DNA of 64,000 nt from Oceanithermus profundus DSM 14977. Lineage in GTDB: Bacteria; Deinococcota; Deinococci; Deinococcales; Marinithermaceae. Positions 1 to 64,000 of this stretch are shown here, in pieces. Positions within the stretch are counted from its first letter, which is position 1, and every line of letters begins with the position of its first letter. A model generated the notes under the pieces. The model was given only the letters and a program-made list of their open reading frames with translations, was not told where the DNA came from and made no database searches. The stretch spans positions 62,001 to 126,000 of the forward strand of contig NC_014753.1 in the NCBI RefSeq assembly GCF_000183745.1. Direction: 5' to 3'. A program made the translations under genes and the position numbers.

Positions 1-1736
1 TCGTCGGCAAGGATCGGAAAGGCGCCCTCGACCATGCCCACCACGAAGACGACCTCGAACTCCAGACCCTTCACCGCATGCACCGTTCCCAGCGTCACCG
101 CGGGGCCGTCCTGCTGCTCGAGGAAAGCCAGCCGCGCGAGCAGGTCGTCGAGGCCGCCTTCGGCCTCTTCCCGCGCGAACGCCTCCACGGTGGCGACGAA
201 GCGCTCGAGATGGCGCCGGCGCGCTTCCTCGTTGGGGCCCTGCTTGCCGATCCGGGCCAGGTACCCGGGCAACAGCTCCCCGTAGAGGTCCTGCGCGAAC
301 TCGCGGAAGCGCTCCGCGAACGCCTCACCGGTCACGCCCTCGAAGGTGGCCCGGGCAAGCTGCAACAGCGTGCGGGTCATGAAGAGGCCCTGCTGCACCC
401 GGGTGCTGAAGCCGCGGACGAAGGCCCCGTCGTTCATGATCCGGTCCACGAGGTTGTAGGGGCGGGCGGCGTGCTCCACGCGGGTGAGGGTGCGCTCTCC
501 AAGGCCGGGCACGGCCTCCTCGATGAAGTCCACCAGAGCGCGCTCGTGCAGGCTCCACGCGGCTTTGAGGAGCTGCACGAGGGTCTTGACCTCACGGCGC
601 TCGCTCAACCGGATCCCCCCGAGCAGCCGGGTGGCCACCCCCAAGCGCGCCAGCCGGTCCTCGACGCCGGCGAGCTGCATGCTCGAGCGCGCAAGGACCG
701 CGATCTCCTCGGGGGGCACCCCCGACGCCACGGCCCGTGCGACTTCCCGGGCCACGTCGGTGGCCTCGGCCGCGGCGTTCGGCGGGGTGAGCAGCACGGG
801 GGGCTCCCCTTCTTCCTTCACCCCCTCGAGGCGGTAGTAGGCCTCCTGGCCGGAGCGGTACAGCCTGGCGATCGCCCGCTCGGCCAGACGCAACACCGCC
901 CGGGTGGACCGGTAGTTCTTGCGCAGGGGGTAGAGGACCGCCTGCGGGTAGCGCGCCTGAAAACGCTCGAAGGTTCGCGAGCCGGCGCCGCGCCAGCCGT
1001 AGATGGCCTGGTTGGGATCGCCGATCACCATCAGGTTGGGCGCCTCTCCCGGCATCAGCGCCGCAAGGAAGGTCTCCTGCGCGCGGCTGGTGTCCTGGTA
1101 CTCGTCGACGATCAGGAAGGGGAAGCGGCGATCCGCCCATTTGCGCACGTCCTTGTCCCCCAGGGCCCGCGAAGCCCCCTCGATCAGGTCGTCGAAGGAG
1201 GCCAGGCCGGCTTCCCGCTTGCGGAGCTGGAAGCTGATCATCAGGGCCTCGAGCATCTCGGCGTCGAGCTCCAGGCTCTCCCCTGCCCGCGCCGCCCAGC
1301 CCTCGAGGGCCTCTTCGGCCCGGGCCTTGCGGAAGAACCCCAGGGCCTTCACCAGCTTGCGGCGAAGCTCGGCGTCGAGGTCCTGGTCCAGGAGCTCGGC
1401 CCACAGGCGCCGGAAGAGCCGCAGCTCGTCGTTCGGCGTCAGGACCTCGGGAAACCCCTCGTAGCCTCCGGCCTCGGGGAACTGGCGCAGGATTTGGAAG
1501 GCCAGGCTGTGAAAGGTCCCGGCCCAGACGTGCTTCGCGGGGACGTCCTCGGCGAGGACGCGTTGCCGCATTTCCTCAGCGGCCGAGGCGGTGAAGGTCA
1601 CCAGCCCCACGCGCTCCCCCGTGCGCGCCAGCCGCGCTGCGCGCAACGTCGCGGCCCGGGTTTTCCCGGAACCCGCTCCGGCGACCACCGCGGCGGGCCC
1701 CACCTCGTGCGCGATGACGCGCTCGTGTTCGTTCAT
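1..1736 (-). CDS. UvrD/PcrA/Rep-type superfamily 1 DNA helicase (3' end outside window)
   Basis: ATP-dependent 3'-5' DNA helicase of the UvrD/PcrA family, probably for replication or repair. About 578 codons are visible and the C-terminus lies beyond base 1. The start at 1736 gives MNEHERVIAHE, with a GAGGAGG ribosome site just upstream. Seen motifs: Walker A GAGSGKT near residue 21, DEYQDTS (motif II, DExx type) near residue 210, GDPNQAIYGWRG (motif III) and NYRST (motif IV) near residue 273. It follows the SLH porin gene, separated by a hairpin terminator. The family is certain; chromosomal uvrD versus a plasmid paralogue cannot be decided. Confidence 0.93.
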   Translation of the reverse strand, partial: MNEHERVIAHEVGPAAVVAGAGSGKTRAATLRAARLARTGERVGLVTFTASAAEEMRQRVLAEDVPAKHVWAGTFHSLAFQILRQFPEAGGYEGFPEVLTPNDELRLFRRLWAELLDQDLDAELRRKLVKALGFFRKARAEEALEGWAARAGESLELDAEMLEALMISFQLRKREAGLASFDDLIEGASRALGDKDVRKWADRRFPFLIVDEYQDTSRAQETFLAALMPGEAPNLMVIGDPNQAIYGWRGAGSRTFERFQARYPQAVLYPLRKNYRSTRAVLRLAERAIARLYRSGQEAYYRLEGVKEEGEPPVLLTPPNAAAEATDVAREVARAVASGVPPEEIAVLARSSMQLAGVEDRLARLGVATRLLGGIRLSERREVKTLVQLLKAAWSLHERALVDFIEEAVPGLGERTLTRVEHAARPYNLVDRIMNDGAFVRGFSTRVQQGLFMTRTLLQLARATFEGVTGEAFAERFREFAQDLYGELLPGYLARIGKQGPNEEARRRHLERFVATVEAFAREEAEGGLDDLLARLAFLEQQDGPAVTLGTVHAVKGLEFEVVFVVGMVEGAFPILAD

Positions 1737-1761
1737 GTCCCCTCCTCTCGGTAAAACGAAG

Positions 1762-1787
1762 AAGGGCCCGGCGACGGCCGGGCCCTT
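1762..1787 (-). terminator. Intrinsic terminator after the SLH porin gene
   Basis: Perfect 11-bp stem (AAGGGCCCGGC with its complement) around a 4-nt loop. On the minus strand it is followed by CTTCGTTTTA. It lies between the porin stop and the helicase ribosome site. Confidence 0.75.
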
Positions 1788-1804
1788 GGCGGTTGGCGTT
1801 TGCG

Positions 1805-4078
1805 TTAGAGCGCCCAGTCGGTTCCCAGGGCGAAGCGCTGGTACACGGCGCCGCTGCCGCTGAGCAGGTCGACCTGGGCGCGCAACCCCGCGTAGCTTGC
1901 GGAGAAGCTGAACCCGTGGAACTCGAAGTCGGCCGTCCCGCCGCCGTAGATCCCGGGGTAGTCGGGATCGAGCGGATCGATGGCGGCGGCGGTGGGACCG
2001 GCCATGCCCCGGGCGCCGTAGCCGCGGTAGCTCGCGGCAAGCTCCAGACCCTCCAGGGGCTGCGACTTCAGGCCGATCTGGTAGGCGTCCTCTTCCCCGC
2101 CGGCCCCGTTTCGCGCGGTCACGTAGCCCGCGAAGACCGAAGGGCTACCCCAAACGCTGAAGGGGCGGCTTTCCACGTACGCGCCCATCTTGAGCACGTC
2201 CTCGTATCCCCAGTAGCGCACCAGTGCGCGCGCGCTAAAGGGGCCAAGGTCGCCGTCGAAGCTGCCGAAGAAGCTAAAGGCGTCGCGGCTGGGGTAGCGG
2301 GCGTACTCGGCCCAGACGTCGAGGCCTTCTACGAGCGGGGCGAGCTCTGCCCGGGCGCCCAGGGCGCTGCGGTAGGTTCCGAAGCGCCCGTCGTCGCTCG
2401 TGGCCTGCATGACCCCGTTCTCCGTGACCGTGGCGTAGAACCCGGTCAGCGTCAGCAGCCCGGCGTCGAAGCCCGCGTACCCCTCGAAGGCCACGCGGGG
2501 GGTACCACGCAGCGTGTAGCGGTCGTAGAAGCCCCCGGCGAGGAAGCGCCCGAGTCTACCCTTGAGGTGAGCGCCCAGGCCTTCCTGGTCCATCTCGAAG
2601 CGCTCGTCACCGTCCTCCTGCGACAGCAGCTCGGTCGCTGTGAGGTCGGGGAGCTTGCGGGCGTAGAGAATGACCGTGGGCTCTTCCTGGCCCAGCTCGA
2701 GCCAGGCGTACCCGCCGCCCAGGCCCCGCTCGAAGCTGTACAGGTAGAGGCTCTCGACGCGCGCAAAGCCCGCGTCGAGGTCGGCGCGGGCGTAGCCTGC
2801 GCTGTGAGGCGCCAGATTTCCGTACCCCAGGGCAACGTCCACACCGTTGGTGGGGCGAAGCTCGAAGGCGCCGGCGAAGAGCCCGTCTGCGGCCGCGAAG
2901 ACCCGAAGATCCAGCGCCTCTCGAAGGATGGCCGCACGCACGCCGAACTCGGGGTAGCCGGCCGACTGGTCGAGGACGTAGCCGTCGTACGCGAAGGCTA
3001 CGTTGCGCCCGAGCTCACCCTCGAGGCCATCCCCCTGCGCCCAGGCGCGCTCGAAGCCGAAGGCGGGGGTGGCCGTGAAGCGCATCCCGACGGCGAGTTC
3101 GCGCCCCCACGAGGTGAGGGTGGCCCCAGTTTCCAGGTAACCTTCGCCGTAGGGTTGCACGTCACCGGTTAGAACGGCACTTCCAGCCTCGAAGTCGCCA
3201 CGATCGAGGTCGTATCCCACAGCGCCGCGGCTGACCTGGTAATGCGACTTCACGTAGGCGTCCTTCCAGCCGCCACGAGCCTTGACGCCCTCGAGGGTCC
3301 CCTCGGCGTCCTTCAGCGGCTCCAGGCGCTCCTCGACCTCCTTGCGAAGGGCGCCGATGTCCTTTGCCAGCAGCTCGAGCTGCTGATCCACACGCGCGGT
3401 CAAGTCGCGCGCGAGGCCGTCGAGCACCCCCTGAACCTCGTCGCGGGTGGGGTAGCCGGCCAGCACCTCCTCCACCTTCACCAACCGCTCCTTGAGGTTG
3501 AGGGCGTCGTCGTTGAAGATGGCGAGCAGGTCGGCCAGGCTCTGGAGCTGCCGGCGGTTCTCGTGGGCGATTCGCGCCAGGTCCACCTGCTGCCCCTCGA
3601 GCTCGAAGATCCGCTGCTTCAGCCCGTCAAGGTCTTCCTGGGTGTTGCTCAGGAACTCCACCACGAGCTCCAAGCGCGCAAGCAGCCGATCCAAGGTGTC
3701 CTGGTCCATTCCCGGACCAGCCTCAACGCCCGCCTGCATCTGCTGGATCTCTTCGTGCACCGCGGCGAGCTCGTTGCGCAGAGCGGCCACCTCGAGGGCC
3801 AGTTCGCGCACGATCTCGGGATCCACGGCCCCGACCGTTTCCTGAACCGCGAAGGGCTCGCTTTCGAGCAGCCGGTAGATCAGCATCGCGATCTGGTACC
3901 GGGTAACGTAGTCGTTGCCCCGGAAGGTGCCGTCCGGAAAGCCTTCTACGATGCCCTGGGCTGCCAGGCTCTCGACGGCCTCCTTGGCCCAGTGGTCTTC
4001 GGGCACGTCCTTGAAGTTGGGGGCGGCAGCGAGCGCCAGGCCGGCCACCGCGACGAGGATGGGGATCAGTCGCTTCAT
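1805..4078 (-). CDS. SLH-domain outer-membrane beta-barrel protein (SlpA-like)
   Basis: Envelope protein of the Deinococcota SlpA/S-layer-porin type, 757 aa. A signal peptide (residues 1-18) precedes one SLH domain (about 20-75, FKDVPEDHWAKEAV...GIVEGFPDGTFRG), which in this phylum binds pyruvylated peptidoglycan-linked polymer. A long coiled coil (about 90-260) follows, then about 490 residues of alternating aromatic/glycine strands ending in LGTDWAL, as in a beta-barrel. The domain order matches the family that ties the outer membrane to the wall. It has its own promoter and a GGAGG site before the ATG at 4078, and terminators on both sides. A surface-exchange or pore role for the element is inference. 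Confidence 0.88.
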   Translation of the reverse strand: MKRLIPILVAVAGLALAAAPNFKDVPEDHWAKEAVESLAAQGIVEGFPDGTFRGNDYVTRYQIAMLIYRLLESEPFAVQETVGAVDPEIVRELALEVAALRNELAAVHEEIQQMQAGVEAGPGMDQDTLDRLLARLELVVEFLSNTQEDLDGLKQRIFELEGQQVDLARIAHENRRQLQSLADLLAIFNDDALNLKERLVKVEEVLAGYPTRDEVQGVLDGLARDLTARVDQQLELLAKDIGALRKEVEERLEPLKDAEGTLEGVKARGGWKDAYVKSHYQVSRGAVGYDLDRGDFEAGSAVLTGDVQPYGEGYLETGATLTSWGRELAVGMRFTATPAFGFERAWAQGDGLEGELGRNVAFAYDGYVLDQSAGYPEFGVRAAILREALDLRVFAAADGLFAGAFELRPTNGVDVALGYGNLAPHSAGYARADLDAGFARVESLYLYSFERGLGGGYAWLELGQEEPTVILYARKLPDLTATELLSQEDGDERFEMDQEGLGAHLKGRLGRFLAGGFYDRYTLRGTPRVAFEGYAGFDAGLLTLTGFYATVTENGVMQATSDDGRFGTYRSALGARAELAPLVEGLDVWAEYARYPSRDAFSFFGSFDGDLGPFSARALVRYWGYEDVLKMGAYVESRPFSVWGSPSVFAGYVTARNGAGGEEDAYQIGLKSQPLEGLELAASYRGYGARGMAGPTAAAIDPLDPDYPGIYGGGTADFEFHGFSFSASYAGLRAQVDLLSGSGAVYQRFALGTDWAL

Positions 4079-4098
4079 ACAAACGCCTCCAGGGGTAG

Positions 4099-4127
4099 AG
4101 CATAGGAAAGCGCGCCCGGAAAATGGG
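4099..4127 (-). promoter_or_regulatory. CCCATT-type promoter of the SLH porin gene
   Basis: On the minus strand CCCATT (4122-4127), 17 bp, then TATGCT (4099-4104). Twenty bases, including a GGAGG ribosome site, separate the -10 from the ATG. It is the only member of this promoter set with a normal leader. Confidence 0.6.
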
Positions 4128-4135
4128 CGCGCTTT
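4107..4135. terminator. Hairpin terminator between parB and the porin gene
   Basis: An 11-bp stem (AAAGCGCGCCC paired with its complement at 4125-4135) around a 7-nt loop. The CCCATT box of the porin promoter lies inside it, so terminator and promoter are overlaid. Confidence 0.65.
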
Positions 4136-4150
4136 TTGTGGCGGGGTGGC

Positions 4151-5122
4151 TTAGGACTTGAGCTTGGGGAGCATGATCCGCTTGAACTTTTGCAGGAAGT
4201 CGTCGAACGTCGCCTTGGCCTCATCGTCTTCGAGGATCTCCTCGAGCCGCTTCAGCTCGGTGATCACGCGGTAGAAGCTGATCTCTACCTGCTCCCTGGA
4301 GAGCTCCTTGGCCCTCTTGGACCGCGCATCTCGCAGCATTCGCCGAAGGCCCTCCTCGGAAACCCCCTCGAGGGCGGCTGCGAAGAGGCGCTCGAAGAGC
4401 TCCTCGTCGTTCGCGACGCTGGCCACGACCGCCGCGGGACGGTAGGCGACCCTCTTCTCGCGCACGGCCTCGCGAAGTTCGGGGGGCCAGAAAAGCGTGC
4501 GCAAGGCAGACCGCGAAAAATACTCGGCGGAAAGCCCGAGTTGGCCGAAAAGCGCCGCCACCTCCTCGTCCTTGGGGGTGCGAATCCCCTTCTTGCGCAG
4601 GCGATTGACCTGGCTGCGGAGCTCCTCCGGGGTCTCCAGGATGCCGTTCTTACGCATCAGCTTCAGGACGACCTCCGCGAGCTCGACCGGCGTGAGGTCT
4701 GCGCGGTTCGTGTTTTCCATCGCGGCCACGAGGTCGAGGTCCTCGGGGGCGGACTCGGGGGTGTAGACGATGGCCTCGATGGTCTCCTCGCCCAGTCGCT
4801 GGACCGCGCGCAGCCGGCGCTCGCCGGCGATCAGCTGGTACCGCTGCCCGGGCTCGAGCTCGATCACGGAGATGGGCTGGAGCAGGCCGTGCTCGCGAAT
4901 CGAGGTCGCCAGTTGCTCGAGCTCCTTCTCGTCGAACTCGACGCGCGGCTGTTCCGGGTTGGGCTCGATGGCGGCCACGGGGATGCGGCTGAGCGCCTTG
5001 AAGCCCTTGAGGCTTTCCGGCGTTGGCCGCTCCTTCGGCGCTCCCCGCTTCACGGCGGCCTTCTTGGCGGCGTACCGCCTCAAGACGACGTCAGTAGCGG
5101 AGGGGTTTTTCTTCTTAGCCAC
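4151..5122 (-). CDS. parB: ParB-family partition protein
   Basis: Centromere-binding CTP-switch protein of a plasmid ParABS system, about 323 aa. The ParB/Spo0J N-domain is clear: residues IPVAAIEPNPEQPR, then LATSIREHGLLQP, then the CTP-motif segment YQLIAGERRLRAVQRLG, and a helix-turn-helix region (TPVELAEVVLKLM). I prefer the GTG at 5122, because the GGGAGG at the end of parA lies 8 nt upstream; the GTG at 5131 sits too close to it. It overlaps the parA stop by 8 nt, so the two are translationally coupled. The short lysine-rich C-terminus (FKRIMLPKLKS) could aid DNA binding. Confidence 0.92.
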   Translation of the reverse strand: MAKKKNPSATDVVLRRYAAKKAAVKRGAPKERPTPESLKGFKALSRIPVAAIEPNPEQPRVEFDEKELEQLATSIREHGLLQPISVIELEPGQRYQLIAGERRLRAVQRLGEETIEAIVYTPESAPEDLDLVAAMENTNRADLTPVELAEVVLKLMRKNGILETPEELRSQVNRLRKKGIRTPKDEEVAALFGQLGLSAEYFSRSALRTLFWPPELREAVREKRVAYRPAAVVASVANDEELFERLFAAALEGVSEEGLRRMLRDARSKRAKELSREQVEISFYRVITELKRLEEILEDDEAKATFDDFLQKFKRIMLPKLKS

Positions 5123-6179
5123 GGAGGACACCTCCCAATAGGTTTCGGCGCTGCGCGACCTCGGTCAAGATCTGGGCCACGGTGAAGTGGAGGTCCCCTT
5201 CGGTCGGGCCCTCGAAGCTCAGGGGTCCGTTTAGCTCAGCGTTTCGGAATACGCCAGGCCGCATGTGCACGGGCGAGAAGAGCCGGCCCGACCCCTCCTC
5301 CTCCGTCAAAACCGCCTTCAGGGCCTCGTAGATCGAGGCGTCGGCGGTCCCGCGAGGGCGGTACATGAACGGCACGACGCCCAGGAAGGTGTCCTCGAGG
5401 TCGTGGAGAGCGGCCTGCTGCTCGACGTACTCGAGGACCATGGGGAGGCCCTGCAACCCCTTGAGCGAGGTCTGTACCGGGACGAGCAGCAGGTTGCTCG
5501 CCGTCAGCGCGGCGTTTACCGCCGCCCCCTCGCCTCCGCGGGTGTCGATGACGATTAGGTCGTACTCGTCGGCCTGCTTTTGCAGCGCCATCTTGAGGGC
5601 CGCTGTGCCGCCCAGGGCGGTACGGACCAGCCGCTCGAGCTCCCCCAGCCCTCGGTTCGCGGGAATGACGTAGGGACCGTAGTTGGAGACCAGGGGCTCC
5701 GGAAGCGGCTTGCCCTTGAAGATCGGCAGGATCGTCTCGTCATCCTCGATCTCGCGCTCGATTTCCCCCAGTAGCCAACCCGAAAGCGTGCCCTGGGTGT
5801 CGGTGTCGACGACCAGGACCCGCAGACCCGCGCGCGCCGCGGCAACGGCGATTTCCCGGGCCAGCGTGCTCTTCCCCACCCCGCCGGCCTCGCTGTACAC
5901 CGCAACGATCGGCGTCGGGCGGTCGGCCCCCAAACGAATCCATCCTCGCTTGGTGGCCGCGGCGAGCGCCTTCGCCGTGGGGTGGTAGTGCCCCTTCTCG
6001 CCCCCGTTTTGGTAGTAGGCGACGTAGCCGTGTTTTACGGCCTGTTTGACGCGAAACAGCGCCGCAGGGGGACGAATACCCCAATGTTGCGCGAGCTGGC
6101 CGTTGATCGTAGGAAAGCTACCGCCCTCTACGAACATGCGCGCCAGTTCGGCGCCTACTTCTTCATAGTCCACCGGCAT
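5115..6179 (-). CDS. parA: ParA-family partition ATPase with N-terminal winged-helix-like region
   Basis: Deviant Walker-A ATPase that moves plasmid copies, 354 aa from MPVDYEEVGAEL. The deviant Walker A is YSEAGGVGKSTLA (about residue 99) and the Walker A' region is LVVDTDTQGTLS; IVIDTRGGEG is the switch/Walker B strand. The first about 90 residues (LARMFVEGGSFPTINGQLAQHWGI...) look like a DNA-binding extension, as in ParA proteins that autorepress. The start at 6179 is chosen for the GAGGAGG site 6 nt upstream. An imperfect palindrome overlapping the likely promoter supports autoregulation (inference). Confidence 0.92.
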   Translation of the reverse strand: MPVDYEEVGAELARMFVEGGSFPTINGQLAQHWGIRPPAALFRVKQAVKHGYVAYYQNGGEKGHYHPTAKALAAATKRGWIRLGADRPTPIVAVYSEAGGVGKSTLAREIAVAAARAGLRVLVVDTDTQGTLSGWLLGEIEREIEDDETILPIFKGKPLPEPLVSNYGPYVIPANRGLGELERLVRTALGGTAALKMALQKQADEYDLIVIDTRGGEGAAVNAALTASNLLLVPVQTSLKGLQGLPMVLEYVEQQAALHDLEDTFLGVVPFMYRPRGTADASIYEALKAVLTEEEGSGRLFSPVHMRPGVFRNAELNGPLSFEGPTEGDLHFTVAQILTEVAQRRNLLGGVLRG

Positions 6180-6253
6180 GGTATCCTCCTCGGCCACCAG
6201 TATAATACGCGCACGGGTATTAAAAGGAGCCTTTTGGGTTCCATGCCGGTGGA
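6169..6253. repeat. 13-bp perfect inverted repeat spanning the parA start and promoter
   Basis: TCCACCGGCATGG (6169-6181) and its exact complement (6241-6253) flank the presumed parA promoter. The left arm covers the parA start codon. The right arm starts a tiny plus-strand reading frame with the same first codons (MPVD...). Confidence 0.7.
6190..6221 (-). promoter_or_regulatory. Probable parA promoter/operator
   Basis: The minus strand carries TATTATACT about 19 nt before the ribosome site. An 18-bp imperfect palindrome (AATAC...GTATT, 6204-6221, 7 of 9 positions matching) covers the spacer, where a ParA/ParB autorepressor could bind. No CCCATT box is present. Confidence 0.4.
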
Positions 6254-6289
6254 TACGCACAAGCACCGTGCTCGGCGTGAAAATTCCGC

Positions 6290-6955
6290 CTAGGAAGCCG
6301 CAGGTTCGAGGACCAGGGGGATGCCAGGAACGACGCCGGTCGCCGTCACGCGCGCTGCGTAGTGCGTTTTTCCGTCCTTTTCCCAGCTCTCGCGGTTGAA
6401 ACGGCCAAATACGGTCAGGGGGTCGCCCTTCTCTGCCTGGGCCAGGGCCTCGGCAAGCGGCGACCAGATCGTGATGTCGATGAAGTCGGCATCGGGACGC
6501 TCCTTGCCCTCGGGAACGTAGTCGCGACTGACCGCAAGGGTCACGCGAAGCGGGCCGCGCTCGCTGGACTCAGGGGTCGCGACCAGACGGCCCTGCAAGT
6601 TCACCTGGTTCACCGCCGGGAAAGGGGCGCTGCCCTTACCGAAGGGCTTGGCTTCCGCGTGCGCCACCCGGTAGAGGTAGCGGGCAACGAGGGAAACCGC
6701 ACTCCGCTTCTCCTTCTTGTCGTTTTCCCAGGTGCGTTGCCGCAGGCTACCGACGACTGCGACCTCCTGCCCCTCGAGGCCATTATCGAAACGACGCGCC
6801 TGGGCGCCGAAGAGGCTCACCGGCACGACGAAGTTGCGCACCCGACCCTCTTCCTCGTAGGCCCCGATCAAGTTGAAGGTCACCAGCGTTCTGTCCCCGT
6901 CGAGCGCCTTCGCTTCGGCCCGCTCGACTTTTCCAGTTACGATTACTGCGTTCAT
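6290..6955 (-). CDS. ssb: Single-stranded DNA-binding protein with two OB folds (Thermus/Deinococcus type)
   Basis: Binds and protects ssDNA in replication or transfer, 221 aa. Two OB-fold repeats are visible: residues 1-105 (MNAVIVTGKVERAE ... VPVSLFGAQARRF) and about 118-215 (VNQVNLQGRLVATPE ... DFIDITIWSPLAEALAQ...DPLTVFGRF). This two-domain monomer is the hallmark of Deinococcota SSB, whose chromosomal form is somewhat longer. The usual acidic C-terminal peptide (DDDLPF-like) is missing: it ends PLVLEPAAS, so recruitment of partners through the tail may be lost. Overlaps the upstream ArdC-like gene by ATGA, indicating coupling. Confidence 0.9.
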   Translation of the reverse strand: MNAVIVTGKVERAEAKALDGDRTLVTFNLIGAYEEEGRVRNFVVPVSLFGAQARRFDNGLEGQEVAVVGSLRQRTWENDKKEKRSAVSLVARYLYRVAHAEAKPFGKGSAPFPAVNQVNLQGRLVATPESSERGPLRVTLAVSRDYVPEGKERPDADFIDITIWSPLAEALAQAEKGDPLTVFGRFNRESWEKDGKTHYAARVTATGVVPGIPLVLEPAAS

Positions 6956-7605
6956 GCCGCTCTCCTTTCTGCTTCGCGCGCGGTGCGCGCCTTGTTTTCC
7001 AGCACCTTAAGGGCGCGGTCGGCTCGTTTGAGCGCGTTTTCCGCAACCCTGAAGAGCTGCCTCTCCTCGAGCCTCTCCCCTGCTCGGAGGGACGCCTGAT
7101 ACCAGGGGAAGAGCCCGAGCGCGTACAGCAGCGCGACCCGCGCCAGCTCCGCCTCCAGCCCCGTCCCTTTGATCAACCCCGCAGCCTCACCGGCGGCCGC
7201 CTCGCGGTTGGCGGAGAAAAGGCTGGCGAGTTGTACGCTGGCCGGCGTCAAGCGCACGCTGCGCCCCCGGGTAAAGCTCACGTCGTAGACCTTGAGCAGC
7301 CCGTAGCCCCCCTGCTGGGGCGCGATGACCAAGTACGCCGGAGCCCCCGGAAGGACCTCCCGCCGCAGCGCCCTCCAGCCCTGTGCGCCCCGCACCATGC
7401 GCGCGTGCGGGGCCTGGCCCCACAAGAGGAGCCGGTTTCGCGGTGAAAAGCGCTGGTGGTACGCGGATGCCCTGGCAATCCCGTACAGCGGGGAGAGGTT
7501 CCCGGAAGCCAAGATCGAGGCCGCCTCTTGGAAGGCGGCCTCGATCGTCTTGCGCGTCGCAGAGGGAAGCAACTCACCTGTTCTTGAAGACTTCGTCGAC
7601 TGCAT
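6952..7605 (-). CDS. ArdC-like N-terminal domain protein (antirestriction / ssDNA-binding family)
   Basis: 217 aa. Residues about 50-110 follow the ArdC N-domain pattern: NRLLLWGQAPHARMVRGAQGW, then RALRREVLPGAPAYLVIAPQ, then LLKVYDVSFT. In that family the same order (NxLLI..Q.P.A..V.GF..W, R.V..G...ILAP, V.VFDVSQT) binds ssDNA and shields incoming plasmid DNA. The C-terminal metallopeptidase domain of full ArdC (HExxH) is absent; a basic helical tail replaces it. It overlaps the AAA+ gene by 32 nt and ssb by 4 nt, so the three form one unit. Function beyond the family resemblance is inference. Confidence 0.65.
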   Translation of the reverse strand: MQSTKSSRTGELLPSATRKTIEAAFQEAASILASGNLSPLYGIARASAYHQRFSPRNRLLLWGQAPHARMVRGAQGWRALRREVLPGAPAYLVIAPQQGGYGLLKVYDVSFTRGRSVRLTPASVQLASLFSANREAAAGEAAGLIKGTGLEAELARVALLYALGLFPWYQASLRAGERLEERQLFRVAENALKRADRALKVLENKARTAREAERRAA

Positions 7606-9166
7606 CTAAGAGGTCTCCCCATTCCAGTGTGTCGCGGCCCTCGGCGTGCACGCGCGTTACCGCAAGCTGCACGAGCGTTCGCAAGTCGCGCCCCGAAAAG
7701 CCTTCCGTTCGGCTGGCCAGTTCGTTGTAGTCAACGTGCCCGAGGTTGCCCTTAATGCGCATGAGCAGCTTTTGCAGGATCTCGACCCGGTTCTCGTGGG
7801 TCGGCATCCCGATCGGGACGTCGCGCCCCAGGCGGCTGCGGAAGGCGGGGTCGATGAGGTCTGGGTGGTTGGTTGCGGCGAGAACGAAAACGTAGCGACG
7901 AGCGCTGTTCCTGGTGCCCTCGATCTCCTGGAGGAGCTGGTTGACCGCAGCGATCTGCTCCTGCCCCGCACCGTCGGAGCCGGTTTGGGTGCGGCTTCCC
8001 GCCACCGTTTCCGCCTCGTCGATGAAGACGATCGCGGGGGCGCTGGCTCGAGCCTCGGCGAAGGCCTTCTGGATCAGCTTGGCGCTTTCACCCACCCACA
8101 TGCTGCGGGCGTTTGCCGGGCTCAGGTTTACGAAATGCATGCCGGTGATCTCGGCGATCTTGCGCGCGATCGTCGTCTTCCCCGTTCCCGGCGGTCCCCA
8201 CAGGAGTGCGCCTTTGGGGGGGTCCATCTGCCAGGTCTGCCGAAAGCCCTCGGGGTCCGAGATCAAGACCGCGAGCTCGGCAACCGCTCGCAGCGTCTCG
8301 TCGGGAAGGACCAGCTCCTTCTTGAGCTCCGTGATCACGTCTTTGGTGGTCAGGCGCGCCTTGGAGTCTTGGGGCGAAGCGGCGTCGCCCGCTTCGGGTT
8401 GGTGGCCCTCCGCCGCCTGGCTCGAGTCTGCGGTGGCGTGTTCGGCGGACTGCTCCGTCGTCGCCTCGTGCGATTTGCGACGGGGGGCCTTCTTCTCGGC
8501 GGCTTTCGGCTCCCTCTTGGAGGCGACCTGGCGAGCCTCGACCATCTGGCCGACGGCCTGGAATGCGCCAAGGCGCCGGAGCGCCTCGAGGGCCATTAGG
8601 GCCGCGACGGCGATCGAAACGGTGGCCACGATGTTGGGGGGCGGAAGAGGAACGGTTAGCAGGTACACCGTAGGGGAGTGGGTGAACGCAAAGCGGACCA
8701 GGTCGGCAAGGTAGCCCACGTTCACGGTAAGGCTCGTAGGCCAGTTGAGAACCCCCGTGAGCACGTTGTATCCGAAGGCTGCGTAGGCAAGCGCGTAGGC
8801 CGCGAAGAGCTTCCACGACAGGTGCGCCCACCACTGCTCGTTGCGGACCGGCCACCAGGCGCCAGCGCGAAGAGAGTGCGGATTCCCCGCCTGTGCGTAG
8901 TAGCCTCGCACCCCCACCACGAAAGCCTCGGCGAGGTTTACCAAGCCCCAGATTGCTGGGACCATGACCGCGAGACGGAAAAGCATGGCGAAGGTGCGGG
9001 TGTCCTCCTTGACCGCCGAGCTAAAGGGCAAGAAGAAGTAGGTGACGAGCGCGCCCACCGTAAGCAGGCGGCCGAGGTCGGCGCCGATCCACGCTAGCGC
9101 GCGCCAGAGGAAGACCACTGGCGCGATCGTTACTGCGTAAACGAACTTCAACAAAGAGTCCCACAC
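7574..9166 (-). CDS. Membrane-anchored AAA+ ATPase (FtsH/ATAD-like AAA module, no protease)
   Basis: 530 aa. The N-terminal half carries about four to five hydrophobic segments (about residues 10-25, 35-50, 60-85, 115-140, 170-195). A charged Ala/Glu-rich linker (about 205-265) leads to a classical AAA domain: Walker A GPPGTGKT near 325, pore-like MWVGESAKL, Walker B IVFIDEAE near 380, then ATNHPDLIDPAFRSRLGR with the arginine finger. The module resembles FtsH and ATAD3/VPS4 types, but no HExxH protease follows, so it may be a membrane remodelling or unfolding ATPase. GTG start with GGAGG upstream. First gene of the unit with ardC-like and ssb. Confidence 0.85.
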   Translation of the reverse strand: MWDSLLKFVYAVTIAPVVFLWRALAWIGADLGRLLTVGALVTYFFLPFSSAVKEDTRTFAMLFRLAVMVPAIWGLVNLAEAFVVGVRGYYAQAGNPHSLRAGAWWPVRNEQWWAHLSWKLFAAYALAYAAFGYNVLTGVLNWPTSLTVNVGYLADLVRFAFTHSPTVYLLTVPLPPPNIVATVSIAVAALMALEALRRLGAFQAVGQMVEARQVASKREPKAAEKKAPRRKSHEATTEQSAEHATADSSQAAEGHQPEAGDAASPQDSKARLTTKDVITELKKELVLPDETLRAVAELAVLISDPEGFRQTWQMDPPKGALLWGPPGTGKTTIARKIAEITGMHFVNLSPANARSMWVGESAKLIQKAFAEARASAPAIVFIDEAETVAGSRTQTGSDGAGQEQIAAVNQLLQEIEGTRNSARRYVFVLAATNHPDLIDPAFRSRLGRDVPIGMPTHENRVEILQKLLMRIKGNLGHVDYNELASRTEGFSGRDLRTLVQLAVTRVHAEGRDTLEWGDLLDAVDEVFKNR

Positions 9167-9202
9167 GTTGGGTACCTCCTCTCCCCTATCGCGGTCGCTT
9201 CA

Positions 9203-9217
9203 GCGCACATTGTGCGC
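9203..9217. promoter_or_regulatory. GCGCACA-T-TGTGCGC palindrome in a divergent promoter region
   Basis: Perfect 7-bp arms around one base, between two divergent starts (9166 minus, 9252 plus). Its right arm runs into the CCCATT box of the plus promoter. Likely operator (inference). Confidence 0.5.
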
Positions 9218-9245
9218 CCATTATCCCAGGCCAGCGTACTAGCTT
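9217..9245 (+). promoter_or_regulatory. CCCATT-type leaderless promoter of the ParB-like gene
   Basis: CCCATT (9217-9222), 17 bp, TAGCTT (9240-9245), then 6 nt to the ATG at 9252. No ribosome site is possible, so the mRNA is predicted to be leaderless. Confidence 0.7.
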
Positions 9246-9251
9246 AGGGCC

Positions 9252-10226
9252 ATGCACGATGATGCCAAGAAGTTCGAGACGGTCGTCGTCGCCCTCGGCG
9301 ACCTCGAGCCCCCCTACCCTCGCGCAATCGACGAGAGGCGGGTGGAGCACCTCGTCGAGGACATCCGCGAGCATGGGCTCAAAGAGCCTCTCCTGATCAC
9401 CTCGGATTCGATACCGCCCGAGAAGTGGTATGTCGTCGATGGCCTTCACCGCCTGGAAGCGCTCAGGCGCTTGGGTTGGTCCACGACTCACGCAGTTTGG
9501 TCCCCGACGCTGGTTCCAGAAGACACCCGCGCTCGAATCCTTTGGCGCGGAAGGCCGCCTGAGGTCGAGCGCGTCTGGGTGTTGATTGTTCGTGCGGCGC
9601 GGTCCCTCGAGGTTCCAGCTGAAGAGGCTCACGGTTTTTTGTTCGACCTCATTCAGGCCCTGCAACGCGCGAAGAGTCTTTTCGGCGACGTTCCGGCCAA
9701 CGAGGCCGTCAGGCTGGCCCGGGCCGCACTTGAGGAAGTGGAAGGGGATGCCGCCCCCTTGAACTCGTCTCTTCACGAAGCCATAGCGCTGATCGGAAGC
9801 GACCGGGCGCAGATCACCTCGCTTCACCTTAGTGAAGCGGGCATCCCCGACTGGGCAGAGTTTCTTCACGGCCGCCTGCGGCTTCTCGTCTTGCCCACCT
9901 TGTTTTTGGAAAAAGCCGTCAGGAACGGCATTTCTTCCTCTATGTTGTTCGCTCTCAAAGCGGCGCATGACGGTGGCGCCCCCGACGCTCTCATCGAGGC
10001 GTATTTGGAGCATCCCACCGGCGAAAATCTAGAGCGGCTCGAGCCATGGCTCAGTGACGGGAAGGAAGGAAAACAGGAACCAGCGACTGCGCTCATCACC
10101 AAAACCAAGAAACTCGCGCGCCTTATCCGCAAGAGACTTCGCGACACCCAGGATCCCAGTTTGCTCAGCCGCCTAAGTGAGATCCTTACTGAGGCCGAGA
10201 AGATTCTCGAGGAGGCGACCGCCTGA
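9252..10226 (+). CDS. ParB-like N-terminal-domain DNA-binding protein (orphan)
   Basis: 324 aa. Residues about 10-85 form a ParB/Srx-type domain: LGDLEPPYPRAIDERRVEHLVEDIREHGLKEPLLI followed by the nucleotide-binding-like YVVDGLHRLEALRRLGW. The rest is helical with no recognised domain; the C-terminal 70 residues are Lys/Arg/Glu-rich. There is no cognate ParA beside it. It is the only plus-strand gene in the first 29 kb, and it is transcribed straight into the palindromic repeat array that begins at its stop codon, which suggests that those repeats are its binding sites (inference). Could be a second partition factor, a copy-number regulator or a KorB-like global regulator. Confidence 0.8.
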   Translation: MHDDAKKFETVVVALGDLEPPYPRAIDERRVEHLVEDIREHGLKEPLLITSDSIPPEKWYVVDGLHRLEALRRLGWSTTHAVWSPTLVPEDTRARILWRGRPPEVERVWVLIVRAARSLEVPAEEAHGFLFDLIQALQRAKSLFGDVPANEAVRLARAALEEVEGDAAPLNSSLHEAIALIGSDRAQITSLHLSEAGIPDWAEFLHGRLRLLVLPTLFLEKAVRNGISSSMLFALKAAHDGGAPDALIEAYLEHPTGENLERLEPWLSDGKEGKQEPATALITKTKKLARLIRKRLRDTQDPSLLSRLSEILTEAEKILEEATA

Positions 10227-10227
10227 C

Positions 10228-10477
10228 CAACCCAGGGGGGGTGACATGTATCACCCCCCCTCCTCCGACCACCGTTCAACCCAGGGGGGGGGTGACATGT
10301 ATCACCCCCCCCTCCTCCGACCACCGTTCAACCCAGGGGGGGTGACATGTATCACCCCCCCTCCTCCGACCACCGTTCAACCCAGGGGGGGTGACATGTA
10401 TCCACCCCCCCCTCCTCCGACCACCGTTCAACCCAGGGGGGGGGGGACATAGGTATGTCCCCCCCTAATCAACGTTA
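10228..10477. repeat. Tandem array of about five palindromic 49-52 bp repeats
   Basis: Units start at 10228, 10277, 10329, 10378 and 10429. Each begins CAACCCAG and holds a palindrome with arms of 7-9 G, TGA / TCA, and 7-8 C around a CATGTA core (10235-10260, 10284-10312, 10336-10361, and about 10385-10412 with one extra C). A conserved linker CTCCTCCGACCACCGTT follows. The fifth palindrome is different: G7-ACATA-GG-TATGT-C7, perfect over 12 bp (10440-10465). The differing periods come from homopolymer length. There are no unique spacers, so it is not CRISPR. Candidate centromere, iteron origin or regulatory array. Confidence 0.85.
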
Positions 10478-10493
10478 GGTGAACGGCAGGCGG

Positions 10494-10823
10494 CTACGCC
10501 GCCTGCGCCGCGCGCGCTTCGTACGTGCGCACTTCCCACCCCTCCGGGAGACTGAGCTTCAGGGCCTCCAGGAAGGGTACGGGCTTCTTCGTGAAATGCC
10601 GCCATTCTTCCCTCCTGGCGTCCCAGCCGAAACCGAGCGCCTTCAGCCGTTCGCGCACGGGGATGGCGCCTGCCTCCACGATGAAGAGCACCCCGCCCGA
10701 CACGCGCTCCACCCGCACGATGAGCAGTTGGCTGTACTCCTCTTCCTTGGCTCGGTGCGCGAAGAGGAACCGCCTCCTCGCACCCTCTTCCCGTTCTTGT
10801 CGGCTCTTCTTGGGCTTCTTCAT
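10494..10823 (-). CDS. Small hypothetical protein with LGFGWD...W motif
   Basis: 109 aa starting MKKPKKSRQER, with GGAGGTG 5 nt upstream of the ATG. A basic N-terminus precedes a compact alpha/beta region: SQLLIVRVERVSGGVLFIVEAG and LKALGFGWDARREEWRHF. The second resembles the short GxxWDxxxxxW motif of DUF5710-like domains found in plasmid DNA-processing proteins. Last gene of the small-gene cluster. Function unknown. Confidence 0.75.
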   Translation of the reverse strand: MKKPKKSRQEREEGARRRFLFAHRAKEEEYSQLLIVRVERVSGGVLFIVEAGAIPVRERLKALGFGWDARREEWRHFTKKPVPFLEALKLSLPEGWEVRTYEARAAQAA

Positions 10824-10847
10824 TGCACACCTCCACCGGGAGGAAGG

Positions 10848-10873
10848 CCCCACCCCGCGGCAGCGGGGTGGGG
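10848..10873 (-). promoter_or_regulatory. Leader hairpin before the 10494-10823 gene
   Basis: 11-bp stem CCCCACCCCGC, loop GGCA on the plus strand (UGCC in the transcript). No U-run follows. Confidence 0.7.
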
Positions 10874-10890
10874 GGACGCGTCTTGGAAAC

Positions 10891-11328
10891 CTAGGCCGCC
10901 TTCTGCTGCTGGCGCTCCCACACCACGCGCCCGTGCTCCGAGAGGAGCGCGTGCGCCTCGGCGTAGGAGAGCGAGGCCGGGTCGTCGTGCAGCCCCAGCT
11001 TCTCGATCTGGGCGATCTGCCCGGGCTTGGCCGGCGCGGTTGCGGCGAAGGCCTTGACCTGCTTCTGCATCTCACGGGCGTTCTCGGGGGTGATCTCGTC
11101 CACCCCGGGGAAGCCCACGCGCTTCGCGTAGGCCTTCAGCGCCGCGACGGCCTCCTCGCTCCAGGTCTTCTTGACCTCGGCGCGGGGCATGGCCAGCAGC
11201 TCGTTGTACTTGGCCTTGTAGGCCTTGCTCTTGCGGAAGTAGTCGCCGTTGGGCGCCAGCTTCACGCCGCGGCTCTTGGCGAGCTGCTTGAGGGCCTGGA
11301 TCTGGTTCTGGGTCACTTCGTTGTTCAT
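10891..11328 (-). CDS. Small hypothetical protein with PxQ...L..LG C-terminal module, copy 1
   Basis: 145 aa from MNNEVTQNQIQ; AAAGGAG lies 5-6 nt before the ATG. It is Lys/Ala-rich and helical (residues 1-90), then PGQIAQIEKLGLHDDPASLSYAEAHALL, a short Q...L..LG...S..EA..LL module that recurs in two other genes of this cluster. Such modules resemble the DUF3072-like segments of phage and plasmid proteins. Its coding sequence appears identical to 11837-12274, so two copies are made. Function unknown; a DNA- or protein-binding adaptor is one possibility. Confidence 0.8.
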   Translation of the reverse strand: MNNEVTQNQIQALKQLAKSRGVKLAPNGDYFRKSKAYKAKYNELLAMPRAEVKKTWSEEAVAALKAYAKRVGFPGVDEITPENAREMQKQVKAFAATAPAKPGQIAQIEKLGLHDDPASLSYAEAHALLSEHGRVVWERQQQKAA

Positions 11329-11376
11329 ACGCACTCCTTTCTCCCGGAGGCTCCCACCCCCGGACACTCACCAGCG

Positions 11377-11402
11377 CCCCACCCCGCGACAGCGGGGTGG
11401 GG
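11377..11402 (-). promoter_or_regulatory. Leader hairpin before the 10891-11328 gene
   Basis: 11-bp stem CCCCACCCCGC, loop GACA on the plus strand (UGUC in RNA). Ends shortly before the ribosome site. Confidence 0.7.
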
Positions 11403-11419
11403 GAGAGGGGCTTGGGGTC

Positions 11420-11770
11420 TTAGGCGACCTGCGCCTGAACGGCGGCCTGACCGGCATCCTTGGGGTTCCGGTGGATGACGAAATCCGACCAGACGGTCAG
11501 AGCCAGACCAGCCTCCTTCTGGCTCAGAGGCTCGTTCCACGGCCACCCCAGGCGCTTCAGCTCGGCCATCTGCTCGGGCGTCGCGGGCTGGAGGTCGGGC
11601 ACGACGGCGCTAAGCAGCGCCCGCGGGTAGAACTTGTTGGCCTTGGTGTCGAACACGGGCCGCACGACGTTTCCGTCCCGGATGAAAGCGACCGCGTGCC
11701 CGTCGCTGGTGTAGCGACGCACCAGCACCCCTTGGTCCAGATTCACTCCTACTTCCGTGCTTTTGTTCAT
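11420..11770 (-). CDS. Small hypothetical protein with PxQ...LK.LG module
   Basis: 116 aa from MNKSTEVGVNL, GGAGGTG 4 nt upstream. An N-terminal beta-rich region (VLVRRYTSDGHAVAFIRDGNVVRPVFDTKANKFY) is followed by TPEQMAELKRLGWPWNEPLSQKEAGLAL, the same Q...LK.LG...S..EA.LA layout as in the neighbouring genes. Lies between the two copies of the 602-bp repeat. Function unknown. Confidence 0.78.
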   Translation of the reverse strand: MNKSTEVGVNLDQGVLVRRYTSDGHAVAFIRDGNVVRPVFDTKANKFYPRALLSAVVPDLQPATPEQMAELKRLGWPWNEPLSQKEAGLALTVWSDFVIHRNPKDAGQAAVQAQVA

Positions 11771-11793
11771 GCACACCTCCACCGGGAGGAAGG

Positions 11794-11819
11794 CCCCACC
11801 CCGCGGCAGCGGGGTGGGG
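11794..11819 (-). promoter_or_regulatory. Leader hairpin before the 11420-11770 gene
   Basis: Copy of the 10848-10873 hairpin (loop UGCC in RNA) within the second repeat. Confidence 0.7.
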
Positions 11820-11836
11820 GGACGCGTCTTGGAAAC

Positions 11837-12274
11837 CTAGGCCGCCTTCTGCTGCTGGCGCTCCCACACCACGCGCCCGTGCTCCGAGAGGAGCGCGTGC
11901 GCCTCGGCGTAGGAGAGCGAGGCCGGGTCGTCGTGCAGCCCCAGCTTCTCGATCTGGGCGATCTGCCCGGGCTTGGCCGGCGCGGTTGCGGCGAAGGCCT
12001 TGACCTGCTTCTGCATCTCACGGGCGTTCTCGGGGGTGATCTCGTCCACCCCGGGGAAGCCCACGCGCTTCGCGTAGGCCTTCAGCGCCGCGACGGCCTC
12101 CTCGCTCCAGGTCTTCTTGACCTCGGCGCGGGGCATGGCCAGCAGCTCGTTGTACTTGGCCTTGTAGGCCTTGCTCTTGCGGAAGTAGTCGCCGTTGGGC
12201 GCCAGCTTCACGCCGCGGCTCTTGGCGAGCTGCTTGAGGGCCTGGATCTGGTTCTGGGTCACTTCGTTGTTCAT
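11837..12274 (-). CDS. Small hypothetical protein with PxQ...L..LG module, copy 2
   Basis: The same 145-aa protein as 10891-11328; the flanking DNA is identical as well. The start ATG at 12274 has AAAGGAG upstream. The lack of even silent differences points to a very recent duplication or ongoing gene conversion. See copy 1 for content. Confidence 0.8.
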   Translation of the reverse strand: MNNEVTQNQIQALKQLAKSRGVKLAPNGDYFRKSKAYKAKYNELLAMPRAEVKKTWSEEAVAALKAYAKRVGFPGVDEITPENAREMQKQVKAFAATAPAKPGQIAQIEKLGLHDDPASLSYAEAHALLSEHGRVVWERQQQKAA

Positions 12275-12322
12275 ACGCACTCCTTTCTCCCGGAGGCTCC
12301 CACCCCCGGACACTCACCAGCG

Positions 12323-12348
12323 CCCCACCCCGCGACAGCGGGGTGGGG
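12323..12348 (-). promoter_or_regulatory. Leader hairpin before the 11837-12274 gene
   Basis: Copy of the 11377-11402 hairpin (loop UGUC in RNA). Confidence 0.7.
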
Positions 12349-12365
12349 GAGAGGGGCTTGGGGTC

Positions 12366-12656
12366 TTAGGCCGCAGCGCGAACCGCCACCGGCCGGCGGG
12401 CTCGCCGGCGCTCGGCGCGCTTCGCCTGCACCTGCCGGGCGCGCACCGCGTCGCGGTACATGGCGAGCGCGAGGGCGAACCTCACCCCGCCCACGTCCGC
12501 GAGACCGCGGTAGAGCTCGAACCCGTCGTAGTGCGCCACCATCAGAGGCGGCACTCCGTCCTCGCCGCGCAGGGCTTCGGCGAGGACCTTTGGGTCGGCG
12601 TCCGGCCTCGCTTCGAGGACGAAGTCCTCGGTCTCGAAGGTCACGACCCGCCTCAT
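12366..12656 (-). CDS. Small hypothetical protein with basic C-terminus
   Basis: 96 aa from MRRVVTFETEDF, or 99 aa from a GTG at 12665. An alpha/beta N-terminus (VVTFETEDFVLEARPDAD, HYDGFELYRGLADVGGVRFALALAMYRDAV) ends in a strongly basic tail rich in RAERRRARR. The ATG overlaps the stop of an 8-codon upstream frame as ATGA, and that upstream frame carries the only good ribosome site, so translation looks coupled. Function unknown. Confidence 0.7.
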   Translation of the reverse strand: MRRVVTFETEDFVLEARPDADPKVLAEALRGEDGVPPLMVAHYDGFELYRGLADVGGVRFALALAMYRDAVRARQVQAKRAERRRARRPVAVRAAA

Positions 12657-12679
12657 CCGTTCCACCTCGTCTTCTTCAT
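12653..12679 (-). CDS. 8-aa leader peptide or mis-framed true start (MKKTRWNG)
   Basis: Encodes MKKTRWNG and stop. GGAGGTGCGG precedes its ATG with normal spacing, and its TGA overlaps the next ATG. Either it is a coupling peptide or one base is missing and it is the real N-terminus of the next gene. Confidence 0.4.
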   Translation of the reverse strand: MKKTRWNG

Positions 12680-12704
12680 CCGCACCTCCTTCGCTCTGGT
12701 CTCG

Positions 12705-12730
12705 CGCCGCGGGGCTGCCGCCCCGCGGCG
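12705..12730 (-). promoter_or_regulatory. Leader hairpin before the 12366-12656 gene
   Basis: 11-bp stem CGCCGCGGGGC with plus-strand loop TGCC. The loop is inverted compared with the other hairpins of the cluster. Confidence 0.65.
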
Positions 12731-12731
12731 G

Positions 12732-13214
12732 CTACGCGGCCTTGGCCTTGCGGCGCTCGGCCTGGATCGCGGCCAGAAGCCGCTTGGCCTCGTCCCGTGT
12801 CGCGGGCGTGGGCCCGTCGTAGCCGAAGTTGGCCAGGGCCTGGAGCTGACCCTGGGTGGGGGAGAGGTGGTTGCGCACCACGTTGACGTAGTAGGTCTGC
12901 CAGAACTCCAGCAGCCGGGTCGCGCCCTCCTCGGTCCGCGGCATGGGCCCCGGGTAGCGCAGGTTGCGGAGCTGCGTGAGCTGGCCCGGGCGCGCCGCGG
13001 GCCCGTCCCCGCGGTCGTGCACCTCGAGCACCGCCTCAGGGTCGAAGAAGGCCTCGGGGCCGGTGCTGAAGACCGCCCGCCGCTCCCCGCCCACGACCAC
13101 GTACCCCTCGTGGACCCCGTTGGGACGGGTCACGATCTCGTCGAAGTTGCCCGCGTCCACCATCGCGGCCAAGCCGCGAACGCGCTCGATCGCTTGCTTC
13201 TGAACCTCGTCCAT
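12732..13214 (-). CDS. Small hypothetical protein with two PxQ...L..LG modules
   Basis: 160 aa from MDEVQKQAIERV, with GGAGGTAGAC before the ATG. The N-terminal half has beta strands (EGYVVVGGERRAVFSTGPEAFF). Then come two tandem copies of the cluster's module: RPGQLTQLRNLRYPGPMPRTEEGATRLL and TQGQLQALANFGYDGPTPATRDEAKRLL, about 45 residues apart. The second is closest to the phage/plasmid consensus. A long upstream extension of the frame runs through the hairpin and is not coding. Function unknown. Confidence 0.78.
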   Translation of the reverse strand: MDEVQKQAIERVRGLAAMVDAGNFDEIVTRPNGVHEGYVVVGGERRAVFSTGPEAFFDPEAVLEVHDRGDGPAARPGQLTQLRNLRYPGPMPRTEEGATRLLEFWQTYYVNVVRNHLSPTQGQLQALANFGYDGPTPATRDEAKRLLAAIQAERRKAKAA

Positions 13215-13240
13215 GTCTACCTCCTTCGCCCCATGCACGC

Positions 13241-13264
13241 GCCCTCCCGCGACAGCGGGAGGGC
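13241..13264 (-). promoter_or_regulatory. Leader hairpin before the 12732-13214 gene
   Basis: 10-bp stem GCCCTCCCGC, plus-strand loop GACA. Confidence 0.7.
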
Positions 13265-13293
13265 GGCTTCCTCGACCTCGTGACCCTTCGAGC

Positions 13294-13467
13294 TCAGCGC
13301 TTGAACCCGAGGGGGTAGTCGTACTGGCTCGGGCGGCTGAAGGGCGGACGGAAGAGCCGCAAGGCCCACCGCGCGGCGCGCCAGATCGACCAGCCACCGT
13401 AGACGACCAGAATCGGGATGAAGAAGGCGCTCCCGAAGAACGCCATCGTGTACAGGAACTCCTTCAT
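13294..13467 (-). CDS. 57-aa single-pass membrane protein
   Basis: Starts MKEFLYTMAFFGSAF. One hydrophobic segment (residues about 4-26, FFGSAFFIPILVVYGGW) is followed by a basic stretch (RAARWALRLFR), so the N-terminus is probably outside. GAGGAGG lies 4-5 nt before the ATG, and the stop of the upstream gene is 19 nt away, so it belongs to the operon. Too small for function prediction; may anchor or regulate a neighbour. Confidence 0.7.
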   Translation of the reverse strand: MKEFLYTMAFFGSAFFIPILVVYGGWSIWRAARWALRLFRPPFSRPSQYDYPLGFKR

Positions 13468-13486
13468 CTCGCCTCCTCTCTCGGGG

Positions 13487-13741
13487 TTAGGCCCCCATGG
13501 CCTCGAGCCTGTGCAGCAAGCCTTCGAAGGACGGGCGGATCGCCCGCTCCTGGCGCGGGTTCACCCGGGCCAGCCCCTCGAGCGCCACCCGAACACGCTC
13601 TACGTCGCCGCGCTCAGGCATCAGCGCCGCCGCACCCGCGGCCTGGTACAGCCCGGCCAGCGCCTCGGCTTCACCCTTGAAGCCCCGCGCCGTGGCCCGG
13701 GCTTCGGCCGCGACCAGGTAGTCGAGCAACCTCACGTCCAC
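13487..13741 (-). CDS. Possible independent start of the C-terminal module of the ankyrin fusion
   Basis: 84 aa from GTG at 13741 (VDVRLLDYLVAAEARA...), same frame as the ankyrin gene. The GGAGGTG 5-6 nt upstream and the preceding hairpin match the other modules, so it may also be made alone. All-helical, function unknown. Confidence 0.5.
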   Translation of the reverse strand: MDVRLLDYLVAAEARATARGFKGEAEALAGLYQAAGAAALMPERGDVERVRVALEGLARVNPRQERAIRPSFEGLLHRLEAMGA

Positions 13742-14263
13742 ACGAACACCTCCGCTCCTTGAAAGCGCGCCCCGCCCCCGCGACAGCGGGGCGGGGGATT
13801 TCTGGGCTTGCCGTGTTGAGTCAGTAGTAGTCGAGCCCAGCGCCTGGGCCTGCTGCTGCAAGGCCTTGAGGGCGGCCTCTCGGCTGGCCTCCATGGCCTC
13901 CCTCAGCTTGCTGGCATGCTGGTCGTTGCCCTCGCGCTCGGCCCAGTCCAGGGGGGTTTCACCATCGTCGTCCTTGATGAGCGGGTCTGCACCCCGCTCG
14001 AGGAGGACGTTGAGCAAGGCCGGTGGCGCCAGCATTGCCGCCCAGTGCAGCGGGGTGGCCCCAACCATGTCCTTGAGATTCGGATTCGCACCTGCCTTGA
14101 GCAAGAGTTTGACCGCGCTCTCGTGTCCGTAGCGAGCTGCGACGTGGAGCGCGGTACCGCCGTCGGCAAAGCGGGTGTTCGGGTCCTGGCCGTTGCTCAA
14201 AATCTCTTCCAGAGCCGCCACGTTGCCCAGCTCAGCCGCCAGCAGCATCTTTTGGTCGTACAT
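13487..14263 (-). CDS. Ankyrin-repeat protein fused in frame to a second small protein
   Basis: 258 aa. Residues 1-125 are three to four ankyrin repeats: DGGTALHVAARYGHESAVKLLLKAGANPN, GATPLHWAAMLAPPALLNVLLERGADP, GETPLDWAEREGNDQHASKL. After an Ala/Gln helix the frame reads straight through the hairpin and ribosome site of the next module (about residues 157-174, SPAPLSRGRGALSRSGG). It then enters a helical 84-aa unit (VDVRLLDYLVAAEARATARGF...) with its own GTG start at 13741 and GGAGGTG upstream. Elsewhere in the cluster the frame stops before the hairpin. A one-base shift near 13830 would restore an ending LDYY-stop, so the fusion may come from an indel. Ankyrin repeats mediate protein binding. 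Confidence 0.8.
   Translation of the reverse strand: MYDQKMLLAAELGNVAALEEILSNGQDPNTRFADGGTALHVAARYGHESAVKLLLKAGANPNLKDMVGATPLHWAAMLAPPALLNVLLERGADPLIKDDDGETPLDWAEREGNDQHASKLREAMEASREAALKALQQQAQALGSTTTDSTRQAQKSPAPLSRGRGALSRSGGVRVDVRLLDYLVAAEARATARGFKGEAEALAGLYQAAGAAALMPERGDVERVRVALEGLARVNPRQERAIRPSFEGLLHRLEAMGA
13768..13797 (-). promoter_or_regulatory. Leader hairpin inside the ankyrin fusion frame
   Basis: GC-rich stem with one bulged C and plus-strand loop GACA (13782-13785). It precedes the GTG at 13741. Confidence 0.6.
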
Positions 14264-14288
14264 ATTGACCTCCTCGAGGAATGCACGC

Positions 14289-14312
14289 GGCGCGCTGCGA
14301 CAGCAGCGCGCC
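14289..14312 (-). promoter_or_regulatory. Leader hairpin before the ankyrin gene
   Basis: 10-bp stem GGCGCGCTGC, plus-strand loop GACA. Confidence 0.7.
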
Positions 14313-14335
14313 GGCAGTCTCAGCCCCCTCCTGCC

Positions 14336-14872
14336 CTACCGAAGCAGCCTTGCGATCTCCTCGAGGGCCCCGTCGTCGAAGAGATTCACGACCGGGATCC
14401 CCTGAGCTCGAGCGATTCTGATGCTCATGCCCGTACCCCCGACGACCTTGCCGTCCTTGGTCCACGCGATGACGAAGCGCACCGGGTCGTCCAGGTTCTT
14501 GCCCATCAGGATCTGCGCGTTGCGGGCATGGAGTCGCCGCACGAAGTCGCTTAGCCGGTCCCATGCGGGGTGCTGGGCGCGCGCAAGCTCGAAGGCGGCG
14601 TCGGGGATGCTCGAGGAGACCCGAACCTTGTTACCGTAGCGCTCCTGGGTGTGCCCTTTGTGCCTCCGGGCTGGGAGGTAGAGTTCCACAGGAGTGTCTG
14701 CCTTCAGCGCCCCCTCGAGGAACGCCTGATCCGCCCCGTCGGCTCCTCCGGTGCGAAGGGTGTACCCAAGCTGACCCAGTCGCTCGGCGATGCGCGTCAT
14801 CAACCGCCGCACCTCCGGGGGTGTTGCTCGAGCTCCGATCCCCGCATACGCCAGCCCTTGCTTCACAGACAT
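14336..14872 (-). CDS. SLOG-domain (DprA/LOG-like Rossmann) protein
   Basis: 178 aa from MSVKQGLAYAGIGARATP; TGGAGGTG precedes the ATG. The N-terminus has the SLOG signature: a beta strand LAYAGIGAR, a helix (PEVRRLMTRIAERLGQLG), then YTLRTGGADGADQAFLEGAL with the glycine-rich nucleotide or ligand loop. The second half (DPVRFVIAWTKDG...GGTGMSIRIARAQGIPVVNL) matches the rear of the same Rossmann fold. Phage and plasmid SLOG proteins of this size may bind ssDNA or nucleotide signals; the exact ligand here is unknown. Distinct from true DprA, which is about twice as long. Confidence 0.8.
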   Translation of the reverse strand: MSVKQGLAYAGIGARATPPEVRRLMTRIAERLGQLGYTLRTGGADGADQAFLEGALKADTPVELYLPARRHKGHTQERYGNKVRVSSSIPDAAFELARAQHPAWDRLSDFVRRLHARNAQILMGKNLDDPVRFVIAWTKDGKVVGGTGMSIRIARAQGIPVVNLFDDGALEEIARLLR

Positions 14873-14880
14873 CACCTCCA

Positions 14881-14931
14881 CCCTACCCGCGCGTAGCGTC
14901 GCGGCCGCGACGCTACGGCTTCGGGGTAGGG
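14881..14931 (-). promoter_or_regulatory. Compound leader hairpin before the SLOG gene
   Basis: A 26-bp perfect palindrome (14892-14917, CGTAGCGTCGCGG with its complement) sits inside an outer pairing of CCCTACCC with GGGTAGGG. The upstream gene stops inside it. Confidence 0.65.
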
Positions 14932-15134
14932 GAGAGGCGCCCCACAGGTACACGGAACCGCACCGCGTCCCCCCTGCGCTCGAGGAAGCGGGCTCCGTGT
15001 ACCCCTTCGAGGGCAAGTAGGTGCTCGAGGGCAGAGCGGCTCACGGCCTCTGCTTCCCTGAGCTCGAGCGCCCCCGTAGAGGTGTCGAGAGTGGCAGGGA
15101 AGCCTGCCGCGCCCCCTACGCGGAAATTCTTCAT
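14913..15134 (-). CDS. Small hypothetical protein
   Basis: 73 aa from MKNFRVGGAAGFPATLDTSTGA. Alpha/beta pattern: REAEAVSRSALEHLLALEGVHGARFLERRGDAVRFRVPVG. The ATG overlaps the stop of the upstream 58-aa gene (ATGA), so it is coupled. Its stop TAG lies in the stem of the following hairpin. Function unknown. Confidence 0.65.
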   Translation of the reverse strand: MKNFRVGGAAGFPATLDTSTGALELREAEAVSRSALEHLLALEGVHGARFLERRGDAVRFRVPVGRLSPTPKP

Positions 15135-15310
15135 CAGGCGTAAAGCTCCGCAAGGCCCTCCTCGATGGCCCACTTGGCCTCGAGGCGGAGCGCCTTCTTC
15201 CCGTGCTCCTTGATCTCGCGGTTGATGGCGCGCCGCGCCTTGTTGGCGGCGGCGTACTTACGCTCGACGCGCAGTAGTTTGGCCATCCCGTAGTGTCCAC
15301 GGATCTTCAT
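15134..15310 (-). CDS. Small basic hypothetical protein
   Basis: 58 aa from MKIRGHYGMAKLLRVERKY, with CAGGAGGTGACC before the ATG. Highly basic N-terminal half (KYAAANKARRAINREIKEHGKKALRLE) and helical throughout, a possible nucleic-acid-binding peptide. First recognised gene of the small-gene cluster. Function unknown. Confidence 0.65.
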   Translation of the reverse strand: MKIRGHYGMAKLLRVERKYAAANKARRAINREIKEHGKKALRLEAKWAIEEGLAELYA

Positions 15311-15333
15311 GGTCACCTCCTGCAATGTCCTCG

Positions 15334-15359
15334 CCCCGACCCGCGGCAGCGGGTCGGGG
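15334..15359 (-). promoter_or_regulatory. Leader hairpin before the first small-cluster gene
   Basis: 11-bp stem CCCCGACCCGC, plus-strand loop GGCA (UGCC in RNA). Confidence 0.7.
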
Positions 15360-15870
15360 GCTATGGGTCGGTGCCGGAAAGGCACCTCTCGCCAACCAGG
15401 GACCGGCTAGGACGCCCGTAAGCGGTTCGCCCGGTGTCTACCCTTGGCGACAACGCCTCGAGGCGCTTCTGCGGCCTCTGAGGAGCTCGAGGCGTCTACG
15501 CAGTCCCCTTCAGGCCACCCGCCCCTTGAAGGGGGCGCTCGAGCCCGTACCCGGGGGCCGGGCCCGCGCGGTTTGCGGTAGGGGGGTAGACCTTCAAGAC
15601 CAAGGGGGATCTGGGTAAGCAGTGCTTCCCCCTCCGCCTTCCCTCGCTGCACCCGAACGACAGTGAGGGTGCAGGCATCGCCCGATCAGAACTCGAGGAG
15701 CCGGGACGCCGTCATGGCCGCTGCCGTATCGAAACCCACAAGTCAGTGCACGCTCGAAAGGTGGCGCTCGAGCCCGCCTGCCTCCGCGCTGCGCACTTGG
15801 GGGTTCTGCTATGCCGCAGCATCATCCGAGGGCAGGGTGCCGATACGGTGTCGAGCTCGAGCTGTAGTTA

Positions 15871-15910
15871 CGGTCCAAGACCGGACCCGCTAGGGGACGG
15901 TCTTGGACCG
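15871..15910. repeat. Perfect 13-bp inverted repeat
   Basis: CGGTCCAAGACCG (15871-15883) and its complement (15898-15910) around a 14-nt loop. Would form a strong hairpin in a transcript toward the small-gene cluster. Confidence 0.75.
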
Positions 15911-15962
15911 GCGGTAAGTTTCCCGGTTATATGTAGTGTAGGGTAGGCCAGCTACGAAAAAT

Positions 15963-16050
15963 ACGGTGGAACACCGCTGCAAAGCCGTGGGTTTAGGAGG
16001 CGGTGTAAGACCGCAAATCGCGCAGGAACATGAGGGCGGTAGTACACCGC
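15963..16050. repeat. Three palindromes GCGGT-N5-ACCGC at 36-37 bp spacing
   Basis: 15963-15977 (first base A instead of G), 16000-16014 and 16036-16050. Steps of 37 and 36 bp, about 3.5 helical turns. Looks like an operator or iteron set. Confidence 0.65.
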
Positions 16051-16083
16051 GTATGGTCCGTTGAAGCAGCCCCACCAGTCAAT

Positions 16084-16114
16084 GGCGGCGGGAGCTTGGT
16101 TGCCGCCCGCCGCC
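16084..16114 (-). terminator. GC-rich hairpin after the coiled-coil gene
   Basis: 9-bp stem GGCGGCGGG with its complement at 16106-16114, 22 nt after the stop at 16136. No U-run, so termination is uncertain. Confidence 0.4.
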
Positions 16115-16135
16115 AACAAGGATAAATACTAAGGG

Positions 16136-17362
16136 CTAAGACTTCTTGCGCGTAAGCAAATCAAGTAGCTTGCGGGGAGGTGCAGGCGTTGGTTCGCTGT
16201 GGCCGACCACCTCCTCAAGCGCCGTGACCTGGCCGGTTAAAGTGGCCAGCACCGACTTAAGAGTCTCGAGCCATGCCTGTACTTCCTCGAGCTTTTGTCG
16301 CAGTTCGAGCTGCTCCGTTTCGAGGGCTTCCACCCCTAGCTTGAGCTCTTCTAACCCCGTGCGCAGCTTTTCTGTAGGCGGGGTTTGCGCGGCGCGCTTC
16401 TCGGCCTCGGCTACCCGACGCTCGAGCTGCGTGATCTGCTGCCGCTGAGCGGCCAGCTCTCTTTGCAGTCGTTCTACCGCCTGACCCGCCTGCGCTCCTT
16501 GTTTTACCGCCTGCTCGATCGCGGCGAGTCTCTGCTCGATGGCGGGAGCCATGTTCCCGGGTGTCGGAGTGCGAGACATGCCGCTGTGCATGCCCGCCAC
16601 CTTGGCCTCCAGAGCTTCGATTCGTTGCACCAGCCCTTCGGCGAATGGTGCGGGGGGGATGGGAGCGTGTCGTCTGGATGTGCCCATGTCCGGCTGGGGT
16701 TGCGGTGGGCGCTTCGGAGCCTCTGTGTTCTTCGCAGGACTGCGCTTGCTTCGGGCTTCAGCGGGCGGCGCCCCGGCGTTCTTCTTGGCCGGGTCGGCAG
16801 GCGGAGCTACACTCTCTTCCTTGCGCTCTGCTCGTGCGCCCCCCTCAGGCGCGGCTGACTCCCTGCGCCGCCTGGGTGAAACGAACCCTGAAGGGGAAGG
16901 TTCCGAAATCACCGAAACCGTCGGCGCATTGCCGTTTGCCCGTGGCTCGGGCGGCGCGACCTTCTTGATGGCGTCGTCGCCCGGCGGCTCAGGTGTGGGC
17001 CCTTCTGGGTTCTGAGCGCCGGGTTCCCGAGCTCCCTCCTCGTTCGCTTCGGCGTTATGTTGGTTCTGCAAAACCCCTCGGAGCTCTTCGATCTCCTCCG
17101 GGCCGTACACTTCTCCTTTGGTTTCCTCGAGCGCACGCAGCAACTTGGCGGGGTCCATCTCCACTGCCCCGAGCCGCGCGAGGGCGAGCATCACGTGCTC
17201 CCGGGCCCGCTCCGGCAGCAGTGTCTCTTCGCCGTCTTGCGGAAGGGGATAGTAGTGCTTGCTGTACAGCTCGATCAGGGCCGCAAACTGCCTGGCCTTG
17301 GTGCCGCTGAAGGGGTAGGCGACCCTACTTGCTGGCGTCAACTCCTCGTCAAAGGGCCACAT
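16136..17362 (-). CDS. Proline-rich, coiled-coil protein of the secretion operon
   Basis: 408 aa from MWPFDEELTPASRVAYPF (ATG at 17362, GGAGG 5 nt upstream). An N-terminal folded region (1-105) is followed by a Pro/Ala/Glu-rich linker (about 110-240) and long coiled coils (about 245-395, LVQRIEALEAKVAG..., LQRELAAQRQQITQLERRVAEAEKRAA). No signal peptide, so probably cytoplasmic. It overlaps the SpoIIIAA-like ATPase gene by 14 nt and is last in the secretion unit. Might be a scaffold or relaxosome component; no homology recognised. Confidence 0.8.
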   Translation of the reverse strand: MWPFDEELTPASRVAYPFSGTKARQFAALIELYSKHYYPLPQDGEETLLPERAREHVMLALARLGAVEMDPAKLLRALEETKGEVYGPEEIEELRGVLQNQHNAEANEEGAREPGAQNPEGPTPEPPGDDAIKKVAPPEPRANGNAPTVSVISEPSPSGFVSPRRRRESAAPEGGARAERKEESVAPPADPAKKNAGAPPAEARSKRSPAKNTEAPKRPPQPQPDMGTSRRHAPIPPAPFAEGLVQRIEALEAKVAGMHSGMSRTPTPGNMAPAIEQRLAAIEQAVKQGAQAGQAVERLQRELAAQRQQITQLERRVAEAEKRAAQTPPTEKLRTGLEELKLGVEALETEQLELRQKLEEVQAWLETLKSVLATLTGQVTALEEVVGHSEPTPAPPRKLLDLLTRKKS

Positions 17363-18386
17363 TCGCGCCTCCATCACCCTTAAGGGTCGGGCTCCGCAAA
17401 CCCTTCCGAACCGTCAAGCCTGCACCAGGCGGATAGTCGGGCTCCCCGTCGGCCCAGTGGCCGATGCGTTGCCCCTTGACCGGCTCACCCGCTAGCGCGC
17501 GATCGACTGCGTCGGCTAAGTCCGGTAACCAGTAGAACTTGCCCTTGGCCCGCACCTCGAGCAGCGACTGGAAAGCTGGGCGGGCAAGGCGCACACGACT
17601 GTTTAGATCGGGATGACCTAGCAGGGGGGAGTAGTGCGCATTCTCGATCACGTCGAAGATTCCGTACCCGTGGACCGTGGCGATGACCTGTACGCCGCGC
17701 CGGGCGGCGGCCTCCACTTCGGGCACGTCGCCGTGGTACCCCACCTCGTCAAGGATCAGCACGAGCGGGCCATGGTTGGCGATGGCCCGGCGAATCACCT
17801 CGGGTTGCTTTGCGGGGTTGGGCACCTGGTGCCAGCGTGCGTGACGAAGTTCGTGAATCGGGGTCTCGCCCACGCCGCCGATCTCGTTCGACGTGTCGAT
17901 GATGTTCAGGTGTGGTCCGATCGCGTCTGCGAAAGCGGCCGCCACTGCCCTGAGGAGTGTCGTTTTTCCCGACCCGGGCGCACCTACGATGAGGACGGAT
18001 CCTTTACTCCGAAGCAGCTCGAGCTTGAGCGATTCGGGAAGGGCGCCTGGGAAGTGGCGGGCTACGCGAACGGTGAAGCCCACGATGTTGTTCATGCGAT
18101 CGAAGATGGCGCTCACGCGGTGAGCCGTTCCGTCGATGCCGGCACGGCCGTCATCTTTGATCCCTGCGAACTGCTGAGCGATGCGTTGGATGTCTTCGCG
18201 CGCGGGGATCAGGTCTTCGTACTCAACGAACCGCCGTTCCCAATCGCCCCACGACACGGTTAGGGGGCGCCCAATTTGCAGCGTCGCCTCGGAAAGATCG
18301 GGATGCTCGCGGAACGGACGCCTGAACTTGGCGGGAAGGCGCTGGATGAGGGCTTCCAGGTCTTCGGGGAGCTTCTCGCGGTTCAT
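17349..18386 (-). CDS. SpoIIIAA/Ycf45-like secretion ATPase (VirB11 position)
   Basis: 345 aa. The RecA-like core has Walker A GAPGSGKTT (135-143), the family signature IIDTSNEIGG (about 163-172) and Walker B LILDEVGYHGD (about 211-221), then ARRGVQVIATVHGYGIFDVIENA. This order is that of SpoIIIAA, Ycf45 and R3H-linked ATPases, distant relatives of the hexameric VirB11/GspE family. Located among VirB-like genes, it probably supplies the VirB11 role (inference). Starts by ATGA overlap with the lytic transglycosylase stop. Confidence 0.85.
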   Translation of the reverse strand: MNREKLPEDLEALIQRLPAKFRRPFREHPDLSEATLQIGRPLTVSWGDWERRFVEYEDLIPAREDIQRIAQQFAGIKDDGRAGIDGTAHRVSAIFDRMNNIVGFTVRVARHFPGALPESLKLELLRSKGSVLIVGAPGSGKTTLLRAVAAAFADAIGPHLNIIDTSNEIGGVGETPIHELRHARWHQVPNPAKQPEVIRRAIANHGPLVLILDEVGYHGDVPEVEAAARRGVQVIATVHGYGIFDVIENAHYSPLLGHPDLNSRVRLARPAFQSLLEVRAKGKFYWLPDLADAVDRALAGEPVKGQRIGHWADGEPDYPPGAGLTVRKGLRSPTLKGDGGANVAL

Positions 18387-18841
18387 TTGGTTGCCACCAT
18401 GCGCCGTTTTTTCAGATGTTCATACACGTAAAGCACGTTGACCACGTACTGGCGGGTACTTCGAGGCGGCTCGTAGGCCCGCCCGGGCCCGGCGTTGTAG
18501 GCTGCGAGCGCCAACTCCCAGCGGCCAAACCGGCGGTACTGAATTGCCAGGTATCTTGCCGCCGTTTCGAGGTTAAGCCTGGGGTCCCAGAGTTTTTGCG
18601 GGTCGACCCCCAGGTCGCGCGCCGTGCTCGGCAGAACTTGGCCAAGCCCGATTTCGCCGTCCTTGCCACGTGCATTCGGGCAGTAGCGGCTCTCGACCCA
18701 GACCAGCGCCGCCAGCATGTCGGGGGGGAGGTCGTGGCGGGCCGCAGCTTCCGCGGTTAGCCGGTAGAGCTCGGCTGGAATGTAGCCACAGGCAAGACTG
18801 CTACCGGCAAGCACCGCAAGTGCGACAACGAGGGTGCGCAC
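18383..18841 (-). CDS. VirB1-like lytic transglycosylase (SLT fold)
   Basis: Opens peptidoglycan for assembly of the secretion channel; 152 aa from a GTG at 18841 (VRTLVVALAVLAGSSLACG), giving a signal peptide or lipobox-like LACG. The catalytic SLT domain is plain: LAALVWVESRYCPNARG with the catalytic Glu, then GEIGLGQVLPSTARDLGV, ETAARYLAIQYRRF, LALAAYNAGPGRAY. Two bases separate it from the upstream small membrane gene; the stop overlaps the ATPase start. Confidence 0.9.
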   Translation of the reverse strand: MRTLVVALAVLAGSSLACGYIPAELYRLTAEAAARHDLPPDMLAALVWVESRYCPNARGKDGEIGLGQVLPSTARDLGVDPQKLWDPRLNLETAARYLAIQYRRFGRWELALAAYNAGPGRAYEPPRSTRQYVVNVLYVYEHLKKRRMVATK

Positions 18842-18843
18842 GA

Positions 18844-19032
18844 TCAACCCCGTTCTTTCTCGAGCACGTCCCTCAGGTCCTCGAGCAGTAACACGGCTTC
18901 GCGAACCCAGTAGAGCACGCCGACGGAAACAAGGGCCAGTACGCCAACCGACCAGTTCAGCCAAATCAAGCTAACAGCGCCGCCAACGAAGCCCAGTATG
19001 AGCAATAGGGTGGTGAGGTGATAGGAAACCAT
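18844..19032 (-). CDS. 62-aa double-span membrane protein
   Basis: MVSYHLTTLLLILGFVGGAV and WSVGVLALVSVGVLYWVREAV form two adjacent hydrophobic helices, then a charged tail (LLEDLRDVLEKERG). Predicted leaderless: the ATG lies 6 nt after the -10. It heads the unit that contains the transglycosylase and the ATPase. Possible small secretion-channel subunit; no family recognised. Confidence 0.75.
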   Translation of the reverse strand: MVSYHLTTLLLILGFVGGAVSLIWLNWSVGVLALVSVGVLYWVREAVLLLEDLRDVLEKERG

Positions 19033-19038
19033 AGGGAC

Positions 19039-19067
19039 AATCTAGAAGCCCTTCCCGCGCGAATGGG
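19039..19067 (-). promoter_or_regulatory. CCCATT-type leaderless promoter (18844-19032 gene)
   Basis: CCCATT (19062-19067), 17 bp, TAGATT (19039-19044), 6 nt, ATG at 19032. Confidence 0.75.
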
Positions 19068-19070
19068 CGC

Positions 19071-19099
19071 AAAAAATGCGAGGGGGTTGCCCCCCTCGC
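19071..19099 (-). terminator. Intrinsic terminator of the 19118-20095 gene
   Basis: Minus strand: 9-bp stem GCGAGGGGG, GCAA (GNRA) tetraloop, stem, then ATTTTTTG. The U-run ends right at the GCGCCCATT of the next promoter. Confidence 0.88.
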
Positions 19100-19117
19100 T
19101 CCCGGGCCTTTCTTCGT

Positions 19118-20095
19118 TCAGGGCGCGTATGGAGGTGAGCGGTACAGGGCGTCCATGAATGGCCCGAGGATCTTGTTCCTGGACTCCTGCGTGTTCTTGA
19201 TGTAGCTGTACGTGCTTCGCTCAGGGTCGAAGACTCCTTCACTGATGAGGGGCGTTGAAACGGTGTAGATGCGGTACTCGACCTTGGGGACGATGCGCCA
19301 GGGAATTGGAATGGTGATCTTCTGGCCGGCTACGGTGATGGGGATGTTGATGTAGCTGACTTGGTGTTCGAGGCTGATCCGATCAAAGAAGAGAATCGGC
19401 GGCTCAGGAACTTCTCCCTTGACCACCGCAACGACAGGGAAGGGACTGTACTGCCCCATGAGATCCTGCGTCCACCGGGGGTCGCGTGTATCGATGTCGT
19501 GCTGCTGAACAAAGAGCGCAGGCATGAAGGGCGGAGGCGGCGACAAGGGCCATCCGTCTTCGGTGGTCAGGACCGCTACCCCGGGAACGAGCGGGTAGAA
19601 CTGCTCCGCATACTTGACGATGGGGAAGCGGGGTGAGCGGCTGTTACGCAGGAGGGCCGGGTGGAGCTTGCTCAAGTAGGCGGCGAATCGCGGATCCAGC
19701 TCCCCCGCCGAGACGTAGACGAACGAATATGCCTCGTCCAGCAGTCGCAGGAGCTCGAAAAGGCTTCGGAAGGTGGTCCCCTCCTCGGCGACGTCTTCCC
19801 GTAGCGATTCGAGCTCTTCGATCTTGGCCTCGAGCTCCGCGCTCAACTCTTCAGCTTGCGCGGTGAGCTCCTCGATTCGCTGAAGCTCGTCCTCGGTGAA
19901 CTCACCGTCTGCTCGGGCCTCCTCCACGAAGCGCTGAATGGTGTCCTCGAGCGCCTGAGCTCGTGCGGTAAGCACAACGATCTCGGACTGGAGCGCCTGG
20001 ATTTGAGCAAGCCGCTCTGCTTGGTCGTCCCCTTCAGCCCAGGCGAGACCAAATACTGCGGCTACGAGAAGAAGGAAGCGGAAAAAGGTCCTCAT
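19118..20095 (-). CDS. Secreted coiled-coil protein of the secretion operon
   Basis: 325 aa. Signal peptide MRTFFRFLLLVAAVFGLAWA, then a coiled coil (about 25-115, IEELTAQAEELSAELEAKIEELESLR) and a folded C-terminal region with many aromatic and proline residues (FMPALFVQQHDIDTRDPRW, IPIPWRIVPKVEYRIY). No family recognised. ATGA overlap with the gene before it; a strong terminator follows. A periplasmic channel component is the likely role, judged from position only. Confidence 0.8.
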   Translation of the reverse strand: MRTFFRFLLLVAAVFGLAWAEGDDQAERLAQIQALQSEIVVLTARAQALEDTIQRFVEEARADGEFTEDELQRIEELTAQAEELSAELEAKIEELESLREDVAEEGTTFRSLFELLRLLDEAYSFVYVSAGELDPRFAAYLSKLHPALLRNSRSPRFPIVKYAEQFYPLVPGVAVLTTEDGWPLSPPPPFMPALFVQQHDIDTRDPRWTQDLMGQYSPFPVVAVVKGEVPEPPILFFDRISLEHQVSYINIPITVAGQKITIPIPWRIVPKVEYRIYTVSTPLISEGVFDPERSTYSYIKNTQESRNKILGPFMDALYRSPPYAP

Positions 20096-20514
20096 TCGGA
20101 ACCTCCCAGGCCAAACTGTTTCAGGTACAGCTTGGCTAGCGCCCCTGATGGCGCTTCGACGAAGGCTTCGTATTCGTCGACATACGCGAAGACGCTTCCA
20201 TCCACGATCACCAAGGGCCCCGCGTATCCGCCCAGCAGAGCGGCTCCGCTGCGCTCGAGCCTTGCTAGGGCAGCGGAGTGATCATTGGTTAGCAAGTAAA
20301 CCTTTACCCCCTCGTAGCCAAGTTGCGCGAGAGCCTCGGCGGTTGCGTCGTCCAGATTCTCAACGGAGACCAAAACAATTTCCTGTGCATGCGATACTCG
20401 CTCGAGAACCTGGCCCCAATCGAAAGCGTTTAGCGGTGGCGGCTGCTGGGCCATGACCTGGGCAAAGGCGAGCGACATTAGCAATGCGAAAAACGTTTTC
20501 CGGCGGGCCTTCAT
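20092..20514 (-). CDS. Secreted degenerate PLD-like protein, half 1
   Basis: 140 aa. Signal peptide MKARRKTFFALLMSLAFAQVMAQ. The rest follows the phospholipase-D half-fold: a helix-strand start (VLERVSHAQEIVLVSVENL), then ALAQLGYEGVKVYLLTND, then RLERSGAALLGGYAGPLVIVDGSVFAY, where active PLDs have HxK...D before the VIVDG-like strand. No HxK is present, so it should be inactive. Coupled by ATGA overlap to the genes on both sides. Resemblance judged by eye. Confidence 0.6.
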   Translation of the reverse strand: MKARRKTFFALLMSLAFAQVMAQQPPPLNAFDWGQVLERVSHAQEIVLVSVENLDDATAEALAQLGYEGVKVYLLTNDHSAALARLERSGAALLGGYAGPLVIVDGSVFAYVDEYEAFVEAPSGALAKLYLKQFGLGGSE

Positions 20515-21053
20515 TGCTCCTTACCTCCATACATCGACTCGAAAACTGCCTCGAAGGCTTCCAGGGCCCTATCTGCGACCTCGTCTAGGGGGTTTCCTTC
20601 GGCGATCGTGTAGCCGGGCGGGGGTTGGGGAACGTATTCATAAGGCTGGGCCCGAAGGAACACCTGCGAAAACCATTTGGCGTGGCCATGTTCGCGCACT
20701 ACCCGTACCGAGCCCCCAGGCTTCCAGACGCCATCACCAACGAGCACGATCCCGCGGTGGATCAAGATGCTCGTCTTCATTCGCGGCGCCAGGCGCACGA
20801 TCAGCCCGGGCACTGTGCTGAGGTGGCGGGTGTAGGCATCAGGATCGAAGGCTGCTCGGGCGTCAAGAACCATCGAAACGATGACGCCCGAGTGGGCAGC
20901 CCGAGCAAGTGCGAGGGCTATCTCTTCGTCTTTTATGCTGGGCGCAGCCAAGAGCAAGACGTCGCCAGGCTGCGCGCGAGAAATTACCTCGAGGGGCGCA
21001 GGTTGTGCAAAAACAACCCCCAAGATTGTGATAAGGGCGATTAAAGCGCGGAT
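20511..21053 (-). CDS. Secreted degenerate PLD-like protein, half 2 (apparent ATC start)
   Basis: About 180 aa. PLD-like half-fold: VISRAQPGDVLLLAAPSIKDEEIALALARAAHSGVIVSMVLDA, then RMKTSILIHRGIVLVGDGVWKPGG at the HxK(x)4D site, where His is replaced by Arg, so a nuclease or lipase reaction is unlikely. A full signal peptide (RALIALITILGVVFAQ) appears only if translation begins at an ATC (21053), placed 5 nt after a perfect AAGGAGGTGG; no ATG or GTG exists in that frame. A TTG at 21023 would remove most of the signal. The 5' end overlaps the coupling-protein gene. Confidence 0.65.
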   Translation of the reverse strand: MRALIALITILGVVFAQPAPLEVISRAQPGDVLLLAAPSIKDEEIALALARAAHSGVIVSMVLDARAAFDPDAYTRHLSTVPGLIVRLAPRMKTSILIHRGIVLVGDGVWKPGGSVRVVREHGHAKWFSQVFLRAQPYEYVPQPPPGYTIAEGNPLDEVADRALEAFEAVFESMYGGKEQ

Positions 21054-23479
21054 ACTCCACCTCCTTCGTTGCGCGCGAACAGTTCACCGTAGCCCTGCTC
21101 CAGCGATTCGTCGCGCAGCATTCCGTAGGCGAGGCGACCCCTTGGCAGGGCACGCCACTCGTTGGGATTCGTAACCCCCAAGGCGAGGAGATCGGCCACG
21201 CGCTCTTCTCCCCACTTGGAGAGCGGGGTGCTGACGTGCACGAAGATCGAGCGTGAGGGTTCGTCGACGATGACGAGAGCCACACTTTGGGCGGCCACAC
21301 CTCGAGCCACCTTGCCCATCTCCTCGAGTTTTTTGAGCTGCCCGCGGATGGCGGCGTTTTCACGTAGCCGTCGCAGTAGGTCGTCTTCCAGAAGGGCCAG
21401 AGCGGCGCGCGTTAGCACCCAGCCGTCCCGATGCCTGGCCACCCAGCCGCGCTCCACCCACTCGTCGGACAAAGCCTCCCGGGTAAGCCCGAGTACGCGC
21501 ACCATGCCGATGTTGCCCTCGCGATCGCGCACAGCCTCGAGGGGCGCCGTGGCGTCGATAAGCTCCTTGACCCAGCCCAGGAAGCCGGTGATCGAGGCGT
21601 CCTGCTCGCTTCGTCCGTTCGCGTTCTCGTCGCCGCGCTCGCTGTAGTGGGCCTTCCACTCCCTGGCGTAAGCGAGGGCGTTTTGTTTGATGCTTGCCCA
21701 GTTCCGATGCAGAGGGTGGCGGGGATCGTCCAGCAGTACGGCTTGGTAGATCACGAAGGGCACGTAGTGCATCTTGGCCAGTACGGTACCTTGTTCGGCC
21801 CGCTGCATCTCCTCCCTGGAGTAGACCGGCTTCTTGCCCAGCCGCCTTGTTTGTTTGGCTTCCACCTCGTGCACGGGGGAGAGTTGGCGCATCAGGGCCT
21901 CCTCGACGATCACCTTGTCGCCCACCGCCTTCTCCAGGTCTTCGCGTGCCTTGTCGCCGAGACCGCCAACGTAGAAAATCTTGGTTCCGGTGTTGTTGCC
22001 CGTGAGCTCCTTGAGGCCCTCGGGGCCGTATATGGACTCGATGGCGGCCCGGTCTTGAATGATGATGTGGAAGGCGACGTTCATCGACCTGAACAGCGCG
22101 AGGCCTTCGGAAATATGAGGGAGCTCCCCGAAGTTCTGGAACTCGTCAAGTACGTAGTGCGTTAAATAGGGGAGCTCTCCGCCGTGGTTTTCCACGGCGG
22201 CCTGGTAGAGGCCGTCGTCGATCCAGATCTTGAGCAGGCGCATCAGCACCTTGTTCGAAACGCTCATCACCTTGGTCTTGGGAAGACCAATGTAGAGAAG
22301 CGAGGGCTTCTCGAAAATCGTTGTCAGGGACAGGTTTTCCCCCGGAGCCCCTCGAGAGGTGGCGCGGTCGACGTTGGGATCTTCGAGGAAGACCGCGATC
22401 TTCTTCCTCAAGGAGCGCATGTACTCGGGGACCCCCCGTATCTTGCTCTCTTCGCCAAAGATGACCCGCCCCCACTTCCATGGGTCGTTGGCTGGGCTGG
22501 TTGCGTACCGGCTTGCTTCTTGTAAGACGTCGGCGACCTGTTTGGGGTCTCCCGTGTTGAAGAGCTCCACGATCTCGCTCATGCGAGCGGCTCGGCCTTC
22601 GGCGCGAGCAATGAGCGCCACGGCGAGGGCCGCAACCGCGAACATCTCACGGTCGATGTCCCGGTAGAAGTCCACCGACTCCTCTTTGGCTGGCGCGATC
22701 AGCGCTTCCGCCAGCTTGGTGGCCGTCATGTAGTCCACCACCATGTCGAGCAGCGGTATGCGCGGGGTGTCGGGATCGTAAGGAGCGTAGGTGTACACCG
22801 GGCGTTCGAAGTGGCGAAAGATGGGCAGCACGTCGACCAGACCGCTTGGCTCTCCGTACTTCTGGTCCCAGGCGATCATTCCCTGGCGGTGGTGTGCTGC
22901 GCTGATCGCCAGCGACATGACGTAGGTCGAAGTCTTACCCTCGCCCGTCCCGGCTTCGACGAGCACGTGCCGCGCTAGTTCTTTTGGGGGGAGCTGCACG
23001 TACTTTTTGGGCCGCCCCTCGAGCAACCCCAGGAAAACGGCCCCATCGCTCAGCCGCCCTTCGCCCAGGTAGCCATGCTTCTTGAGGTCGTCCTCTTTGG
23101 CGAGGCCGCCTTCCGCCGGCAGTTCGGGTTTTCTCCCGGGCCAAAAGGCTACGGCGATGAACGACAAGGCGGCCGCCGCAGCAGATGCGAGCGGCCAGCG
23201 GTAATCCGGTGCATGGACGCTCTGGTAGTAGCGGTAGATCTCCATGCAGTTGGCCCCAGGGTGCTTCGCGTCCCACGCGTAGCAGCGCGACAGGAACGAA
23301 ATCGGGTTGTCGTAGCGGATCACCTTGTGCCAGCCCGAGTCGTAGGTCGCGCGCGTGGCCGCGATCACGCTGTTGGCGTAGCTTCGTGCGGCAAGAACCC
23401 CCGCCAGGACCATGAAGAACAGGCCGATTAGCAGCGGTATGTACAGGGGGCGGCCGAGGAGAGCTCGAGCGGGGTTCAC
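21041..23479 (-). CDS. virD4: VirD4/TraD-type coupling ATPase
   Basis: Hexameric pump that delivers the DNA-relaxase complex to the channel, 812 aa. Two N-terminal membrane helices (about 12-31 and 95-113) enclose a periplasmic loop with two cysteines. Walker A is EAGTGEGKTS (175-184), with E in the P-loop; Walker B is VLDEFQNFG (443-451). A long C-terminal region (about 600-812) contains a winged-helix-like part (LLGLTREALSDEWVERGWVARHRDGWVLTRAALALLEDD-type). GTG start overlapping the TrbL-like stop (GTGA). Confidence 0.9.
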   Translation of the reverse strand: MNPARALLGRPLYIPLLIGLFFMVLAGVLAARSYANSVIAATRATYDSGWHKVIRYDNPISFLSRCYAWDAKHPGANCMEIYRYYQSVHAPDYRWPLASAAAAALSFIAVAFWPGRKPELPAEGGLAKEDDLKKHGYLGEGRLSDGAVFLGLLEGRPKKYVQLPPKELARHVLVEAGTGEGKTSTYVMSLAISAAHHRQGMIAWDQKYGEPSGLVDVLPIFRHFERPVYTYAPYDPDTPRIPLLDMVVDYMTATKLAEALIAPAKEESVDFYRDIDREMFAVAALAVALIARAEGRAARMSEIVELFNTGDPKQVADVLQEASRYATSPANDPWKWGRVIFGEESKIRGVPEYMRSLRKKIAVFLEDPNVDRATSRGAPGENLSLTTIFEKPSLLYIGLPKTKVMSVSNKVLMRLLKIWIDDGLYQAAVENHGGELPYLTHYVLDEFQNFGELPHISEGLALFRSMNVAFHIIIQDRAAIESIYGPEGLKELTGNNTGTKIFYVGGLGDKAREDLEKAVGDKVIVEEALMRQLSPVHEVEAKQTRRLGKKPVYSREEMQRAEQGTVLAKMHYVPFVIYQAVLLDDPRHPLHRNWASIKQNALAYAREWKAHYSERGDENANGRSEQDASITGFLGWVKELIDATAPLEAVRDREGNIGMVRVLGLTREALSDEWVERGWVARHRDGWVLTRAALALLEDDLLRRLRENAAIRGQLKKLEEMGKVARGVAAQSVALVIVDEPSRSIFVHVSTPLSKWGEERVADLLALGVTNPNEWRALPRGRLAYGMLRDESLEQGYGELFARNEGGGVSAL

Positions 23480-24912
23480 GCCTTACCTCCCCGACCGGAG
23501 CCGGTTTCGTTGGTGTGTGGGCGTGGGTTGCGCACCAGTTCGGTCTCAGGCGTGACGGCCATTCCCGAACCCCCGCGCCCGGGGTTGGTGGGCTTTTGCC
23601 CGGTTGTTAAAGCAGGGGGCGCGCCTCCCTGGGGTAGCACCGGAGGCGTACTGGCGGGGGGCAACCGACCGCCCGGAGGCGGGGTGCTTCCACCTCCGCC
23701 CCCGTACATCCCACCACCAGGCGGTTCGGACGGGGGTTGCGGTTGGGTCGGGGCCCCCGTTTGCGGACCCGATCGCCCCATGCCGCCGCGAACCGCAGGC
23801 AGCAACCCGACGGCCGCCCGCCCAGCCAACACGGTTTCGAAAAGGCCCGTCGAAACAAGTACCTGGCCGATGACGGTGGGCACCGCAGTTGCGGCGATGC
23901 CCCCCACGATAAAGAGCATGAACAAGCCTCCCAGGATCAGAAGGGCGCTCCACAGGCTTATTGCGACCAGGGAAAAGGCGTCCTTCAGCCATTCGAGGAA
24001 GCCGCCGCCCCCCGTAGTGTCGGCCAGCTCCTTCCAGCGGTTGATGACTTCTTCGACGGGAACGCCGATGAAGATCTGTGCCGCCAGGCCCACAATCATG
24101 GGGACCAGGAGGGCGGTGGCAAGGGCCGAGATGGCCATGTTGAACCAGCGGGCCATGAAGAACGAGCCAGAGCGCGGCGAAAGGGCTAGCATAGCCAAGG
24201 CGATCGGCCACGCAAGTTTCAGGAGGATCACGGTCAGCCCCGTGGCCAGGCCCAAGACGTAGAACAACCAGAGCATGCCCATCAAAGGGATGCCCACCCA
24301 GTTGGCGTAGTTGAGGGCCTTGTCCATTCGGTTGCCAAGCGACTTACCCGAGGCCAGCTCTTTCTGGGTGGCGGCCTCGATCTCCTCGGGGGTCAATCGC
24401 CTGAGCAGGCGTTCGTGCAACTCTTGGCCGATCTTCGTGCTCGACCACCCCTGCTTGGCTGCCTGGGTGTTTACTTCTTCGTAGACCTCGGCGGTAATGC
24501 GCTTGATTGCCGCCTCACGAGCGGCCTGCTCGACCTTTAAAGCGGCCACCTTTACGGCTTGCGCACCTACGCCGCCGGCGATGAGGCCCATCGTCGAAAA
24601 ATAGGTGTTTCCCCGCTCGAGGATGTCGTCGAGGCTTTGCTTGGCCGCGTTATAGCCGGTTGAGTACGCAATGCTCCAGCCGGACAAAAGCAAGGTTCCA
24701 ACGTAGGGCGAGGCGAAGATGAGGCCGGCGATCGCGAAAGACCGGAAAAGGGCGGGGGCGATCAGGTCTGGGCGGCCGCGAAGCGGACCCATCGTTAGCG
24801 CCCAAAGCGCGGTGATGATGACGAGCCCGCCGATTATGGGGAAGAGCAGCGACTCCAGGGGGGAAACCAGGGAGCCGTTGAGCGTCGCAAGGAACTCGAG
24901 AGGGCTGCTCAT
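23476..24912 (-). CDS. VirB6/TrbL-like polytopic membrane protein
   Basis: 478 aa from MSSPLEFLATLNGSLVSP. About seven hydrophobic spans: residues 25-45, 60-85, near 210-250, 260-300 and 320-360. A Pro/Gly-rich disordered C-terminus follows (PSEPPGGGMYGGGGGSTPPPGG...). The early Ala-rich amphipathic region (about 105-190) and late paired helices resemble TrbL/VirB6, the inner-membrane channel part. The ATG overlaps the preceding stop (ATGA), so I prefer it to the GTG 21 nt upstream. Confidence 0.78.
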   Translation of the reverse strand: MSSPLEFLATLNGSLVSPLESLLFPIIGGLVIITALWALTMGPLRGRPDLIAPALFRSFAIAGLIFASPYVGTLLLSGWSIAYSTGYNAAKQSLDDILERGNTYFSTMGLIAGGVGAQAVKVAALKVEQAAREAAIKRITAEVYEEVNTQAAKQGWSSTKIGQELHERLLRRLTPEEIEAATQKELASGKSLGNRMDKALNYANWVGIPLMGMLWLFYVLGLATGLTVILLKLAWPIALAMLALSPRSGSFFMARWFNMAISALATALLVPMIVGLAAQIFIGVPVEEVINRWKELADTTGGGGFLEWLKDAFSLVAISLWSALLILGGLFMLFIVGGIAATAVPTVIGQVLVSTGLFETVLAGRAAVGLLPAVRGGMGRSGPQTGAPTQPQPPSEPPGGGMYGGGGGSTPPPGGRLPPASTPPVLPQGGAPPALTTGQKPTNPGRGGSGMAVTPETELVRNPRPHTNETGSGRGGKA

Positions 24913-26102
24913 GGGCACCCCTCCTCCCACCACCGGGGCTTCTTGGCGCAGGACGTGTCGAAGAGCGCCTCGGCATTTCGGATCAGGCTCTCCCCCTGCT
25001 CCGAAAACGCGTCGTGGAGACCTTCAAAGTAGGCCGCGTCGGCTAAGGCCTCTTCGATGAGTTCGCTTTCTTGGCCAGCCACCTCTTTGACGGTCTGGCT
25101 GGCCACCCTGTTGATCTGTTGGTTGGTGTAGACCTGCTGTTGGGCCAGTTCGGCCAGCGACATTTGCACGGCCGCCAGCGAGGCGGTGTTGGACTCGAGG
25201 AGGGAGCTCATACCCTCCGCCAGGACCTGCACTGCGGCTCGGGTAGAACTCGCGTTCTGGGCGTTGTCTGCAAGTTCTTTCGCCCGGCTGGAGGCGTCCT
25301 TCGCGGTTGCGGCGAGCGAGTAGTCGCTGGCCAGACGCTCGGCGCTCGCCTGGGCATTCGCCAGGATTCGGGCGCCCTCGATCTGGCGCTGTGCGTCTTC
25401 GTTGCGTCTGGCTTGTTCGGCAGCCTGTATCGACGACTGGGCATAGTCGAAGGTTTTCCTCGAGGCTTCCGCAATGAATTGAGCGATTTTTTCTCTGCGA
25501 GCTGCCCTTTCGCGGGCGCATGCGTCAGCCAGGGCGCCGTACTCGTCGTCCATTGGCGAGGTCACCACGAGCCTTTCGCAAGGCTGGGGCGTCTGTACGG
25601 TTTCTGCTAGGAGCTCGTTCATCGAGACCTCTTCGCCGTCGATCTCGACGCGAAGATCGTCTCCGCCCTCGTACTGCAACAAGCTCCGCAGCTCGGCGAT
25701 CATATCGTCGGATAGCGCCCGCTTGAGCTCGTCTACCTTTCCCCAGGCTGCCTGGTAATCCTCCCGGAACTGCTCTGGGAGGTTGGCGATCTCCTCGAGC
25801 TTGTTGAGAAGTTCCGGGGGTAGCTCGACGCCGCTAGCGATGTCCCGGGTAAACCCCTCCACCACGTCCACCAAGCCGCCGGTAAGACGCTTGCGAACCT
25901 CACCTTGGCCTGCGTCGACGAACTGCTCGACGTTGGTCCCCAGCTCCTCGAGGAGCGTAGCGATCTGACACACCGCGGTTACGTTGCTGATGGCGCAGGC
26001 CTCGTCAAGGATGTCGTTGAGACCCACTTCTGCCCTCGCGGTCGATGTTGCCGCGAAGCCGAAGAGTAGGAAAGCGCCGAGAACGATTTTGGCTCGTTTC
26101 AT
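24909..26102 (-). CDS. VirB5/TrbJ-like periplasmic protein
   Basis: 397 aa. Signal peptide MKRAKIVLGAFLLFGFAATSTARA, then mostly helical: GLVDVVEGFTRDIASG..., a long Ala/Gln coiled coil (about 215-340, AQSSIQAAEQARRNEDAQRQIEG...), LAEGMSSLLESNTASLAAVQMSLAELAQQQVYTNQQINRV. Helical layout, cysteines and position before the TrbL-like gene fit TrbJ/VirB5, which line or tip the pilus. Near-leaderless start 9 nt after the -10. First gene of the unit continuing through VirD4 to 19118. Confidence 0.7.
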   Translation of the reverse strand: MKRAKIVLGAFLLFGFAATSTARAEVGLNDILDEACAISNVTAVCQIATLLEELGTNVEQFVDAGQGEVRKRLTGGLVDVVEGFTRDIASGVELPPELLNKLEEIANLPEQFREDYQAAWGKVDELKRALSDDMIAELRSLLQYEGGDDLRVEIDGEEVSMNELLAETVQTPQPCERLVVTSPMDDEYGALADACARERAARREKIAQFIAEASRKTFDYAQSSIQAAEQARRNEDAQRQIEGARILANAQASAERLASDYSLAATAKDASSRAKELADNAQNASSTRAAVQVLAEGMSSLLESNTASLAAVQMSLAELAQQQVYTNQQINRVASQTVKEVAGQESELIEEALADAAYFEGLHDAFSEQGESLIRNAEALFDTSCAKKPRWWEEGCP

Positions 26103-26111
26103 CTCGGCGCT

Positions 26112-26140
26112 AGCGTAGCGCTTGAAGGCGCGGGAATGGG
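26112..26140 (-). promoter_or_regulatory. CCCATT-type promoter of the VirB5-like gene
   Basis: CCCATT (26135-26140), 17 bp, TACGCT (26112-26117), 9 nt to the ATG at 26102. The upstream flank is a C7 run, unlike the GCG of other members. Confidence 0.6.
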
Positions 26141-26164
26141 GGGGTTTTCGGTTCAGCTAGTCGG

Positions 26165-28828
26165 CTACTCCGTTGCGGCGTGGACTTCCGGGTTCTTTTC
26201 GTACCCCGCCAGAACCCTGAGTGCGGCGTGGAAGCTGCCCAGCTTCTCGGCAAGCTCGTTGCGCCTGCGGGCTTCGTCTGCCCTGGTGGTGAACGTCCAA
26301 TAGCTTAGAGGGTCCACCTCAACCTTGAGCACGTCCCCGATTTCCCCTGAGACCGCCTTCAACCAGAAAAGCGCGTTGCGTCCGGTTTCGCCGGGCCTTG
26401 GGGGCGGTACGTCAAGGAGGTTTTCGGGCACCCCCGGCAACACCTCCTTCTTGGTTCCCAATGGATCGTCCGTACGTAAGAGCGCAACGTGGCTGACGTT
26501 GGTGAGAATGGCCGCCGCGTGCTCGCCGGTAAAGTCCGCAAGCGACTGACTTACGGCCCAAGCGGCGACGCCGAGCGTTCGGCCGGCGCGGAAGAAGGCG
26601 TGTACGAACGACGCGCTGCGTTCGTCCTGAAGAAGCGCCCAGGCCTCTTCGAAAACGATCAGCTTGCGTGCGTAACGGCTCTTGTGGATGATCCGCCATG
26701 TAAGGTCGGCGACGGTCAGGATCGTGATGGGGAAGAGGTCGCTCAAGGTCTCTCCGTGCTCGACTACGAAGTAGACGAACCTCGCCGCATCGTCGATCGG
26801 AACGGTCGTCTGACCGTCGAAAAGGCGTCCCCGGGGGTGGGCCCGCGTCCAGCGCTCGAAGCGCGTCGCAAGCGAGTTCGCGATCTCACGCTCCCGCTCG
26901 TTTAGGGTTCGGCCACCAATGACGTTGAGCTGGCTCAGGGTGCGTACGTAGTCGCTCATCGTCACCCCGGTGAAGACCTTCTCGATTCCGCCGTCGTCCG
27001 TTTCGATCTCGTCCACGGCCTGGGCGTAAACCTGAGTCACCGCGGCCGATTTAATGGCCTCTTCGATGGCGCCCACGGTTGGGTCATCCGAAGGGGGCAC
27101 CATTCGGTTCAAGAGGGCCTCGAGGAAAAAACGCTTCACCTCGTCAGGCTCGGTCGAGCCCTCGGGAAGGTCAAAGGGGTTGATGACCGTGTCCGAGCTG
27201 GGGCCGAAGTGGATCCGCGTCCCCAGGCCTCGCTCCGCGAAGAGCCGGTACATACCGTCGTAGGAGTTGGGCTTCTCGTCCACGGCGATGGCGATGGCGT
27301 CTCCCGTCTTCAGCAGCTCGAGCATGCGGGTTTGCACCAGGAACGATTTCCCCGATCCCGAGCTCCCTGCGATGATTGCATGCGAGTTGGGCACCTCCCC
27401 GTGGTCGTATACGTTGAGCCCCACGAGCGTGTTCCATTGGGTTCGGAAGACTTCGATGGGTTCGGGGTGCCAGTACGTCCAGGGCGCGCGCCAGGGCCAG
27501 AAGCGGGCGGCATCCGTTTCGATGTAGAGCTTCCTTCCCTTGATCTTGAATGCGCTAAAGGGCAGGGTTTCGAGCCATGGAGAAAGTGCGCCTCGATCGA
27601 GCGGCAAGAAGGGCGTTCCCACGATTCGGCCGGTAGCGCTGAGCAGGGCCGTGTGCCGCCGCTCGAGCTGCTCCTCGTCCTTGTCGAAAAGGGCGATCCT
27701 GACCCCGACGCGAAAAACGCCCTCGCCCGTGGAGGCGATCCGCCTGAGCATCTCGTAGGCTTGCTGGGATCCCTCATCCGCCTCCGGGGAAGGCATGTCT
27801 CCGACCCGAGCGTCCTGAACCCGGTCGGTGTAGATCTTGCGGAGTCGGGTGCTTGCGGCCGCGCTGTCCAGGCGCTCGTAGTCGATCACCAGCAAGTAGG
27901 GAGGCTCCACCGCGAAGAGGGCAGCTTGCACCGATCCGAACTCGAGCTCTGGGGGCACGTCTGCGAGGTGGTAGAGGCGGATAAGGGTGTCGCCCACCTG
28001 CAAGCGGTCGAGCCGCCGGTTGTCGATCGGGGTCCTTACCAAGCGGTCGCGGAGCGAAGTGCCGACCTCGGCGGGGTCGAACTCTGTGCCCTCGTCCGGG
28101 ATGGCGGGCGGCGCGTAGGGCGGGGGCTCGATTTCGGGGTTCAGGTACTCGAAGATGAAGCGGAACAGCTCTTCGTCGCTTAGCGGCTGGGCCTCGATGC
28201 CGCCCATCTCGAGCGCTGCGCGCAAGCGGAAGCGCGCCATTTCGACGTCCTCAAGCCACTCGAGGTACTCGCTAGGGGTGAAGGGCACGTACTCGCGGCG
28301 TTTCAGAAAGGGGAGCACTTCGGATACCGCAACGGCGATGGGGTTGGCAGAACGGTGCATGGCGCGCGGGGTGCCCACTTCGATCGAGACGACGAAGTCG
28401 TAGTCGTAGAAGGCGCGCGATCGCGACAGCCGCTCGAGTTCGTCGTTGCGCAGGTGCCCTATCTCTGCAAGCGCCGGCTCCCGAGCGCGTATCTGCTCCC
28501 GGTATCCGGTTAGGTCCGGGCCCTCGGCCGGCTGCACCCGGAAGTACAGACGAAGGCGCTGGTTGGGCTGGATGGCGTTTCGGAGCGTCGACTTGATCTG
28601 CTGCAAGAACCCCACGAGCTCTTCGTAGCCCATGGATGAGGCGGCCGGCGGGCGGATCCTGAAACCAACCTCCCCTAGGCCGTTACGGTTGAAAACGACG
28701 CCGTCGCGGATGTGCCAGTAGGGCAGCAACTCCTGGAGCGAGCGCGTTTTCGCATCCACGCAGTTGGGGGGTGGCGCCTCGTAGGAGCGAGGCTTTGGTC
28801 TGTGCTGGGGTCTGCGCTTAGTCGCCAT
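26165..28828 (-). CDS. virB4: VirB4/TrbE-type secretion ATPase
   Basis: Main energy-supplying ATPase of the type IV secretion channel, 887 aa. The N-terminal domain (about 30-430) matches the CagE/TrbE/VirB4 family in length. Walker A IIAGSSGSGKSFLVQ near residue 490; Walker B KLIVFEEAWALLQD near 722; then RKEAGTLGV-like ...FFRAGRTLGVAAWAVSQSLADF (motif C region). It overlaps the VirB3-like gene by 11 nt and ends 60 nt before the VirB5 unit. Confidence 0.92.
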   Translation of the reverse strand: MATKRRPQHRPKPRSYEAPPPNCVDAKTRSLQELLPYWHIRDGVVFNRNGLGEVGFRIRPPAASSMGYEELVGFLQQIKSTLRNAIQPNQRLRLYFRVQPAEGPDLTGYREQIRAREPALAEIGHLRNDELERLSRSRAFYDYDFVVSIEVGTPRAMHRSANPIAVAVSEVLPFLKRREYVPFTPSEYLEWLEDVEMARFRLRAALEMGGIEAQPLSDEELFRFIFEYLNPEIEPPPYAPPAIPDEGTEFDPAEVGTSLRDRLVRTPIDNRRLDRLQVGDTLIRLYHLADVPPELEFGSVQAALFAVEPPYLLVIDYERLDSAAASTRLRKIYTDRVQDARVGDMPSPEADEGSQQAYEMLRRIASTGEGVFRVGVRIALFDKDEEQLERRHTALLSATGRIVGTPFLPLDRGALSPWLETLPFSAFKIKGRKLYIETDAARFWPWRAPWTYWHPEPIEVFRTQWNTLVGLNVYDHGEVPNSHAIIAGSSGSGKSFLVQTRMLELLKTGDAIAIAVDEKPNSYDGMYRLFAERGLGTRIHFGPSSDTVINPFDLPEGSTEPDEVKRFFLEALLNRMVPPSDDPTVGAIEEAIKSAAVTQVYAQAVDEIETDDGGIEKVFTGVTMSDYVRTLSQLNVIGGRTLNEREREIANSLATRFERWTRAHPRGRLFDGQTTVPIDDAARFVYFVVEHGETLSDLFPITILTVADLTWRIIHKSRYARKLIVFEEAWALLQDERSASFVHAFFRAGRTLGVAAWAVSQSLADFTGEHAAAILTNVSHVALLRTDDPLGTKKEVLPGVPENLLDVPPPRPGETGRNALFWLKAVSGEIGDVLKVEVDPLSYWTFTTRADEARRRNELAEKLGSFHAALRVLAGYEKNPEVHAATE

Positions 28829-29141
28829 AGACGATCAAGGGATGATGGTGCTCATCGGGGCGGTGGGCGTAGTGATCTGCCTGGGTGCTGACCCAGTCCA
28901 GGTAGTAGGAGGCGTTTGGGCCCGGCAGGGCGCGCTTCACGGCCTGCCAGAGCATGTATCCGAGGATGGTGCCTCCAATGAAGCCCAGGGCGGAACCTGC
29001 CCCGCCAAGAACGAGCCGGGCCACCTGGGCCATCACGCCCGCAAAGGAGAAGATGACCATGATGTCCGCGTACGTGATGGCAAGAGGGCCGGGCAGGTAA
29101 CCCGGCTGGTCGATCCGGAAGGTCTTTCCGCGCAGCTCCAT
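28818..29141 (-). CDS. VirB3/TrbD-like membrane protein
   Basis: 107 aa. Two hydrophobic segments (about 22-46 ITYADIMVIFSFAGVMAQVARL and 48-70 AGSALGFIGGTILGYMLWQAV) and a hydrophilic C-terminus rich in His (HRPDEHHHPL). Size, topology and location between pilin and VirB4 are as in VirB3/TrbD. The start overlaps the pilin stop as TAATG. Confidence 0.75.
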   Translation of the reverse strand: MELRGKTFRIDQPGYLPGPLAITYADIMVIFSFAGVMAQVARLVLGGAGSALGFIGGTILGYMLWQAVKRALPGPNASYYLDWVSTQADHYAHRPDEHHHPLIVYGD

Positions 29142-29503
29142 TAGGGGCTAATCGTGGGGGGGCCACCCACCAGGGCCTCGAGGAACGGAAGCCCGACGCT
29201 GTAGCCAATGATTGCAACAAGTGCGCCGCCCGCCCACATCCACCAGTTCTTGTGCCCTGCGGCCTTCATCGACAGGCCCCAAAGCAGGGCGCCCAGGGCG
29301 GCGGCGTAGAAGATGACCTTGAAGACCGTCGTAGCGAACCACAGCGTGGTGTCTGCGGTTTCCCGCCCGATGTTGCGCACGGTTCCCAGGACGTTGCGGA
29401 AGTTGTCTTCGGTGGTCTGAGCCAGCGCAGGCGCCGCAACCACCAGGGCGAGAACGGCCAAAAGTGCGATGGTCATGGGTGTGGGTTGCAGTAACCGTTT
29501 CAT
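29141..29503 (-). CDS. VirB2/TrbC-like pilin precursor
   Basis: 120 aa from MKRLLQPTPMTIALLAVLAL. Signal sequence ends near ALAQ, and the mature part (TTEDNFRNVLGTVRNIGRETADTTLW) has two hydrophobic helices (FKVIFYAAALGALLWGLSM, WWMWAGGALVAIIGYSVGLPF), the VirB2/TrbC pilin layout. The start is fixed by the promoter: the ATG at 29503 is 9 nt after the -10; an in-frame start 45 nt upstream would lie inside the promoter. Confidence 0.82.
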   Translation of the reverse strand: MKRLLQPTPMTIALLAVLALVVAAPALAQTTEDNFRNVLGTVRNIGRETADTTLWFATTVFKVIFYAAALGALLWGLSMKAAGHKNWWMWAGGALVAIIGYSVGLPFLEALVGGPPTISP

Positions 29504-29509
29504 ATCGCG

Positions 29510-29538
29510 CCCAATATAGCAACGGGCTCCGGCATAAT
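29510..29538 (+). promoter_or_regulatory. Divergent CCCAAT-type promoter of the 29550-30143 gene
   Basis: CCCAAT (29510-29515), 17 bp, CATAAT (29533-29538), 11 nt to the ATG. It occupies almost the same bases as the minus promoter, each box serving as complement of the other strand's box. Confidence 0.5.
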
Positions 29539-29541
29539 GGG
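29513..29541 (-). promoter_or_regulatory. CCCATT-type promoter of the virB2-B3-B4-like unit
   Basis: CCCATT (29536-29541), 17 bp, TATATT (29513-29518), 9 nt to the ATG. Confidence 0.75.
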
Positions 29542-29549
29542 CGCACAAA

Positions 29550-30143
29550 ATGTTGAGTGACGAAGAGCGGCTCGAACCAACTCACGAACGCCTGCTCCCC
29601 ACACCCCGGGGGGCGTTGGTGCTGCTGTACCTAGACCGCATCGGGCCGCTTCACCAAGGCGACATAGAGCATCTTCCCGGCGGGCTCGAGGGGATGCTCC
29701 AGCGCGTAGACGCTCCCGTAGGCCCGCTTTTCGTTCTCGGAGTCGAGGGCCGGCGCTACCTTGGCTACAAGAATCCCTGGAAGCCGTTGAGCATGCGCTA
29801 CGTCACCCGGCGCTTTGCAACCCGCCGTTTGATCGAGGAGCTGAGACGAGAGCGTCCCCTCGTCTACAAAGAGCGCTTTCGCGGCTCGGTCCTGTTGCGC
29901 GATGTGGTCAGCGGCGAACGCTTACTCGTGGCTGGCTATCCCATGCCGCCATCCAAACCTACTCTGCTCGAGCTGTTTCGCAAGGGCCGTGAATTGGGGG
30001 CCAGGGTCACGGTTGCCTTCGACCGCCCTCGCGGGGGGCGCCCCTTCAACCTCGTGCGCCAGGGAGCCGTCGAGTTCAGGCGCTTGCGCGAACTCCCGGA
30101 GCTGCCCGCTATGACCCTCGAGCTCGTCACGGCTCGACCGTGA
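29550..30143 (+). CDS. Putative winged-helix protein, replication-relaxation-like N-domain
   Basis: 197 aa from MLSDEERLEPTHERLLP. The first part reads as a winged helix (RGALVLLYLDRIGPLHQGDIEHLPGGLEGMLQRVDA... PLFVLGVEGRRYLGY), followed by a basic region (RYVTRRFATRRLIEELRRERP) and a C-terminal alpha/beta part. Its 3' end overlaps that of the convergent 30127-30615 gene by 17 bp. In Replic_Relax proteins a winged helix is joined to the nuclease-like domain found in that neighbour. Assignment is tentative. Confidence 0.6.
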   Translation: MLSDEERLEPTHERLLPTPRGALVLLYLDRIGPLHQGDIEHLPGGLEGMLQRVDAPVGPLFVLGVEGRRYLGYKNPWKPLSMRYVTRRFATRRLIEELRRERPLVYKERFRGSVLLRDVVSGERLLVAGYPMPPSKPTLLELFRKGRELGARVTVAFDRPRGGRPFNLVRQGAVEFRRLRELPELPAMTLELVTARP

Positions 30144-30615
30144 TGGTCGGCGGCCGCTTGAGTCCGAGCTCGCGTGCCAGGCGCTGCACGTAGCCAATCC
30201 TTGCAGGCCGGAGCACCCCCCATATCTGTCCGTCGTAGGCGAGATCGTAGTGCTTGAGCTTGGCCGTCACACGGTCACGCGGGTAGCGTCCGGCGTCGAA
30301 CTCCACGGCGATTCGCCCGCGTTTGCTGTTCCATACGGCATCCGGCTCAAGGCCGGTGTGGTCTGTTCGGGTCGCGTTCGCCGCCCGCCATGCTGTTGCC
30401 GGCACCTCGAGAATCCGCCGCATCTCGCCCACCATGGCGGCGTGCATGACCAGACCGTCGTCCGCGTCGGCAAGCTCGGGCGAGAGGAAGACCGGCACCT
30501 CGAGGCCGTAGACGTGCAAGACGCGATCTGGCTCGGGGAGTGCCCCCGAGACCCAGCGGCGCGCCTGGTTCAGGGTCAAGGCCCCGTCGCTTTTCAGAAG
30601 ATCAGCGAGCGCCAT
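30127..30615 (-). CDS. Replic_Relax-like (PD-(D/E)XK-like) protein
   Basis: 162 aa from MALADLLKSDGALTLNQARRW. The core GLEPDAVWNSKRGRIAVEFDAGRYPRDRVTAKLKHYDL matches the PDxxW...xxEvDxxxxxxxxxKLxxY layout of replication-relaxation proteins (PF13814), plasmid factors thought to act at origins or as relaxase accessories. The usual N-terminal winged helix is very short here. No HUH relaxase (HxH...Y) is seen in the window, so this is the best candidate for the DNA-processing partner of the secretion system (inference). It overlaps the VirB10-like gene by 14 nt. Confidence 0.65.
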   Translation of the reverse strand: MALADLLKSDGALTLNQARRWVSGALPEPDRVLHVYGLEVPVFLSPELADADDGLVMHAAMVGEMRRILEVPATAWRAANATRTDHTGLEPDAVWNSKRGRIAVEFDAGRYPRDRVTAKLKHYDLAYDGQIWGVLRPARIGYVQRLARELGLKRPPTITVEP

Positions 30616-32182
30616 CGACGGGCTGAGGCGACTGACGTACAAGGATTCGCACCGGCTCCCCACTTTTGATCACGAAGATGCGCGAAATTGCCTTCTCTTC
30701 GATGGGCAGGTCGAACACTTCCGCAAGCCGCTTGGCCACTACCCATTCGATTTCTGCTGGCTGAGTTTCTTCGACGCGGTTTCCCTCGGGGTCCACGTAC
30801 ACCTTGGTGGCGCTCTGTACGCCCTTGACGTACTCTGCCACCCCCCCGAGAGCTGCTCGCAGGGTAGAACTCGCGAGGGCGGGCGAAACCTCCTTCGCTT
30901 CGACTTTGACCCCGTACACCCGGTCGGTGCTGAGTACGCTGGCCTTGGTTCGGTAAAGGCGGCCGTTCTCGACAACTTCGTCGAGCACGATCATCGCGCG
31001 ACCGCTCGCCCCTGCGAGTTTCGCCACACCAAGCCAGACCCGGCCATCCTTGTCGCGCACGCTGACTGGGGCTTCGGGGAGGCCGGTGGCCAGCACGGGC
31101 GCGGCTTCGATCTTTCCCTCGAGGAGGGTGCCGGGCGTCAGTGGACTCGTGGCCCGGGCAAGGTTGCGAGATGGGGTGGGGCTCGAGGGAACAGCGGGGA
31201 CCGAGAGGCGGCGGTCTGCGGTCGGCCCCGAGGCGCGCGGGGCAGGTGACATCCTGGCGGAGCTGGAAGCCGATGCCAGGGCGACACGTGAGGCACTTCC
31301 CTCCGGCGTTTGCTCCATGGCCATTCCCCCGGTCAGCTTTGTCTGGCTAGCCATTCCGGTCCCCCCGAGGGCCGGGCTGCTGCCGCCCATGCCCCCGGAA
31401 AGCGCCTGGGCCTTTCCGGCGCCTCCCGCAGCCGAGCGCCCCGTCACGGCTACGCCCCCGCTGAGTGCGGCTGATGCGCCGGAGCCGCCACCCGTGAGGG
31501 CGAGGCGAGCACCCCCACCTCCCGCTAGCGGCGCAACGCTTGCGGCGACGCCGGGCCCTTGCTCCGCCCCGTCGACGCCGTCGAGTCCGTAGGCGTAAAA
31601 GTCGCCTGCGGGGTCCTCGTAGCCGCCTTTCGCGCCAAAGCTGGGCGTTGGCACGGTAGGCTCAAGCGGCTCGTCTTGAATGGGCTGAGGTTCAGGTTCG
31701 CTTTGGGGTTGCTCAACCTGCCCGAGGTTCACTTCCGGCTGCGCGCCTTCGCTCGGCCTGGCTGCGGGCTCCTGGGTTTCCACCGGAGGCGGCGCGGATC
31801 GCGCAGGGCGCGCTACGGAAGGCGGGCGGAAGCTGTTCCACATGAGGAATCCGATCAGGAGAACGGTGCCAGCGCTGATGAGCATGAAGTGCTTGGCGCG
31901 CGATGGGTGCCGGCGACCCTGTTCGTCCCGTTCGCTCGTGAGTCCCCCCTTGAGCTGGTTTACCTTTTCGGTCACCTCCGCCTGCTTGGCGAACTCCTCT
32001 GAGGGCACGGCCCCAACGACCGTGGCGTAAAGCTCGCGCTGCAAATCCTTGTGGCCGCCTTCGCCTAGATCGTTAATCAGGGCCGATAGCTGGGTGGGCG
32101 TAAGTCTATCGGGTACCGTTCGCTGCAAGGCGTCGCTGAGGCGGCGCCGGAGTTCTTCGGGGATTTGTCTCTCGGCTGCCAT
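30602..32182 (-). CDS. VirB10/TrbI-like channel scaffold
   Basis: 526 aa from MAAERQIPEELRRRL. Cytoplasmic N-terminus (1-95), one membrane helix (about 98-116, FMLISAGTVLLIGFLMW), a Pro-rich then Gly/Ala/Ser-rich periplasmic linker (about 120-345), and the TrbI/VirB10 domain (about 350-526): LTPGTLLEGKIEAAPVLATGLPEAPVSVRDKDGRVWLGVAKLAG.. and a late SGEPVRILV strand. It spans both membranes in the family. The Gly/Ala/Ser linker, with repeats such as LTGG and LSGG, is unusually long. Start overlaps the preceding stop as TAATG. Confidence 0.85.
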   Translation of the reverse strand: MAAERQIPEELRRRLSDALQRTVPDRLTPTQLSALINDLGEGGHKDLQRELYATVVGAVPSEEFAKQAEVTEKVNQLKGGLTSERDEQGRRHPSRAKHFMLISAGTVLLIGFLMWNSFRPPSVARPARSAPPPVETQEPAARPSEGAQPEVNLGQVEQPQSEPEPQPIQDEPLEPTVPTPSFGAKGGYEDPAGDFYAYGLDGVDGAEQGPGVAASVAPLAGGGGARLALTGGGSGASAALSGGVAVTGRSAAGGAGKAQALSGGMGGSSPALGGTGMASQTKLTGGMAMEQTPEGSASRVALASASSSARMSPAPRASGPTADRRLSVPAVPSSPTPSRNLARATSPLTPGTLLEGKIEAAPVLATGLPEAPVSVRDKDGRVWLGVAKLAGASGRAMIVLDEVVENGRLYRTKASVLSTDRVYGVKVEAKEVSPALASSTLRAALGGVAEYVKGVQSATKVYVDPEGNRVEETQPAEIEWVVAKRLAEVFDLPIEEKAISRIFVIKSGEPVRILVRQSPQPVDGAR

Positions 32183-33390
32183 TAGTAGAGGGGGTCTCCT
32201 TTGATACCCGGGATGGGCCACCCTTCAGGGACGGCCTCCCAGCCGGTGTGCGCACGGGGGGCGACGTGGACGATGGGCAGGGGGATTGGGATGGGTACCG
32301 GTACGGGTGGGGTGGTCGGGGTGAGGCAGGCCACGAAGAAGGTGGGCGTATGCGGGGAAACCTCGGTGTCGGTCTTGGTGTACACCCGCATCATCGGCAC
32401 CACGCCGTAGGCCTGGTACTCCTCGGGAAGAGCTGCCCCGGTTACTCCTTCGGGGACGGGTCCCCCGTTCTTTCCCGCCCAATACTGGGGCTTGCCTTCG
32501 GGGAAGATGTCGCCGCGGGTGGTGATCGTTCGCTTGAGGGCCTCGAGCTGGGCAAGACCCGGGCCGTCTTCGCTGCGCTCGTCGTCGGGCAGGTTGCGCA
32601 GCACCTTGCGCAGTTCCCTGGGGATCCCCGGAAGGGCCTGGTTGATGTAGGCGGCACCGCGGAGGTCGGCGTCCTGAGCCTTCTCGGCCAGTTCCGCCCA
32701 CTGCTCGAGGCTGCCCGCATCGAGGTTGATGACCGGGGCGATCGCCGACCCGCTACCCGGGAACAAGCCGTTTTCCCACTGAAGCGCCAGGGGGGCATGG
32801 CGAGCCAGGGCTGCGCCAACGTCAGCGTAGTAATCCACCAGATAGTTGGTGTACCCGTGAAGAATCGCTTCGGTGTAGCGCTGAAGCAGATCTTCCCAGT
32901 CCAGGTAGAAGCTCGGGCAGACCATCGGATACCACATGACGGGGGCGCTTGGGAGATCGCCGTCGCAATACTCTTCGGTGGGTAGTTCCTTCGCCGTGCC
33001 GTCCCAGGCGCCCAGGTACTCGTCTTGGGGCGCGGACTGGCACTTGAGCGCCGTGCCGTAAATAGCCGCGTCTACCCGATGGGCGACCCGCGCGTCGTAC
33101 CTCGCCCAGGCTTCGGATAGGGCGCGCTCGAGCTTCTCGGCCTCGCCTTCGGGTACGTACGGTATGGGGTACTCAAACTTGCAGTCGCTGGGGAAGCCCT
33201 GGTCCCGGCAAGCGGTGTACTCGCTCAGGTCTACGACCTCGATGTGGGGGAGGCTGGCGCGGGGGTCTTCGGCGTCGGTGTCGAACTCGAGGCTGTCCCC
33301 GATGTAGGAGACCAAGCCTACGGGCGCGTCGCTGTCTTCGGCTGCTGCGAGCACACCGAGGAGGACCAGGATGAAGAACCACGCGCGCAT
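32182..33390 (-). CDS. Secreted cysteine-containing protein of the secretion operon
   Basis: 402 aa. Signal peptide MRAWFFILVLLGVLAAA; six or so cysteines (YTACRDQGFPSDCKFEYP, ALKCQSAP, EEYCDGD, PMVCPSF, VACLTP) suggest disulfides. Ends in a Pro-rich PVPVPIPIPLPIVHV segment. The cysteine-rich periplasmic character and position between VirB9- and VirB10-like genes recall TraU/TraN-like accessory proteins, but no clear similarity is seen. GAGG lies before the ATG; 8 nt after the VirB9-like stop. Confidence 0.75.
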   Translation of the reverse strand: MRAWFFILVLLGVLAAAEDSDAPVGLVSYIGDSLEFDTDAEDPRASLPHIEVVDLSEYTACRDQGFPSDCKFEYPIPYVPEGEAEKLERALSEAWARYDARVAHRVDAAIYGTALKCQSAPQDEYLGAWDGTAKELPTEEYCDGDLPSAPVMWYPMVCPSFYLDWEDLLQRYTEAILHGYTNYLVDYYADVGAALARHAPLALQWENGLFPGSGSAIAPVINLDAGSLEQWAELAEKAQDADLRGAAYINQALPGIPRELRKVLRNLPDDERSEDGPGLAQLEALKRTITTRGDIFPEGKPQYWAGKNGGPVPEGVTGAALPEEYQAYGVVPMMRVYTKTDTEVSPHTPTFFVACLTPTTPPVPVPIPIPLPIVHVAPRAHTGWEAVPEGWPIPGIKGDPLY

Positions 33391-33398
33391 GGTGCCTC

Positions 33399-34304
33399 CT
33401 AGAGCGCCCCGACGGTGATCTTGCGCGCCGGGCTGAGCTTGTCCGTGGGCCAGAACTCGAGGGCTACCCGGTAAATGACGCCGCTTCCTTCGTCCCGGAC
33501 ATTGAAGAAGACTTCAAGCGGCCCGGCCTTGGCATCCATGATCTGCACGGTCATGGTCAGGGCGCGGGTGGGGGGGACGACGTCTTCGGGGGGCGTGCGG
33601 ATGAGGAGGTACTCGAGCAAGTTGCCATTCTGGCGCACCTCGAGCTCACCAGGGTCGATGACGAGGTTGGCGACCCCGGTATTCGCGATGGATAGGAAAG
33701 CTGCCACTTGACCCGGAGCCACGAGACGGGCGCTGCCTTCGACCTTGGCCCCGGCGAAGGCGATCTGCCCGCCCTCGTTGGCCTCGGCCACCTTCCGGAC
33801 GGCTATCTGCGGTGTTTCGGTGCTGGTGGCGGCAGGCTTGGTTGGCGCAGTGTAGCTGGGCGTCGACGATGCCCGCGGCTGCGTGGGGGCGGTGACCGAC
33901 ACGGGCGCAGTAGGTCTGCGATAGGGCAGATGCTCTTTGATGATGTACTCCCGCGGCTGCCCTTCGGCCACGACCTCCACGATGAACTCGAGGGACTGGC
34001 CGTTGACGAGCACGTGCAGGTCGGTACGTCCGGCCCGCTGGAGCGGCCAGATGACGAAAACGTTGTCCTGGGCCTTGATCTTGAGCAGCGGCTCGTCGCC
34101 CAGGTAGTAGTCCTCGATCCTCCCCGGGAAGCGCAACACCGTGGTGAAGTGCGGGCTCACCTCGATGATGCCCGCGGTGCTGGTGAGCTCGGGGGCGTAG
34201 TAGACGGTGGTGGTGCGCGGGCCGGTAGGAGCCGCGGCCTGTGCGAGGGCGCTCAGGCCGATGGCAACGAGAAAAATCAGTGTTCGCATGGGTCGCATCC
34301 TCAT
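33399..34304 (-). CDS. VirB9/TrbG-like outer-membrane channel protein
   Basis: 301 aa from MRMRPMRTLIFLVAIGL (or MRTLIF...), with a signal peptide to about residue 25. The N-terminal beta domain has the VirB9/TrbG look: TAGIIEVSPHFTTVLRFPGRIEDYYLGDEP, IKAQDNVFVIWPLQRAGRTDLHVLVNGQSLEFIVEVV. A Pro/Thr linker (130-165) leads to a second beta domain (about 175-301). With VirB10 it forms the outer-membrane core. Start set by the promoter, 9 nt after the -10. Confidence 0.78.
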   Translation of the reverse strand: MRMRPMRTLIFLVAIGLSALAQAAAPTGPRTTTVYYAPELTSTAGIIEVSPHFTTVLRFPGRIEDYYLGDEPLLKIKAQDNVFVIWPLQRAGRTDLHVLVNGQSLEFIVEVVAEGQPREYIIKEHLPYRRPTAPVSVTAPTQPRASSTPSYTAPTKPAATSTETPQIAVRKVAEANEGGQIAFAGAKVEGSARLVAPGQVAAFLSIANTGVANLVIDPGELEVRQNGNLLEYLLIRTPPEDVVPPTRALTMTVQIMDAKAGPLEVFFNVRDEGSGVIYRVALEFWPTDKLSPARKITVGAL

Positions 34305-34313
34305 ATCGAGTGA

Positions 34314-34342
34314 ACTGTACACAAAACGCGCCCATTAATGGG
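34314..34342 (-). promoter_or_regulatory. CCCATT-type promoter of the VirB9-VirB10-like unit
   Basis: CCCATT (34337-34342), 17 bp, TACAGT (34314-34319), 9 nt to the ATG at 34304. Confidence 0.75.
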
Positions 34343-34359
34343 CGGCGTTTTTGTAGCTT
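34331..34359 (+). promoter_or_regulatory. Divergent CCCATT-type promoter of the 34369 gene and pilA
   Basis: CCCATT (34331-34336), 17 bp, TAGCTT (34354-34359), 9 nt to the ATG at 34369. The two -35 boxes form one palindrome CGCCCATTAATGGGCG, so secretion and pilus units share one control point. Confidence 0.75.
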
Positions 34360-34368
34360 GGGGTCGCT

Positions 34369-34584
34369 ATGCCGATGAGCTCTACGTATTTCCTCTTCCA
34401 GGCGGTCTTTTCCCTCGCCATCATGGCCTTCTACGGGTACCTCGCATGGGTCGTGGCGCGTTCGTTGAGTCGTATGGCGGACGCGTCGGAGGAGATCGCC
34501 AGCGATCTCAAGGCCCTGCGCGAGGCTGCCGGCAAGGGAAAGTCCTTCGATGTCGGTAACGGCGTCTTCGGCCCGAAGCAATAG
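34369..34584 (+). CDS. 71-aa membrane protein upstream of pilA
   Basis: MPMSSTYFLFQAVFSLAIMAFYGYLAWVVARS is one membrane helix, followed by an amphipathic coiled segment (LSRMADASEEIASDLKALREAAG). Predicted near-leaderless. Co-directional with pilA 51 nt downstream. Function unknown. Confidence 0.75.
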   Translation: MPMSSTYFLFQAVFSLAIMAFYGYLAWVVARSLSRMADASEEIASDLKALREAAGKGKSFDVGNGVFGPKQ

Positions 34585-34635
34585 GCCCGCGTCCGCCGTG
34601 GATACGGCACTTGCTAACACCTTAGGGAGGTAACG

Positions 34636-35034
34636 ATGCGCAAGAACAAAGGCTTCACGATGATCGAGCTCATGGTGGTGATCGGCATCCTGGCGATTCT
34701 CATGGCCTTCCTGCTGCCCCGGATCGCCCGCGCCCAGAAGTCCGGCAACGACCAGGCCGCCATCTCCTACCTGCGGGAGATCTCCCAGGCGGAGGCGCAG
34801 TACCGCGGCCGCACCTTCACCTACACCGGCAACATCGCCGACCTCCAGGCCCTCGAGCCTCCGCTCCCGGCCGCTCCTACCGGGGTCACCGCCGCGTTGA
34901 TCAGCGGCGACGCGACCGGCTTCTGTGCGGTCGCGCGTCACGATGACGGCACCTACTGGCACCAGGCGACTCAGGACGGCATCAAGCCGATGTCCGTCAA
35001 GGCCAGCGCCGCCCAGCCGACCGCCTGCGAGTAG
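34636..35034 (+). CDS. pilA: Type IV pilin (PilA-like)
   Basis: 132 aa. Class III signal MRKNKG/FTMIELMVVIGILAILMAFLLPRIARAQKS with Gly-1, Phe+1 and Glu+5 for prepilin peptidase and assembly. A short globular domain has two cysteines (GFCAVARH, AQPTACE) that could close the C-terminal D-loop. Only this pilin gene is on the plus strand and is led by a strong GGGAGGT site, as expected for an abundant major subunit (inference). A strong terminator follows. Confidence 0.9.
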   Translation: MRKNKGFTMIELMVVIGILAILMAFLLPRIARAQKSGNDQAAISYLREISQAEAQYRGRTFTYTGNIADLQALEPPLPAAPTGVTAALISGDATGFCAVARHDDGTYWHQATQDGIKPMSVKASAAQPTACE

Positions 35035-35057
35035 CTCACGGCGTAGGCAGGCATAGC

Positions 35058-35082
35058 GGCCCGGGGAAACCCCCGGGCCTTT
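35058..35082 (+). terminator. pilA terminator
   Basis: 9-bp stem GGCCCGGGG (35058-35066) around AAAC, then TTT. Confidence 0.8.
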
Positions 35083-35106
35083 CCCATGCTTGTGCTTTAG
35101 CGCTGC

Positions 35107-36762
35107 TTATTCCCGAACGATCTTGGGGGCCTCGCTGTGCGGAACAATGCCGATGACCTGCGCCGCCGTTCCTGTGATCGGGAACAAAGCCGAGCGGAGG
35201 GTGGCGCCCCGTGCTTCACGTGAATCGAAGTAGTGATGCAGCACCACGCCGGTGATTCTGCGCCCGTCGGCATCGTCGAACCCCCAGGGCGCGTAACGTT
35301 TCGCCGCGATCGTCCCCAGGAGGTCCAAGGTGGCCGGCGGGGCCGAATAACTCGAGGGTTTCACGACGCCTTGTACAGCCACGAGGTTGGCTGCGAGTTT
35401 CCAGGAATGGCCAGGCGGCACATCGAGGAGTACGTTGCCGCCCAAGGAGACGAGCGTGAGCTGGTCGTCTACCGTAGTGTCGCACTGAGAGTAGATGGTG
35501 TTCGAGTCGGGGTCGCTGTATCGCTGGCAGGGCGTGTTGTTGTAGAGGAGGGGACCCGTCACCGTTAGGTCGCCGTCGGTGAAGATGCTAACCGGGCCGT
35601 CCAAGGCGGGCTCGAACGCGTCAACTGGCTCGAGTCCGCGAAGATCCCCGCGGACGTAGATGCGGCCGTTGAAGTTGGCCTGCTCTTCCGTCCAGGTAGC
35701 CCCACCGTCCGTCGAGGATTCCAGCGCGCCCCCGATCGTGAATCGGTACTGGGTTTCCGTCGCGCCCTGCTTCACGTAGAGGTAATGCCGCCCGTCGCTG
35801 CCGTTGTAGCGCATGCGGATGCGATCCACGTCACCGCTGAACTCGAGGGCGCCACTCGGGGCCCTGTAGTAGTTGGACAAGGGGGGTGGGGTGAAGGGTG
35901 CTGACCAGTCGGCCCCCGAGGTCAATCTAGGGCAGGCCCCGGGGTAGCAGGGCGCCTGCGGGTTGACGATCTTATTTTCCTGGAGGCGAACCCCAGCGAA
36001 GGAAACCTCACCGGTGGGGTTGCTGTGGACGAAGACGGTACCAAGAAGTAGCGGTTCCCCGTCGAAGCGTACCGGGCCGGGAACCGCCACCGCCCCTTCG
36101 ATCAGGTCGTTGTTGCCAAAGGCGACCAGGCCGCTCGTGGGAGGATCTTCGATGTACGTCGAAAAGTGCATGGGGTTGGGCACGGAGACGTGCGCTTCGA
36201 AGTAGCCCTTGAACACGGCTACCGCTTCACCTTCAGCATCCTTCGCCTCGACGAGCGCCACGTAGGGGATGGCGTACACCTGCGGGTAGTAGTAGTAAGT
36301 CCCGCCTATCCCGAAAGGTCCGCTAACGAAGGTGTTTGCCGCGCCCCCGATCAGGTAGGGGAGGCGCGGCGGGGTTACCCCGGGTGGCAGAGGTTCCCCG
36401 CAGGCCTCGTTCGTAAAGGCCACGCGCATGCGGGTACCCTCGACCCAGTCGCAGTAGAGGCCGTCGGCCACTTGCTGGAGCGCGCTGGCCAGGTCGGCCT
36501 CCTTGTTCTCCAGATAGTACGCGCCGTTGCCCAGGTTCAGCTCCGTCTGGGCGGCCACCTCGTGTTTGAGCTTGGTCACGACGTGGCCGCGAAGGAGGTG
36601 TGCCTGGGCGCGCGCCTTGGCCTCGAGCGCCTGCGTGCGCTGTTCGAGGCGTACGGCCTGGCTCCGAGTCGTCGTTACGAACAGGTTGAAGGCGGCGATG
36701 GCGCTGAAGAGCAGGCTCAGCATGAGCACGACCAGCATGATGCTGCCGCGTGCGTTGTTCAT
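35107..36762 (-). CDS. ComZ/PilX-like pilus protein
   Basis: 551 aa. The N-terminus MNNARGSIMLVVLMLSLLFSAIAAFNLF is the PilX-type hydrophobic helix with a Gly before the cleavage region. A PilX-like basic helix (EQRTQALEAKARAQAHLLRGHVVTKLK) follows. About 200-500 is beta-rich and repetitive (GNNDLIEGAVAVPGPVRFDGEPLLLGTVFVHSN, GPVSIFTDGDLTVTGPLLYN), like the inserted beta-solenoid of Thermus ComZ, a pilus-tip DNA-uptake protein of nearly the same length. Last gene of the pilin unit. Confidence 0.65.
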   Translation of the reverse strand: MNNARGSIMLVVLMLSLLFSAIAAFNLFVTTTRSQAVRLEQRTQALEAKARAQAHLLRGHVVTKLKHEVAAQTELNLGNGAYYLENKEADLASALQQVADGLYCDWVEGTRMRVAFTNEACGEPLPPGVTPPRLPYLIGGAANTFVSGPFGIGGTYYYYPQVYAIPYVALVEAKDAEGEAVAVFKGYFEAHVSVPNPMHFSTYIEDPPTSGLVAFGNNDLIEGAVAVPGPVRFDGEPLLLGTVFVHSNPTGEVSFAGVRLQENKIVNPQAPCYPGACPRLTSGADWSAPFTPPPLSNYYRAPSGALEFSGDVDRIRMRYNGSDGRHYLYVKQGATETQYRFTIGGALESSTDGGATWTEEQANFNGRIYVRGDLRGLEPVDAFEPALDGPVSIFTDGDLTVTGPLLYNNTPCQRYSDPDSNTIYSQCDTTVDDQLTLVSLGGNVLLDVPPGHSWKLAANLVAVQGVVKPSSYSAPPATLDLLGTIAAKRYAPWGFDDADGRRITGVVLHHYFDSREARGATLRSALFPITGTAAQVIGIVPHSEAPKIVRE

Positions 36763-36766
36763 TGGG

Positions 36767-36964
36767 TCATCCTCCGATCAGGTGTCGGGTGAGCTGCAAG
36801 GAAACGAGCAGCGCGACCAAAGGGGGGATGGGGGCGACGGGGCCCAGGTCCATGTCCAGGGCCAGCCACTCCCCCACCCAGCGGGCAAGGACGAGGAGGG
36901 CGAGGGGTGGCCCCAGGCCGGAAGCCCAGTACCACAACCAGGAAGCCAGCCCCGCCAGGTCCAT
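36767..36964 (-). CDS. 65-aa membrane protein in the pilin operon
   Basis: MDLAGLASWLWYWASGLGPPLALLVLARWVG and APIPPLVALLVSLQLTRHL give two hydrophobic spans. It starts 3 nt after the protease-like gene and ends 4 nt before the ComZ-like gene, so it is inside the operon. No known family. Confidence 0.6.
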   Translation of the reverse strand: MDLAGLASWLWYWASGLGPPLALLVLARWVGEWLALDMDLGPVAPIPPLVALLVSLQLTRHLIGG

Positions 36965-36967
36965 GGT

Positions 36968-38785
36968 TCAGCCTCCGTGACACGCCGCGAAGCTCGGGTC
37001 CACGATCTTGGCCGGGTCGGGCACGCCCCAGCCGGTCTCTACGTCCCAGCCCTCGCCGGGCGCCGCGGGGTCGTAGTTCGACGAAGCGGCCTTGAGGCAG
37101 TCGTAGACCATGGTGTAGAGGTCCGCCGTGCCCCACAGACCGCGGTAGGGATCGCCGTGCCAGACCCGGTTCGAGTAGAGGTAGAGCCCGATCAGCCCCC
37201 CGAGCCGGTGCGTGGCCGGTGAGGTCCAGGGGTAGACGTTGAACCCGTACTTGTCCGGGAGAAAGGCGTCTGGAGTGTAAAACTGGCCGGGGACGACGAA
37301 GTCCATGCGCTCTTCCCAGGGGGTGTTGGGGTTGTCGCCGTAAGACGAAACCCAAGCCCGGGCCCAGATGGAGCCGGCCCAGTCGGTGGAGCCGTCGTCG
37401 GTGTTGCCGGGGATCAGCGAGAAGACGGCGGAGCCGGCGGCGATGGCGTCGGGGCAGCCGGCCGGGTCGCCCAAATAGTCCAGGTTGTTCCCGGCGCCGT
37501 ACACCGCGATCTGGCCGCGGGCCCGGGCCGCGGCCAGGGCGTCGCAGTCCCCCTGGCTGGGCGCCCCTACGGCCGCGGTGACGACGATGGGGGTGCGCCC
37601 GGGCCAGGTGAAGGTCTGGCCATCCATGGTCAAACTGCCGGTGAGGGCGTATTCCGTGGCCGTGCTGTTGAGCGCGGCTCCGTAAAAGCCCCCATTCTCA
37701 CCCCCGGCCCGCATCGGCACCCACTTGACGACGTTCTTGAAGAGGCCAGCGACGCCGTAGCCGTCGTTCCAGGTGCCCCCGGTGGCCATCATGGTGCCGT
37801 TTCCGTGGCAGGGGTCGTAGAAGGCGTCAATGGCCTGGTCCCCCGCCGAGCAGATCGCCTGCCCCTGCTGGGTGACCTGGAGGTAGTTGGGCGGGTAGCC
37901 GGGGGCGGCCATGTTGTCGAGGTCGAGGCTGAAGCTGAGGCTCATCCACCAGTCGAGGGGGGCGAAGGCGCCGGTGACGTCGGAGCGGACGGCGTAGGGC
38001 ATCGTCTCGTACTGAGGGGTGGAGACGTCGAAGTCGCGGGTCCAGAAGATGCGGGCGTCGGGGCCGCCGGAGTCGGGGGCGACGACGTAGACCGGGTCGC
38101 AGCCGTCGGGGAGCCGCACCCAGGCCTCCTCGAGGCCCCAGGCCCAGACGAGCGGCCGGTCGGGGCCGGCGGGAGGCAGGGTGCCCGACTTGATCCAGCT
38201 CCCCAGGTCGTACTGGAAGAAGGTGTCGGGGACCGGCGCGTTGCGCCAGTAGCTGGGGTCGTCGGGGAGGCCGGGGCCGGGCTGGCCGCAGGTGGCGCCG
38301 CTCACGTCGATGACGCGGAGGGTCACCTCGCCAGAGCGCGGGGTGGGGGCGTGGACGGTGAAGCGCAGCCGGTGGTCGCCCGCGGGCGCGTCGGGGGCGA
38401 GCTCGAGGCGGACGGCGTAGGCCCAGGCGTCGAGCCACTCGGGAAGCCCGTGGTAATCGCTCAGGCCTACCGTGCCCAGGGCCTCCCAGTTGGTGATCCA
38501 GCTGGGCGCGTCGTCCAGGGTCACTTCGACTTTCCTGTCCCCCAGGGCGGTGACGAAACCGCTCCAGTCGAGGTCACCGGTCACGTCCCGCCGCGGCTCC
38601 GGCACGATCGAGAGCCAGACCTCGGTCCAGCCCCCGGGCCGGACCGCGAAGGGGCGGTCGATCATGAAGAGGGGGTGGACCGAGTAGGCGACGTCGGGAA
38701 CGGTGTAGTCGCCGCCGGGCGGCTGGGGGCCGGGGCAGGCGGTGAGGAGGAGGGTGAGGGTGAAGAGAAAGAAAACTCGCTTCAT
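36968..38785 (-). CDS. Degenerate subtilase-like lipoprotein
   Basis: 605 aa. Lipobox signal MKRVFFLFTLTLLLTACPG, a beta N-domain (about 25-185), then a subtilase-like fold: His box CHGNGTMMATG (about 312-322), oxyanion region AVYGAGNNLDYLGDPAGCPDAIAAGS (about 430-455), and WTSPATHRLGGLIGLYLY where GTSMAxP should stand. The Ser is present but the flanking Gly and Met are not, and no clear DTG Asp box is seen. So either a divergent S8 protease or a binding-only relative. Position among minor pilin genes is unusual and suggests a pilus- or surface-linked role. Confidence 0.7.
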   Translation of the reverse strand: MKRVFFLFTLTLLLTACPGPQPPGGDYTVPDVAYSVHPLFMIDRPFAVRPGGWTEVWLSIVPEPRRDVTGDLDWSGFVTALGDRKVEVTLDDAPSWITNWEALGTVGLSDYHGLPEWLDAWAYAVRLELAPDAPAGDHRLRFTVHAPTPRSGEVTLRVIDVSGATCGQPGPGLPDDPSYWRNAPVPDTFFQYDLGSWIKSGTLPPAGPDRPLVWAWGLEEAWVRLPDGCDPVYVVAPDSGGPDARIFWTRDFDVSTPQYETMPYAVRSDVTGAFAPLDWWMSLSFSLDLDNMAAPGYPPNYLQVTQQGQAICSAGDQAIDAFYDPCHGNGTMMATGGTWNDGYGVAGLFKNVVKWVPMRAGGENGGFYGAALNSTATEYALTGSLTMDGQTFTWPGRTPIVVTAAVGAPSQGDCDALAAARARGQIAVYGAGNNLDYLGDPAGCPDAIAAGSAVFSLIPGNTDDGSTDWAGSIWARAWVSSYGDNPNTPWEERMDFVVPGQFYTPDAFLPDKYGFNVYPWTSPATHRLGGLIGLYLYSNRVWHGDPYRGLWGTADLYTMVYDCLKAASSNYDPAAPGEGWDVETGWGVPDPAKIVDPSFAACHGG

Positions 38786-38788
38786 GGC

Positions 38789-40438
38789 TCAGAAGAGGAA
38801 GGGGCAGAGGATGTCCGTCCGAACCTCGGTGGCCTGGCCGCTGCCCACCGGATAGGTTCGCGCGGTTCCGGCCGCCTCGTCGAGGACGGTGACGTTCGTG
38901 CAGGGGCTGAAGACAACGTAGACGAGGGGGAAGGCGGGGATGACGGTGAACTTGAGCAGCGTCGTCTGGTGCAGGATCCCCTGAACCGTGGCGGTGTAGT
39001 TGCCGGGGCGGGCGTAAACGGTCTCGGTTCCACCCCAAACGGGGTAGGGGAGGCCGTAGACGCCGTAACCAAGGTCACCGGTACAGGGATAGCCGGCGTC
39101 GCAGGCACGGTCGATGAAGTCGTTGCCGAGCTGCGGCTTCGACGTGCTCATGTACCAGTAGTTTACCGACCCGCTGGGGCCCGCAAGTCCGGCCCCGGCG
39201 TTGCTCGGGACCACCCAGGAGAAGGGGATGGTGACGTAGATGACCGGTTTGCTCCACAAGAGTACGGCGGGCTCCTCTTCGTAGACGACGCGCACGCGCC
39301 GCGGCGACCAGGAGTTGACGCTCACGTTCCAGGACATGGTGCGGGCGAGGTCGTGGGGCACGTCGGGATCCTTGCGCGGCACGTAGCGCCGGATCAGGCC
39401 GCCTTCGTTGATCTCCAGGGGGCCGGCGGTGACGGTGTAGGTTCCGGCGTCGATGCTGGGCCAGGTTTTCGAGTAGTCGTAACTGCCGGAAACGGCGGGG
39501 TCAGGCCCGCTCACGCTTACTGGGCGCACCCCGCTTCGCTCGCTAGGCAAGCCCGAGATTTCAAGAATAAGGGTTCCTTTTGCGCGAACCGCGCTCCCAC
39601 ACGCTTCGAGATAGCGCACGGGTTTCAGCGGACGCGCGCTCAAGGGGATCGTGGCGCTTCGTTCGGTGCCGCCCCGCTCGAGCGTGACGTGGGCCACGAC
39701 CTGGGTCAATTGCAATTCCTGCCCGTCGTTAGCCGCTGGAGTGGGGGTGAGGATCTGTGCGTTATCTACCTCCCAGGGGACGTTTCCGTCACTCGGGTAG
39801 TTCTTGGCCCCTCCGCCCGTGCGGTTGCGGTAGAGGTAGTCGAGGCGGAACCCCTTGACCCCCTCGAGGACCGGCATCCACGCGTTTTGATCGGTGCGCA
39901 AGTAGAGGGTGTCGTCGACGAAGTCCCCGTTGTAGCGCGCTTTGAGGGCCGCGCCAACGCCGAGTTCGACGGTGCCCGCGGCGTGGTACTCCGTGGCCGG
40001 CGTCCAGGCCAGCCCGACCGGACAGTCGGTGTCGACGTAGGTGTCGCCCTCGGTTACGCCGAAGACCGCACCTCGCGGGCCACCGTTGAAAACGACGCCG
40101 GTGGCCACCGGGCTGTGCGGTGGCGCGGTGTCGAAGTCTACGCGCGTCGAGCTTTGCAGGCTGGCCGTCTGCCGCGGCTTGGCCGTGTCCACCGAATAGA
40201 GAAGACCTACTGCGGCGGACTCCCCGTAGAACGGCGCGATGAAACTCTTGTCGTTGAAGGCCTGCTCGATGGTAGCCCGCGCGGTGGCGAGCTCGGCCTC
40301 GAGCGTAGCCGCGGCGTTTACCGTGAGCGCGGTGTCCGATGCCGAGCCGAAGATCCGCATCAGGACGAGCATCAGCCCTGCCGCTACCGCGAGGGCCAGC
40401 AGGATTTCGATCAGGGTAAAGCCTCTTCTATTCTTCAT
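38789..40438 (-). CDS. Very large PilW-like minor pilin
   Basis: 549 aa from MKNRRGFTLIEILLALAVAAGLML, a class III prepilin signal with Gly-Phe and Glu+5. The first about 230 residues resemble PilW. The rest is a long beta-rich extension (PDVPHDLARTMSWNVSVNSWSPRRVRVV..., VPSNAGAGLAGPSGSVNYWYMS) with four to six cysteines. Usual PilW is 200-350 aa. Probably displayed at the pilus tip. Three bases from the protease-like gene. Confidence 0.8.
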   Translation of the reverse strand: MKNRRGFTLIEILLALAVAAGLMLVLMRIFGSASDTALTVNAAATLEAELATARATIEQAFNDKSFIAPFYGESAAVGLLYSVDTAKPRQTASLQSSTRVDFDTAPPHSPVATGVVFNGGPRGAVFGVTEGDTYVDTDCPVGLAWTPATEYHAAGTVELGVGAALKARYNGDFVDDTLYLRTDQNAWMPVLEGVKGFRLDYLYRNRTGGGAKNYPSDGNVPWEVDNAQILTPTPAANDGQELQLTQVVAHVTLERGGTERSATIPLSARPLKPVRYLEACGSAVRAKGTLILEISGLPSERSGVRPVSVSGPDPAVSGSYDYSKTWPSIDAGTYTVTAGPLEINEGGLIRRYVPRKDPDVPHDLARTMSWNVSVNSWSPRRVRVVYEEEPAVLLWSKPVIYVTIPFSWVVPSNAGAGLAGPSGSVNYWYMSTSKPQLGNDFIDRACDAGYPCTGDLGYGVYGLPYPVWGGTETVYARPGNYTATVQGILHQTTLLKFTVIPAFPLVYVVFSPCTNVTVLDEAAGTARTYPVGSGQATEVRTDILCPFLF

Positions 40439-40454
40439 GTTCCCCCTCACCCCC

Positions 40455-42728
40455 TTACGGGCATTGCGCAAACACGCTTAGGTAGGCTTTCTTGCCGGTC
40501 AATCCCAAAACCGAGATGGGCATGGTGACATGCTCTTGGCGGCTGTAGGTCTTGGAGTCGGTGTAGATCACACCACCGGGATCGATAACCTTGACGTCGA
40601 GAGCCCAGAAGTCGCACTGCGACCCGGTATAGGACCCGAGCGCCATGAACTGCGTTACCGTGGTCAGGTCCTGGAGCTGCTCACCTTTGCTTGCGCGCCA
40701 GCGACCCGCGGCGTTGGGGTCCTCGGTAAGATCGCTGCTCCGAACCTTGGCCGGCTCCCGGACGTAGAGGCCGCCGTTGACGTCCTGCTCTACGCGGAAG
40801 CGCGCCTCGAAGTTGCTCGGAACCTGGTCTCTTAGGACGCTCACCTCGTTGAAGAAGTAGCCGCTGATCGGAGCCACGCTGGCGGTGACCCTTCGGACGA
40901 GGAGGCTGCCTTCGTTCCCCCGGTAGCTCAGGCAGTCCACCCACTGGTTCTGCGGCTGCTGAAGAAAGCTCGAGACCTTGTAGGTAATGAACGTTCCCGT
41001 GATGGGATCCTCGGTGCAAATCCAGCCGTCTTTGCCCGGGGGAATGAGAAAGGGCTGGAAGCTGCGGTGCACTACCCACGCGTCACTCGGAACGCTGACC
41101 GAATTGGCTTCGACGACCGCGGTTTTGTAGGCCGCGGGTTCGTTTTCCCACCTCGGGCCGTAAGCGGTGCTGACGTTGAAGACCACCAAGGTTCCTTCTT
41201 GGGCCTGCCCGTAGGATAGGGTTACGTCTTTAGCCTCCCCAGCCGCAAGCAAGAAGCTCTCGGGTCCCTGCACCAAGTAGTAGTTGCCCGCGGAGTCCTG
41301 CCCGCTCGAGGCCTGCAAGCTGTAGCTGCCCGGTACGAGGTTCCCCACGGTGTACACGCCTGGGCGGGTGAACTCGCGCTTGAACAGCGACCCGTCGGGC
41401 TTGAGGCCTGCGAGGGTGACGGTAGTTTGCAAATCCGAAGGGCCGTCGATGTGCAAAGTAACCTTGCCGGTCACGGGATAGGCGCGCATCCAGATGACGG
41501 TTTCCTCGCCCGGGATCAGGTCGAAGCGTGCCTCGCTTTCCTTAAACCAAGGAGACCACGCAGATCGGCTGGGGTCGTAGCGCCGAAACTCGAGTGCGTA
41601 ATCGATCCCGTCGCTTTGGTAGGGGCCGTCGAGGGCGACGGCATAGGTTGCGGGGTCCATGCGCTCGTAACTCTTCGTCGTCGGCAGGACGAAGCTCTCG
41701 AGGAGGGTATAGTCGGAGCCCACCTTCCTTTTGAGCGCCACTTTCGGGGCGGGGCCTCCCCCCTTGAACTCAAGCCGCAGTTTTCCGTTGGTGGCCACGT
41801 AGCGGAGGTTGACACGCTTGACGGCGCCAACGGTTACCTGGAAGCTCCCGTCCGAGTTGGCGCTGCTCCCGTAACGGGCAGCGTAGTCGTAGCCGCCGTA
41901 GGTCGCATTCGGCGCAACGATCCGGTAGGTGCCCGGCTCCGCCTCTGCGAACCGCGTTTCGCCTTCAGGAACCGCGGCGGAAAATCCGGCAGGTCCGGTA
42001 AGCTCGATCGCCGGCAGGGTAAGGGCGGGTTCGTCCTTGCCTACCGTCACGAGGATCGCCCCGCTATCTGCCTTGTAGTAGACCTGCACCGCGCCGCCAC
42101 CCGAGGCCACCTCGGGCGCATAGCGAATGCCCGAAGCGTTGACGACGTTGTTGCCGGTCACGGTGTAGCCCGCAGCAAGCGCATAGGTGCCGTAGCTGGT
42201 GTAGGTCTGGGTGGACGTGCCGTTGGTCGCCACCACGTTGGCGCTGCCGGTGGGGTCTTCACCCCCGATGTAGAGCTGCGAGGCGGTGTCGGTGGTAACG
42301 CCGGCGCTGGTTGCGGCGGCGGGCGGTGGAGCGCGAAAAACCGTCTGACTACACGACTCCTCGCTGGCTCCTACGGGCATGGAGCAAAGCAGGATCCCGT
42401 AGCGCACCACGTCGCCACCGCCGGCGAAGCTCTCGACACCTTGCCGCTCGATCTCGAGGCGGTAGCGGTTGAGGTCCTGCCGGCTGACCGGGATCACCGC
42501 GGGGAGCTCCCCGTAGTCCCATACGCCCCCTGCGGTCAAAACCGCGTTCCCCTGCTCGAGCTCCTCTTCGATGAGCGCCATGACCTGGCTCGAGGCCTCG
42601 GCCTGGTGGGTAATGCGAGCTCCGACCGTGGTTGCTCCGAATACGCTTACGATCACGCCCACGGCCATCGTGGCGAGCGCAATGGCCAGGACGACCTCGA
42701 GAAGCGTAAACCCTTGACGCTTGAGCAT
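40455..42728 (-). CDS. Very large PilV-like minor pilin
   Basis: 757 aa from MLKRQGFTLLEVVLAIALATMAVG (ATG at 42728 with GGTGGGTGAT upstream; a TTG 6 nt earlier is less likely). After a PilV-like start the protein consists of several immunoglobulin-like or carboxypeptidase-regulatory-like beta repeats (PGTYRIVAPNATYGGYDYAARYG..., PATYAVALDGPYQSDGIDYAL, PGSYSLQASSGQDSAGNYYLV). Cysteines near the C-terminus. PilV is usually 150-200 aa, so this is a stalk-like adhesive minor pilin (inference). Confidence 0.8.
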   Translation of the reverse strand: MLKRQGFTLLEVVLAIALATMAVGVIVSVFGATTVGARITHQAEASSQVMALIEEELEQGNAVLTAGGVWDYGELPAVIPVSRQDLNRYRLEIERQGVESFAGGGDVVRYGILLCSMPVGASEESCSQTVFRAPPPAAATSAGVTTDTASQLYIGGEDPTGSANVVATNGTSTQTYTSYGTYALAAGYTVTGNNVVNASGIRYAPEVASGGGAVQVYYKADSGAILVTVGKDEPALTLPAIELTGPAGFSAAVPEGETRFAEAEPGTYRIVAPNATYGGYDYAARYGSSANSDGSFQVTVGAVKRVNLRYVATNGKLRLEFKGGGPAPKVALKRKVGSDYTLLESFVLPTTKSYERMDPATYAVALDGPYQSDGIDYALEFRRYDPSRSAWSPWFKESEARFDLIPGEETVIWMRAYPVTGKVTLHIDGPSDLQTTVTLAGLKPDGSLFKREFTRPGVYTVGNLVPGSYSLQASSGQDSAGNYYLVQGPESFLLAAGEAKDVTLSYGQAQEGTLVVFNVSTAYGPRWENEPAAYKTAVVEANSVSVPSDAWVVHRSFQPFLIPPGKDGWICTEDPITGTFITYKVSSFLQQPQNQWVDCLSYRGNEGSLLVRRVTASVAPISGYFFNEVSVLRDQVPSNFEARFRVEQDVNGGLYVREPAKVRSSDLTEDPNAAGRWRASKGEQLQDLTTVTQFMALGSYTGSQCDFWALDVKVIDPGGVIYTDSKTYSRQEHVTMPISVLGLTGKKAYLSVFAQCP

Positions 42729-42730
42729 GA

Positions 42731-44986
42731 TCAATCACCCACCTTGTACCAGGACCCCCACCAGCAGACGAAGACGCAGTAGCGGTTCCTGCGCTCGATG
42801 ATGTAGTCCATCGTTACCGTGGTCGTGCCGTTGTAAGTAACGGTTGCGCTCTTGTTGTTGCCGCTGATGAGCCTGTACCGGTACTGAGGAGCCGAGGTGA
42901 TGTAGACGTAGGTGTCGTTCCCCTTAACGGTGTAGGTGCCCGTAGGTACCCTGAAGTCGCGGAACTCGAAGGCGCTGTCCCCGTCACCGTAGGCCGTGCC
43001 CACGCCGTCGACCCAGGCCTTGTGGTGGTCAACGCGAATGCGCAAGATCCCGGTTTTCCTCCGGAAGGTGAAGGTAACCGTGTAGCTCCCTCCGGAAGCC
43101 ACGTTGAGTACGCCGCCACCCCCAACCACGTAGTAGTTGCCCGAATCGCTGGCCGTCAAAAGGTACTGGCCGGGAGCAAAGGGAAGCGTCTTGCTGTCGC
43201 CCCCGTTAAGGCTAATGATGTAGGCGCTTCCCACCTGCGGCTGGACCCTGATCTGCGTTTCCTCGTTCGAGGGCAGGCCCGATGTGCTGATGGTCACCAG
43301 GCCGTCGATCTGGCGGTAGGCGAAGGTGACCGATCGCCGGTCCCCGTTGGCAAGGGCCACGCTCTGTGTAGGGTTGTCGAGAACGTAGCGCACCCCTCCA
43401 ACCACGACTTCGGTAGGGGTGGCTTCCACGGAGTAGGTTCCCGGTGGAAGCGTGAAGGTGTGATTGCCGCTCGGAGCCACACTGGCGCTCTCGCTGACGG
43501 GTCCGGTGACGTTCACCGTTACGTCCGGGGCCCCCGCTGGCAGGCCCGCAACGGCAACCTCCACATACCCCTGGTTTAGCTCGTAGCGTAGCGAGACGGT
43601 CTTGGGCTCGTAGGCGTTCAAAGTAAAGTCGACCGGCTGGGGCTCATAGTAGTTGCCCCCGTGTTGAAGCCGTTCGCCCCATACCCTGTAAGAGCAGGTA
43701 GCGGGCAGCTCTTCTTCGAGTGTTGCGTTCCCGGTATCGAAGTCGAGGTTCTTGCAGCGGGCATCGGCGCTTTCGAGGTGGACGGGCACCGTGACACCCG
43801 CGGGAAGCCCCGAAACTACGATGGAGAGTGGGGCGCTGCCGGCGTCCTGAACCACGTCCACCACGGCGTTGTCGCTTGTCCCGCAACCGTCGAGCTGTAC
43901 CTCGATGCGGGCAGTGCGCTGCTGGGGCTCGAGGTTCGGGGCGTAAGCGAAGGTGAGCTCGTACTCGACGTCTCCAGGGTCGTTGACCGTAGTGGGGAGA
44001 TCGGCGCTGAAGTCCGTTGGCGTGTCCGACACCGTGACGGTCTGCGCCCCCACCGCCTTGAACCGGAGGACCGCCGTGCCGCCCTCGCGCTCGAGAACGA
44101 CCGCCTCGCTTGTGGAGAGACCGTTGAGCGTTACGTAGTTCAGGCGGCTATCCGCTCCTTGGTAGGTCACCGTGACGAAAGAGGTGTCGTTGGGGAGGAT
44201 GCCGATGTTGAACGTGTCGCGTGTGGGTTCGTAGGCGCACCCGTTTAGCGTGATCGGGAACGCATAAAGCGTGTACGTTCCTGCGTCGAGGCCTGAAACC
44301 AGCGTGTCGCGGTCGATCGTCCGAATCAGGCCGGTGTCGTTGTGGAGGCGGAGGTCCCCTTCGGGGTCGGTTCCAGCGCTTCCCGGGTTTTCGATGTTGA
44401 CCTGCAAGGAGCCCGTGGTGCTCCCTGTCGGTGGAGGGGGCGGGGGATCGAGCTCCGTGGGCGGCGGGGGAGGGGGCGGATCGGTGGGGGGCGCGCCTCC
44501 CGTTCCGGTGGGAAGGGACGGCCGCGTACCCGCAACCGTCAAGGTCGTGGGGCAGTCGACGTCGCCCAAGACCTCCCGGACCAGCCCCCCAGGTTGAATG
44601 GCGAACCGCAGCGTGCTGTACGATCCCTCGAGGGCCAGGGTACAGTCGCCCCCCGTGACGGTCCCGGAAGGGTAAAGGGTGGTCGTCACGCCCGAGACGC
44701 TCGCCGCATAGACCTTGGTGTCGAGGGTGTCGTACACCGTGCCGCTGCGAGCGCCGCGCAGCATCAGGCGGTGCCCGGTGGCCACCACCTCGATGGGCTC
44801 GTTGCTGCTTCGCGCTTGCGCGAAGCCCTTGCTAACGAAAAAGCGAATTTTCGCAGCCTCGTTCAGGGCCACCTGACGCTCGTACGCGTCGCTCTCGCCG
44901 CGCCCGGTCACCATGAAGGTGACCGCGGCAATTATGGCCAGAACGACCACGAGTTCGAATAATGAAAAACCCCTTGCGCATTTCAT
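42731..44986 (-). CDS. Very large FimT/GspH-like minor pilin with beta repeats
   Basis: 751 aa from MKCARGFSLFELVVVLAIIAAVTF. A FimT/GspH-like head (about 1-165) leads to a proline linker (about 170-205, PPPPPP-rich) and at least four repeats built on xSGLPxGxxVPVxVxG and PGTYSVxAxP motifs (VVSGLPAGVTVPVHLES, VAGLPAGAPDVTVNVTG, STSGLPSNEETQIRVQ). A conserved NGxYYV/GGVRYVLDNP segment ends each. The start is fixed by the promoter 7 nt upstream; an in-frame GTG at 45175 would cross the neighbouring gene. Confidence 0.82.
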   Translation of the reverse strand: MKCARGFSLFELVVVLAIIAAVTFMVTGRGESDAYERQVALNEAAKIRFFVSKGFAQARSSNEPIEVVATGHRLMLRGARSGTVYDTLDTKVYAASVSGVTTTLYPSGTVTGGDCTLALEGSYSTLRFAIQPGGLVREVLGDVDCPTTLTVAGTRPSLPTGTGGAPPTDPPPPPPPTELDPPPPPPTGSTTGSLQVNIENPGSAGTDPEGDLRLHNDTGLIRTIDRDTLVSGLDAGTYTLYAFPITLNGCAYEPTRDTFNIGILPNDTSFVTVTYQGADSRLNYVTLNGLSTSEAVVLEREGGTAVLRFKAVGAQTVTVSDTPTDFSADLPTTVNDPGDVEYELTFAYAPNLEPQQRTARIEVQLDGCGTSDNAVVDVVQDAGSAPLSIVVSGLPAGVTVPVHLESADARCKNLDFDTGNATLEEELPATCSYRVWGERLQHGGNYYEPQPVDFTLNAYEPKTVSLRYELNQGYVEVAVAGLPAGAPDVTVNVTGPVSESASVAPSGNHTFTLPPGTYSVEATPTEVVVGGVRYVLDNPTQSVALANGDRRSVTFAYRQIDGLVTISTSGLPSNEETQIRVQPQVGSAYIISLNGGDSKTLPFAPGQYLLTASDSGNYYVVGGGGVLNVASGGSYTVTFTFRRKTGILRIRVDHHKAWVDGVGTAYGDGDSAFEFRDFRVPTGTYTVKGNDTYVYITSAPQYRYRLISGNNKSATVTYNGTTTVTMDYIIERRNRYCVFVCWWGSWYKVGD

Positions 44987-44993
44987 CGCAAGG

Positions 44994-45022
44994 AGTATAG
45001 GAGGCGCGCCGTGCGGAATGGG
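44994..45022 (-). promoter_or_regulatory. CCCATT-type promoter of the minor-pilin unit
   Basis: CCCATT (45017-45022), 17 bp, TATACT (44994-44999), 7 nt to the ATG. Confidence 0.75.
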
Positions 45023-45042
45023 CGCAAAATTGGAGCCGCTCG

Positions 45043-45483
45043 CTAGCGCAAGACGGCGCGCCCGTTGACGTAGTAGGTCTTGATGTGCCCGTCGACCCAG
45101 GTGACGACGGCGAAGCGCTCGCCCGCAGCGCTCACGTCGAGAACGCAGCGCACGCTGGGGGGTGCTTGCGGCCACCTCACCGCCGTGTTCACGTTGACCC
45201 CAGCGGTGCAGTCGTAAAGATCGCCGGCCGGCGTGTACCCTGGCGGCGTGCTCGAGGCCGAAGCCAAGCCAGCGACCGTCACGAAGTCGTTTACGGTCTT
45301 GTTGACCTTTTGCAGCAGGTAGTTCTGCACCGCCTGGTAAACGATTCCTCCGTGGCTTTGGGCCATGAGTTCGTCCTGTTGCGACTGGGCGCGTTGCCCG
45401 CGCGGCGCCAGGAAGACGATGAGCACCGCGATAATGGCCAGGACGATCACAATTTCGATGAGGGTAAACCCGCTTCGCTTCAT
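45043..45483 (-). CDS. Type IV pilin-like protein
   Basis: 146 aa. MKRSGFTLIEIVIVLAIIAVLIVFLAPRGQ is a canonical class III prepilin N-terminus. A globular part with two cysteines (DLYDCTAGV, SVRCVLDVS) and a late YYVNGRAVL. Coupled by ATGA to pilC; ends 56 nt before the minor-pilin promoted unit. A second major or minor pilin. Confidence 0.88.
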   Translation of the reverse strand: MKRSGFTLIEIVIVLAIIAVLIVFLAPRGQRAQSQQDELMAQSHGGIVYQAVQNYLLQKVNKTVNDFVTVAGLASASSTPPGYTPAGDLYDCTAGVNVNTAVRWPQAPPSVRCVLDVSAAGERFAVVTWVDGHIKTYYVNGRAVLR

Positions 45484-46700
45484 CGCGTCTGCCTCAACTG
45501 ATCCATGAGATCGTACATGGGAAGGAAGATGGAGAGCATGATGGCTCCGACGATCACGGCAAGGAAGACCAACAGGATGGGCTCGAGGACCTTTGAGAGG
45601 CCCCCTGCTTGGAGCATGGCGTCCTGGTTGTAATTTCGCGCCGCGGCGTAGAAGGGATCTGCGAGGTTTGCCGAGCGTTCGCCGATCCGGGCGGCGGCCA
45701 CGAACTTAGGCGTGAAAATCTCCTTGTCGTCGGCCAGGGCCTCGGACAGGGTCATTCCCGCCTCGAGGCGCGCCCGAACGCGCTCCGCGGCTTCTTCGAC
45801 GAGCACGTTGCCGCTGGCCTTTCCGGCGATGCTGAGAGCTTCGTTGAGGCTGACCCCGTGCTCGTACAAGAACCCCAGCGTCTGACCAAATTGCACGAGG
45901 GCGATCTTCTTGGTGATGGGGCCGATTAGCTTCGCTTTCAGCTTGAAGGCGTCGAGGGTTCGCCGCCCCTGGGGGGTTCGAGCCCACACTCCGAAAAGGT
46001 AGATCAAGCCAACGATCAGGACGACGAGGATGAGCCCATAGCGGTTCAAGAAATCGGCGACGGCCATGGTGACCTTGGTCGGGCCCGGAACCTGCTGCAA
46101 ACCGATCTCCATGAACTGCCCGAGAATCTTGGGCACCAGTCGGGTGAGGAGGTAGTAGGAGATCCCCACCGTGAGGGCGAGGATCAAGAGGGGGTAGGTC
46201 ATGGCCTCCTTCACCTTGGCGTACAGATCCTTGAGCTGGTCCACGGCGGTGGCCATGGAGTAGAGCGCCTTGTCGAGTTTTCCCGATTCCTCGGCGGCGG
46301 TCACGGTGGCGATGTGGGCCTCCGGGAACTTCCCGGTCATCCGCATGGCCTCGGCGAGCTTCGTGCCCCCGCGTACGAGGTCGTGCAGTTCGCGGACGAC
46401 CGCGGCAAGCTGCGGACGCTCGGTCGATTCCTCGATGGTTTCAAGGGCCTCGAGCAAAGGGGCGCCAGCACTGACCATCTGTGCGAGCCCCCGGTAGAGC
46501 TCAACGTAATCTACGAGGCGCAGAGGGCCCGAGCGCCGCTTGATGCCCTCGAAAAGGCTGTTTGCGATCGGGCGGATTTCGAAGGGCTCGAGCCCTCGAG
46601 CCGAGAGCTTCTCGAGGGCGTCGAGCTCGCCGGCGGCCTGGATCTCGCCGCTGGTCGTACCACCGTCGGCCGTTAGTGCTTCGTAGCGGTAGCGTTTCAT
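45480..46700 (-). CDS. pilC: PilC inner-membrane platform protein
   Basis: Platform on which the PilB motor turns, 406 aa. Two T2SSF repeats: residues about 65-190 (YRGLAQMVSAGAPLLEALETIEEST ... GKFPEAHIATVTAAEESGKLDKALYSMA) and about 268-390 (FGQTLGFLYEHGVSLNEALSIAGKAS). Membrane helices near 168-190, 215-235 and 375-395. Length is typical. Overlaps the genes on both sides. Confidence 0.95.
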   Translation of the reverse strand: MKRYRYEALTADGGTTSGEIQAAGELDALEKLSARGLEPFEIRPIANSLFEGIKRRSGPLRLVDYVELYRGLAQMVSAGAPLLEALETIEESTERPQLAAVVRELHDLVRGGTKLAEAMRMTGKFPEAHIATVTAAEESGKLDKALYSMATAVDQLKDLYAKVKEAMTYPLLILALTVGISYYLLTRLVPKILGQFMEIGLQQVPGPTKVTMAVADFLNRYGLILVVLIVGLIYLFGVWARTPQGRRTLDAFKLKAKLIGPITKKIALVQFGQTLGFLYEHGVSLNEALSIAGKASGNVLVEEAAERVRARLEAGMTLSEALADDKEIFTPKFVAAARIGERSANLADPFYAAARNYNQDAMLQAGGLSKVLEPILLVFLAVIVGAIMLSIFLPMYDLMDQLRQTR

Positions 46701-47902
46701 GGCTGGTTAGGGACGACGTACGGCATGGTGGTTATCTTCCACCTGCGTACGATGGTGAGGTTTTCCCGCTCCGGGCTCAGGCGGGTCAGGTCGAACTCGA
46801 GCCGCAGCTCCCCCTGGCCGTCGAGGGGGGACACCTCGACCGAGCCAACCTCTTCGTAGCCAGGAGGAACCCAGCCTGCGTAGCCGCTGCTCGTGCGTTG
46901 CTTGAGCTTGCCCGTTTCCACGGCCTCCCCGTTGAAGAGGATCCGAATGTTATTAGGGTCGGTGATCAAGGGGTAGTCCCCATCGTTGTACAGCGTGTAG
47001 GTGATTCGCCAGGCGTGCTTGCCAGGCACGAGCGAAGTGATGACGCGAACGCCCTGGGGGATAGGGTCTTCGACCGGGTCGTATCCGACCCCCGCAGAGG
47101 GCTCCTCCGCTTCAGCCTTCCCTTCCGGCTCGTCTTGCACTTCAGCGATACCCTGCTGCGGGCTCGCCTCCTCCTTCTCCACACCGCTTGCTTCCGAGCC
47201 AGAAGCAGGCTCTCCAGCTTTGCGGACTTCCTCTTGGAGGGAGGGGCTTTCCTCTCCTTCGCCCGCCCCGCGCTGGTGGCTAGGCTCCGTTACGCTTTCC
47301 GGAAGGTAGCGCCCCTCGCTGACCTCTTGGGCCCGAAGAACACGATCGAGCTTGGCGATGATGCTTTCCAGCCGCTGAATCGTAGGATCCGGTTCGGGGG
47401 TTACGACCCGCTGCCGCACCTCTTCGGGGACGGGCAGCGGGGAATTGCTCTCGACCTTTTCGGGCGCTTCCTGGTCGTTCGCCGATGGCTTTGCGGTAGC
47501 AGCTTCGACGGCTTGGGGTGCTTCGGCTTTTGCGGGCGGGGCGCCCTGGTTCGACGGCGATGCGGCGGGTCCCCCGGGGAAGATCACCCGGATTTCCGCC
47601 GAGGGAGCGTCCAGCCTCGCCTTGAGGACGTACGAAAGCGTTCGGTCCCCCACGGTGAGGGTGGCGCGGGCCTGGCTTCCCGGATCGAGGGCCGTGAAGC
47701 AGGCCATGTTGTCCTGGACCGCGAGGGCAAAACCCGGAGTTTCGACCTCGCCGCCCAGGACCGGCTGCGGGAACACCAGGCAGAACGGCTCGCCGCCGAC
47801 GTACAGGGTTCGCTCCCGGTCCCCGATGAAGATGCCGGTCATCTGCGCGGCAAATGCCGCGGCCGCGGCTACGAGGGCCAGGGCGGAGAGGGTTCGCTTC
47901 AT
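46697..47902 (-). CDS. Secreted protein between pilQ and pilC
   Basis: 401 aa. Signal peptide MKRTLSALALVAAAAAFAAQ, an N-terminal beta domain (about 20-115, IFIGDRERTLYVGGEPFCLVFPQP), a disordered Ala/Pro/Glu linker (about 120-275), and a C-terminal beta domain (ITSLVPGKHAWRITYTLYNDGDYPLITDPNNIRILFNG). Two Cys in the N-domain. Overlaps pilQ and pilC by 4 nt each, so it belongs to the pilus complex. No known family; might be a pilotin-like or peptidoglycan-linked factor. Confidence 0.8.
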   Translation of the reverse strand: MKRTLSALALVAAAAAFAAQMTGIFIGDRERTLYVGGEPFCLVFPQPVLGGEVETPGFALAVQDNMACFTALDPGSQARATLTVGDRTLSYVLKARLDAPSAEIRVIFPGGPAASPSNQGAPPAKAEAPQAVEAATAKPSANDQEAPEKVESNSPLPVPEEVRQRVVTPEPDPTIQRLESIIAKLDRVLRAQEVSEGRYLPESVTEPSHQRGAGEGEESPSLQEEVRKAGEPASGSEASGVEKEEASPQQGIAEVQDEPEGKAEAEEPSAGVGYDPVEDPIPQGVRVITSLVPGKHAWRITYTLYNDGDYPLITDPNNIRILFNGEAVETGKLKQRTSSGYAGWVPPGYEEVGSVEVSPLDGQGELRLEFDLTRLSPERENLTIVRRWKITTMPYVVPNQP

Positions 47903-50313
47903 TCGTCACCCCCAATAGGAGCTACCCGGGTGGCCCGGTCCGACCAAGGCTCGGTAGGAAGGGCGCCCTCGGGCATGCCCGCACCTTCGCCCACCTCGGA
48001 GGAGCGGTCGTACTCCCCTGAGGGAAGCGCGCTTTCCGGCAGCTCCACCCCGCCCGCGCCGTCACTCTCGGCTTTGAGGATGTGCGACTGCACGATGATG
48101 AGCAGGATACGTTCGCTTTGTACCCGCTCCGTGGTGCGGAAGAGCGCGCCAATTACTGGGATGTCCTTGAGGATGGGGACCCCAGACACGTCGTTGCGGT
48201 CCTCGTTGGAGATGACGCCACCCAGGATCACGGCCTGGCCATCCTTGATGCGGATGCGACTTTCGGCGTAGCTCTGCGGTATGAGCACCGAGCCCGGGGT
48301 TGGGCCGCTCTGAGGCAGGCTGCCCACCGTGGTTGCAATGTCGAGCGTGATCGTGCCGTCGGGGGAGGTGTAGGGGGTGAGCTCGAGGTTGAGGCCGTAG
48401 TTGAACTCCTCGTATCCAGTCCCCCCGGTGCCTTCCTGCCCGTCGACGTTACCGGTGTCGCCCTGCTTGGGGAGTAGCAGCTTGCCGCCGCTAAGCAAGG
48501 TGGTCGGCTCGGCGTTGAGGGTAAGCGTGTTCGCGTCCAGCAAGCGCCGGGAGCGGCCGGTCTTCTCGAGAAGGCGGATCGACTGGGCAAGCGCGGAAAG
48601 CGCAGAGGCGCCCGAATCGTAACCGCCGGTGAGGACCCCTTCCGTAACCGAGATGGCGAACTTGCCCGTGGCGTACTGCCAGTTGATACCCAGCTCGTTG
48701 GCGGCGCTGCGGTCGACTTCTTGAATCCAGACGCGTGAAACCACCTGGTCGGCGGGGCGGTCCAGCTTCTTGGCGAACTCCAGAGCCGAGGACACGGTCT
48801 TGCGCGGACCGTATACGAGCAGCGTGTTGGTCTGCGGGTCTGCCGTGATCTTGAGGGAGGGGACGGACTGCGGCGGCGTGGGGCCCCCTTCAGCCGCCTG
48901 CCCCTGCTGCACCTCCTGTGCGGGCATGGCGGTCTGCGCCCCAAGGATCTGCGTCAGCAGGCGGGCCAGCGCGTCCGCGTTGTGGTAGGCCACCGAGTAC
49001 GTAGCGTGAACGGGCTCAAGCGAGCGACGGAGCTCCTCCGCGCGGTTCTTTTCGGCTTCGGCCTTGGGGTCGAGGCGGTCGATTTCGTCTAGTATGCGGG
49101 CCACTTTGCGTTGGGCATCAGGCGCACCAACGACCATCAGGAGACCCGCGTCGTCCATGGGCACGAGTTCCACTCCGGAGAGCACCTTACCGATGTAGTT
49201 GGCCACGTAAGAGGGGGCGCGCTTCGTTTCGTAGTAGAGCAGGGTGCTGCCCGGTTCGGGGTCGACCGACTGACTTTCTTCCGCCACGGCCTGGTGGAAC
49301 TCGGCGACCGCTTGCTCGACCTCTTCGTGAGCTTCAGGTGCGGCGTAGACGTAGAGGTAGCCGCTCTTTTCGTCGTAGTTGACGATCCCGCGCTTTCCGA
49401 CGATCTTTTCGATGATGGCGGCGCCGGCCTTCATGCCTGTCCCAAGGTCGTAGACCTTGGTCGTGCGCATCGCCGTGCGCTCGATCTCAACCCGGGTGCG
49501 CAGCAGCCCAAGGCGATCGAGCAACCCCTTGGCTTCGACGAGCTCTTCGATGCTCCCCTTGGCGACGAGGGCCTGTGCTGCGGGCACGTAGGTGAAGGAA
49601 GCCTCCGGGGCTACCCGCTCGAGGGCCTGCAAGGTGGGTTTGACGTCCGCTTCCCCATCTCCGTCGAGGTAGAAGACGGCGAGGCTCCATTCACGTTTGC
49701 GGGCCTCCTCGTCCTGGAGAAGGGTGGCGAGGTCGCCCTCGAGGAGAACGCCAGCCTCCTTGAGAAGTTTCTTGACTTCTGCGATCCGCTCGGGCAGCCC
49801 CTTCACGACCAGCGCAGGGGGGTCGTCCAGCTTGGTAATCGTCACTTCGGGGAAGAGCCCCGTCAGCGCTTCGTAAAGCCCCGCGGCCTTGCGAACCGGA
49901 AGGACTTCGATCACCGCATTGGGGATTTCGACCTTGTCCTGGGGTGTAAGACCGCCCTGGGCCACGATGCGGCTCACAACGGGATGGGGAGCGACGACGA
50001 TGATGCGGCCGTCCACGAAGGCGTTGTCGATGTTGTCGCCGTACGTCTTCATGAGCAGGTCCCACACCTCGTTGAAAGGCAGATCGCGGACGTTGAGTTT
50101 GAGCGTTCGGTCAGGCACGTCGCGGGAAAGGTAGATGAAGCCTGCACTTTCGGCGGCGGCCCGCAAGGCGGAGTCGAGCTCGACGCCCTTGGGGCCGCTC
50201 ACGATGGTGACGGGGGTGGTGACCTTGGGGATGTCGCGGGTCGCCGCGGCCTGGGCGAACCCAAGCCCGACGACGGCGAGCGCGATCAGAAGGGGGGCGA
50301 ACAGTCGTTTCAC
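47899..50313 (-). CDS. pilQ: Secretin PilQ
   Basis: Outer-membrane gate for the pilus, 804 aa from a GTG at 50313 (VKRLFAPLLIALAVVGLGFAQA signal). AMIN-less N-terminus with a STN-like region (LNVRDLPFNEVWDLLMKTYG, about 75-100) and several secretin N domains (for example YLYVYAAPEAHEEVEQAVAEFHQ, DAGLLMVVGAPDAQRKVARILDEID, SVAYHNADALARLL). The C-terminal secretin core has the signature GVPILKDIPVIGALFRT. GTGA overlap with pilP. Confidence 0.95.
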   Translation of the reverse strand: MKRLFAPLLIALAVVGLGFAQAAATRDIPKVTTPVTIVSGPKGVELDSALRAAAESAGFIYLSRDVPDRTLKLNVRDLPFNEVWDLLMKTYGDNIDNAFVDGRIIVVAPHPVVSRIVAQGGLTPQDKVEIPNAVIEVLPVRKAAGLYEALTGLFPEVTITKLDDPPALVVKGLPERIAEVKKLLKEAGVLLEGDLATLLQDEEARKREWSLAVFYLDGDGEADVKPTLQALERVAPEASFTYVPAAQALVAKGSIEELVEAKGLLDRLGLLRTRVEIERTAMRTTKVYDLGTGMKAGAAIIEKIVGKRGIVNYDEKSGYLYVYAAPEAHEEVEQAVAEFHQAVAEESQSVDPEPGSTLLYYETKRAPSYVANYIGKVLSGVELVPMDDAGLLMVVGAPDAQRKVARILDEIDRLDPKAEAEKNRAEELRRSLEPVHATYSVAYHNADALARLLTQILGAQTAMPAQEVQQGQAAEGGPTPPQSVPSLKITADPQTNTLLVYGPRKTVSSALEFAKKLDRPADQVVSRVWIQEVDRSAANELGINWQYATGKFAISVTEGVLTGGYDSGASALSALAQSIRLLEKTGRSRRLLDANTLTLNAEPTTLLSGGKLLLPKQGDTGNVDGQEGTGGTGYEEFNYGLNLELTPYTSPDGTITLDIATTVGSLPQSGPTPGSVLIPQSYAESRIRIKDGQAVILGGVISNEDRNDVSGVPILKDIPVIGALFRTTERVQSERILLIIVQSHILKAESDGAGGVELPESALPSGEYDRSSEVGEGAGMPEGALPTEPWSDRATRVAPIGGDE

Positions 50314-50984
50314 TTCTTTACCTCCACGGTGTGGCCTTTGGCCGCTAGGAACAGGGACTTGGGCGTGATGTGGGTGATGCGAACTTCGGGGGTTCCGGGA
50401 AACGGCCCCGCGAAGGCGACGATTTCTCCATCCCGGGTGGCCACGATGGCGCCGGGCTGTTTGCCAGCGACGAAGGCGACGTAGCGAACCTTCTCTTCTT
50501 CGACCCACCTCGCGATCCAGGGTTCTTCAGGCGGAGCGTCGAACTTCGGCAGCGGAACGGTGGGCTGGCTAGGGCGCGGTTCGCTCCGCTTGGCGGGTGC
50601 GCGGGCAAGCTGCATGTAGTACGCCATGGGGTCGTTGGCGATCCTGGCTCGCGTGATGGGAATCGAAAAGGTGTTCTTGGGGGTTGCGGGCTCCAGCGGA
50701 ACCTCTTCGGGAACCGCGGCGCTTTCGGCGGGGTTTTCCGGCTCTTCTTCTGCCGAAACGGCCACCCGCACGCTCGGTTCGTCCTGAGTGATCACGGGCG
50801 GAGGGGCAGGGATCGTCGTCGCCGCGGCCGGCGTTTCCTGCGGGAGCAGGAAGTACCCGGCAGCCCCAAGCGCGACCAGGGCGGCGAGGATCACCAGCGT
50901 GATGGGCGACAAGCGGCGCGGCGAGGCGTCCTGCGGCACCTTCGCCCGCTTTTTTCTACTGCGCGATGGAAGCCTGCGGGCCAT
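50310..50984 (-). CDS. PilP/PilW-position pilus assembly protein
   Basis: 224 aa. Cytoplasmic basic N-terminus (MARRLPSRSRKKRAK), a membrane helix (about 28-48, ITLVILAALVALGAAGYFLL), a Pro/Glu linker, and a C-terminal beta domain (KVRYVAFVAGKQPGAIVATRDGEIVAFAGPFPGTPEVRITHITPKSLFLAAKGHTVEV) like the HR domain of PilP. Thermus has pilW in this place. Overlaps pilO by 29 nt. Confidence 0.8.
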   Translation of the reverse strand: MARRLPSRSRKKRAKVPQDASPRRLSPITLVILAALVALGAAGYFLLPQETPAAATTIPAPPPVITQDEPSVRVAVSAEEEPENPAESAAVPEEVPLEPATPKNTFSIPITRARIANDPMAYYMQLARAPAKRSEPRPSQPTVPLPKFDAPPEEPWIARWVEEEKVRYVAFVAGKQPGAIVATRDGEIVAFAGPFPGTPEVRITHITPKSLFLAAKGHTVEVKK

Positions 50985-51531
50985 CCTGCACCTCCTTGCT
51001 GGGGGAAACGGGTACGAGGACGCGAACCTGGGTTCGGACCCCCTTGCTGTTTGCCGTAAAGGTGGCGCCGGGGACGATCAGGTAAACGGGTGCGCGCTCG
51101 AGGCTTGCCAAGAAGTCGTAGACGGCGCTCGGCTTCCCCTCGAGGGCGACATCGAACTGCATGAAGCCCAAAGCGTTGGTCGCCTCGGTTTCTTGGGGTA
51201 TCGGCTGAATCTGCTCGAAGGTCAAACCTAAGCGATCGGCGAGCGACTTCAAGCCCGCCATCGCCTCCCCGTAGGTAAGCGTGGAGGGAACGAGCTTGTC
51301 GGTAATGGCCTCGATCCGGCGGGTTACGCGCTCGATCTCGTCTTCAAGGCGCGGGATCTGCGCGGCAAGCTCGCGGGTGGTGATCAGGGTTTGCTGGCGG
51401 CTCTCGAGGCGGCCCTGCAACTCCGTGAGCTCGCGTGCGCCTGGATCGTAGTAGAGTGCCCAGAAAGCCCCAAGCAGGGTGAGGGCTAGAACGACGCCCA
51501 GGGTGATGTAACTGCTTTTCGACTTCTTCAC
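50956..51531 (-). CDS. pilO: PilO
   Basis: 191 aa. Membrane helix about 8-27 (YITLGVVLALTLLGAFWALYY), coiled coil (about 30-90), and a ferredoxin-like C-domain: EQIQPIPQETEATNALGFMQFDVALEGKPSAVYDFLASLERAPVYLIVPGATF. It pairs with PilN. Overlaps the PilM-PilN gene by 4 nt. Confidence 0.88.
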   Translation of the reverse strand: MKKSKSSYITLGVVLALTLLGAFWALYYDPGARELTELQGRLESRQQTLITTRELAAQIPRLEDEIERVTRRIEAITDKLVPSTLTYGEAMAGLKSLADRLGLTFEQIQPIPQETEATNALGFMQFDVALEGKPSAVYDFLASLERAPVYLIVPGATFTANSKGVRTQVRVLVPVSPSKEVQDGPQASIAQ

Positions 51532-52916
51532 CGCGCCACCTCCAGCGAAACCGTGGTGCCGTAAAGCGTTCGGGAGGCCACCTTTTGCTTGAGCACGGGC
51601 GCCGGGGTGACCTTGGGGTAGCGAAGCTCGAGCGCTTTCAGGGCCGCGAAGACCGCCTCTGCTTTCGGGCTCGTTATGACGACGGTGGCGGTGGGGGCTC
51701 CCCTGGCGGGGGTGCTAAGGGCCACCTGCGACACCGCAACCCCGTGTTCGCCGAGGAGGCCGAAGAGCTCGTCGAGGCGCTGCGACCAACGCCCCTTTCC
51801 GAAGAGGGCGTCTTCTAGGGTGCTCGCAAGCATGAGCTTGTGGTCGAGCTCGTTCTTGAGTTGCGCGGCCCGATCGGCGTCGGGTTTGATCTCCGTGATC
51901 TGGGCTTCGACGTCGTGGATGGCGCGGGTTAACTCGGCCTTTTTAGACTCCAAGTTCACGGCGCCCAAGGCCATAACGAGTAGTGCAGCCACGACCGGGG
52001 CTGCCGCGATAGGGGGAATGCGGCGGCCCTCGAGCTCCTCTTCGAGCCCGGGTGTCCACAGATTGCCCTTCAGTCCGGCATAGACGACGTCGAGTGCCGT
52101 GCCCGCGGCGAGCACAAAGTCCCCTAAGGCAACTTGCTCGTCGTCTTCAGGATAGAGAACGCTGAAGCCGGACTCGCCAAGCGGGGTTGCGATGGCGCCG
52201 TACAGAGTCTTGTCGTCCAGGGAGATGACGATCGCGGGGCTTTGCCCTTGTTCGCCACCACTTTGTGCGAGTTCGTAGTAAACGTTTTCGATGCCGCCGA
52301 TGACCTCGTCCAGGGCATCCGGAAGCTCGCTGTGGGTGATGAGCTCGACGTCCTCCTGCCGTCGCCCCAGATAGGTCAAACGACCTTGGTGCACCCCCAC
52401 GAAGATGGCTGGATATTTGTCAAGTTCGGGTTCCCGAACGATCCAGGGCCGTGGAAGCGCCTGATACCAGGGCTCCACACGGCGAATCCGAACCCGATGT
52501 TTGCGCGCGGCCCGGTAAAGCTCACGTAGGTGCTCCTTGCGGGAAAAGGCGACGTAGAGATCCCCCTTATGGATCCCGCCCTGCTCCACGAAGGTGAGCA
52601 CGTAGTCGTCGAGCGGCTTGTTCAGCAACCGCTGCAAGCGCAGCCTTAGTGCGCTTGGGGACCGGCCTCGCTCACCCGGTACGTCTTGCAGCGTCTGGGT
52701 GTCCACGAAAGGAGGAAGCAGGGCCACGCTTGCGTGGGTGCGGGGTGGCGGCTTGATCTCCTGAAGCACCTGGGCAAGGGCCTCCCAGGCGGCTTCGGGC
52801 GGGCCCTCGACCGCGCGCTGGGCCATGCGGACGGGGCTTCCGGATTCCAGAAGCACCGCTCGCACCGAGCGCGGGCCGAGTTCGATGCCCAAGTGGATGG
52901 CGTCGTTCTTCTTCAT
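51528..52916 (-). CDS. PilM-PilN fusion protein
   Basis: 462 aa. Residues 1-285 form an actin-like ATPase fold (HLGIELGPRSVRAVLLESG start, GFSVLY..., QVALGDFVLAAGTALDVVYAG end) as in PilM. A membrane helix follows (about 303-320, IPPIAAAPVVAALLVMALG), then a PilN-like coiled coil and ferredoxin-like C-domain (RWSQRLDELFGLLGEHGVAVSQVALSTPARGAPTATVVITSPKAEAVFAALKAL). In other Thermales these are separate genes; the fused form equals the layout of GspL. Near-leaderless, 8 nt after the -10. Confidence 0.85.
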   Translation of the reverse strand: MKKNDAIHLGIELGPRSVRAVLLESGSPVRMAQRAVEGPPEAAWEALAQVLQEIKPPPRTHASVALLPPFVDTQTLQDVPGERGRSPSALRLRLQRLLNKPLDDYVLTFVEQGGIHKGDLYVAFSRKEHLRELYRAARKHRVRIRRVEPWYQALPRPWIVREPELDKYPAIFVGVHQGRLTYLGRRQEDVELITHSELPDALDEVIGGIENVYYELAQSGGEQGQSPAIVISLDDKTLYGAIATPLGESGFSVLYPEDDEQVALGDFVLAAGTALDVVYAGLKGNLWTPGLEEELEGRRIPPIAAAPVVAALLVMALGAVNLESKKAELTRAIHDVEAQITEIKPDADRAAQLKNELDHKLMLASTLEDALFGKGRWSQRLDELFGLLGEHGVAVSQVALSTPARGAPTATVVITSPKAEAVFAALKALELRYPKVTPAPVLKQKVASRTLYGTTVSLEVAR

Positions 52917-52924
52917 ACGCCGCG

Positions 52925-52953
52925 AGTGTAGGACAGCGCGGCGAAGGAATGGG
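52925..52953 (-). promoter_or_regulatory. CCCATT-type promoter of the pilMN-O-P-Q-...-C unit
   Basis: CCCATT (52948-52953), 17 bp, TACACT (52925-52930), 8 nt to the ATG at 52916. Confidence 0.75.
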
Positions 52954-52968
52954 CGCGTTTTTTGTGCC

Positions 52969-54681
52969 TTATTCGAGTGACGCTGCGATCACTTCTTCTG
53001 GCGTGGTCAAGCCATTGAGGACCTTCAGGTAACCGTCCTTGCGCAGCGTCCGCATGCCGCGCGCGATTGCCCGATCGCTCAACAACGTGGTGTCCTCGCC
53101 CAGGGCGATGGCCTGGGCGATCTCCCGGTCGACCACGAAAAACTCGTGAATGGCGGTGCGGCCCTTGTACCCCGTGTTGCGACAGTGCGGGCAGCCCCGG
53201 CCCTTGGTGATCTTTGCTGGGTCGACCTTGGTGCCCAGTTCCTGCTCCATGACCCGCGCGTAGCGCTCCGCCTCGGGATGGGGCGCACGACAACGGGGGC
53301 AAACCTTTCGCACCAAGCGCTGCGCGAGTACGGCCCGCAGCGAAGAGCTGAGGTTGAAGCGCTCGACCCCCAGTTTTTCAAGGCGGCTGACCGCCTCTAC
53401 GGCGTCGTTGGTGTGCAGGGTACCGAAGACGAGGTGGCCGGTAAGCGCGGCCTCGATGGCGATGCTGGCCGTTTCGGGGTCGCGGATCTCGCCCACGTAG
53501 ATCACGTCGGGGTCCTGGCGGAGGAAGCTCCGCAGCGCGACCGCAAAGGTATATCCCGCAGCTTCGTTGACCTGCGTTTGCACGACCCCGGGGATTTGGT
53601 ACTCCACGGGGTCTTCCACCGAGATCGTCTTCCTCTCGTCGGTGGCGATTTCGTTGACGATGGCCGCCAACGTAGTCGACTTTCCCGAACCTGTGGGGCC
53701 GGTTACGAGGATCAGGCCGTTCGCCGCGCTGGCCGCTTTCTCGAACTGCTCGAGGACGTCAGGTAGAAAGCCGAGGTCCTCGAGCTTGGGAATCTCGTCC
53801 TCGCGCGGCAGCAGGCGCATGACCACCTGCTGCGACTCCCCGGCCTTATGACCCACCTTGACGGGGCCGGTGTTGACGCGCAAGTTGACTTCGTGCTCCC
53901 CGTCGCGGAACGTGATCCTCCCGTCTTGGGGGATGCGGCGCTCTGCGATGTCCATGTCCGCCATGATCATGATCCGAGTAATGACCTCCGGAGCCAGGTT
54001 CGGCGGAACGTTTTCGTCGATAACCGCGAGCCTGCCATCGATCCGCATGCGGACCCGGAGAGTATCACCCGTGGGTTCGATGTGGATGTCCGAGGCCCCG
54101 TGGAGGATCGCATTACGAATCAGGCCGTTGACGTATGCGGCGATGGGCCCCTCGTCCGTCTGGGGCTTGGGCGTCCCGGCGGGAGTTTCTTTCTGTTGCT
54201 TGCGGGTTTCCGAATACTGGCGCAACTGCTCGGTCGTTACGTTGCGCATGCGGTGCTGCTCGATTAGGCGCTTCAAGGCCGATGGCGTCGTCACGGCAGG
54301 CTTGAGGCGCCGATTTTCCCGCGACAATACCTGGCGAACCTCGTTGAGCGATTGCAAGTCGCCGGGCGTGGCGGTGAGAACCCATAGCTCGTTGCCTTCG
54401 AGCCTGAACGGAAAGACATTGAAGGACGAGATCAGGGTGTTGGGAAGCAAGCCGATGACGCGTTGATCGGGAGGCGTTTCGTCGGGGTTGACGAAGGGCA
54501 TCCCGTACATTTGCGCGAGTGCGCGGTAGCGAAGCTCCTCCGGCACGTCCCCGGACTGGAGGATCTCCTCCGGGGACTTTCCGGTCAAGGATTCTGCTAC
54601 CTCATCGGGAAGGCCGAGCTCGCGAAGGATACCGATTAGCTTCGTAGCCCGGGACGAGGGATTGCGCCGAAAGGTCTGCAC
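52969..54681 (-). CDS. pilB: PilB/GspE-type pilus extension ATPase
   Basis: 570 aa from a GTG (VQTFRRNPSSR). N-terminal MshEN-like domain (about 15-140). ATPase domain: Asp box (GRITFRDGEHEVNLRVNTGPV), Walker A GPTGSGKST near 328, Walker B-region VGEIRDPETASIAIEAALTGHLVFGTLHTNDA, and a zinc tetracysteine CPRCRAP ... CPHC near 465-510. It carries one N1 module, unlike Thermus PilF with three. GTG 6 nt after the -10, so leaderless. Single-gene unit. Confidence 0.93.
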   Translation of the reverse strand: MQTFRRNPSSRATKLIGILRELGLPDEVAESLTGKSPEEILQSGDVPEELRYRALAQMYGMPFVNPDETPPDQRVIGLLPNTLISSFNVFPFRLEGNELWVLTATPGDLQSLNEVRQVLSRENRRLKPAVTTPSALKRLIEQHRMRNVTTEQLRQYSETRKQQKETPAGTPKPQTDEGPIAAYVNGLIRNAILHGASDIHIEPTGDTLRVRMRIDGRLAVIDENVPPNLAPEVITRIMIMADMDIAERRIPQDGRITFRDGEHEVNLRVNTGPVKVGHKAGESQQVVMRLLPREDEIPKLEDLGFLPDVLEQFEKAASAANGLILVTGPTGSGKSTTLAAIVNEIATDERKTISVEDPVEYQIPGVVQTQVNEAAGYTFAVALRSFLRQDPDVIYVGEIRDPETASIAIEAALTGHLVFGTLHTNDAVEAVSRLEKLGVERFNLSSSLRAVLAQRLVRKVCPRCRAPHPEAERYARVMEQELGTKVDPAKITKGRGCPHCRNTGYKGRTAIHEFFVVDREIAQAIALGEDTTLLSDRAIARGMRTLRKDGYLKVLNGLTTPEEVIAASLE

Positions 54682-54687
54682 GCGGCC

Positions 54688-54716
54688 ATTCTAGTTAGCC
54701 GGCCGGCGGCATTGGG
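54688..54716 (-). promoter_or_regulatory. CCCAAT-type leaderless promoter of pilB
   Basis: CCCAAT (54711-54716), 17 bp, TAGAAT (54688-54693), 6 nt to the GTG. Confidence 0.7.
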
Positions 54717-54717
54717 A

Positions 54718-54750
54718 GGAAAAAGTGTGCGGGCCCCCGAAGGGGCCCGC
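54718..54750 (-). terminator. Intrinsic terminator of the 54753-55646 gene
   Basis: 9-bp stem GCGGGCCCC (54729-54737 with 54742-54750), then ACACTTTTT on the minus strand. The U-run leads directly into the pilB CCCAAT box. Confidence 0.85.
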
Positions 54751-54752
54751 CG

Positions 54753-55646
54753 CTAACGAAGGACCACCTCTCCGGTTCGCGTTAGGTCGCGAACCTGGAG
54801 GCCGACCAGGCGGCCCTCGTCGATACGGTCAAGCCGCTCGCGCAGGTAGTTGGCCACCCACTTGAGCAGCTCGGCCTCGGCCTTAGGGTCCAGGCCGCCG
54901 CTAACGGCCGTTGCACCCTTGGCCACGTCCTCCTTGGAAGAGCCCATTTGCTCCCAGAGCTCCTCCGCGGAGGCGTCGTTGAGGCCCTCGATGCCTACGG
55001 CTTCTTCCTCCGCCTGTACGGCGAGGTCGAAGTCCTCGAGGACCTTACCATCGAGCAGCGCAAGTCGCTGTTCGACGTGCCGGAGGAGCGCCGCCACCTC
55101 GCGACGGGTGGTGGGCGCCGCGTAGATGCCCACGCTTTCGAGCTGCTCGCGGACGCCCTCCGAGATCATGCTCTGGGAAGACGAGACGTAGACCGACTCG
55201 CCGTCGTTGATCTCCCGGAGCTCCTCGACCACGAGGCCGTCGAGGGCCCGCACACCCGCCCGCGTGAGCGGGTCGGGCTCGTTCCACTTCGGCGCCTGGT
55301 CGATCCGGTCCGCAGGATCGACCCGCATCTCCCGGCCGCGCAGATCGCGCAGCCCGGCGGGGCGGCTCTTGGGGGCCACCCCCCCGTCTTTGTTGCGGCG
55401 CTGGACCTGAACGCCACGCACCGCGCGCAGAAGCGCCGCGAGCACGGTGGGGTCCAGCTTGGACGCCTCGGGGACGTAGCCCCGATCGGCCCAGGCGACG
55501 AGAGTCGCCCAGACCAGCCGGCCGTTGCGGGTACCTTCCCGCAACAGCCCACGCAGGCGCTCGAGCACCTGCTCGGGGGTCTTGAATCCCCCGGTTTGCC
55601 CCTCCCTGAGGAGGGCTTCCACTTCTCTGCTCTTCAACGCTTGCAT
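54753..55646 (-). CDS. Hypothetical protein, helical, 297 aa
   Basis: From MQALKSREVEALLREGQTGG (ATG 55646, GGGAGG 6 nt upstream; another ATG is 3 nt earlier). Predominantly helical and acidic; the central part has GESVYVSSSQSMISEGVREQLESVGIY and LLRHVEQRLALLDGKVLEDFDLAVQAEEEA. No catalytic motif. It lies between the PrimPol and pilB units and ends in a strong terminator. Function unknown. Confidence 0.78.
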   Translation of the reverse strand: MQALKSREVEALLREGQTGGFKTPEQVLERLRGLLREGTRNGRLVWATLVAWADRGYVPEASKLDPTVLAALLRAVRGVQVQRRNKDGGVAPKSRPAGLRDLRGREMRVDPADRIDQAPKWNEPDPLTRAGVRALDGLVVEELREINDGESVYVSSSQSMISEGVREQLESVGIYAAPTTRREVAALLRHVEQRLALLDGKVLEDFDLAVQAEEEAVGIEGLNDASAEELWEQMGSSKEDVAKGATAVSGGLDPKAEAELLKWVANYLRERLDRIDEGRLVGLQVRDLTRTGEVVLR

Positions 55647-55655
55647 CATCTTCCT

Positions 55656-55695
55656 CCCACCCCGACGGGTGAATTGTCGGCACAACCGGGGTGGG
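55656..55695 (-). promoter_or_regulatory. Two competing hairpins at the ribosome site of the 54753-55646 gene
   Basis: Outer stem CCCACCCCG (55656-55664 with 55687-55695) covers part of the GGGAGG site; an inner stem CCGAC/GTCGG (55662-55666 with 55676-55680) excludes it. A translational control is possible. Confidence 0.45.
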
Positions 55696-55754
55696 CTTCC
55701 TGCCCCCTCCGGCGCGCCGGCGCCGTCGGGGGCACTTTTACGCTAGCAGGTCGG

Positions 55755-56639
55755 TCATGCCCCTAGGGCGCGTTTTAGGGTCATCTCGCCGTAGGTTTCT
55801 CCGCCGGTCTTGCGGTCCCACTTTTCTCGCATCAGGCCAGAACGGCGGAAGAGGCGATCCATTTGCGCCAAGTCCCCCCCGGTGAATACGGCCAGGGCGT
55901 TACAGAACGCCAGGTCCGCCTCCGACTGGCTGGCGTAGCCCAGCTCCTGCCAGCGACCTTCCCAAAGGGCGCGGTTCCGCTCCCCGTGCTTGCTTCTGAA
56001 CATGCGCTCGAGCACCACCTGATCATCGGCCGGCTCGTAGGTGCTGGTTAGAGACCTGCTGCTGGGCGGCTTCCGTTCCTGGGGTGGGTCGAGATAGGTT
56101 TGGTACAGCCACGCCAGGGCGTCGGGATCGGCGTTGATGGTGTGGGGTGCACCGGGGACGACCGCGCCCGTGAAGGTAAAAAAACGATCCTTTTCGTATA
56201 CCTCGACTGGGCCTCGCCGCCGCCGTTCGCCCGGGATCTCCCCGCGCAAAAAAATATGAAGCCCGCGGCCGCTAGGGGAGACCTCGGCAAAGGAACCAAG
56301 GCGCACGACGATCTCCTCGGCCCAGGCGTCCAGCCTCCCGGTCTCGGGGTCACGTACGCCGTCGAGGTCTACGCCCACGATGCCGTCGCCCGCGAAGACG
56401 AAGCCGATGCCGTCGAAACCACCCCGCTGCGCCACAAAGACGGCGTGGGCGTAGCTGGACCAACTGTCCGGGTTGGTGCTGCTTGCCAGCACGCGCCCCT
56501 TCAAGGTGGCGCGGTATGGCACCTTCGTAGGCTTCTTGCTGGACTCGCGGTGTTGCAGTTTCCAGACCACCCATCTACGCAATCTGCGTAGTTCCTCAGG
56601 CACAACGGGGGGCGGAGAGAATCGGGCTTCGGCGCTCAC
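55755..56639 (-). CDS. NrS-1-like primase-polymerase (PrimPol), helicase-less
   Basis: 294 aa from a leaderless GTG. The AEP-type domain (about 15-185) shows RRWVVWKLQHRESSKKPTKVPY, GIGFVFAGDGIVGVDLDGV with the DxD metal pair (D91, D93), and VSPSGRGLHIFLRG with the sxH motif (H128). Then EKDRFFTFTGAVV. The C-terminus (RNRALWEGRWQELGYASQSEADLAFCNALAVFTGGDLAQMDRLFRRSGLMREKW) matches the helix-bundle domain of NrS-1-type phage polymerases. The usual downstream helicase domain is absent. It should prime or copy plasmid DNA. Confidence 0.82.
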   Translation of the reverse strand: MSAEARFSPPPVVPEELRRLRRWVVWKLQHRESSKKPTKVPYRATLKGRVLASSTNPDSWSSYAHAVFVAQRGGFDGIGFVFAGDGIVGVDLDGVRDPETGRLDAWAEEIVVRLGSFAEVSPSGRGLHIFLRGEIPGERRRRGPVEVYEKDRFFTFTGAVVPGAPHTINADPDALAWLYQTYLDPPQERKPPSSRSLTSTYEPADDQVVLERMFRSKHGERNRALWEGRWQELGYASQSEADLAFCNALAVFTGGDLAQMDRLFRRSGLMREKWDRKTGGETYGEMTLKRALGA

Positions 56640-56645
56640 GCCACT

Positions 56646-56674
56646 ACCCTAGCGCTCGGTCACGCGGGAATGGG
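56646..56674 (-). promoter_or_regulatory. CCCATT-type leaderless promoter of the PrimPol gene
   Basis: CCCATT (56669-56674), 17 bp, TAGGGT (56646-56651), 6 nt to the GTG. The -35 lies inside the end of the RuvC-like gene. Confidence 0.7.
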
Positions 56675-57178
56675 CGCCTCTTCGTGCTGAATCACCATTC
56701 CGTAGAGCGCTAGACCAGTTGCGTCCAGTAAGTCCTCCTGCAAGCTGCCCGGCAGGCCGAAACGATTTTCGATGACAGCACGAACGTCCGAGCGCGAAGG
56801 GCGCCGTAGGCCAGTCAGCTTGTGGAGCCAAGTACGCTCCCCCTTGTGGCCGCTGTAGTACCCCACGGGTTCGAGCAGGGGCACCCCCCTTTCGATTACC
56901 ATCTGCCGGATCCGCACGTAGGTCAGGTTGAGCGCGGCCATGTCGTAGAGGTGCTGCGCGCCCTCGGGCGTGCGGGCCTTGTTGCGGGAGCCCTTCGTAA
57001 GGAGGCCCTTGAGCACCGGGCGCTCGAGGACGACGAGCGAGGCCTCCTCGATCCAGTCACCAAGCTGAGTCAAGTTCTTCACAGGAAGCACGCGGCTTTT
57101 GTAGACCCGCGGGCGCGGATGGGTCTGAAGGGCAGCCAGCCCAATCTTTTTGCTGCCAGGGTCGATACCGAGGATCAT
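56660..57178 (-). CDS. RuvC-fold nuclease
   Basis: 172 aa. RNase H-like core with the four acidic positions of RuvC: D6 in MILGIDPGSKKIGLA, E52 in LVVLERP, and D149/D152 in SLQEDLLDATGLALYG. A basic central region (SGHKGERTWLHKLTGLRRPSRSD) would contact branched DNA. Length agrees with RuvC (about 160-170 aa), but the sequence is distinct from chromosomal RuvC, so a plasmid or phage-type Holliday-junction resolvase is likely. TTGGAGG precedes the ATG. Confidence 0.8.
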   Translation of the reverse strand: MILGIDPGSKKIGLAALQTHPRPRVYKSRVLPVKNLTQLGDWIEEASLVVLERPVLKGLLTKGSRNKARTPEGAQHLYDMAALNLTYVRIRQMVIERGVPLLEPVGYYSGHKGERTWLHKLTGLRRPSRSDVRAVIENRFGLPGSLQEDLLDATGLALYGMVIQHEEAPIPA

Positions 57179-57196
57179 GGACTACCTCCAAGTCGA

Positions 57197-57223
57197 ACAC
57201 CCCCTCAGACCGAGGGGGTGTTG
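57197..57223 (-). promoter_or_regulatory. Leader hairpin before the RuvC-like gene
   Basis: 11-bp stem AACACCCCCTC with a 5-nt loop, between the lipoprotein stop and the ribosome site. No U-run. Confidence 0.6.
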
Positions 57224-57242
57224 GCTTAGCTGCTTAAGGGGG

Positions 57243-57866
57243 TTAGAAGATCTGGGCCGTAAGCGAGAGCTCGGGGACTTCGTAGAGGAAACGGAAGAGC
57301 ACGCGCGTGTAATCGGAGCCGTCCGGCCCCTGAGTCGTGCAAGTCGCGGTGCGGTTGGGTGCGATCGTTAGGTCGGGATTGGAGCGGATGGTGAAGCCGA
57401 GCGCCAGCGTTCCACTCAGAACGGCGTCCCGTTGTTCCGTGCTAAGTTCGGTCGCAAAGTCCAACTCGAGAGGGGTGCTTGCGGTCAGGTCCCACGTGAT
57501 CTCGTCACCGAGGGGGTTTTGCCACAGGGTATCGGGCGGCCCCAGGTAGGCCTGGACTTGCAAGCGCCCTGCGGTAAGATCTGCGCAAGCTAAGTCGAGG
57601 CGCGCTTGAGCTTTCAGGTTGAGCGTCAACTTCGAAGGGCGCAGCAGCGTTTGAGGCGCATCGTATTCGAAGATCATGCCCCGCTGGTCCGGTAACTGGC
57701 CGTCAAGTGAAAGCGTCATGCTATCGACCAGCGTGGGGACGTACTGCTCGAAGACGGCCTCTTGCTGAACAGGTTCCCCAATGATGGGGAAGGTCTGTTC
57801 GTTAAGCGAGCAAGAGGCAAAAAGCCCGGCGAGCAGCGCGAGCAAGAGAATCCATCGACGCTTCAT
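57243..57866 (-). CDS. Lipoprotein of unknown function
   Basis: 207 aa. Lipobox MKRRWILLLALLAGLFASC. The mature part is beta-rich, with ATCTTQG and LACADLT cysteines, and reads as a single immunoglobulin-like or lipid-binding fold (MTLSLDGQLPDQRGMIFEYDAPQTLL, LALGFTIRSNPDLTIAPN). GGAGG before the ATG. No family recognised. Confidence 0.78.
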   Translation of the reverse strand: MKRRWILLLALLAGLFASCSLNEQTFPIIGEPVQQEAVFEQYVPTLVDSMTLSLDGQLPDQRGMIFEYDAPQTLLRPSKLTLNLKAQARLDLACADLTAGRLQVQAYLGPPDTLWQNPLGDEITWDLTASTPLELDFATELSTEQRDAVLSGTLALGFTIRSNPDLTIAPNRTATCTTQGPDGSDYTRVLFRFLYEVPELSLTAQIF

Positions 57867-57881
57867 CGTTCCTCCTTTGGT

Positions 57882-58370
57882 TCAAGTCTGGGGGTCGTCC
57901 TCGACCTCGATGAGTTCGCGATCCCAGTTCGGGCCGCCTAGGTGCCGGAGTAAGAACTGCGTTCCACGCAAGGAGAGCATCACGAGCTGGCGGAACCCCT
58001 CACGCAAGTCCGCATCGCGGTAGCCATACGCCCGAGCTTTGTAAACGAGCAAGGCGGCGCGGTAGGCAAGGTGAGCGCGCTGGACGTTGGAAGCCATTAC
58101 AGCGAGTCGGTTGCCCACATCCTCGTTCTCGAGGGCGGCAGTAGCGGCCCGGTCGAAGAGCTCGTGGAAGGTGCGCGGGTTCGAAACGTCATACTCCCGG
58201 TCGCTAAGGCGCACTTTGGTGGGGGGCGGTTTCTTGAGGGAGGCGTTGGCCAGGTGCTCCTTTGCCCAGTTTTCGAAACCGGGGCCGGGCATGCCTTGGG
58301 CCAGCCATTCGAGCAACATGGCTTCCCACGTGGCGGGGAGTTTCTCGCTCATAAGCTCATGATGCAACAT
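57882..58370 (-). CDS. Hypothetical helical protein
   Basis: 162 aa from MLHHELMSEKLPATWEAML, or 156 aa from the next Met (58352). Mainly helical: WLAQGMPGPGFENWAKEHLANASLKK, then HELFDRAATAALENEDVGNRLAVMASNVQRAHLAYRAALLVYKARAYG. No ribosome site is obvious. It is divergent from the 58621 gene, and its C-terminus ends 15 nt before the lipoprotein gene. Function unknown. Confidence 0.65.
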   Translation of the reverse strand: MLHHELMSEKLPATWEAMLLEWLAQGMPGPGFENWAKEHLANASLKKPPPTKVRLSDREYDVSNPRTFHELFDRAATAALENEDVGNRLAVMASNVQRAHLAYRAALLVYKARAYGYRDADLREGFRQLVMLSLRGTQFLLRHLGGPNWDRELIEVEDDPQT

Positions 58371-58428
58371 TCCCACACTACGCTGGCGGTTTAAACCGAA
58401 CCGCTGACTGGCAATGCGGGAAACCCCT

Positions 58429-58457
58429 TTGTTGCGGTTAAGCTCGGATTCTACAAT
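58429..58457 (+). promoter_or_regulatory. Sigma-A-type promoter of the 58621-58842 gene
   Basis: TTGTTG (58429-58434), 17 bp, TACAAT (58452-58457). It is the clearest classical -35/-10 pair in the window, and predicts a transcript start near 58464 and a leader of about 157 nt. Confidence 0.65.
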
Positions 58458-58505
58458 GAAGGCAGGTCGCGACGGCCCCGCGGCCTGGGTTCTTGACAAG
58501 ATGCA

Positions 58506-58614
58506 CGCACCGGGGTGGCCCGCCCTGGTGCGCAGGAAGATAGAAGCCCCGTGGGCGGGGGCAGGTCTTTTCGGAGGCCTGCCCCTGCCCCGGGGACAGG
58601 CCTCCTTCGGGAGG
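58506..58614 (+). promoter_or_regulatory. Switch-like structured leader with alternative hairpins
   Basis: A stable hairpin (58506-58532) is followed by three mutually exclusive ones. A: GGGGCAGG (58558-58565) with 58578-58585. B: GGAGGCCTG (58573-58581) with 58597-58605, extended by CCCC/GGGG. C: CCTCC-TTCG-GGAGG (58601-58614), which holds the ribosome site in a UUCG-capped stem. B competes with both A and C, so A+C would be OFF and B would be ON. Confidence 0.6.
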
Positions 58615-58620
58615 TAAGGA

Positions 58621-58842
58621 ATGATTTTTCCTGCTGCAAACGTTGCTGAGGCTCGCGAGCTCGTTGACGCTCGCGAGGCCGTCTATCTGGGCGCCGTCTC
58701 TTCGGAGGCGGCGCATGAGGTTCTCCTCGAAAGGGGAGAGGACTTCGCCCTCGAGGGGCGCCCCGCTCCCGAGGACGAGGTGTGGGTGCGCGGACGCACC
58801 CGTGATGGGCGCGCGTACTACGCGCGCTACATTGTGCGGTAG
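58621..58842 (+). CDS. Small hypothetical protein under a switch-like leader
   Basis: 73 aa, MIFPAANVAEARELVDAREAV start. The ribosome site GGAGG is 6 nt before the ATG, inside hairpin C. Alpha/beta pattern: YLGAVSSEAAHEVLLERGEDFALEGRPAPEDEVWVRGRTRDGRAYYARYIV. Monocistronic: own promoter, own terminator, convergent neighbour. No known family; the elaborate leader implies that its dose is controlled. Confidence 0.75.
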   Translation: MIFPAANVAEARELVDAREAVYLGAVSSEAAHEVLLERGEDFALEGRPAPEDEVWVRGRTRDGRAYYARYIVR

Positions 58843-58849
58843 GGCCGTT

Positions 58850-58884
58850 GACCCCCTGGCAAAAGCCAGGGGGTCTACCTTTTG
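58850..58884 (+). terminator. Terminator of the 58621-58842 gene
   Basis: 11-bp stem GACCCCCTGGC with AAAA loop (58850-58875), then TACCTTTT. Could also stop the convergent annealing-protein gene. Confidence 0.88.
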
Positions 58885-58902
58885 GTTTCCGTCGATGACG
58901 AC

Positions 58903-59652
58903 CTACGCCGCCTCATCTTCCACCAGCAGGCGCCGCAACTCTCCGTAGAGGGCCCGCTGCTCCTCCGGCGTCTTCCCGTAACCGCCGTGCTTGGTGATGA
59001 TCCGGGCTGCCGCCGCCCCCTTGCCTTGCTTCTTGAGCCTCGCCACGAGCTGGTTGATCAGTTCGATGGGGTCGACCTTGGCCGCTGCCGTGGCCCGGGA
59101 GTCCTCCGCCCGGACGCTGTCCGCGGTGGGTTTGGGCTTCGCCTCCGGGGGGCGCACCGCCGCGGGCCTGCGCCCCTGCGACGCGGGCGCGCGCTCGCTC
59201 GCGGCCAGGTCCTCCTCGGTGGGCTCGGTTACGATCCGCCCCTTGAGCTTCTTCGGGGGTCGGTACTTGCCGTCCTTGCCCTTGCTCACCCATACCGGCT
59301 CGAGGTCGCGCACGTGCCGGCCGACCCCGAAGTTCTCGGCGACCCGCCGGAAGGCCTTGGTGTAGGCACCGGAAAGCGTGGACCACTCGCCCACGTTCTC
59401 TTTGGTGACGCCCAGCACCGTGAGGCGGCAACGCACCTTGAAATCGTCGGGCCCGAGCTGGACGTGCTCGTACTCGGCGCGCCAGTTCTCGACCCCGACC
59501 ACTTCGTCGAGGCGCTCCTCGATGCGCCAGCGCTCGACGTAGGGGGCAATCTGGGCCCGGGTCTTGTCCTTCCTCTCCTGCACGGGCACCCAGGAGATTG
59601 CGTCGTCGGGGAAGGGCTCCTTGAGTCGCTTCCTCACTTCGTTCCAGTCCAC
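58903..59652 (-). CDS. DdrA/Rad52-family single-strand annealing protein
   Basis: Anneals complementary ssDNA in recombination, 249 aa from a GTG at 59652 (VDWNEVRKRLKEPFP), preceded by TGGAGGTGAAC. The Rad52-type core: IAPYVERWRIEERLDEVVGVENWRAEYEHV, FKVRCRLTVLGVTKENVGEWS, GAYTKAFRRVAENFGVGRHVRDLEPVWV, corresponding to the YI..r.v.drLdevvG..nW, VxCxLTV, kAaxdAlKRaAxxFGiGrYLY pattern. The C-terminal third is a Pro/Ala linker and a helical tail. Kin of Deinococcus DdrA and phage annealing proteins. Confidence 0.85.
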   Translation of the reverse strand: MDWNEVRKRLKEPFPDDAISWVPVQERKDKTRAQIAPYVERWRIEERLDEVVGVENWRAEYEHVQLGPDDFKVRCRLTVLGVTKENVGEWSTLSGAYTKAFRRVAENFGVGRHVRDLEPVWVSKGKDGKYRPPKKLKGRIVTEPTEEDLAASERAPASQGRRPAAVRPPEAKPKPTADSVRAEDSRATAAAKVDPIELINQLVARLKKQGKGAAAARIITKHGGYGKTPEEQRALYGELRRLLVEDEAA

Positions 59653-59669
59653 GTTCACCTCCAATGGAA

Positions 59670-59693
59670 AGGCCGGCCCTTCTGGGCCGGCCT
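59670..59693 (-). promoter_or_regulatory. Leader hairpin before the annealing-protein gene
   Basis: 10-bp stem AGGCCGGCCC with TTCT loop (AGAA in RNA), just upstream of the ribosome site. Confidence 0.6.
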
Positions 59694-59712
59694 CACGTCT
59701 TGCCTTCCTTTC

Positions 59713-60753
59713 TCAGTAGAGCGTCACCGCAGGGCGGCCGCAGCCGGCGAACTGCGCCGTAGCCAGGAGCGTGCCGTCCGTGGCCACGAAGTGCACGCCC
59801 CCGCTGTCGAAGCCGTAGCGCCCCTGGCTGCTCGCGCAGGCGCGCGACCAGTGCAGCGGGTCGCCCGGGACGGCCTCCATGTGGAAGTCGATCTGGAGCG
59901 GCGTGCTGCCGTCGGTACCGTAGGTCCACTTGTAGAGGACGTCGGGCAGTGGCGTGACCGTGCCGCCTAGCCAGGGGTCCTGCGGGTCGTCGGCGTCGTA
60001 GCGGAAGTGGTCGGTGTCGAAGTTGCCGTACGCGCTGTCCGGCGCGATCCCCACGACCTTCGTCTGCGAGTCGGTGCCGAGGAATCCCGCCATGAGGACG
60101 CCGTAGGCCGTGTACCCGAAGGACGCGGTCGGGGCGCTGGGCGCGGCGAGGTAGGGAACCGTCACGGCGCTCACGACCCGGCCCAGCGTGTTGCTATCGG
60201 CCATCGTCACCTGGAGCGGGGCAGGGGAGAGCGCCGAGGGGACCACCCAGAAACCGGTGTCGGCCGGGTCGCTGTCCCAGCGGTCGCCGCTGTCGATCGC
60301 CCCCGTCACGGCGTAGCCGTACGCGCCGCTAGTGCCGCCACAAGAGAGCTCGTAGCCGCGGAAGGGCAACCCGTCGCCGTCCTGGTCCCCTTCGAGCAGC
60401 ACGTCGACGGTGCAGCCATCCTGGCCCAGGGCCGCCAGGTCGAACCCGAGCGCTTCGACGATCCCCGCGGTGGCCACGTCGATCCCGAGGTCGGTGTAGG
60501 CGTGGGCGCCGCTCGCGGCGGTGAGGATCAGCCCGGCCTGGCCGACCGTGATCTCGACGAGGCGTTCGCCCAGGAAGGCCTGCAACTCCACGTCGTTCAT
60601 CGAGACCGTCGGGACCTCGACCGGGGGCGGGGTGACGCTCGACCCGTCCGTCCCGCCCGTGCCGCCATCGACGCCGGCGGTGCCGCCGCACCCGGCGAGC
60701 AAGAGGGCCGTGAGTACCGAGAACACCAGGAAACCGAAAACGTATCGCTTCAT
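59713..60753 (-). CDS. Lipoprotein of unknown function (paralogue of the next)
   Basis: 346 aa. Lipobox MKRYVFGFLVFSVLTALLLAGCGG, Gly/Thr-rich tether (residues 24-45), then beta-rich domain. Shares layout with the adjacent 60779-61780 lipoprotein: PDSAYGNF...GTVTPLP, VTMADSNTLGRVVSAVT; both end in a short beta tail with a single QFAGCGRP/IQGCGQYE cysteine motif. So the pair probably arose by duplication. No known family. Confidence 0.78.
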   Translation of the reverse strand: MKRYVFGFLVFSVLTALLLAGCGGTAGVDGGTGGTDGSSVTPPPVEVPTVSMNDVELQAFLGERLVEITVGQAGLILTAASGAHAYTDLGIDVATAGIVEALGFDLAALGQDGCTVDVLLEGDQDGDGLPFRGYELSCGGTSGAYGYAVTGAIDSGDRWDSDPADTGFWVVPSALSPAPLQVTMADSNTLGRVVSAVTVPYLAAPSAPTASFGYTAYGVLMAGFLGTDSQTKVVGIAPDSAYGNFDTDHFRYDADDPQDPWLGGTVTPLPDVLYKWTYGTDGSTPLQIDFHMEAVPGDPLHWSRACASSQGRYGFDSGGVHFVATDGTLLATAQFAGCGRPAVTLY

Positions 60754-60778
60754 GATCCCTCCTTCGTCTGGTTGCTGC

Positions 60779-61780
60779 CTAGAAGAACGTTTCGACCTCG
60801 TACTGGCCGCAACCCTGGATCGTCACCAGGGCCACGGCGTTGCCGCTCGGGTCCAGGTAGTAGACCTTGCCCGCCGTGAGGCCAGCGGTCAACCCGCCGT
60901 TTTCCGAACAACTCGGATCGAGGAGCAAGGGGCTGGCGGCCGGGACGACCGGCATCAGCTCGACCGGGCCGTAGGCGGTCGCACCCTCCGAGATCCCGAA
61001 GGTCAGCCTCCCCGAGGGGAGCACCCAGTATGTGTTGCCCGCTCCGGTGGGGGCCGCGGGCTCGAGCGTCGCCTGCACGGGCCCCCAGTCCGCCGAGTAA
61101 CCCAGTTCCACCCGCCCCACCTGCTGGCCCTGCTGCTCCACGTCGACCAGCATGGACGGCAGGTATTCGATGGCGAGCGGCGACTGCGTCCAGGAGACCC
61201 GCGTGATCTCGGAGATCCCCCAGCGCGCCACCTCGTCCCCCTCGGGAGCCGTGACCTGGAGGATCAGCGGACCCCCCTCGGCGGCGGCATCGAAACTCTG
61301 ACTGACGACGTTGGCGTCGTAGTCCCCGGAGAGCTCGCCCAGCCCCGCGGCGCCGCTCAGTGCGAAGTATGCCCCGCTGGGAAGCTGGCCGCTGAGGTCG
61401 TAGGTTCGGATGGCCCAGGCGTAGCCGTCCCCGTCCCCGTCGCCGCTTCGCAAGGTCATCACCGTTCCTTGCGGCGGTAGGGCAGGGGAAGGCTCCACCC
61501 CCAAGATCCCGAGCCAGGTCACGGTATGGCGCTCCAGCGTGAACGCCCCGAAGTCGACGGGTGGGTAGTAGTCCGGTGTTCCCACCGTGGCCATCACCGC
61601 AAGTCCGTACTGCATCGTGGCCAGGGCGAGGGCCCGTTCGGCATAGGGGCGCACGTTGGCGTAGGGGTCGGCGCCCGCGGCCGAGTCCGTGCCGGTGGTG
61701 TCGGAAGGGGTACCGCAGCCCGAAAGGGCTGCGGCGAGCAGCGTGAGGACCAGCATCGAGGTCAGCGCACGTCGTTTCAT
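60779..61780 (-). CDS. Lipoprotein of unknown function
   Basis: 333 aa from MKRRALTSMLVLTLLAAALSGCG, with the lipobox LSGC (an earlier ATG, 15 nt upstream, is possible). Mature part: AERALALATMQYGLAVMATVG, GVEPSPALPPQGTVMTLRSGDGDGDGYAWAIRTYDLSG, LVTIQGCGQYEVE. The GDGDGDGY stretch could bind calcium. It overlaps or adjoins the nuclease gene, indicating an operon of surface proteins. Confidence 0.78.
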   Translation of the reverse strand: MKRRALTSMLVLTLLAAALSGCGTPSDTTGTDSAAGADPYANVRPYAERALALATMQYGLAVMATVGTPDYYPPVDFGAFTLERHTVTWLGILGVEPSPALPPQGTVMTLRSGDGDGDGYAWAIRTYDLSGQLPSGAYFALSGAAGLGELSGDYDANVVSQSFDAAAEGGPLILQVTAPEGDEVARWGISEITRVSWTQSPLAIEYLPSMLVDVEQQGQQVGRVELGYSADWGPVQATLEPAAPTGAGNTYWVLPSGRLTFGISEGATAYGPVELMPVVPAASPLLLDPSCSENGGLTAGLTAGKVYYLDPSGNAVALVTIQGCGQYEVETFF

Positions 61781-61791
61781 CGCATCTCCTT

Positions 61792-62649
61792 TCATCTACA
61801 GGCCTTCTCCTGGCCCTTCCTCCCTTCGTAGCTGAACCGGTCGACGACCTCCCCGTTCCGCCACAGCAGGACGGTGTCGCCCTTGTTGCTGAGCTCGGGC
61901 CGCCCCTCGATGCGAATGGCGAGCGTGCCCGGCGTGGCCTGGCCGCTCAGGGGGATGCGCAACCCGTCGTCGTCGCCCACCTCCCAGCCGTCGAGGTCCA
62001 CCGCCCGGGTGACCTCGAGCCAGATCTCCTCGCGGCCGGCGTCGGGGCCTGCGGGGTTGTAGACCGCGCACTTGATCCGTACCGGGAGCCCCTGGGCCTC
62101 CTGCTCGGTCTGGGCGTAGGCGGCCCACACCCCCAGGAGCTCCTCGCGGGCCTTCGCCTGGGCGGCGTCGTAGTAGGGGAGGTAGCGGTCGTGGTCGAGG
62201 ACGAAGACCTCGGCCCAGCCGCTCGCCACCAGCTCGTAGTTGAGCGAAGTGTAGGCGCGGCCGTCCTTCGAGATCCAGGCCGCGGTGCCCGGCTGGTAGT
62301 CCACATAGACGTAGGCGAGCGTGCGCCCGTAGCGGTCGATGCCCACGCGCTCGAGGTAGACCCGGTAGCCCCCGCGGTCGAGGAGCCCTTCGAGGGCTGC
62401 CTTGGCCTTCTTCCCCAGCTCGATCTCCAGCGGGTCCGAGGTCCGCTGGTTGTCGCTGCTCTCGGGGGTGTCGATCATCACCAGCCGCACCTTCTCCTGG
62501 CTGGCGACCTCGATGGTGTCGCCGTCGTAGACGTAGGTGACCGGGTAGGGTCCCTCGAGGGCGCCGGCGATCAGGATGCTGGGCGGGGCCGCCTGGCTAC
62601 ACGCGCTGAGCGTGAGCAGGAAGGCGAAGACGAAGAACAGGTTTCGCAT
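61792..62649 (-). CDS. Lipoprotein thermonuclease (SNase) with C-terminal LTD-like domain
   Basis: 285 aa from MRNLFFVFAFLLTLSACSQ (lipobox LSAC). The SNase domain (about 35-175) shows VYDGDTIEVASQEKVRLVMIDTPESSD with the Asp, Arg and Glu of the active site, and RVGIDRYGRTLAYVYVD with the second Arg. The C-terminal 90 residues (VYNPAGPDAGREEIWLEVTRAVDLDGWEVGDDDGL...) look like a lamin-tail domain. A surface nuclease could digest extracellular DNA. The ATG at 62649 follows GGAGG at proper distance. Confidence 0.88.
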   Translation of the reverse strand: MRNLFFVFAFLLTLSACSQAAPPSILIAGALEGPYPVTYVYDGDTIEVASQEKVRLVMIDTPESSDNQRTSDPLEIELGKKAKAALEGLLDRGGYRVYLERVGIDRYGRTLAYVYVDYQPGTAAWISKDGRAYTSLNYELVASGWAEVFVLDHDRYLPYYDAAQAKAREELLGVWAAYAQTEQEAQGLPVRIKCAVYNPAGPDAGREEIWLEVTRAVDLDGWEVGDDDGLRIPLSGQATPGTLAIRIEGRPELSNKGDTVLLWRNGEVVDRFSYEGRKGQEKACR

Positions 62650-62722
62650 CATCTCCTCCAAGGATAGAGTCCAAGAAGCCGGGGTTTGGGTCATCCTTCA
62701 GAACTGTTACGGGGTGCAGTAG

Positions 62723-62749
62723 GGGCGGCAGGTCGAAGCGCTGCCGCCC
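62723..62749 (-). promoter_or_regulatory. Hairpin between the 62768 gene and the nuclease gene
   Basis: 9-bp stem GGGCGGCAG with a 9-nt loop; no U-run. Confidence 0.5.
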
Positions 62750-62767
62750 TGTCTGAGGTGTGGGGTG

Positions 62768-62992
62768 CTAGGAGGCTGCACGCTCCACACCTGCGCGGCG
62801 TGATGCCCTTGTCGCGACCTGCCAGTGCAGGTCGGCGAGCGCGTCTTCTTTGGTCGGTCCCGCGCCGACATACATGATGTGGTCGTCGTAGAGCGCGTTC
62901 GCGCACCATCCACCGCTGGGGTGTCGTTCGTAACCTACCCGGAAGCCCCGCGCCTGTATTTCTGCGAGTTTCTGGCTGCCTTCGAGGCTCAT
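62768..62992 (-). CDS. Small hypothetical protein
   Basis: 74 aa from MSLEGSQKLAEIQARGFRVGY, AAAGGAGG 5 nt upstream. Alpha/beta pattern with PTKEDALADLHWQVATRA at the end, as in HicB- or DUF1902-like small antitoxin folds; similarity is only general. Follows the 63018 gene after 25 nt. Function unknown. Confidence 0.68.
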   Translation of the reverse strand: MSLEGSQKLAEIQARGFRVGYERHPSGGWCANALYDDHIMYVGAGPTKEDALADLHWQVATRASRRAGVERAAS

Positions 62993-63017
62993 GTCGCCTC
63001 CTTTCGCTAGAAGCTGC

Positions 63018-63485
63018 CTAGCCCTGAGCATGGACCTGGCGCGTGGGGGTTTGCGCAGCGCGCTTGAAGGCCTCCTTGGCCTGTTCGGCCCAGGCCGCAT
63101 CTGGAGCTTCGAACCAGGTGAAGCCCGCCAGCGCATCGCTGATGCCCATGCCCCCAAGATCCAGCAACAGCTCGGCGTTCACTTCGGAAACGGCCGGGGC
63201 TTCACGATCTTCGGTCTTGACGTACAGCATCAGCGTGTAGGGCTTGGGATACTCGATCGCAGCCCAGTTGGAGATCCCTTGGGTCAGCTTGGGAAGCGCC
63301 TCCCGGCCGAGGCCATGAAAGACGACCTCCAACCGGCCGCCCACGGCGTTCACTCCGATGCTGCGCGCACCCAGCGCACGGGCGCGCTGGAGCAAGGCCT
63401 TGGGGCCACTTTCGTTCATTCCTCCTTTGCCCAGGACCAGCCGCAGGCGCGGCACCCAGTTGTCGATCTGCTGCTTAGTCGCCAT
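63018..63485 (-). CDS. Hypothetical protein, 155 aa
   Basis: Starts MATKQQIDNWVPRLRLVLGKGG. Two beta segments (RSIGVNAVGGRLEVVFHGLG, YPKPYTLMLYVKTE) and helices; ends FEAPDAAWAEQAKEAFKRAAQ. Overlaps the 63475 gene by 11 nt. No recognised family. Confidence 0.7.
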   Translation of the reverse strand: MATKQQIDNWVPRLRLVLGKGGMNESGPKALLQRARALGARSIGVNAVGGRLEVVFHGLGREALPKLTQGISNWAAIEYPKPYTLMLYVKTEDREAPAVSEVNAELLLDLGGMGISDALAGFTWFEAPDAAWAEQAKEAFKRAAQTPTRQVHAQG

Positions 63486-63816
63486 ACAAAGCCCTCCATC
63501 TCCCCGTGGGGAAGAGTCTTGGGTCGCGGGCGTCGGAGACCCCCACGACGCTGAACGTCTCTACAACCCGGGCCAGCTTGGCCTCGAGTTCCGGGTCGGC
63601 GCCCTCGAGCGCCTTGCCCAGGGCGAGGCTTCGCCACGGCGTCAAAGGGCGCCGGCTGAGCATCCGAAGCGTGTCGGCCCATGGGCGCATGGCCTCGAGG
63701 TCTTCCTCGGTGAGCAGCCCGGCCGGCGTAGCTGAAAGCCGCTGGCCCTCCTTCGCGCGCAAGGTCACGCCAAGTTCACCCAGGCGGATCAACACACTAG
63801 CGAGCGAAGCGTCCAT
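63475..63816 (-). CDS. TubC-N-like small protein
   Basis: 113 aa. The N-terminal half (LASVLIRLGELGVTLRAKEGQRLSATPAGLLTEEDLEAMRPWADTLRMLSR) follows the TubC N-terminal/docking-like pattern (L..L...GV.L...G..L...P.G.LT.E....L......LL..L) often joined to plasmid primases. Here it stands alone. TAATG overlap with the upstream gene. Confidence 0.65.
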   Translation of the reverse strand: MDASLASVLIRLGELGVTLRAKEGQRLSATPAGLLTEEDLEAMRPWADTLRMLSRRPLTPWRSLALGKALEGADPELEAKLARVVETFSVVGVSDARDPRLFPTGRWRALYGD

Positions 63817-64000
63817 TAGAACGGCGCCCCCACGACGAGGTAACGCGTCCTTGCCGCAATCCAGGCATCTTCGATGGGGGAGGTCAACCCCAAGCCTGGC
63901 TGGTTCGGCAACGGCCCACTCGAGCTCGCCTCGTTGGGGGCGAACTCGAGTAACCCGAGTTCCCGCCGGACGAACGCACCACCCAGGTACGCACCCACGA
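63816..64000 (-). CDS. C-terminal part of a hypothetical protein (5' end outside window)
   Basis: At least 60 codons, ending ...GLTSPIEDAWIAARTRYLVVGAPF. A Met codon exists at 63998, but the real start may lie outside the window. The stop overlaps the next start as TAATG, which supports that it is coding. No family seen. Confidence 0.55.
   Translation of the reverse strand, partial: VGAYLGGAFVRRELGLLEFAPNEASSSGPLPNQPGLGLTSPIEDAWIAARTRYLVVGAPF

Follow-up and report, generated by a model that had tools for sequence, protein, structure and literature searches.

A row of small genes split by hairpins on a conjugative plasmid of Oceanithermus profundus

A conjugative plasmid of the heat-loving bacterium Oceanithermus profundus DSM 14977 carries a row of small genes split by hairpins; stem sequence varies between the hairpins, whereas loop and size are nearly constant, and in most modules the hairpin stands at an almost fixed distance ahead of a start codon. 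These hairpins most likely protect or process the message of each gene. More specifically, we propose, with somewhat less than even confidence, that they are intercistronic mRNA stability or processing elements, each forming part of an "expression linker" found ahead of most genes in an operon of accessory genes. The window, i.e. the whole stretch of DNA analysed, is 64,000 nt long and corresponds to bases 62001-126000 of a 135,351-base contig (NC_014753.1), one of the two contigs of a 2.44 Mb genome; all positions given here are those of the window.

The array has a conjugation block on one side, with genes for a VirD4-type coupling protein (21041-23479) and a VirB4/TraG-type ATPase (26165-28828), and parB/ssb on the other (a ParB-like gene with a weak match, 9252-10226, and SSB, 6290-6955); a ParA-type ATPase is encoded at 5115-6266. 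Between the parB-like gene and the array end lies a 51-bp tandem repeat of 4.3 copies (10228-10465), in which each repeat contains a palindrome of the type GGGGGGGTGACATGTATCACCCCCCC, together with a variant hairpin. This repeat has no further occurrence in the plasmid sequence examined; a partition site and a bidirectional terminator are both possible roles. A region of ~780 bp without a clear gene (15361-16135), which separates the array from the conjugation genes, contains an 18-bp inverted repeat (15871-15910) and several CTCGAG sites; it is a candidate promoter/leader or transfer origin. The same plasmid encodes an S-layer protein with SLH and SlpA beta-barrel domains (1805-4078), and a type IV pilus/type II secretion-like block with a secretin, a T2SS F-type protein and prepilin-like N-terminal motifs (40455-50508).

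The array consists of twelve small minus-strand genes (10494-15310; codon-typical GC3 0.76-0.97), of which two are joined through a probable frameshift, with ten minus-strand hairpins among them. Read along that strand, the hairpin at 15334-15359 (11-bp stem CCCCGACCCGC, loop UGCC) is followed 23 nt on by the ATG of a 58-aa orphan (15134-15310). The start of the next gene, a 73-aa orphan (14913-15134), overlaps the preceding stop and has no hairpin there; its own TAG is overlapped by the hairpin at 14892-14917 (11-bp stem CGUAGCGUCGC, loop GGCC, with an outer stem), which stands 19 nt before the ATG of a gene for a 178-aa SLOG/DprA-like protein (14336-14872; phrog_768, E 3.7e-52) with a relative in Thermus phage TSP4. 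The hairpin at 14288-14313 (11-bp stem CGGCGCGCUGC, loop UGUC) is 24 nt from the ATG of an ankyrin-repeat gene (13487-14263), which is fused to the next small gene across the hairpin at 13768-13796 (one bulged base, loop UGUC, 35.1 bits with our covariance model). The GTG start of the downstream part is 24 nt beyond that hairpin, and the fused ORF translates through it; a TGA stop in another frame occurs shortly before the hairpin, and the fusion of the two genes may stem from a frameshift or a sequencing error. After a small hydrophobic protein of 57 aa (13294-13467), the hairpin at 13240-13265 (11-bp stem CGCCCUCCCGC, loop UGUC) precedes by 25 nt the ATG of a 160-aa orphan (12732-13214), and the hairpin at 12705-12730 (11-bp stem CGCCGCGGGGC), whose loop is inverted within normally oriented flanks, has an ATG 25 nt on. 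The gene that follows is a 99-aa orphan (12366-12665) with an uncertain start. In this region (12640-12680), the ATG best spaced from the ribosome site opens an 8-codon ORF whose end overlaps the start region of 12366-12665, a candidate leader peptide or frameshift.

The remaining modules include an exact duplication. A 602-bp block, comprising a leader, a gene for a 145-aa orphan and a second leader, is present on the minus strand at 10824-11425 (gene at 10891-11328) and again at 11770-12371 (gene at 11837-12274). The hairpin at 12323-12348 (stem CCCCACCCCGC, loop UGUC) has an ATG 48 nt on, with a second small hairpin in between, and is copied at 11377-11402; the hairpin at 11794-11819 (stem CCCCACCCCGC, loop UGCC), 23 nt before the ATG of a 116-aa orphan (11420-11770), is copied at 10848-10873, 24 nt before the ATG of the last array gene, a 109-aa orphan (10494-10823). 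Because 10848/11794 and 11377/12323 belong to the repeat, the ten separate hairpins of the preliminary description reduce to eight independent ones. It also placed a hairpin before nearly every small gene; not all genes have one, and none is present at the overlap of two genes (15134) or in the 19-nt gap at 13467/13487. Protein relatives of the array genes were found only for the SLOG/DprA-like protein and the ankyrin repeats; three array proteins compared for paralogy share just a short weak motif, and a PADLOC search for a defence role matched the ankyrin repeats and, as a weak PsyrA hit, the SLOG protein, but no other array gene.

Nine of the ten hairpins combine a perfect 11-bp stem with a 4-nt loop, for a total of 26 nt, so that the stem length described earlier as 10-11 bp is exactly 11 bp in all but hairpin 13768, which is interrupted by its bulge. 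All ten hairpins described are present at the places given, and eight have UGCC or UGUC as the RNA loop (10848, 11377, 11794, 12323, 13240, 13768, 14288 and 15334); the loop differs at 12705, where it is inverted (GGCA), and at 14892 (GGCC). Besides the loop, conservation extends to the pairs that close it and to the outermost pair of the stem, C-G; an unpaired C also flanks the stem on each side in all perfect-stem modules, mostly in GC[..]CG. Tetraloop stems of at least 10 bp number nine in 10494-15359, as compared to a mean of 0.023 and a maximum of 1 in 300 dinucleotide shuffles, which rules out a chance product of GC-rich DNA, the composition effect that the preliminary description had itself put forward as an objection.

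The pairing of these stems has been maintained while their sequences diverged. In six aligned copies, eight of the 11 pairs are changed on both sides and none on one side only, a count that is made within copies of one array, probably related, and is not a probability. All 66 of 66 cells are paired, versus 38-59% in slid controls, and all measures are above the controls. The earlier suggestion of selection for structure thus holds for the maintained pairing, with covariation limited to one array. The six aligned stems contain no G-U pairs; as a rough baseline, terminator-like hairpins of the same genome have ~9% G-U pairs, and 33 of 57 lack any. A complete absence of G-U is unusual for a constraint acting on RNA only, and in this respect counts against an mRNA element; it hints at most that maintenance at the DNA level would fit as well as selection on RNA.

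The position of the hairpins connects them to the genes that follow. From hairpin base to start codon, the eight independent modules measure 23, 19, 24, 24, 25, 25, 48 and 23 nt, i.e. 23-25 nt in six of eight, with 19 and 48 nt in the other two. The distance from the upstream stop to the hairpin, where known, is -5, 22, 28, 1, 17 and 17 nt. Uniform placement in the same gaps yields a start spacing this tight with P ~0.009. Each hairpin is followed on the gene strand by a Shine-Dalgarno sequence and a start codon, and the 8 nt past the stem contain 0-3 T without a run. Since the spacing is constant to the start and variable to the stop, and there is no U-tract, we consider the hairpin a leader element of the downstream gene. 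The same observations bear out the earlier view that these are not ordinary terminators.

We built a covariance model, R1, and used it to ask where else the hairpins occur, with chromosome statistics drawn from 11 samples of 20 kb and from a genome-wide model search. Array hairpins score 22-45 bits, the lowest being 12705 with its inverted loop, and the top match beyond it, in a search of the plasmid and the chromosome sample, reaches 23.0 bits; the genome-wide search gave no site beyond the array at E up to 1. This confinement to one array, in the plasmid, the chromosome sample and the genome-wide search, rules out ordinary terminators of the species-wide kind. A search across the Thermales had been proposed at the outset; among 111 genomes of the phylum, which served as both the order-level and the phylum-level sample, the model gave isolated weak matches only, of which the three examined in context all fall within coding frames, and so no homologue with covariation was found in that sample. 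Rfam gave no match at gathering score in the window, and searches of plasmid and phage DNA gave no match. None of the 80 loci listed in a viral pattern scan (from a total of at least 80) has 9 of 11 pairs, stricter scans of viruses and genomes returned four loci, none of this hairpin kind, and no such hairpins surround SLOG relatives, including that of Thermus phage TSP4. The collections searched yielded no relative of these hairpins.

We propose that an expression linker would comprise the hairpin, 13-15 nt, the Shine-Dalgarno sequence and the start codon, and that transcription would read through the whole array as one unit. A scan for sigma-70-like promoters, the only type covered, found none within the array and nothing promoter-like after the hairpins, which fits one polycistronic transcript. 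At a high growth temperature, a GC-rich 11-bp hairpin may be a hard block to exonucleases. Endonucleolytic cuts would then leave gene-sized fragments, with the hairpin capping the 5' end of one against RNase J, and the same hairpin capping the 3' end of the fragment from its upstream neighbour. Indeed, the genome has an RNase J gene (523 bits). T7 carries intercistronic RNase III sites in its early region that are longer and irregular and are cut by RNase III; the array is alike in that hairpins lie between consecutive small genes, ahead of the ribosome sites. Unlike in the T7 early region, however, processing by RNase III is unlikely here, since this genome gave no full-length match to RNase III, only a partial one to the last third of the model. 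We rejected a role as translational insulator or mask of the ribosome-binding site: with folding at 60 C, mean accessibility of the Shine-Dalgarno sequence and start codon is 0.54, and 0.54 with shuffled hairpins. The hairpins thus leave accessibility unaltered, which favours stability or processing over translational masking or insulation.

Several features sit less easily with an mRNA element. A mere nuclease block needs neither a constant loop nor exactly 11 bp, and the loop at 12705 is inverted. Given that a roadblock leaves the constant loop unexplained, a reader of the loop is suggested, and a protein or nuclease may recognise the constant loop and closing pairs. The linkers may also supply short homology for swapping the ORFs between them. 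It is conceivable, though we think it unlikely, that the plasmid hairpins carry a loop-and-ruler code (11 bp, UGYC/GRCA, an unpaired C at each side) and that a protein reads it, the code marking the array modules for exchange or processing; such a family would have no relation to attC, DGR or REP elements.

The main competing explanation, to which we give a small but appreciable probability, is that these are DNA-level sites: the hairpin would form in the template strand, or as a cruciform, and its loop and base would be read by an enzyme, such as a recombinase or a retroelement, that moves or alters the modules. Such sites would accord with stems made of Watson-Crick pairs only, with their perfect arms, template-strand loop GRCA and conserved unpaired C on both sides, with a module-like array of orphan genes that has undergone one exact 602-bp duplication, and with a loop inverted at 12705 within otherwise normal flanks. 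However, a constant distance to the start codon is not expected of them, and the duplication ends at ORF ends, outside the hairpins: one edge of the block is at a start codon and the other within a codon of a stop codon, and beyond these edges the adjoining ORFs are unrelated. Exchange within the hairpins would have made the flanks between hairpin and ORF differ, contrary to what the duplication shows. Together with the lack of a recombinase gene nearby, this weakens the earlier proposal of a recombination site that shuffles cassettes. The plasmid's tyrosine recombinase genes are tens of kb away, and their matches to XerC-type models are below the cut-off.

Known DNA-level systems resemble the array in part. 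The target hairpins of DGRs have GC-rich stems of 7-10 bp that vary in sequence, with a 4-nt loop, GRNA, on the sense strand, and they need a reverse transcriptase and TR/VR repeats (PMC3240598). The array hairpins share a GC-rich stem of free sequence near gene ends and a 4-nt loop that fits GRNA on one strand; they differ in that eight of ten have GRCA on the antisense strand, that their position tracks the start codon of the next gene, and that we found no reverse transcriptase on the plasmid and one sub-cut-off match on the chromosome. In integron attC sites, whose sequence is little conserved, it is the folded bottom strand that is recognised (PMC8946536). Like the array hairpins, these sites separate small same-strand genes by inverted repeats that are conserved in structure and variable in sequence. 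The array stem, by contrast, is short and perfect rather than an imperfect palindrome, and has no attC core pair: the cores RYYYAAC / GTTRRRY gave one stray match in twenty 40-nt hairpin flanks. No integron integrase lies beside the array, the best plasmid tyrosine recombinase scoring 70.4 bits with the integron-integrase model, whose cut-off is 265. Nor does the array fit REP/RAYT elements, since no Y1 transposase was found in the genome.

Terminators or attenuators that lack a U-tract and limit read-through between genes are, in our judgement, rather improbable. The hairpins are strong, GC-rich and intergenic, mostly past a stop codon, and clustered hairpins have elsewhere been proposed to act as terminators in some bacteria (PMC8355165); on the other hand, placement tracks the next start codon, the stem at 14892 overlaps a stop codon, the few T residues after the stem form no run, nothing promoter-like follows, and neither a constant loop nor an exact stem length would be needed. 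We regard as very unlikely a neutral by-product, in which one ancestral leader hairpin was copied along with the genes and its arms were kept perfect by arm-to-arm template switching, with no present function. This would account for arms that match perfectly although stems differ, with no one-sided changes, for the confinement of every copy to one array, and for the inverted 12705 loop, which is the expected outcome of such switching, but not for a loop, closing pairs, outermost C-G pair, length and start distance that have stayed constant while other pairs changed.

Repeated elements next to small genes are known from phages. T4-type phages have PeSL, stem-loop cassettes that carry an early promoter and lie at the borders of swappable small genes; the array is similar in having stem-loops at module boundaries of small genes, and dissimilar in that the scan, made for sigma-70-like sites, detected no promoter. 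The SAS/ESAS of Cluster K mycobacteriophages recur immediately ahead of the start codon in many non-structural genes, and in about half of the cases an inverted repeat precedes the start-associated sequence, a conserved 13-mer (PMC3203893). The ESAS has a conserved sequence and a spacer of mostly 4-13 bp, with little support for mRNA hairpins according to its authors (PMC3203893). Like SAS/ESAS, the array element is repeated just before start codons on one mobile element, but its stems vary, its pairing is perfect, its loop size is fixed, and the modules have only a Shine-Dalgarno sequence and no common 13-mer. SAS/ESAS, DGR hairpins and attC are the nearest in anatomy, but the array fails at least one defining feature that we tested for each, and we therefore class it as a variant intercistronic structured element outside these families.

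If the hairpins are mRNA elements, as we favour, they would be a compact, sequence-flexible route to a protected unit for each gene of a polycistronic message at high temperature, with a readable rule: 11 bp, a fixed loop, and a base ~24 nt ahead of the start codon. As DNA elements, they would instead represent a module border recognised by structure, outside the integron and DGR families.

Follow-up and report, generated by a model that had tools for sequence, protein, structure and literature searches.

Gene content of the locus

The window, the whole 64,000-nucleotide stretch analysed here, belongs to a 135,351-bp contig equal in size to plasmid pOCEPR01 of Oceanithermus profundus, Oceanithermus being a bacterium of hot vents. 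From about 34.3 down to 16.1 kb it carries a single colinear minus-strand type IV secretion system (T4SS) cluster, and relatives of ParA and ParB are encoded on the same contig. The genes are as follows, in window coordinates.

33399..34289, minus: possible VirB9-like secreted protein (TIGR02781 18.2 bits, E 0.0015)
32182..33390, minus: secreted protein, no family (0 Pfam or NCBIfam matches)
30602..32182, minus: putative VirB10-like protein (single TM segment near residue 96, Pro-rich)
30127..30642, minus: candidate relaxase, PF13814 (Replic_Relax, MOBC-type), 171 aa (27.3 bits; VirB4 linkage)
29141..29476, minus: putative VirB2-like pilin (three hydrophobic segments including an N-terminal one; TrbC 15.5 bits)
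28818..29141, minus: putative VirB3-like membrane protein, 107 aa (immediately precedes VirB4; two TM segments)
26165..28828, minus: VirB4-type ATPase, 887 aa (PF19044 70.7 bits; TIGR02746 and TIGR00929 below cut-offs)
24909..26102, minus: secreted coiled-coil protein, putatively in the VirB5 position (by eye, a hydrophobic segment at the N-terminus; counterparts in seven plasmids)
23476..24918, minus: putative VirB6-like polytopic membrane protein (7 predicted TM segments)
21041..23479, minus: VirD4-type coupling protein, 812 aa, N-terminal TM segments (PF02534 64.0 bits; PF12696 47.6 bits)
20511..21023, minus: small, possibly PLD-like protein, degenerate (PLDc_2 17.9 bits, cut-off 27)
20092..20514, minus: small secreted protein that matches PLDc_2 very weakly (13.3 bits)
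19118..20095, minus: secreted protein, N-terminal coiled coil, no family (sub-cut-off matches, mostly coiled-coil)
18844..19032, minus: 62-aa membrane protein (two hydrophobic segments)
18383..18847, minus: VirB1-type lytic transglycosylase (SLT PF01464 81.9 bits)
17349..18386, minus: third ATPase, SpoIIIAA/Ycf45-type, 345 aa, no R3H domain (PF19568, motifs, predicted fold)
16136..17377, minus: coiled-coil protein, no family (follows the ATPase gene and overlaps its end; sub-cut-off coiled-coil matches)

VirB4 and VirD4 thus lie together in one locus, the combination that marks a conjugative T4SS. An initial annotation had recognised equivalents of VirB4, VirD4 and VirB1, and profile matches back each of these; VirB4 also scores 104.7 bits against the F-type TraC model TIGR02746 of NCBIfam (cut-off 567) and 76.1 bits against TIGR00929, both below cut-off. 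Its VirB2, VirB3, VirB5, VirB6, VirB9 and VirB10 equivalents stand less securely, on position, topology or weak matches but not on firm profile support. Counterparts of the putative pilin are annotated TrbC/VirB2 in four relatives, the VirB9-like protein has three Thermus counterparts, and the C-terminal domain of the VirB10-like protein is conserved in five relatives. The protein in the VirB5 position aligns at 18–23% with counterparts between VirB4 and VirB6 in seven plasmids, and the VirB6-like protein partially matches a 1517-aa D. ficus protein at the same place. Searches of Pfam and NCBIfam gave no credible family for the VirB3-like protein, and profile comparison with VirB10, VirB9 and VirB5 of R388 gave no match for the locus counterparts; we infer the identities of VirB3, VirB5, VirB6 and VirB10 from gene order and topology.

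In agreement with the annotation's failure to recognise VirB8, the VirB8 profile PF04335 passed its cut-off in 0 of 25 genomes, a search whose sensitivity is unproven since no control genome passed either. The proteins beginning at 19118, 32182 and 16136, listed there as lacking a known family, have 0 Pfam matches over cut-off; that at 32182..33390 has distant relatives, with 23% identity, in pMESIL02 and Deinococcus p115k.

Family, fold and distribution of the third ATPase

The third ATPase carries the motifs GAPGSGKTT, DTSNEIGG, ILDEVG and TVHG and scores 40.8 bits against Spore_III_AA PF19568 (cut-off 27) versus 16.1 bits against T2SSE PF00437 (cut-off 24.9), which bears out the original reading of a SNEIGG/SpoIIIAA signature in place of a canonical VirB11. 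It falls well short of the SpoIIIAA equivalog TIGR02858 (67.1 bits, cut-off 281.3). All 29 aligned relatives match SpoIIIAA models at E<=0.01, and the Walker A motif, the Asp box SNEI, the DE pair and the His are invariant across the 29 rows, while the VirB11 model TIGR02788 matches two of the 29 (best E 0.0044), the window protein not being one of them. With hhalign, the alignment to SpoIIIAA (99.6%, E 1e-23, 255 columns) spans the whole length, N-terminal domain included, whereas that to R388 VirB11 (56.6%) covers 122 columns of the P-loop domain only. An AF2 model (pLDDT 82.9, with a low-confidence end from residue 313) aligns over most of its chain with PilT (Z 18.4), DotB (16.9) and the VirB11 HP0525 (16.4, 256 residues), so that the protein is predicted to have the PilT/DotB/VirB11 fold of secretion ATPases.

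The ATPase is also 32–40% identical, over nearly its full length, to Ycf45-type proteins of Chloroflexota, Cyanobacteria, Melainabacteria and others. We take Ycf45 to be the name for its chromosomal, R3H-type relatives; no R3H match was found for the window protein among the Pfam families listed, and the T4SS-linked ATPases split from the Ycf45/R3H chromosomal ones in a tree (SH-aLRT 100). Because no T4SS gene was detected near 78 of 80 loci of SpoIIIAA-like ATPases, the family alone does not imply a T4SS role.

Across 111 Deinococcota genomes, 26 with VirB4 and 85 without, the ATPase (E<=1e-30) is present in 23 of the former and 0 of the latter. The two genes share a contig and strand, 3.2–10.1 kb apart, in 20 of these 23 genomes, and the ATPase is downstream of VirB4 in 19 of the 20; of the 60 VirB4 matches listed, 18 are Deinococcota plasmid records, and all 18 carry the ATPase as well. 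Exceptions are three VirB4-bearing genomes lacking a clear ATPase (G003, G093 and G096), one contig (G024, C8) on which the genes are 72 kb apart in opposite orientation, and two Deinococcus plasmids that carry the ATPase without an annotated VirB4 within 15 kb. On the contig of VirB4, T2SSE matches above 100 bits never come closer to it than 20 kb (25 genomes), and a VirB11-like gene is absent from these T4SS loci. The same arrangement recurs on other plasmids and, as integrated copies, inside chromosome-size contigs of relatives. Profiles, motifs and synteny support the reading of this T4SS as divergent, its SpoIIIAA-type ATPase standing in the VirB11 place; the suggestion that it is specific to Thermales fails, as Deinococcus plasmids have it too.

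The ATPase could instead be an accessory of the locus that handles nucleic acids, regulates or retracts a pilus, with the T4SS running on VirB4 and VirD4 in the Gram-positive style. Such roles are hinted at by its Ycf45 and PilT relatives, PilT is its best fold match, VirB11 is universally absent from Gram-positive T4SSs (PMC12857230), and the gene lies 7 kb from VirB4, its neighbour being VirB1 where R388 has VirB10. Against this stand the near-fixed linkage to VirB4, the strict conservation of the catalytic motifs, the missing R3H match and the diderm hosts, in which VirB11 is usual, and we regard an accessory role as unlikely.

We give a similarly low probability to an ordinary MPF_T-like system in which nothing was replaced and VirB11 drifted until SpoIIIAA became its best match. 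MOB-suite does assign the type MPF_T to pTA69, pTTJL1802, pMESIL02, pDEIPR02 and D. gobiensis P2, SpoIIIAA-type ATPases and VirB11 are secretion ATPases of one fold, and three relatives narrowly exceed the T2SSE cut-off with their neighbours in frame. A drifted VirB11 is nevertheless at odds with the uniform SpoIIIAA matches of the 29 members, with the full-length SpoIIIAA alignment and with the identity to Ycf45-type proteins of other phyla. The VirB4 tree, in which 22 Deinococcota proteins split from eight others (SH-aLRT 99, with one MPF_T row only and long branches), suggests but does not prove a separate T4SS class as proposed earlier; several relatives are typed as MPF_T.

A candidate MOBC-type relaxase

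The gene at 30127..30642 was overlooked in the initial annotation. Its product exceeds the PF13814 cut-off (27.3 versus 25.3 bits) over profile positions 107–174 only, the C-terminal half, leaving the N-terminal half, where a MOBC relaxase has its winged helix, unmatched, and many of its relatives score below the cut-off. PF13814 is the MobC domain (PMC5357655), and MOBC proteins are related to PD-(D/E)xK (PMC12857230). The pattern PD101..E114xD116..K128 is conserved in 33 aligned rows (P, D, E, D, Y and K kept), but a structure model from the lone sequence, at pLDDT 39.5, does not confirm the fold. A PF13814-like protein occurs in 22 of the 26 genomes with VirB4 and 0 of the 85 without, and in 21 of the 22 its gene lies 0.9–3.0 kb upstream of VirB4; in G003 and G041, which lack it, PF03432 is matched on other contigs. 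Searches with the three HUH relaxase models PF03432, PF08751 and PF03389 gave 0 matches in the O. profundus genome, and MOBF and MobA/MobL were each found in 0 of 25 genomes. The protein is a candidate non-HUH, MOBC-type relaxase. The claim that no relaxase is recognisable holds for the three HUH families but is altered by this MOBC-type candidate, and of the two standard components named as examples that would speak for an ordinary MPF type, a VirB11-like gene is missing from the locus while a non-HUH MOB relaxase candidate is present.

A tyrosine recombinase of the plasmid could be the relaxase, like TcpM of pCW3 (MOBM), leaving the PF13814 protein as a nuclease or DNA-binding helper. Tyrosine recombinases are encoded on this plasmid (PF00589 37.8 and 113.9 bits), with relatives on pTA69, pMESIL02 and p115k, and the "relaxase" pTA69-45 in the available text of the pTA69 paper corresponds by gene order to the integrase TO73_RS11915. 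These enzymes are nonetheless encoded well away from the T4SS locus and commonly serve dimer resolution or integration, and it is the PF13814 gene that is tied to VirB4; we think this assignment doubtful.

Proposed transfer apparatus and comparison with known systems

Computation shows which genes are present and in what conserved order, the family and predicted fold of the ATPase, that VirB11 is absent from these loci, and that the PF13814 gene is linked to VirB4. We propose, with a probability of roughly 0.6, that the locus encodes a conjugative plasmid's transfer apparatus, of a T4SS lineage that plasmids and integrated elements of Deinococcota share and that has a SpoIIIAA/Ycf45-type ATPase at the VirB11 place. 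The small MOBC-type (PF13814, PD-(D/E)xK-like) protein encoded just upstream would nick DNA at the origin of transfer, VirD4 would receive the nicked strand, and VirB4 would power assembly and transfer. The SpoIIIAA/Ycf45-type ATPase would form a hexamer at the cytoplasmic base, docked on VirB4, in the position held elsewhere by VirB11, and the cargo would be DNA, not protein alone. Export of protein, or cell contact, is very improbable as the function: several secreted proteins at the locus have no assigned role and DNA transfer is a prediction here, but the plasmid location with ParA/ParB relatives, VirD4, the relaxase-type gene and the recurrence on plasmids and within chromosome-size contigs speak for DNA.

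Three hexameric ATPases count as standard for most Gram-negative T4SSs (PMC12857230), and a VirB4 and VirD4 lineage with a SpoIIIAA-type third motor would mean that another family can fill the VirB11 slot. The activity of the spore channel ATPase SpoIIIAA could not be reconstituted, according to the available text of PMC2703783; the Deinococcota system links it to a thermostable relative and offers a tractable way to ask what such a motor does. More tentatively, at somewhat below even odds, these loci form a distinct Deinococcota mating-pair-formation class whose VirB11 role passed to a SpoIIIAA/Ycf45-type ATPase and whose relaxase is a reduced MOBC nuclease. Sporulation-channel and DNA-transfer ATPases would then be branches of one family bridging secretion machines. 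Of 23 plasmid records that carry the ATPase, 21 are now scored non-mobilizable, 20 of them Deinococcota; on this reading such plasmids would be self-transmissible, many of them conjugative, and our view of how genes move in Thermus and Deinococcus would change. A text search of a 2025 T4SS nomenclature review found no mention of Thermus, Deinococc-, SpoIIIAA or Ycf45. Overall, the original interpretation is partly supported.

The nearest described system is pTA69 of Thermus aquaticus, published as a Thermus conjugation system (PMC4605624). Its gene order from VirB2 to VirD4 and on to the ATPase equals the window's and its ATPase is 43% identical, but its VirB10-like/PF13814 pair is oriented oppositely. 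In the available text of that paper, pTA69-34 is named virB11 and pTA69-45 relaxase; judged by gene order, the former is a 770-aa protein with an AAA match only below cut-off and the latter a tyrosine recombinase. The SpoIIIAA-type pTA69-11 and PF13814-type pTA69-24, likewise placed by order, are missing from the T4SS list in that text. The VirB/VirD4 system of R388 (MPF_T) resembles the window in VirB4, VirD4, VirB1 and the order VirB2-B3-B4-B5-B6, whereas the window locus shows no VirB11-family gene, no detectable VirB8 and no relaxase of the three HUH families searched, and places its third ATPase differently.

SpoIIIAA of the SpoIIIA-SpoIIQ channel, itself regarded as a type II/IV secretion-type ATPase in the available text of PMC2703783, is the closest named family of the window ATPase, yet no spore channel gene was recognised at the window locus and the protein is far below the equivalog cut-off. 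From the chromosomal Ycf45/R3H ATPases it differs in giving no R3H match and in being T4SS-linked. The MOBC relaxases TraX of pAD1 and MobC of CloDF13 (PMC12857230, PMC5357655) share PF13814 and the PD..ExD..K pattern with the window protein, which is only 171 aa, leaves the N-terminal half of the profile unmatched and is predicted to nick. Finally, T. thermophilus transjugation (TdtA, ICETh1), described as a separate DNA secretion ATPase/element in the available texts of PMC5365140 and PMC7767461, also concerns DNA donation, there in Thermus.

A divergent type IV secretion locus and its neighbors

The contig is 135,351 bp long, in a two-contig genome of 2,439,291 bp, and the window takes up its bases 62001-126000; PMC3111992 names the Oceanithermus profundus plasmid pOCEPR01. 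The type IV secretion system (T4SS) locus occupies 34.3 to 16.1 kb of the minus strand, and every reading frame in it is open in gene calls made with a simple codon model.

Gene order of the T4SS locus (minus-strand genes, 34.3 kb down to 16.1 kb)
VirB9-like protein
Secreted protein
VirB10-like protein
30127-30642, PF13814 protein
VirB2-like protein
VirB3-like protein
26165-28828, VirB4
Secreted coiled-coil protein in the VirB5 place
VirB6-like protein
VirD4
Two small PLD-like proteins
Secreted coiled-coil protein
62-aa membrane protein
VirB1
17349-18386, SpoIIIAA-type ATPase
Coiled-coil protein

Four identities are secure: those of VirB4, VirD4, VirB1, and the ATPase. The other genes are assigned weakly, by their order and hydrophobic segments, with family matches that are weak or missing. 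The VirB10, VirB9, and VirB5 candidates gave no match to their R388 counterparts by hhalign, and profiles of the VirB10-like and VirB9-like proteins gave no credible match to PDB sequences. Because a search of the organism's own genome with the VirB4 family model PF03135 returned no match despite the presence of VirB4, we consider this model too narrow. No plasmid matched the locus by megablast.

The same plasmid carries a type IV pilus-type set (window 34636-54681 and, at locus L041, plasmid 60687-61796) comprising prepilin-like genes, a T2SSF protein (141 bits), a secretin (116 bits), a PilB-type ATPase (412 bits), and a PilT-type ATPase. T2SSE genes also lie on the VirB4 contig in the closest T4SS relative (G039:C9), in pMESIL02 (G022:C3), and on G024:C8. 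Thin pili of IncI plasmids serve mating and, by analogy, the set here may do the same. Window 1805-4078 encodes a SlpA-like protein that has both SLH and SlpA_C domains; in pTA69, pTTJL1802, and NEB1569, an SLH protein lies directly 3′ of the ATPase and may anchor the apparatus to the envelope. Two 145-aa genes (window 10891-11328 and 11837-12274) share the same start and the same coding score, and apparently arose by recent duplication. Elsewhere in the window are a protein with an NrS-1 polymerase helix-bundle domain (55755-56570, 92.5 bits) and a Rad52/Rad22-type protein (58903-59664, 31.3 bits). The plasmid further encodes the Type I-E CRISPR effector genes Cse1, Cse2, CT1975, Cas5, and CRISPR_assoc (92-4416, locus L038), as well as ribonucleotide reductase and a ThyX-type thymidylate synthase (16542-19325 and 22280-23377, loci L038 and L039).

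The SpoIIIAA-type ATPase, a proposed VirB11 equivalent

The ATPase scores 40.8 bits against Spore_III_AA versus just 16.1 bits against T2SSE, and SpoIIIAA models matched 29/29 of its aligned relatives, whereas VirB11 matched 2/29 weakly. Profile comparison gave 99.6% over 255 columns for SpoIIIAA and 56.6% over 122 columns for R388 VirB11. Its AlphaFold2 model (pLDDT 82.9) is that of a two-domain secretion ATPase, with fold matches to PilT (Z 18.4 over 276 residues), DotB (16.9 over 277), and H. pylori VirB11 (16.4 over 256). Among PDB sequences, the top rows for its profile were unrelated P-loop proteins, with PilT, FlaI, and GspE appearing only at E 1e-4 and weaker. Taken together, the family scores, profile comparison, and model fold indicate that the ATPase is of the wider secretion-ATPase kind, but belongs to the SpoIIIAA/Ycf45 branch within it.

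No VirB11-like gene turned up at the T4SS loci of 25 VirB4-bearing genomes: each PF00437 match above 100 bits sits either on a different contig from VirB4 or over 20 kb away from it, and at the T4SS loci PF00437 touches only the SpoIIIAA-type gene itself (17-25 bits). Our literature search returned no publication linking SpoIIIAA to both VirB11 and type IV secretion.

Distribution and linkage with VirB4

This VirB4 is present in 26 of 111 genomes of the phylum and was not found in the five other Oceanithermus genomes searched. The ATPase occurs (E≤1e-30) in 23 of the 26 VirB4-bearing genomes. No genome lacking this VirB4 (0/85) has it at that threshold, though two contain short remnants (about 1e-16). 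ATPase and VirB4 share a contig and strand in 20 of these 23 genomes, 3.2-10.1 kb apart, with the ATPase downstream in 19 and upstream in one (G072); in the remaining three they lie on separate draft contigs. A further copy pair, on contig C8 of genome G024, is 72 kb apart on opposite strands. Among plasmid records with the ATPase, 18 of 23 are also among the 60 VirB4 matches listed; the other five are D. taeanensis, D. gobiensis P3, a Scytonema R3H protein, a true Pusillibacter SpoIIIAA, and a Meiothermus fragment. This shared presence indicates that the system spans Thermus, Allomeiothermus, Deinococcus, and others. On the Thermus plasmid pTTJL1802, the SpoIIIAA-type ATPase gene is TTJL18_RS12410 and the PF13814-type gene is TTJL18_RS12350. 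The initial annotation's divergent T4SS with a SpoIIIAA-type ATPase is upheld by family score and synteny, while its suggested restriction to Thermales is contradicted by the Deinococcus copies. Judged from sequence comparison, the locus is a real, conserved variant of a conjugative T4SS.

Across 80 loci from species genomes, the nearest relatives of the ATPase come from Chloroflexota, Cyanobacteria, Melainabacteria, and other groups, and VirB4 is present at only 2/80. Eight relatives lie on viral contigs, none with T4SS genes detectable in the viral-contig scans. In the ATPase tree, one branch (SH-aLRT 100) splits the T4SS-linked set from all other relatives; the tree is quick and unrooted, with long branches and no outgroup, omits four near-copies (L045, L050, L053, and L054), and extends its T4 label to D. 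taeanensis and D. gobiensis P3, both of which lack an annotated VirB4 within 15 kb. The VirB4 tree comprises 13 loci chosen from 30, plus 8 plasmids and the window. The ATPase of one T4SS contig labeled as a Hydrogenophilus MAG (L077) falls among those of Thermus with a distance close to zero; this contig is probably stray or misbinned.

A relaxase candidate and comparison with pTA69

The product of 30127-30642 (171 aa) aligns with PF13814 over the C-terminal half of the profile (27.3 bits, cut-off 25.3); the winged-helix part was not seen in it. PF13814 is described in PMC5357655 as the domain of MobC relaxases, a family related to PD-(D/E)xK nucleases (PMC12857230); our description of MOBC rests on PMC12857230 and PMC6499999. 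Across a 33-row alignment, with several rows from near-identical loci, a PD, an ExD, a tyrosine, and a lysine are kept in all or nearly all rows. PF13814-like proteins occur in 22/26 VirB4-positive and 0/85 VirB4-negative genomes, combining a first search that included 23 VirB4-negative genomes chosen by handle with a second search of all 111 that misses two genomes found by the first (G044 and G054). In 21 genomes the gene is on the VirB4 contig, always upstream by 0.9-3.0 kb (23 VirB4 copies measured); in G025 the two are on separate contigs. All three plasmid records from Embleya and Streptomyces, one of them found through VirB4, encode a PF13814-type protein after VirB4 and VirD4. Against the Embleya protein, hhalign gave our alignment 8% probability (E 0.004), with the ExD..K stretch lining up. 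The PF13814-like profile had no credible match to PDB sequences, and viral-contig scans returned no such protein. Genomic support is good for two inferences: the PF13814 protein would serve as relaxase, and the ATPase would do the job of VirB11. Counting against the first are the tentative fold of the PF13814 protein, its missing winged-helix part, and the PF03432 matches in some of the genomes.

The initial annotation had recognized no HUH relaxase, and HUH families are absent from most of the genomes; the PF13814 candidate is of a non-HUH kind. A PF03432 match occurs in G003 and G041. Both genomes bear VirB4 and have no PF13814-like gene, making a swap between the two relaxase types possible (n=2, draft contigs). 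No known relaxase was found among the other large plasmid proteins scanned. The plus-strand gene 29550-30143 resembled by eye the D. ficus long form and was considered as the N-terminal half of a split relaxase, for which phmmer gave no support. Two Deinococcus copies of the PF13814-like protein (L034:44891-46195 and L073:16815-18128) have a common 250-aa N-terminal extension, shared only between these two among the sequences compared. Genome G049 has a second copy of the PF13814-like gene (G049:C28:12575-13063), and VirB4 gave no match on that contig.

A Thermus conjugation system has already been described for pTA69 (PMC4605624). Our gene count fits the landmarks given there: 13 VirB1, 16 VirD4, 20 VirB4, 22 VirB2, 41 nuclease, 42 methylase, and 46 peptidase; gene 33 is missing from the record, and assignments above 32 depend on this landmark fit. 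The T4SS list of that paper leaves out genes 11 and 24, by this count the SpoIIIAA-type and the PF13814-type gene, whereas its "virB11" (gene 34) corresponds by the same count to a 770-aa protein with an AAA match below cut-off only, and its "relaxase" (gene 45) to a tyrosine recombinase.
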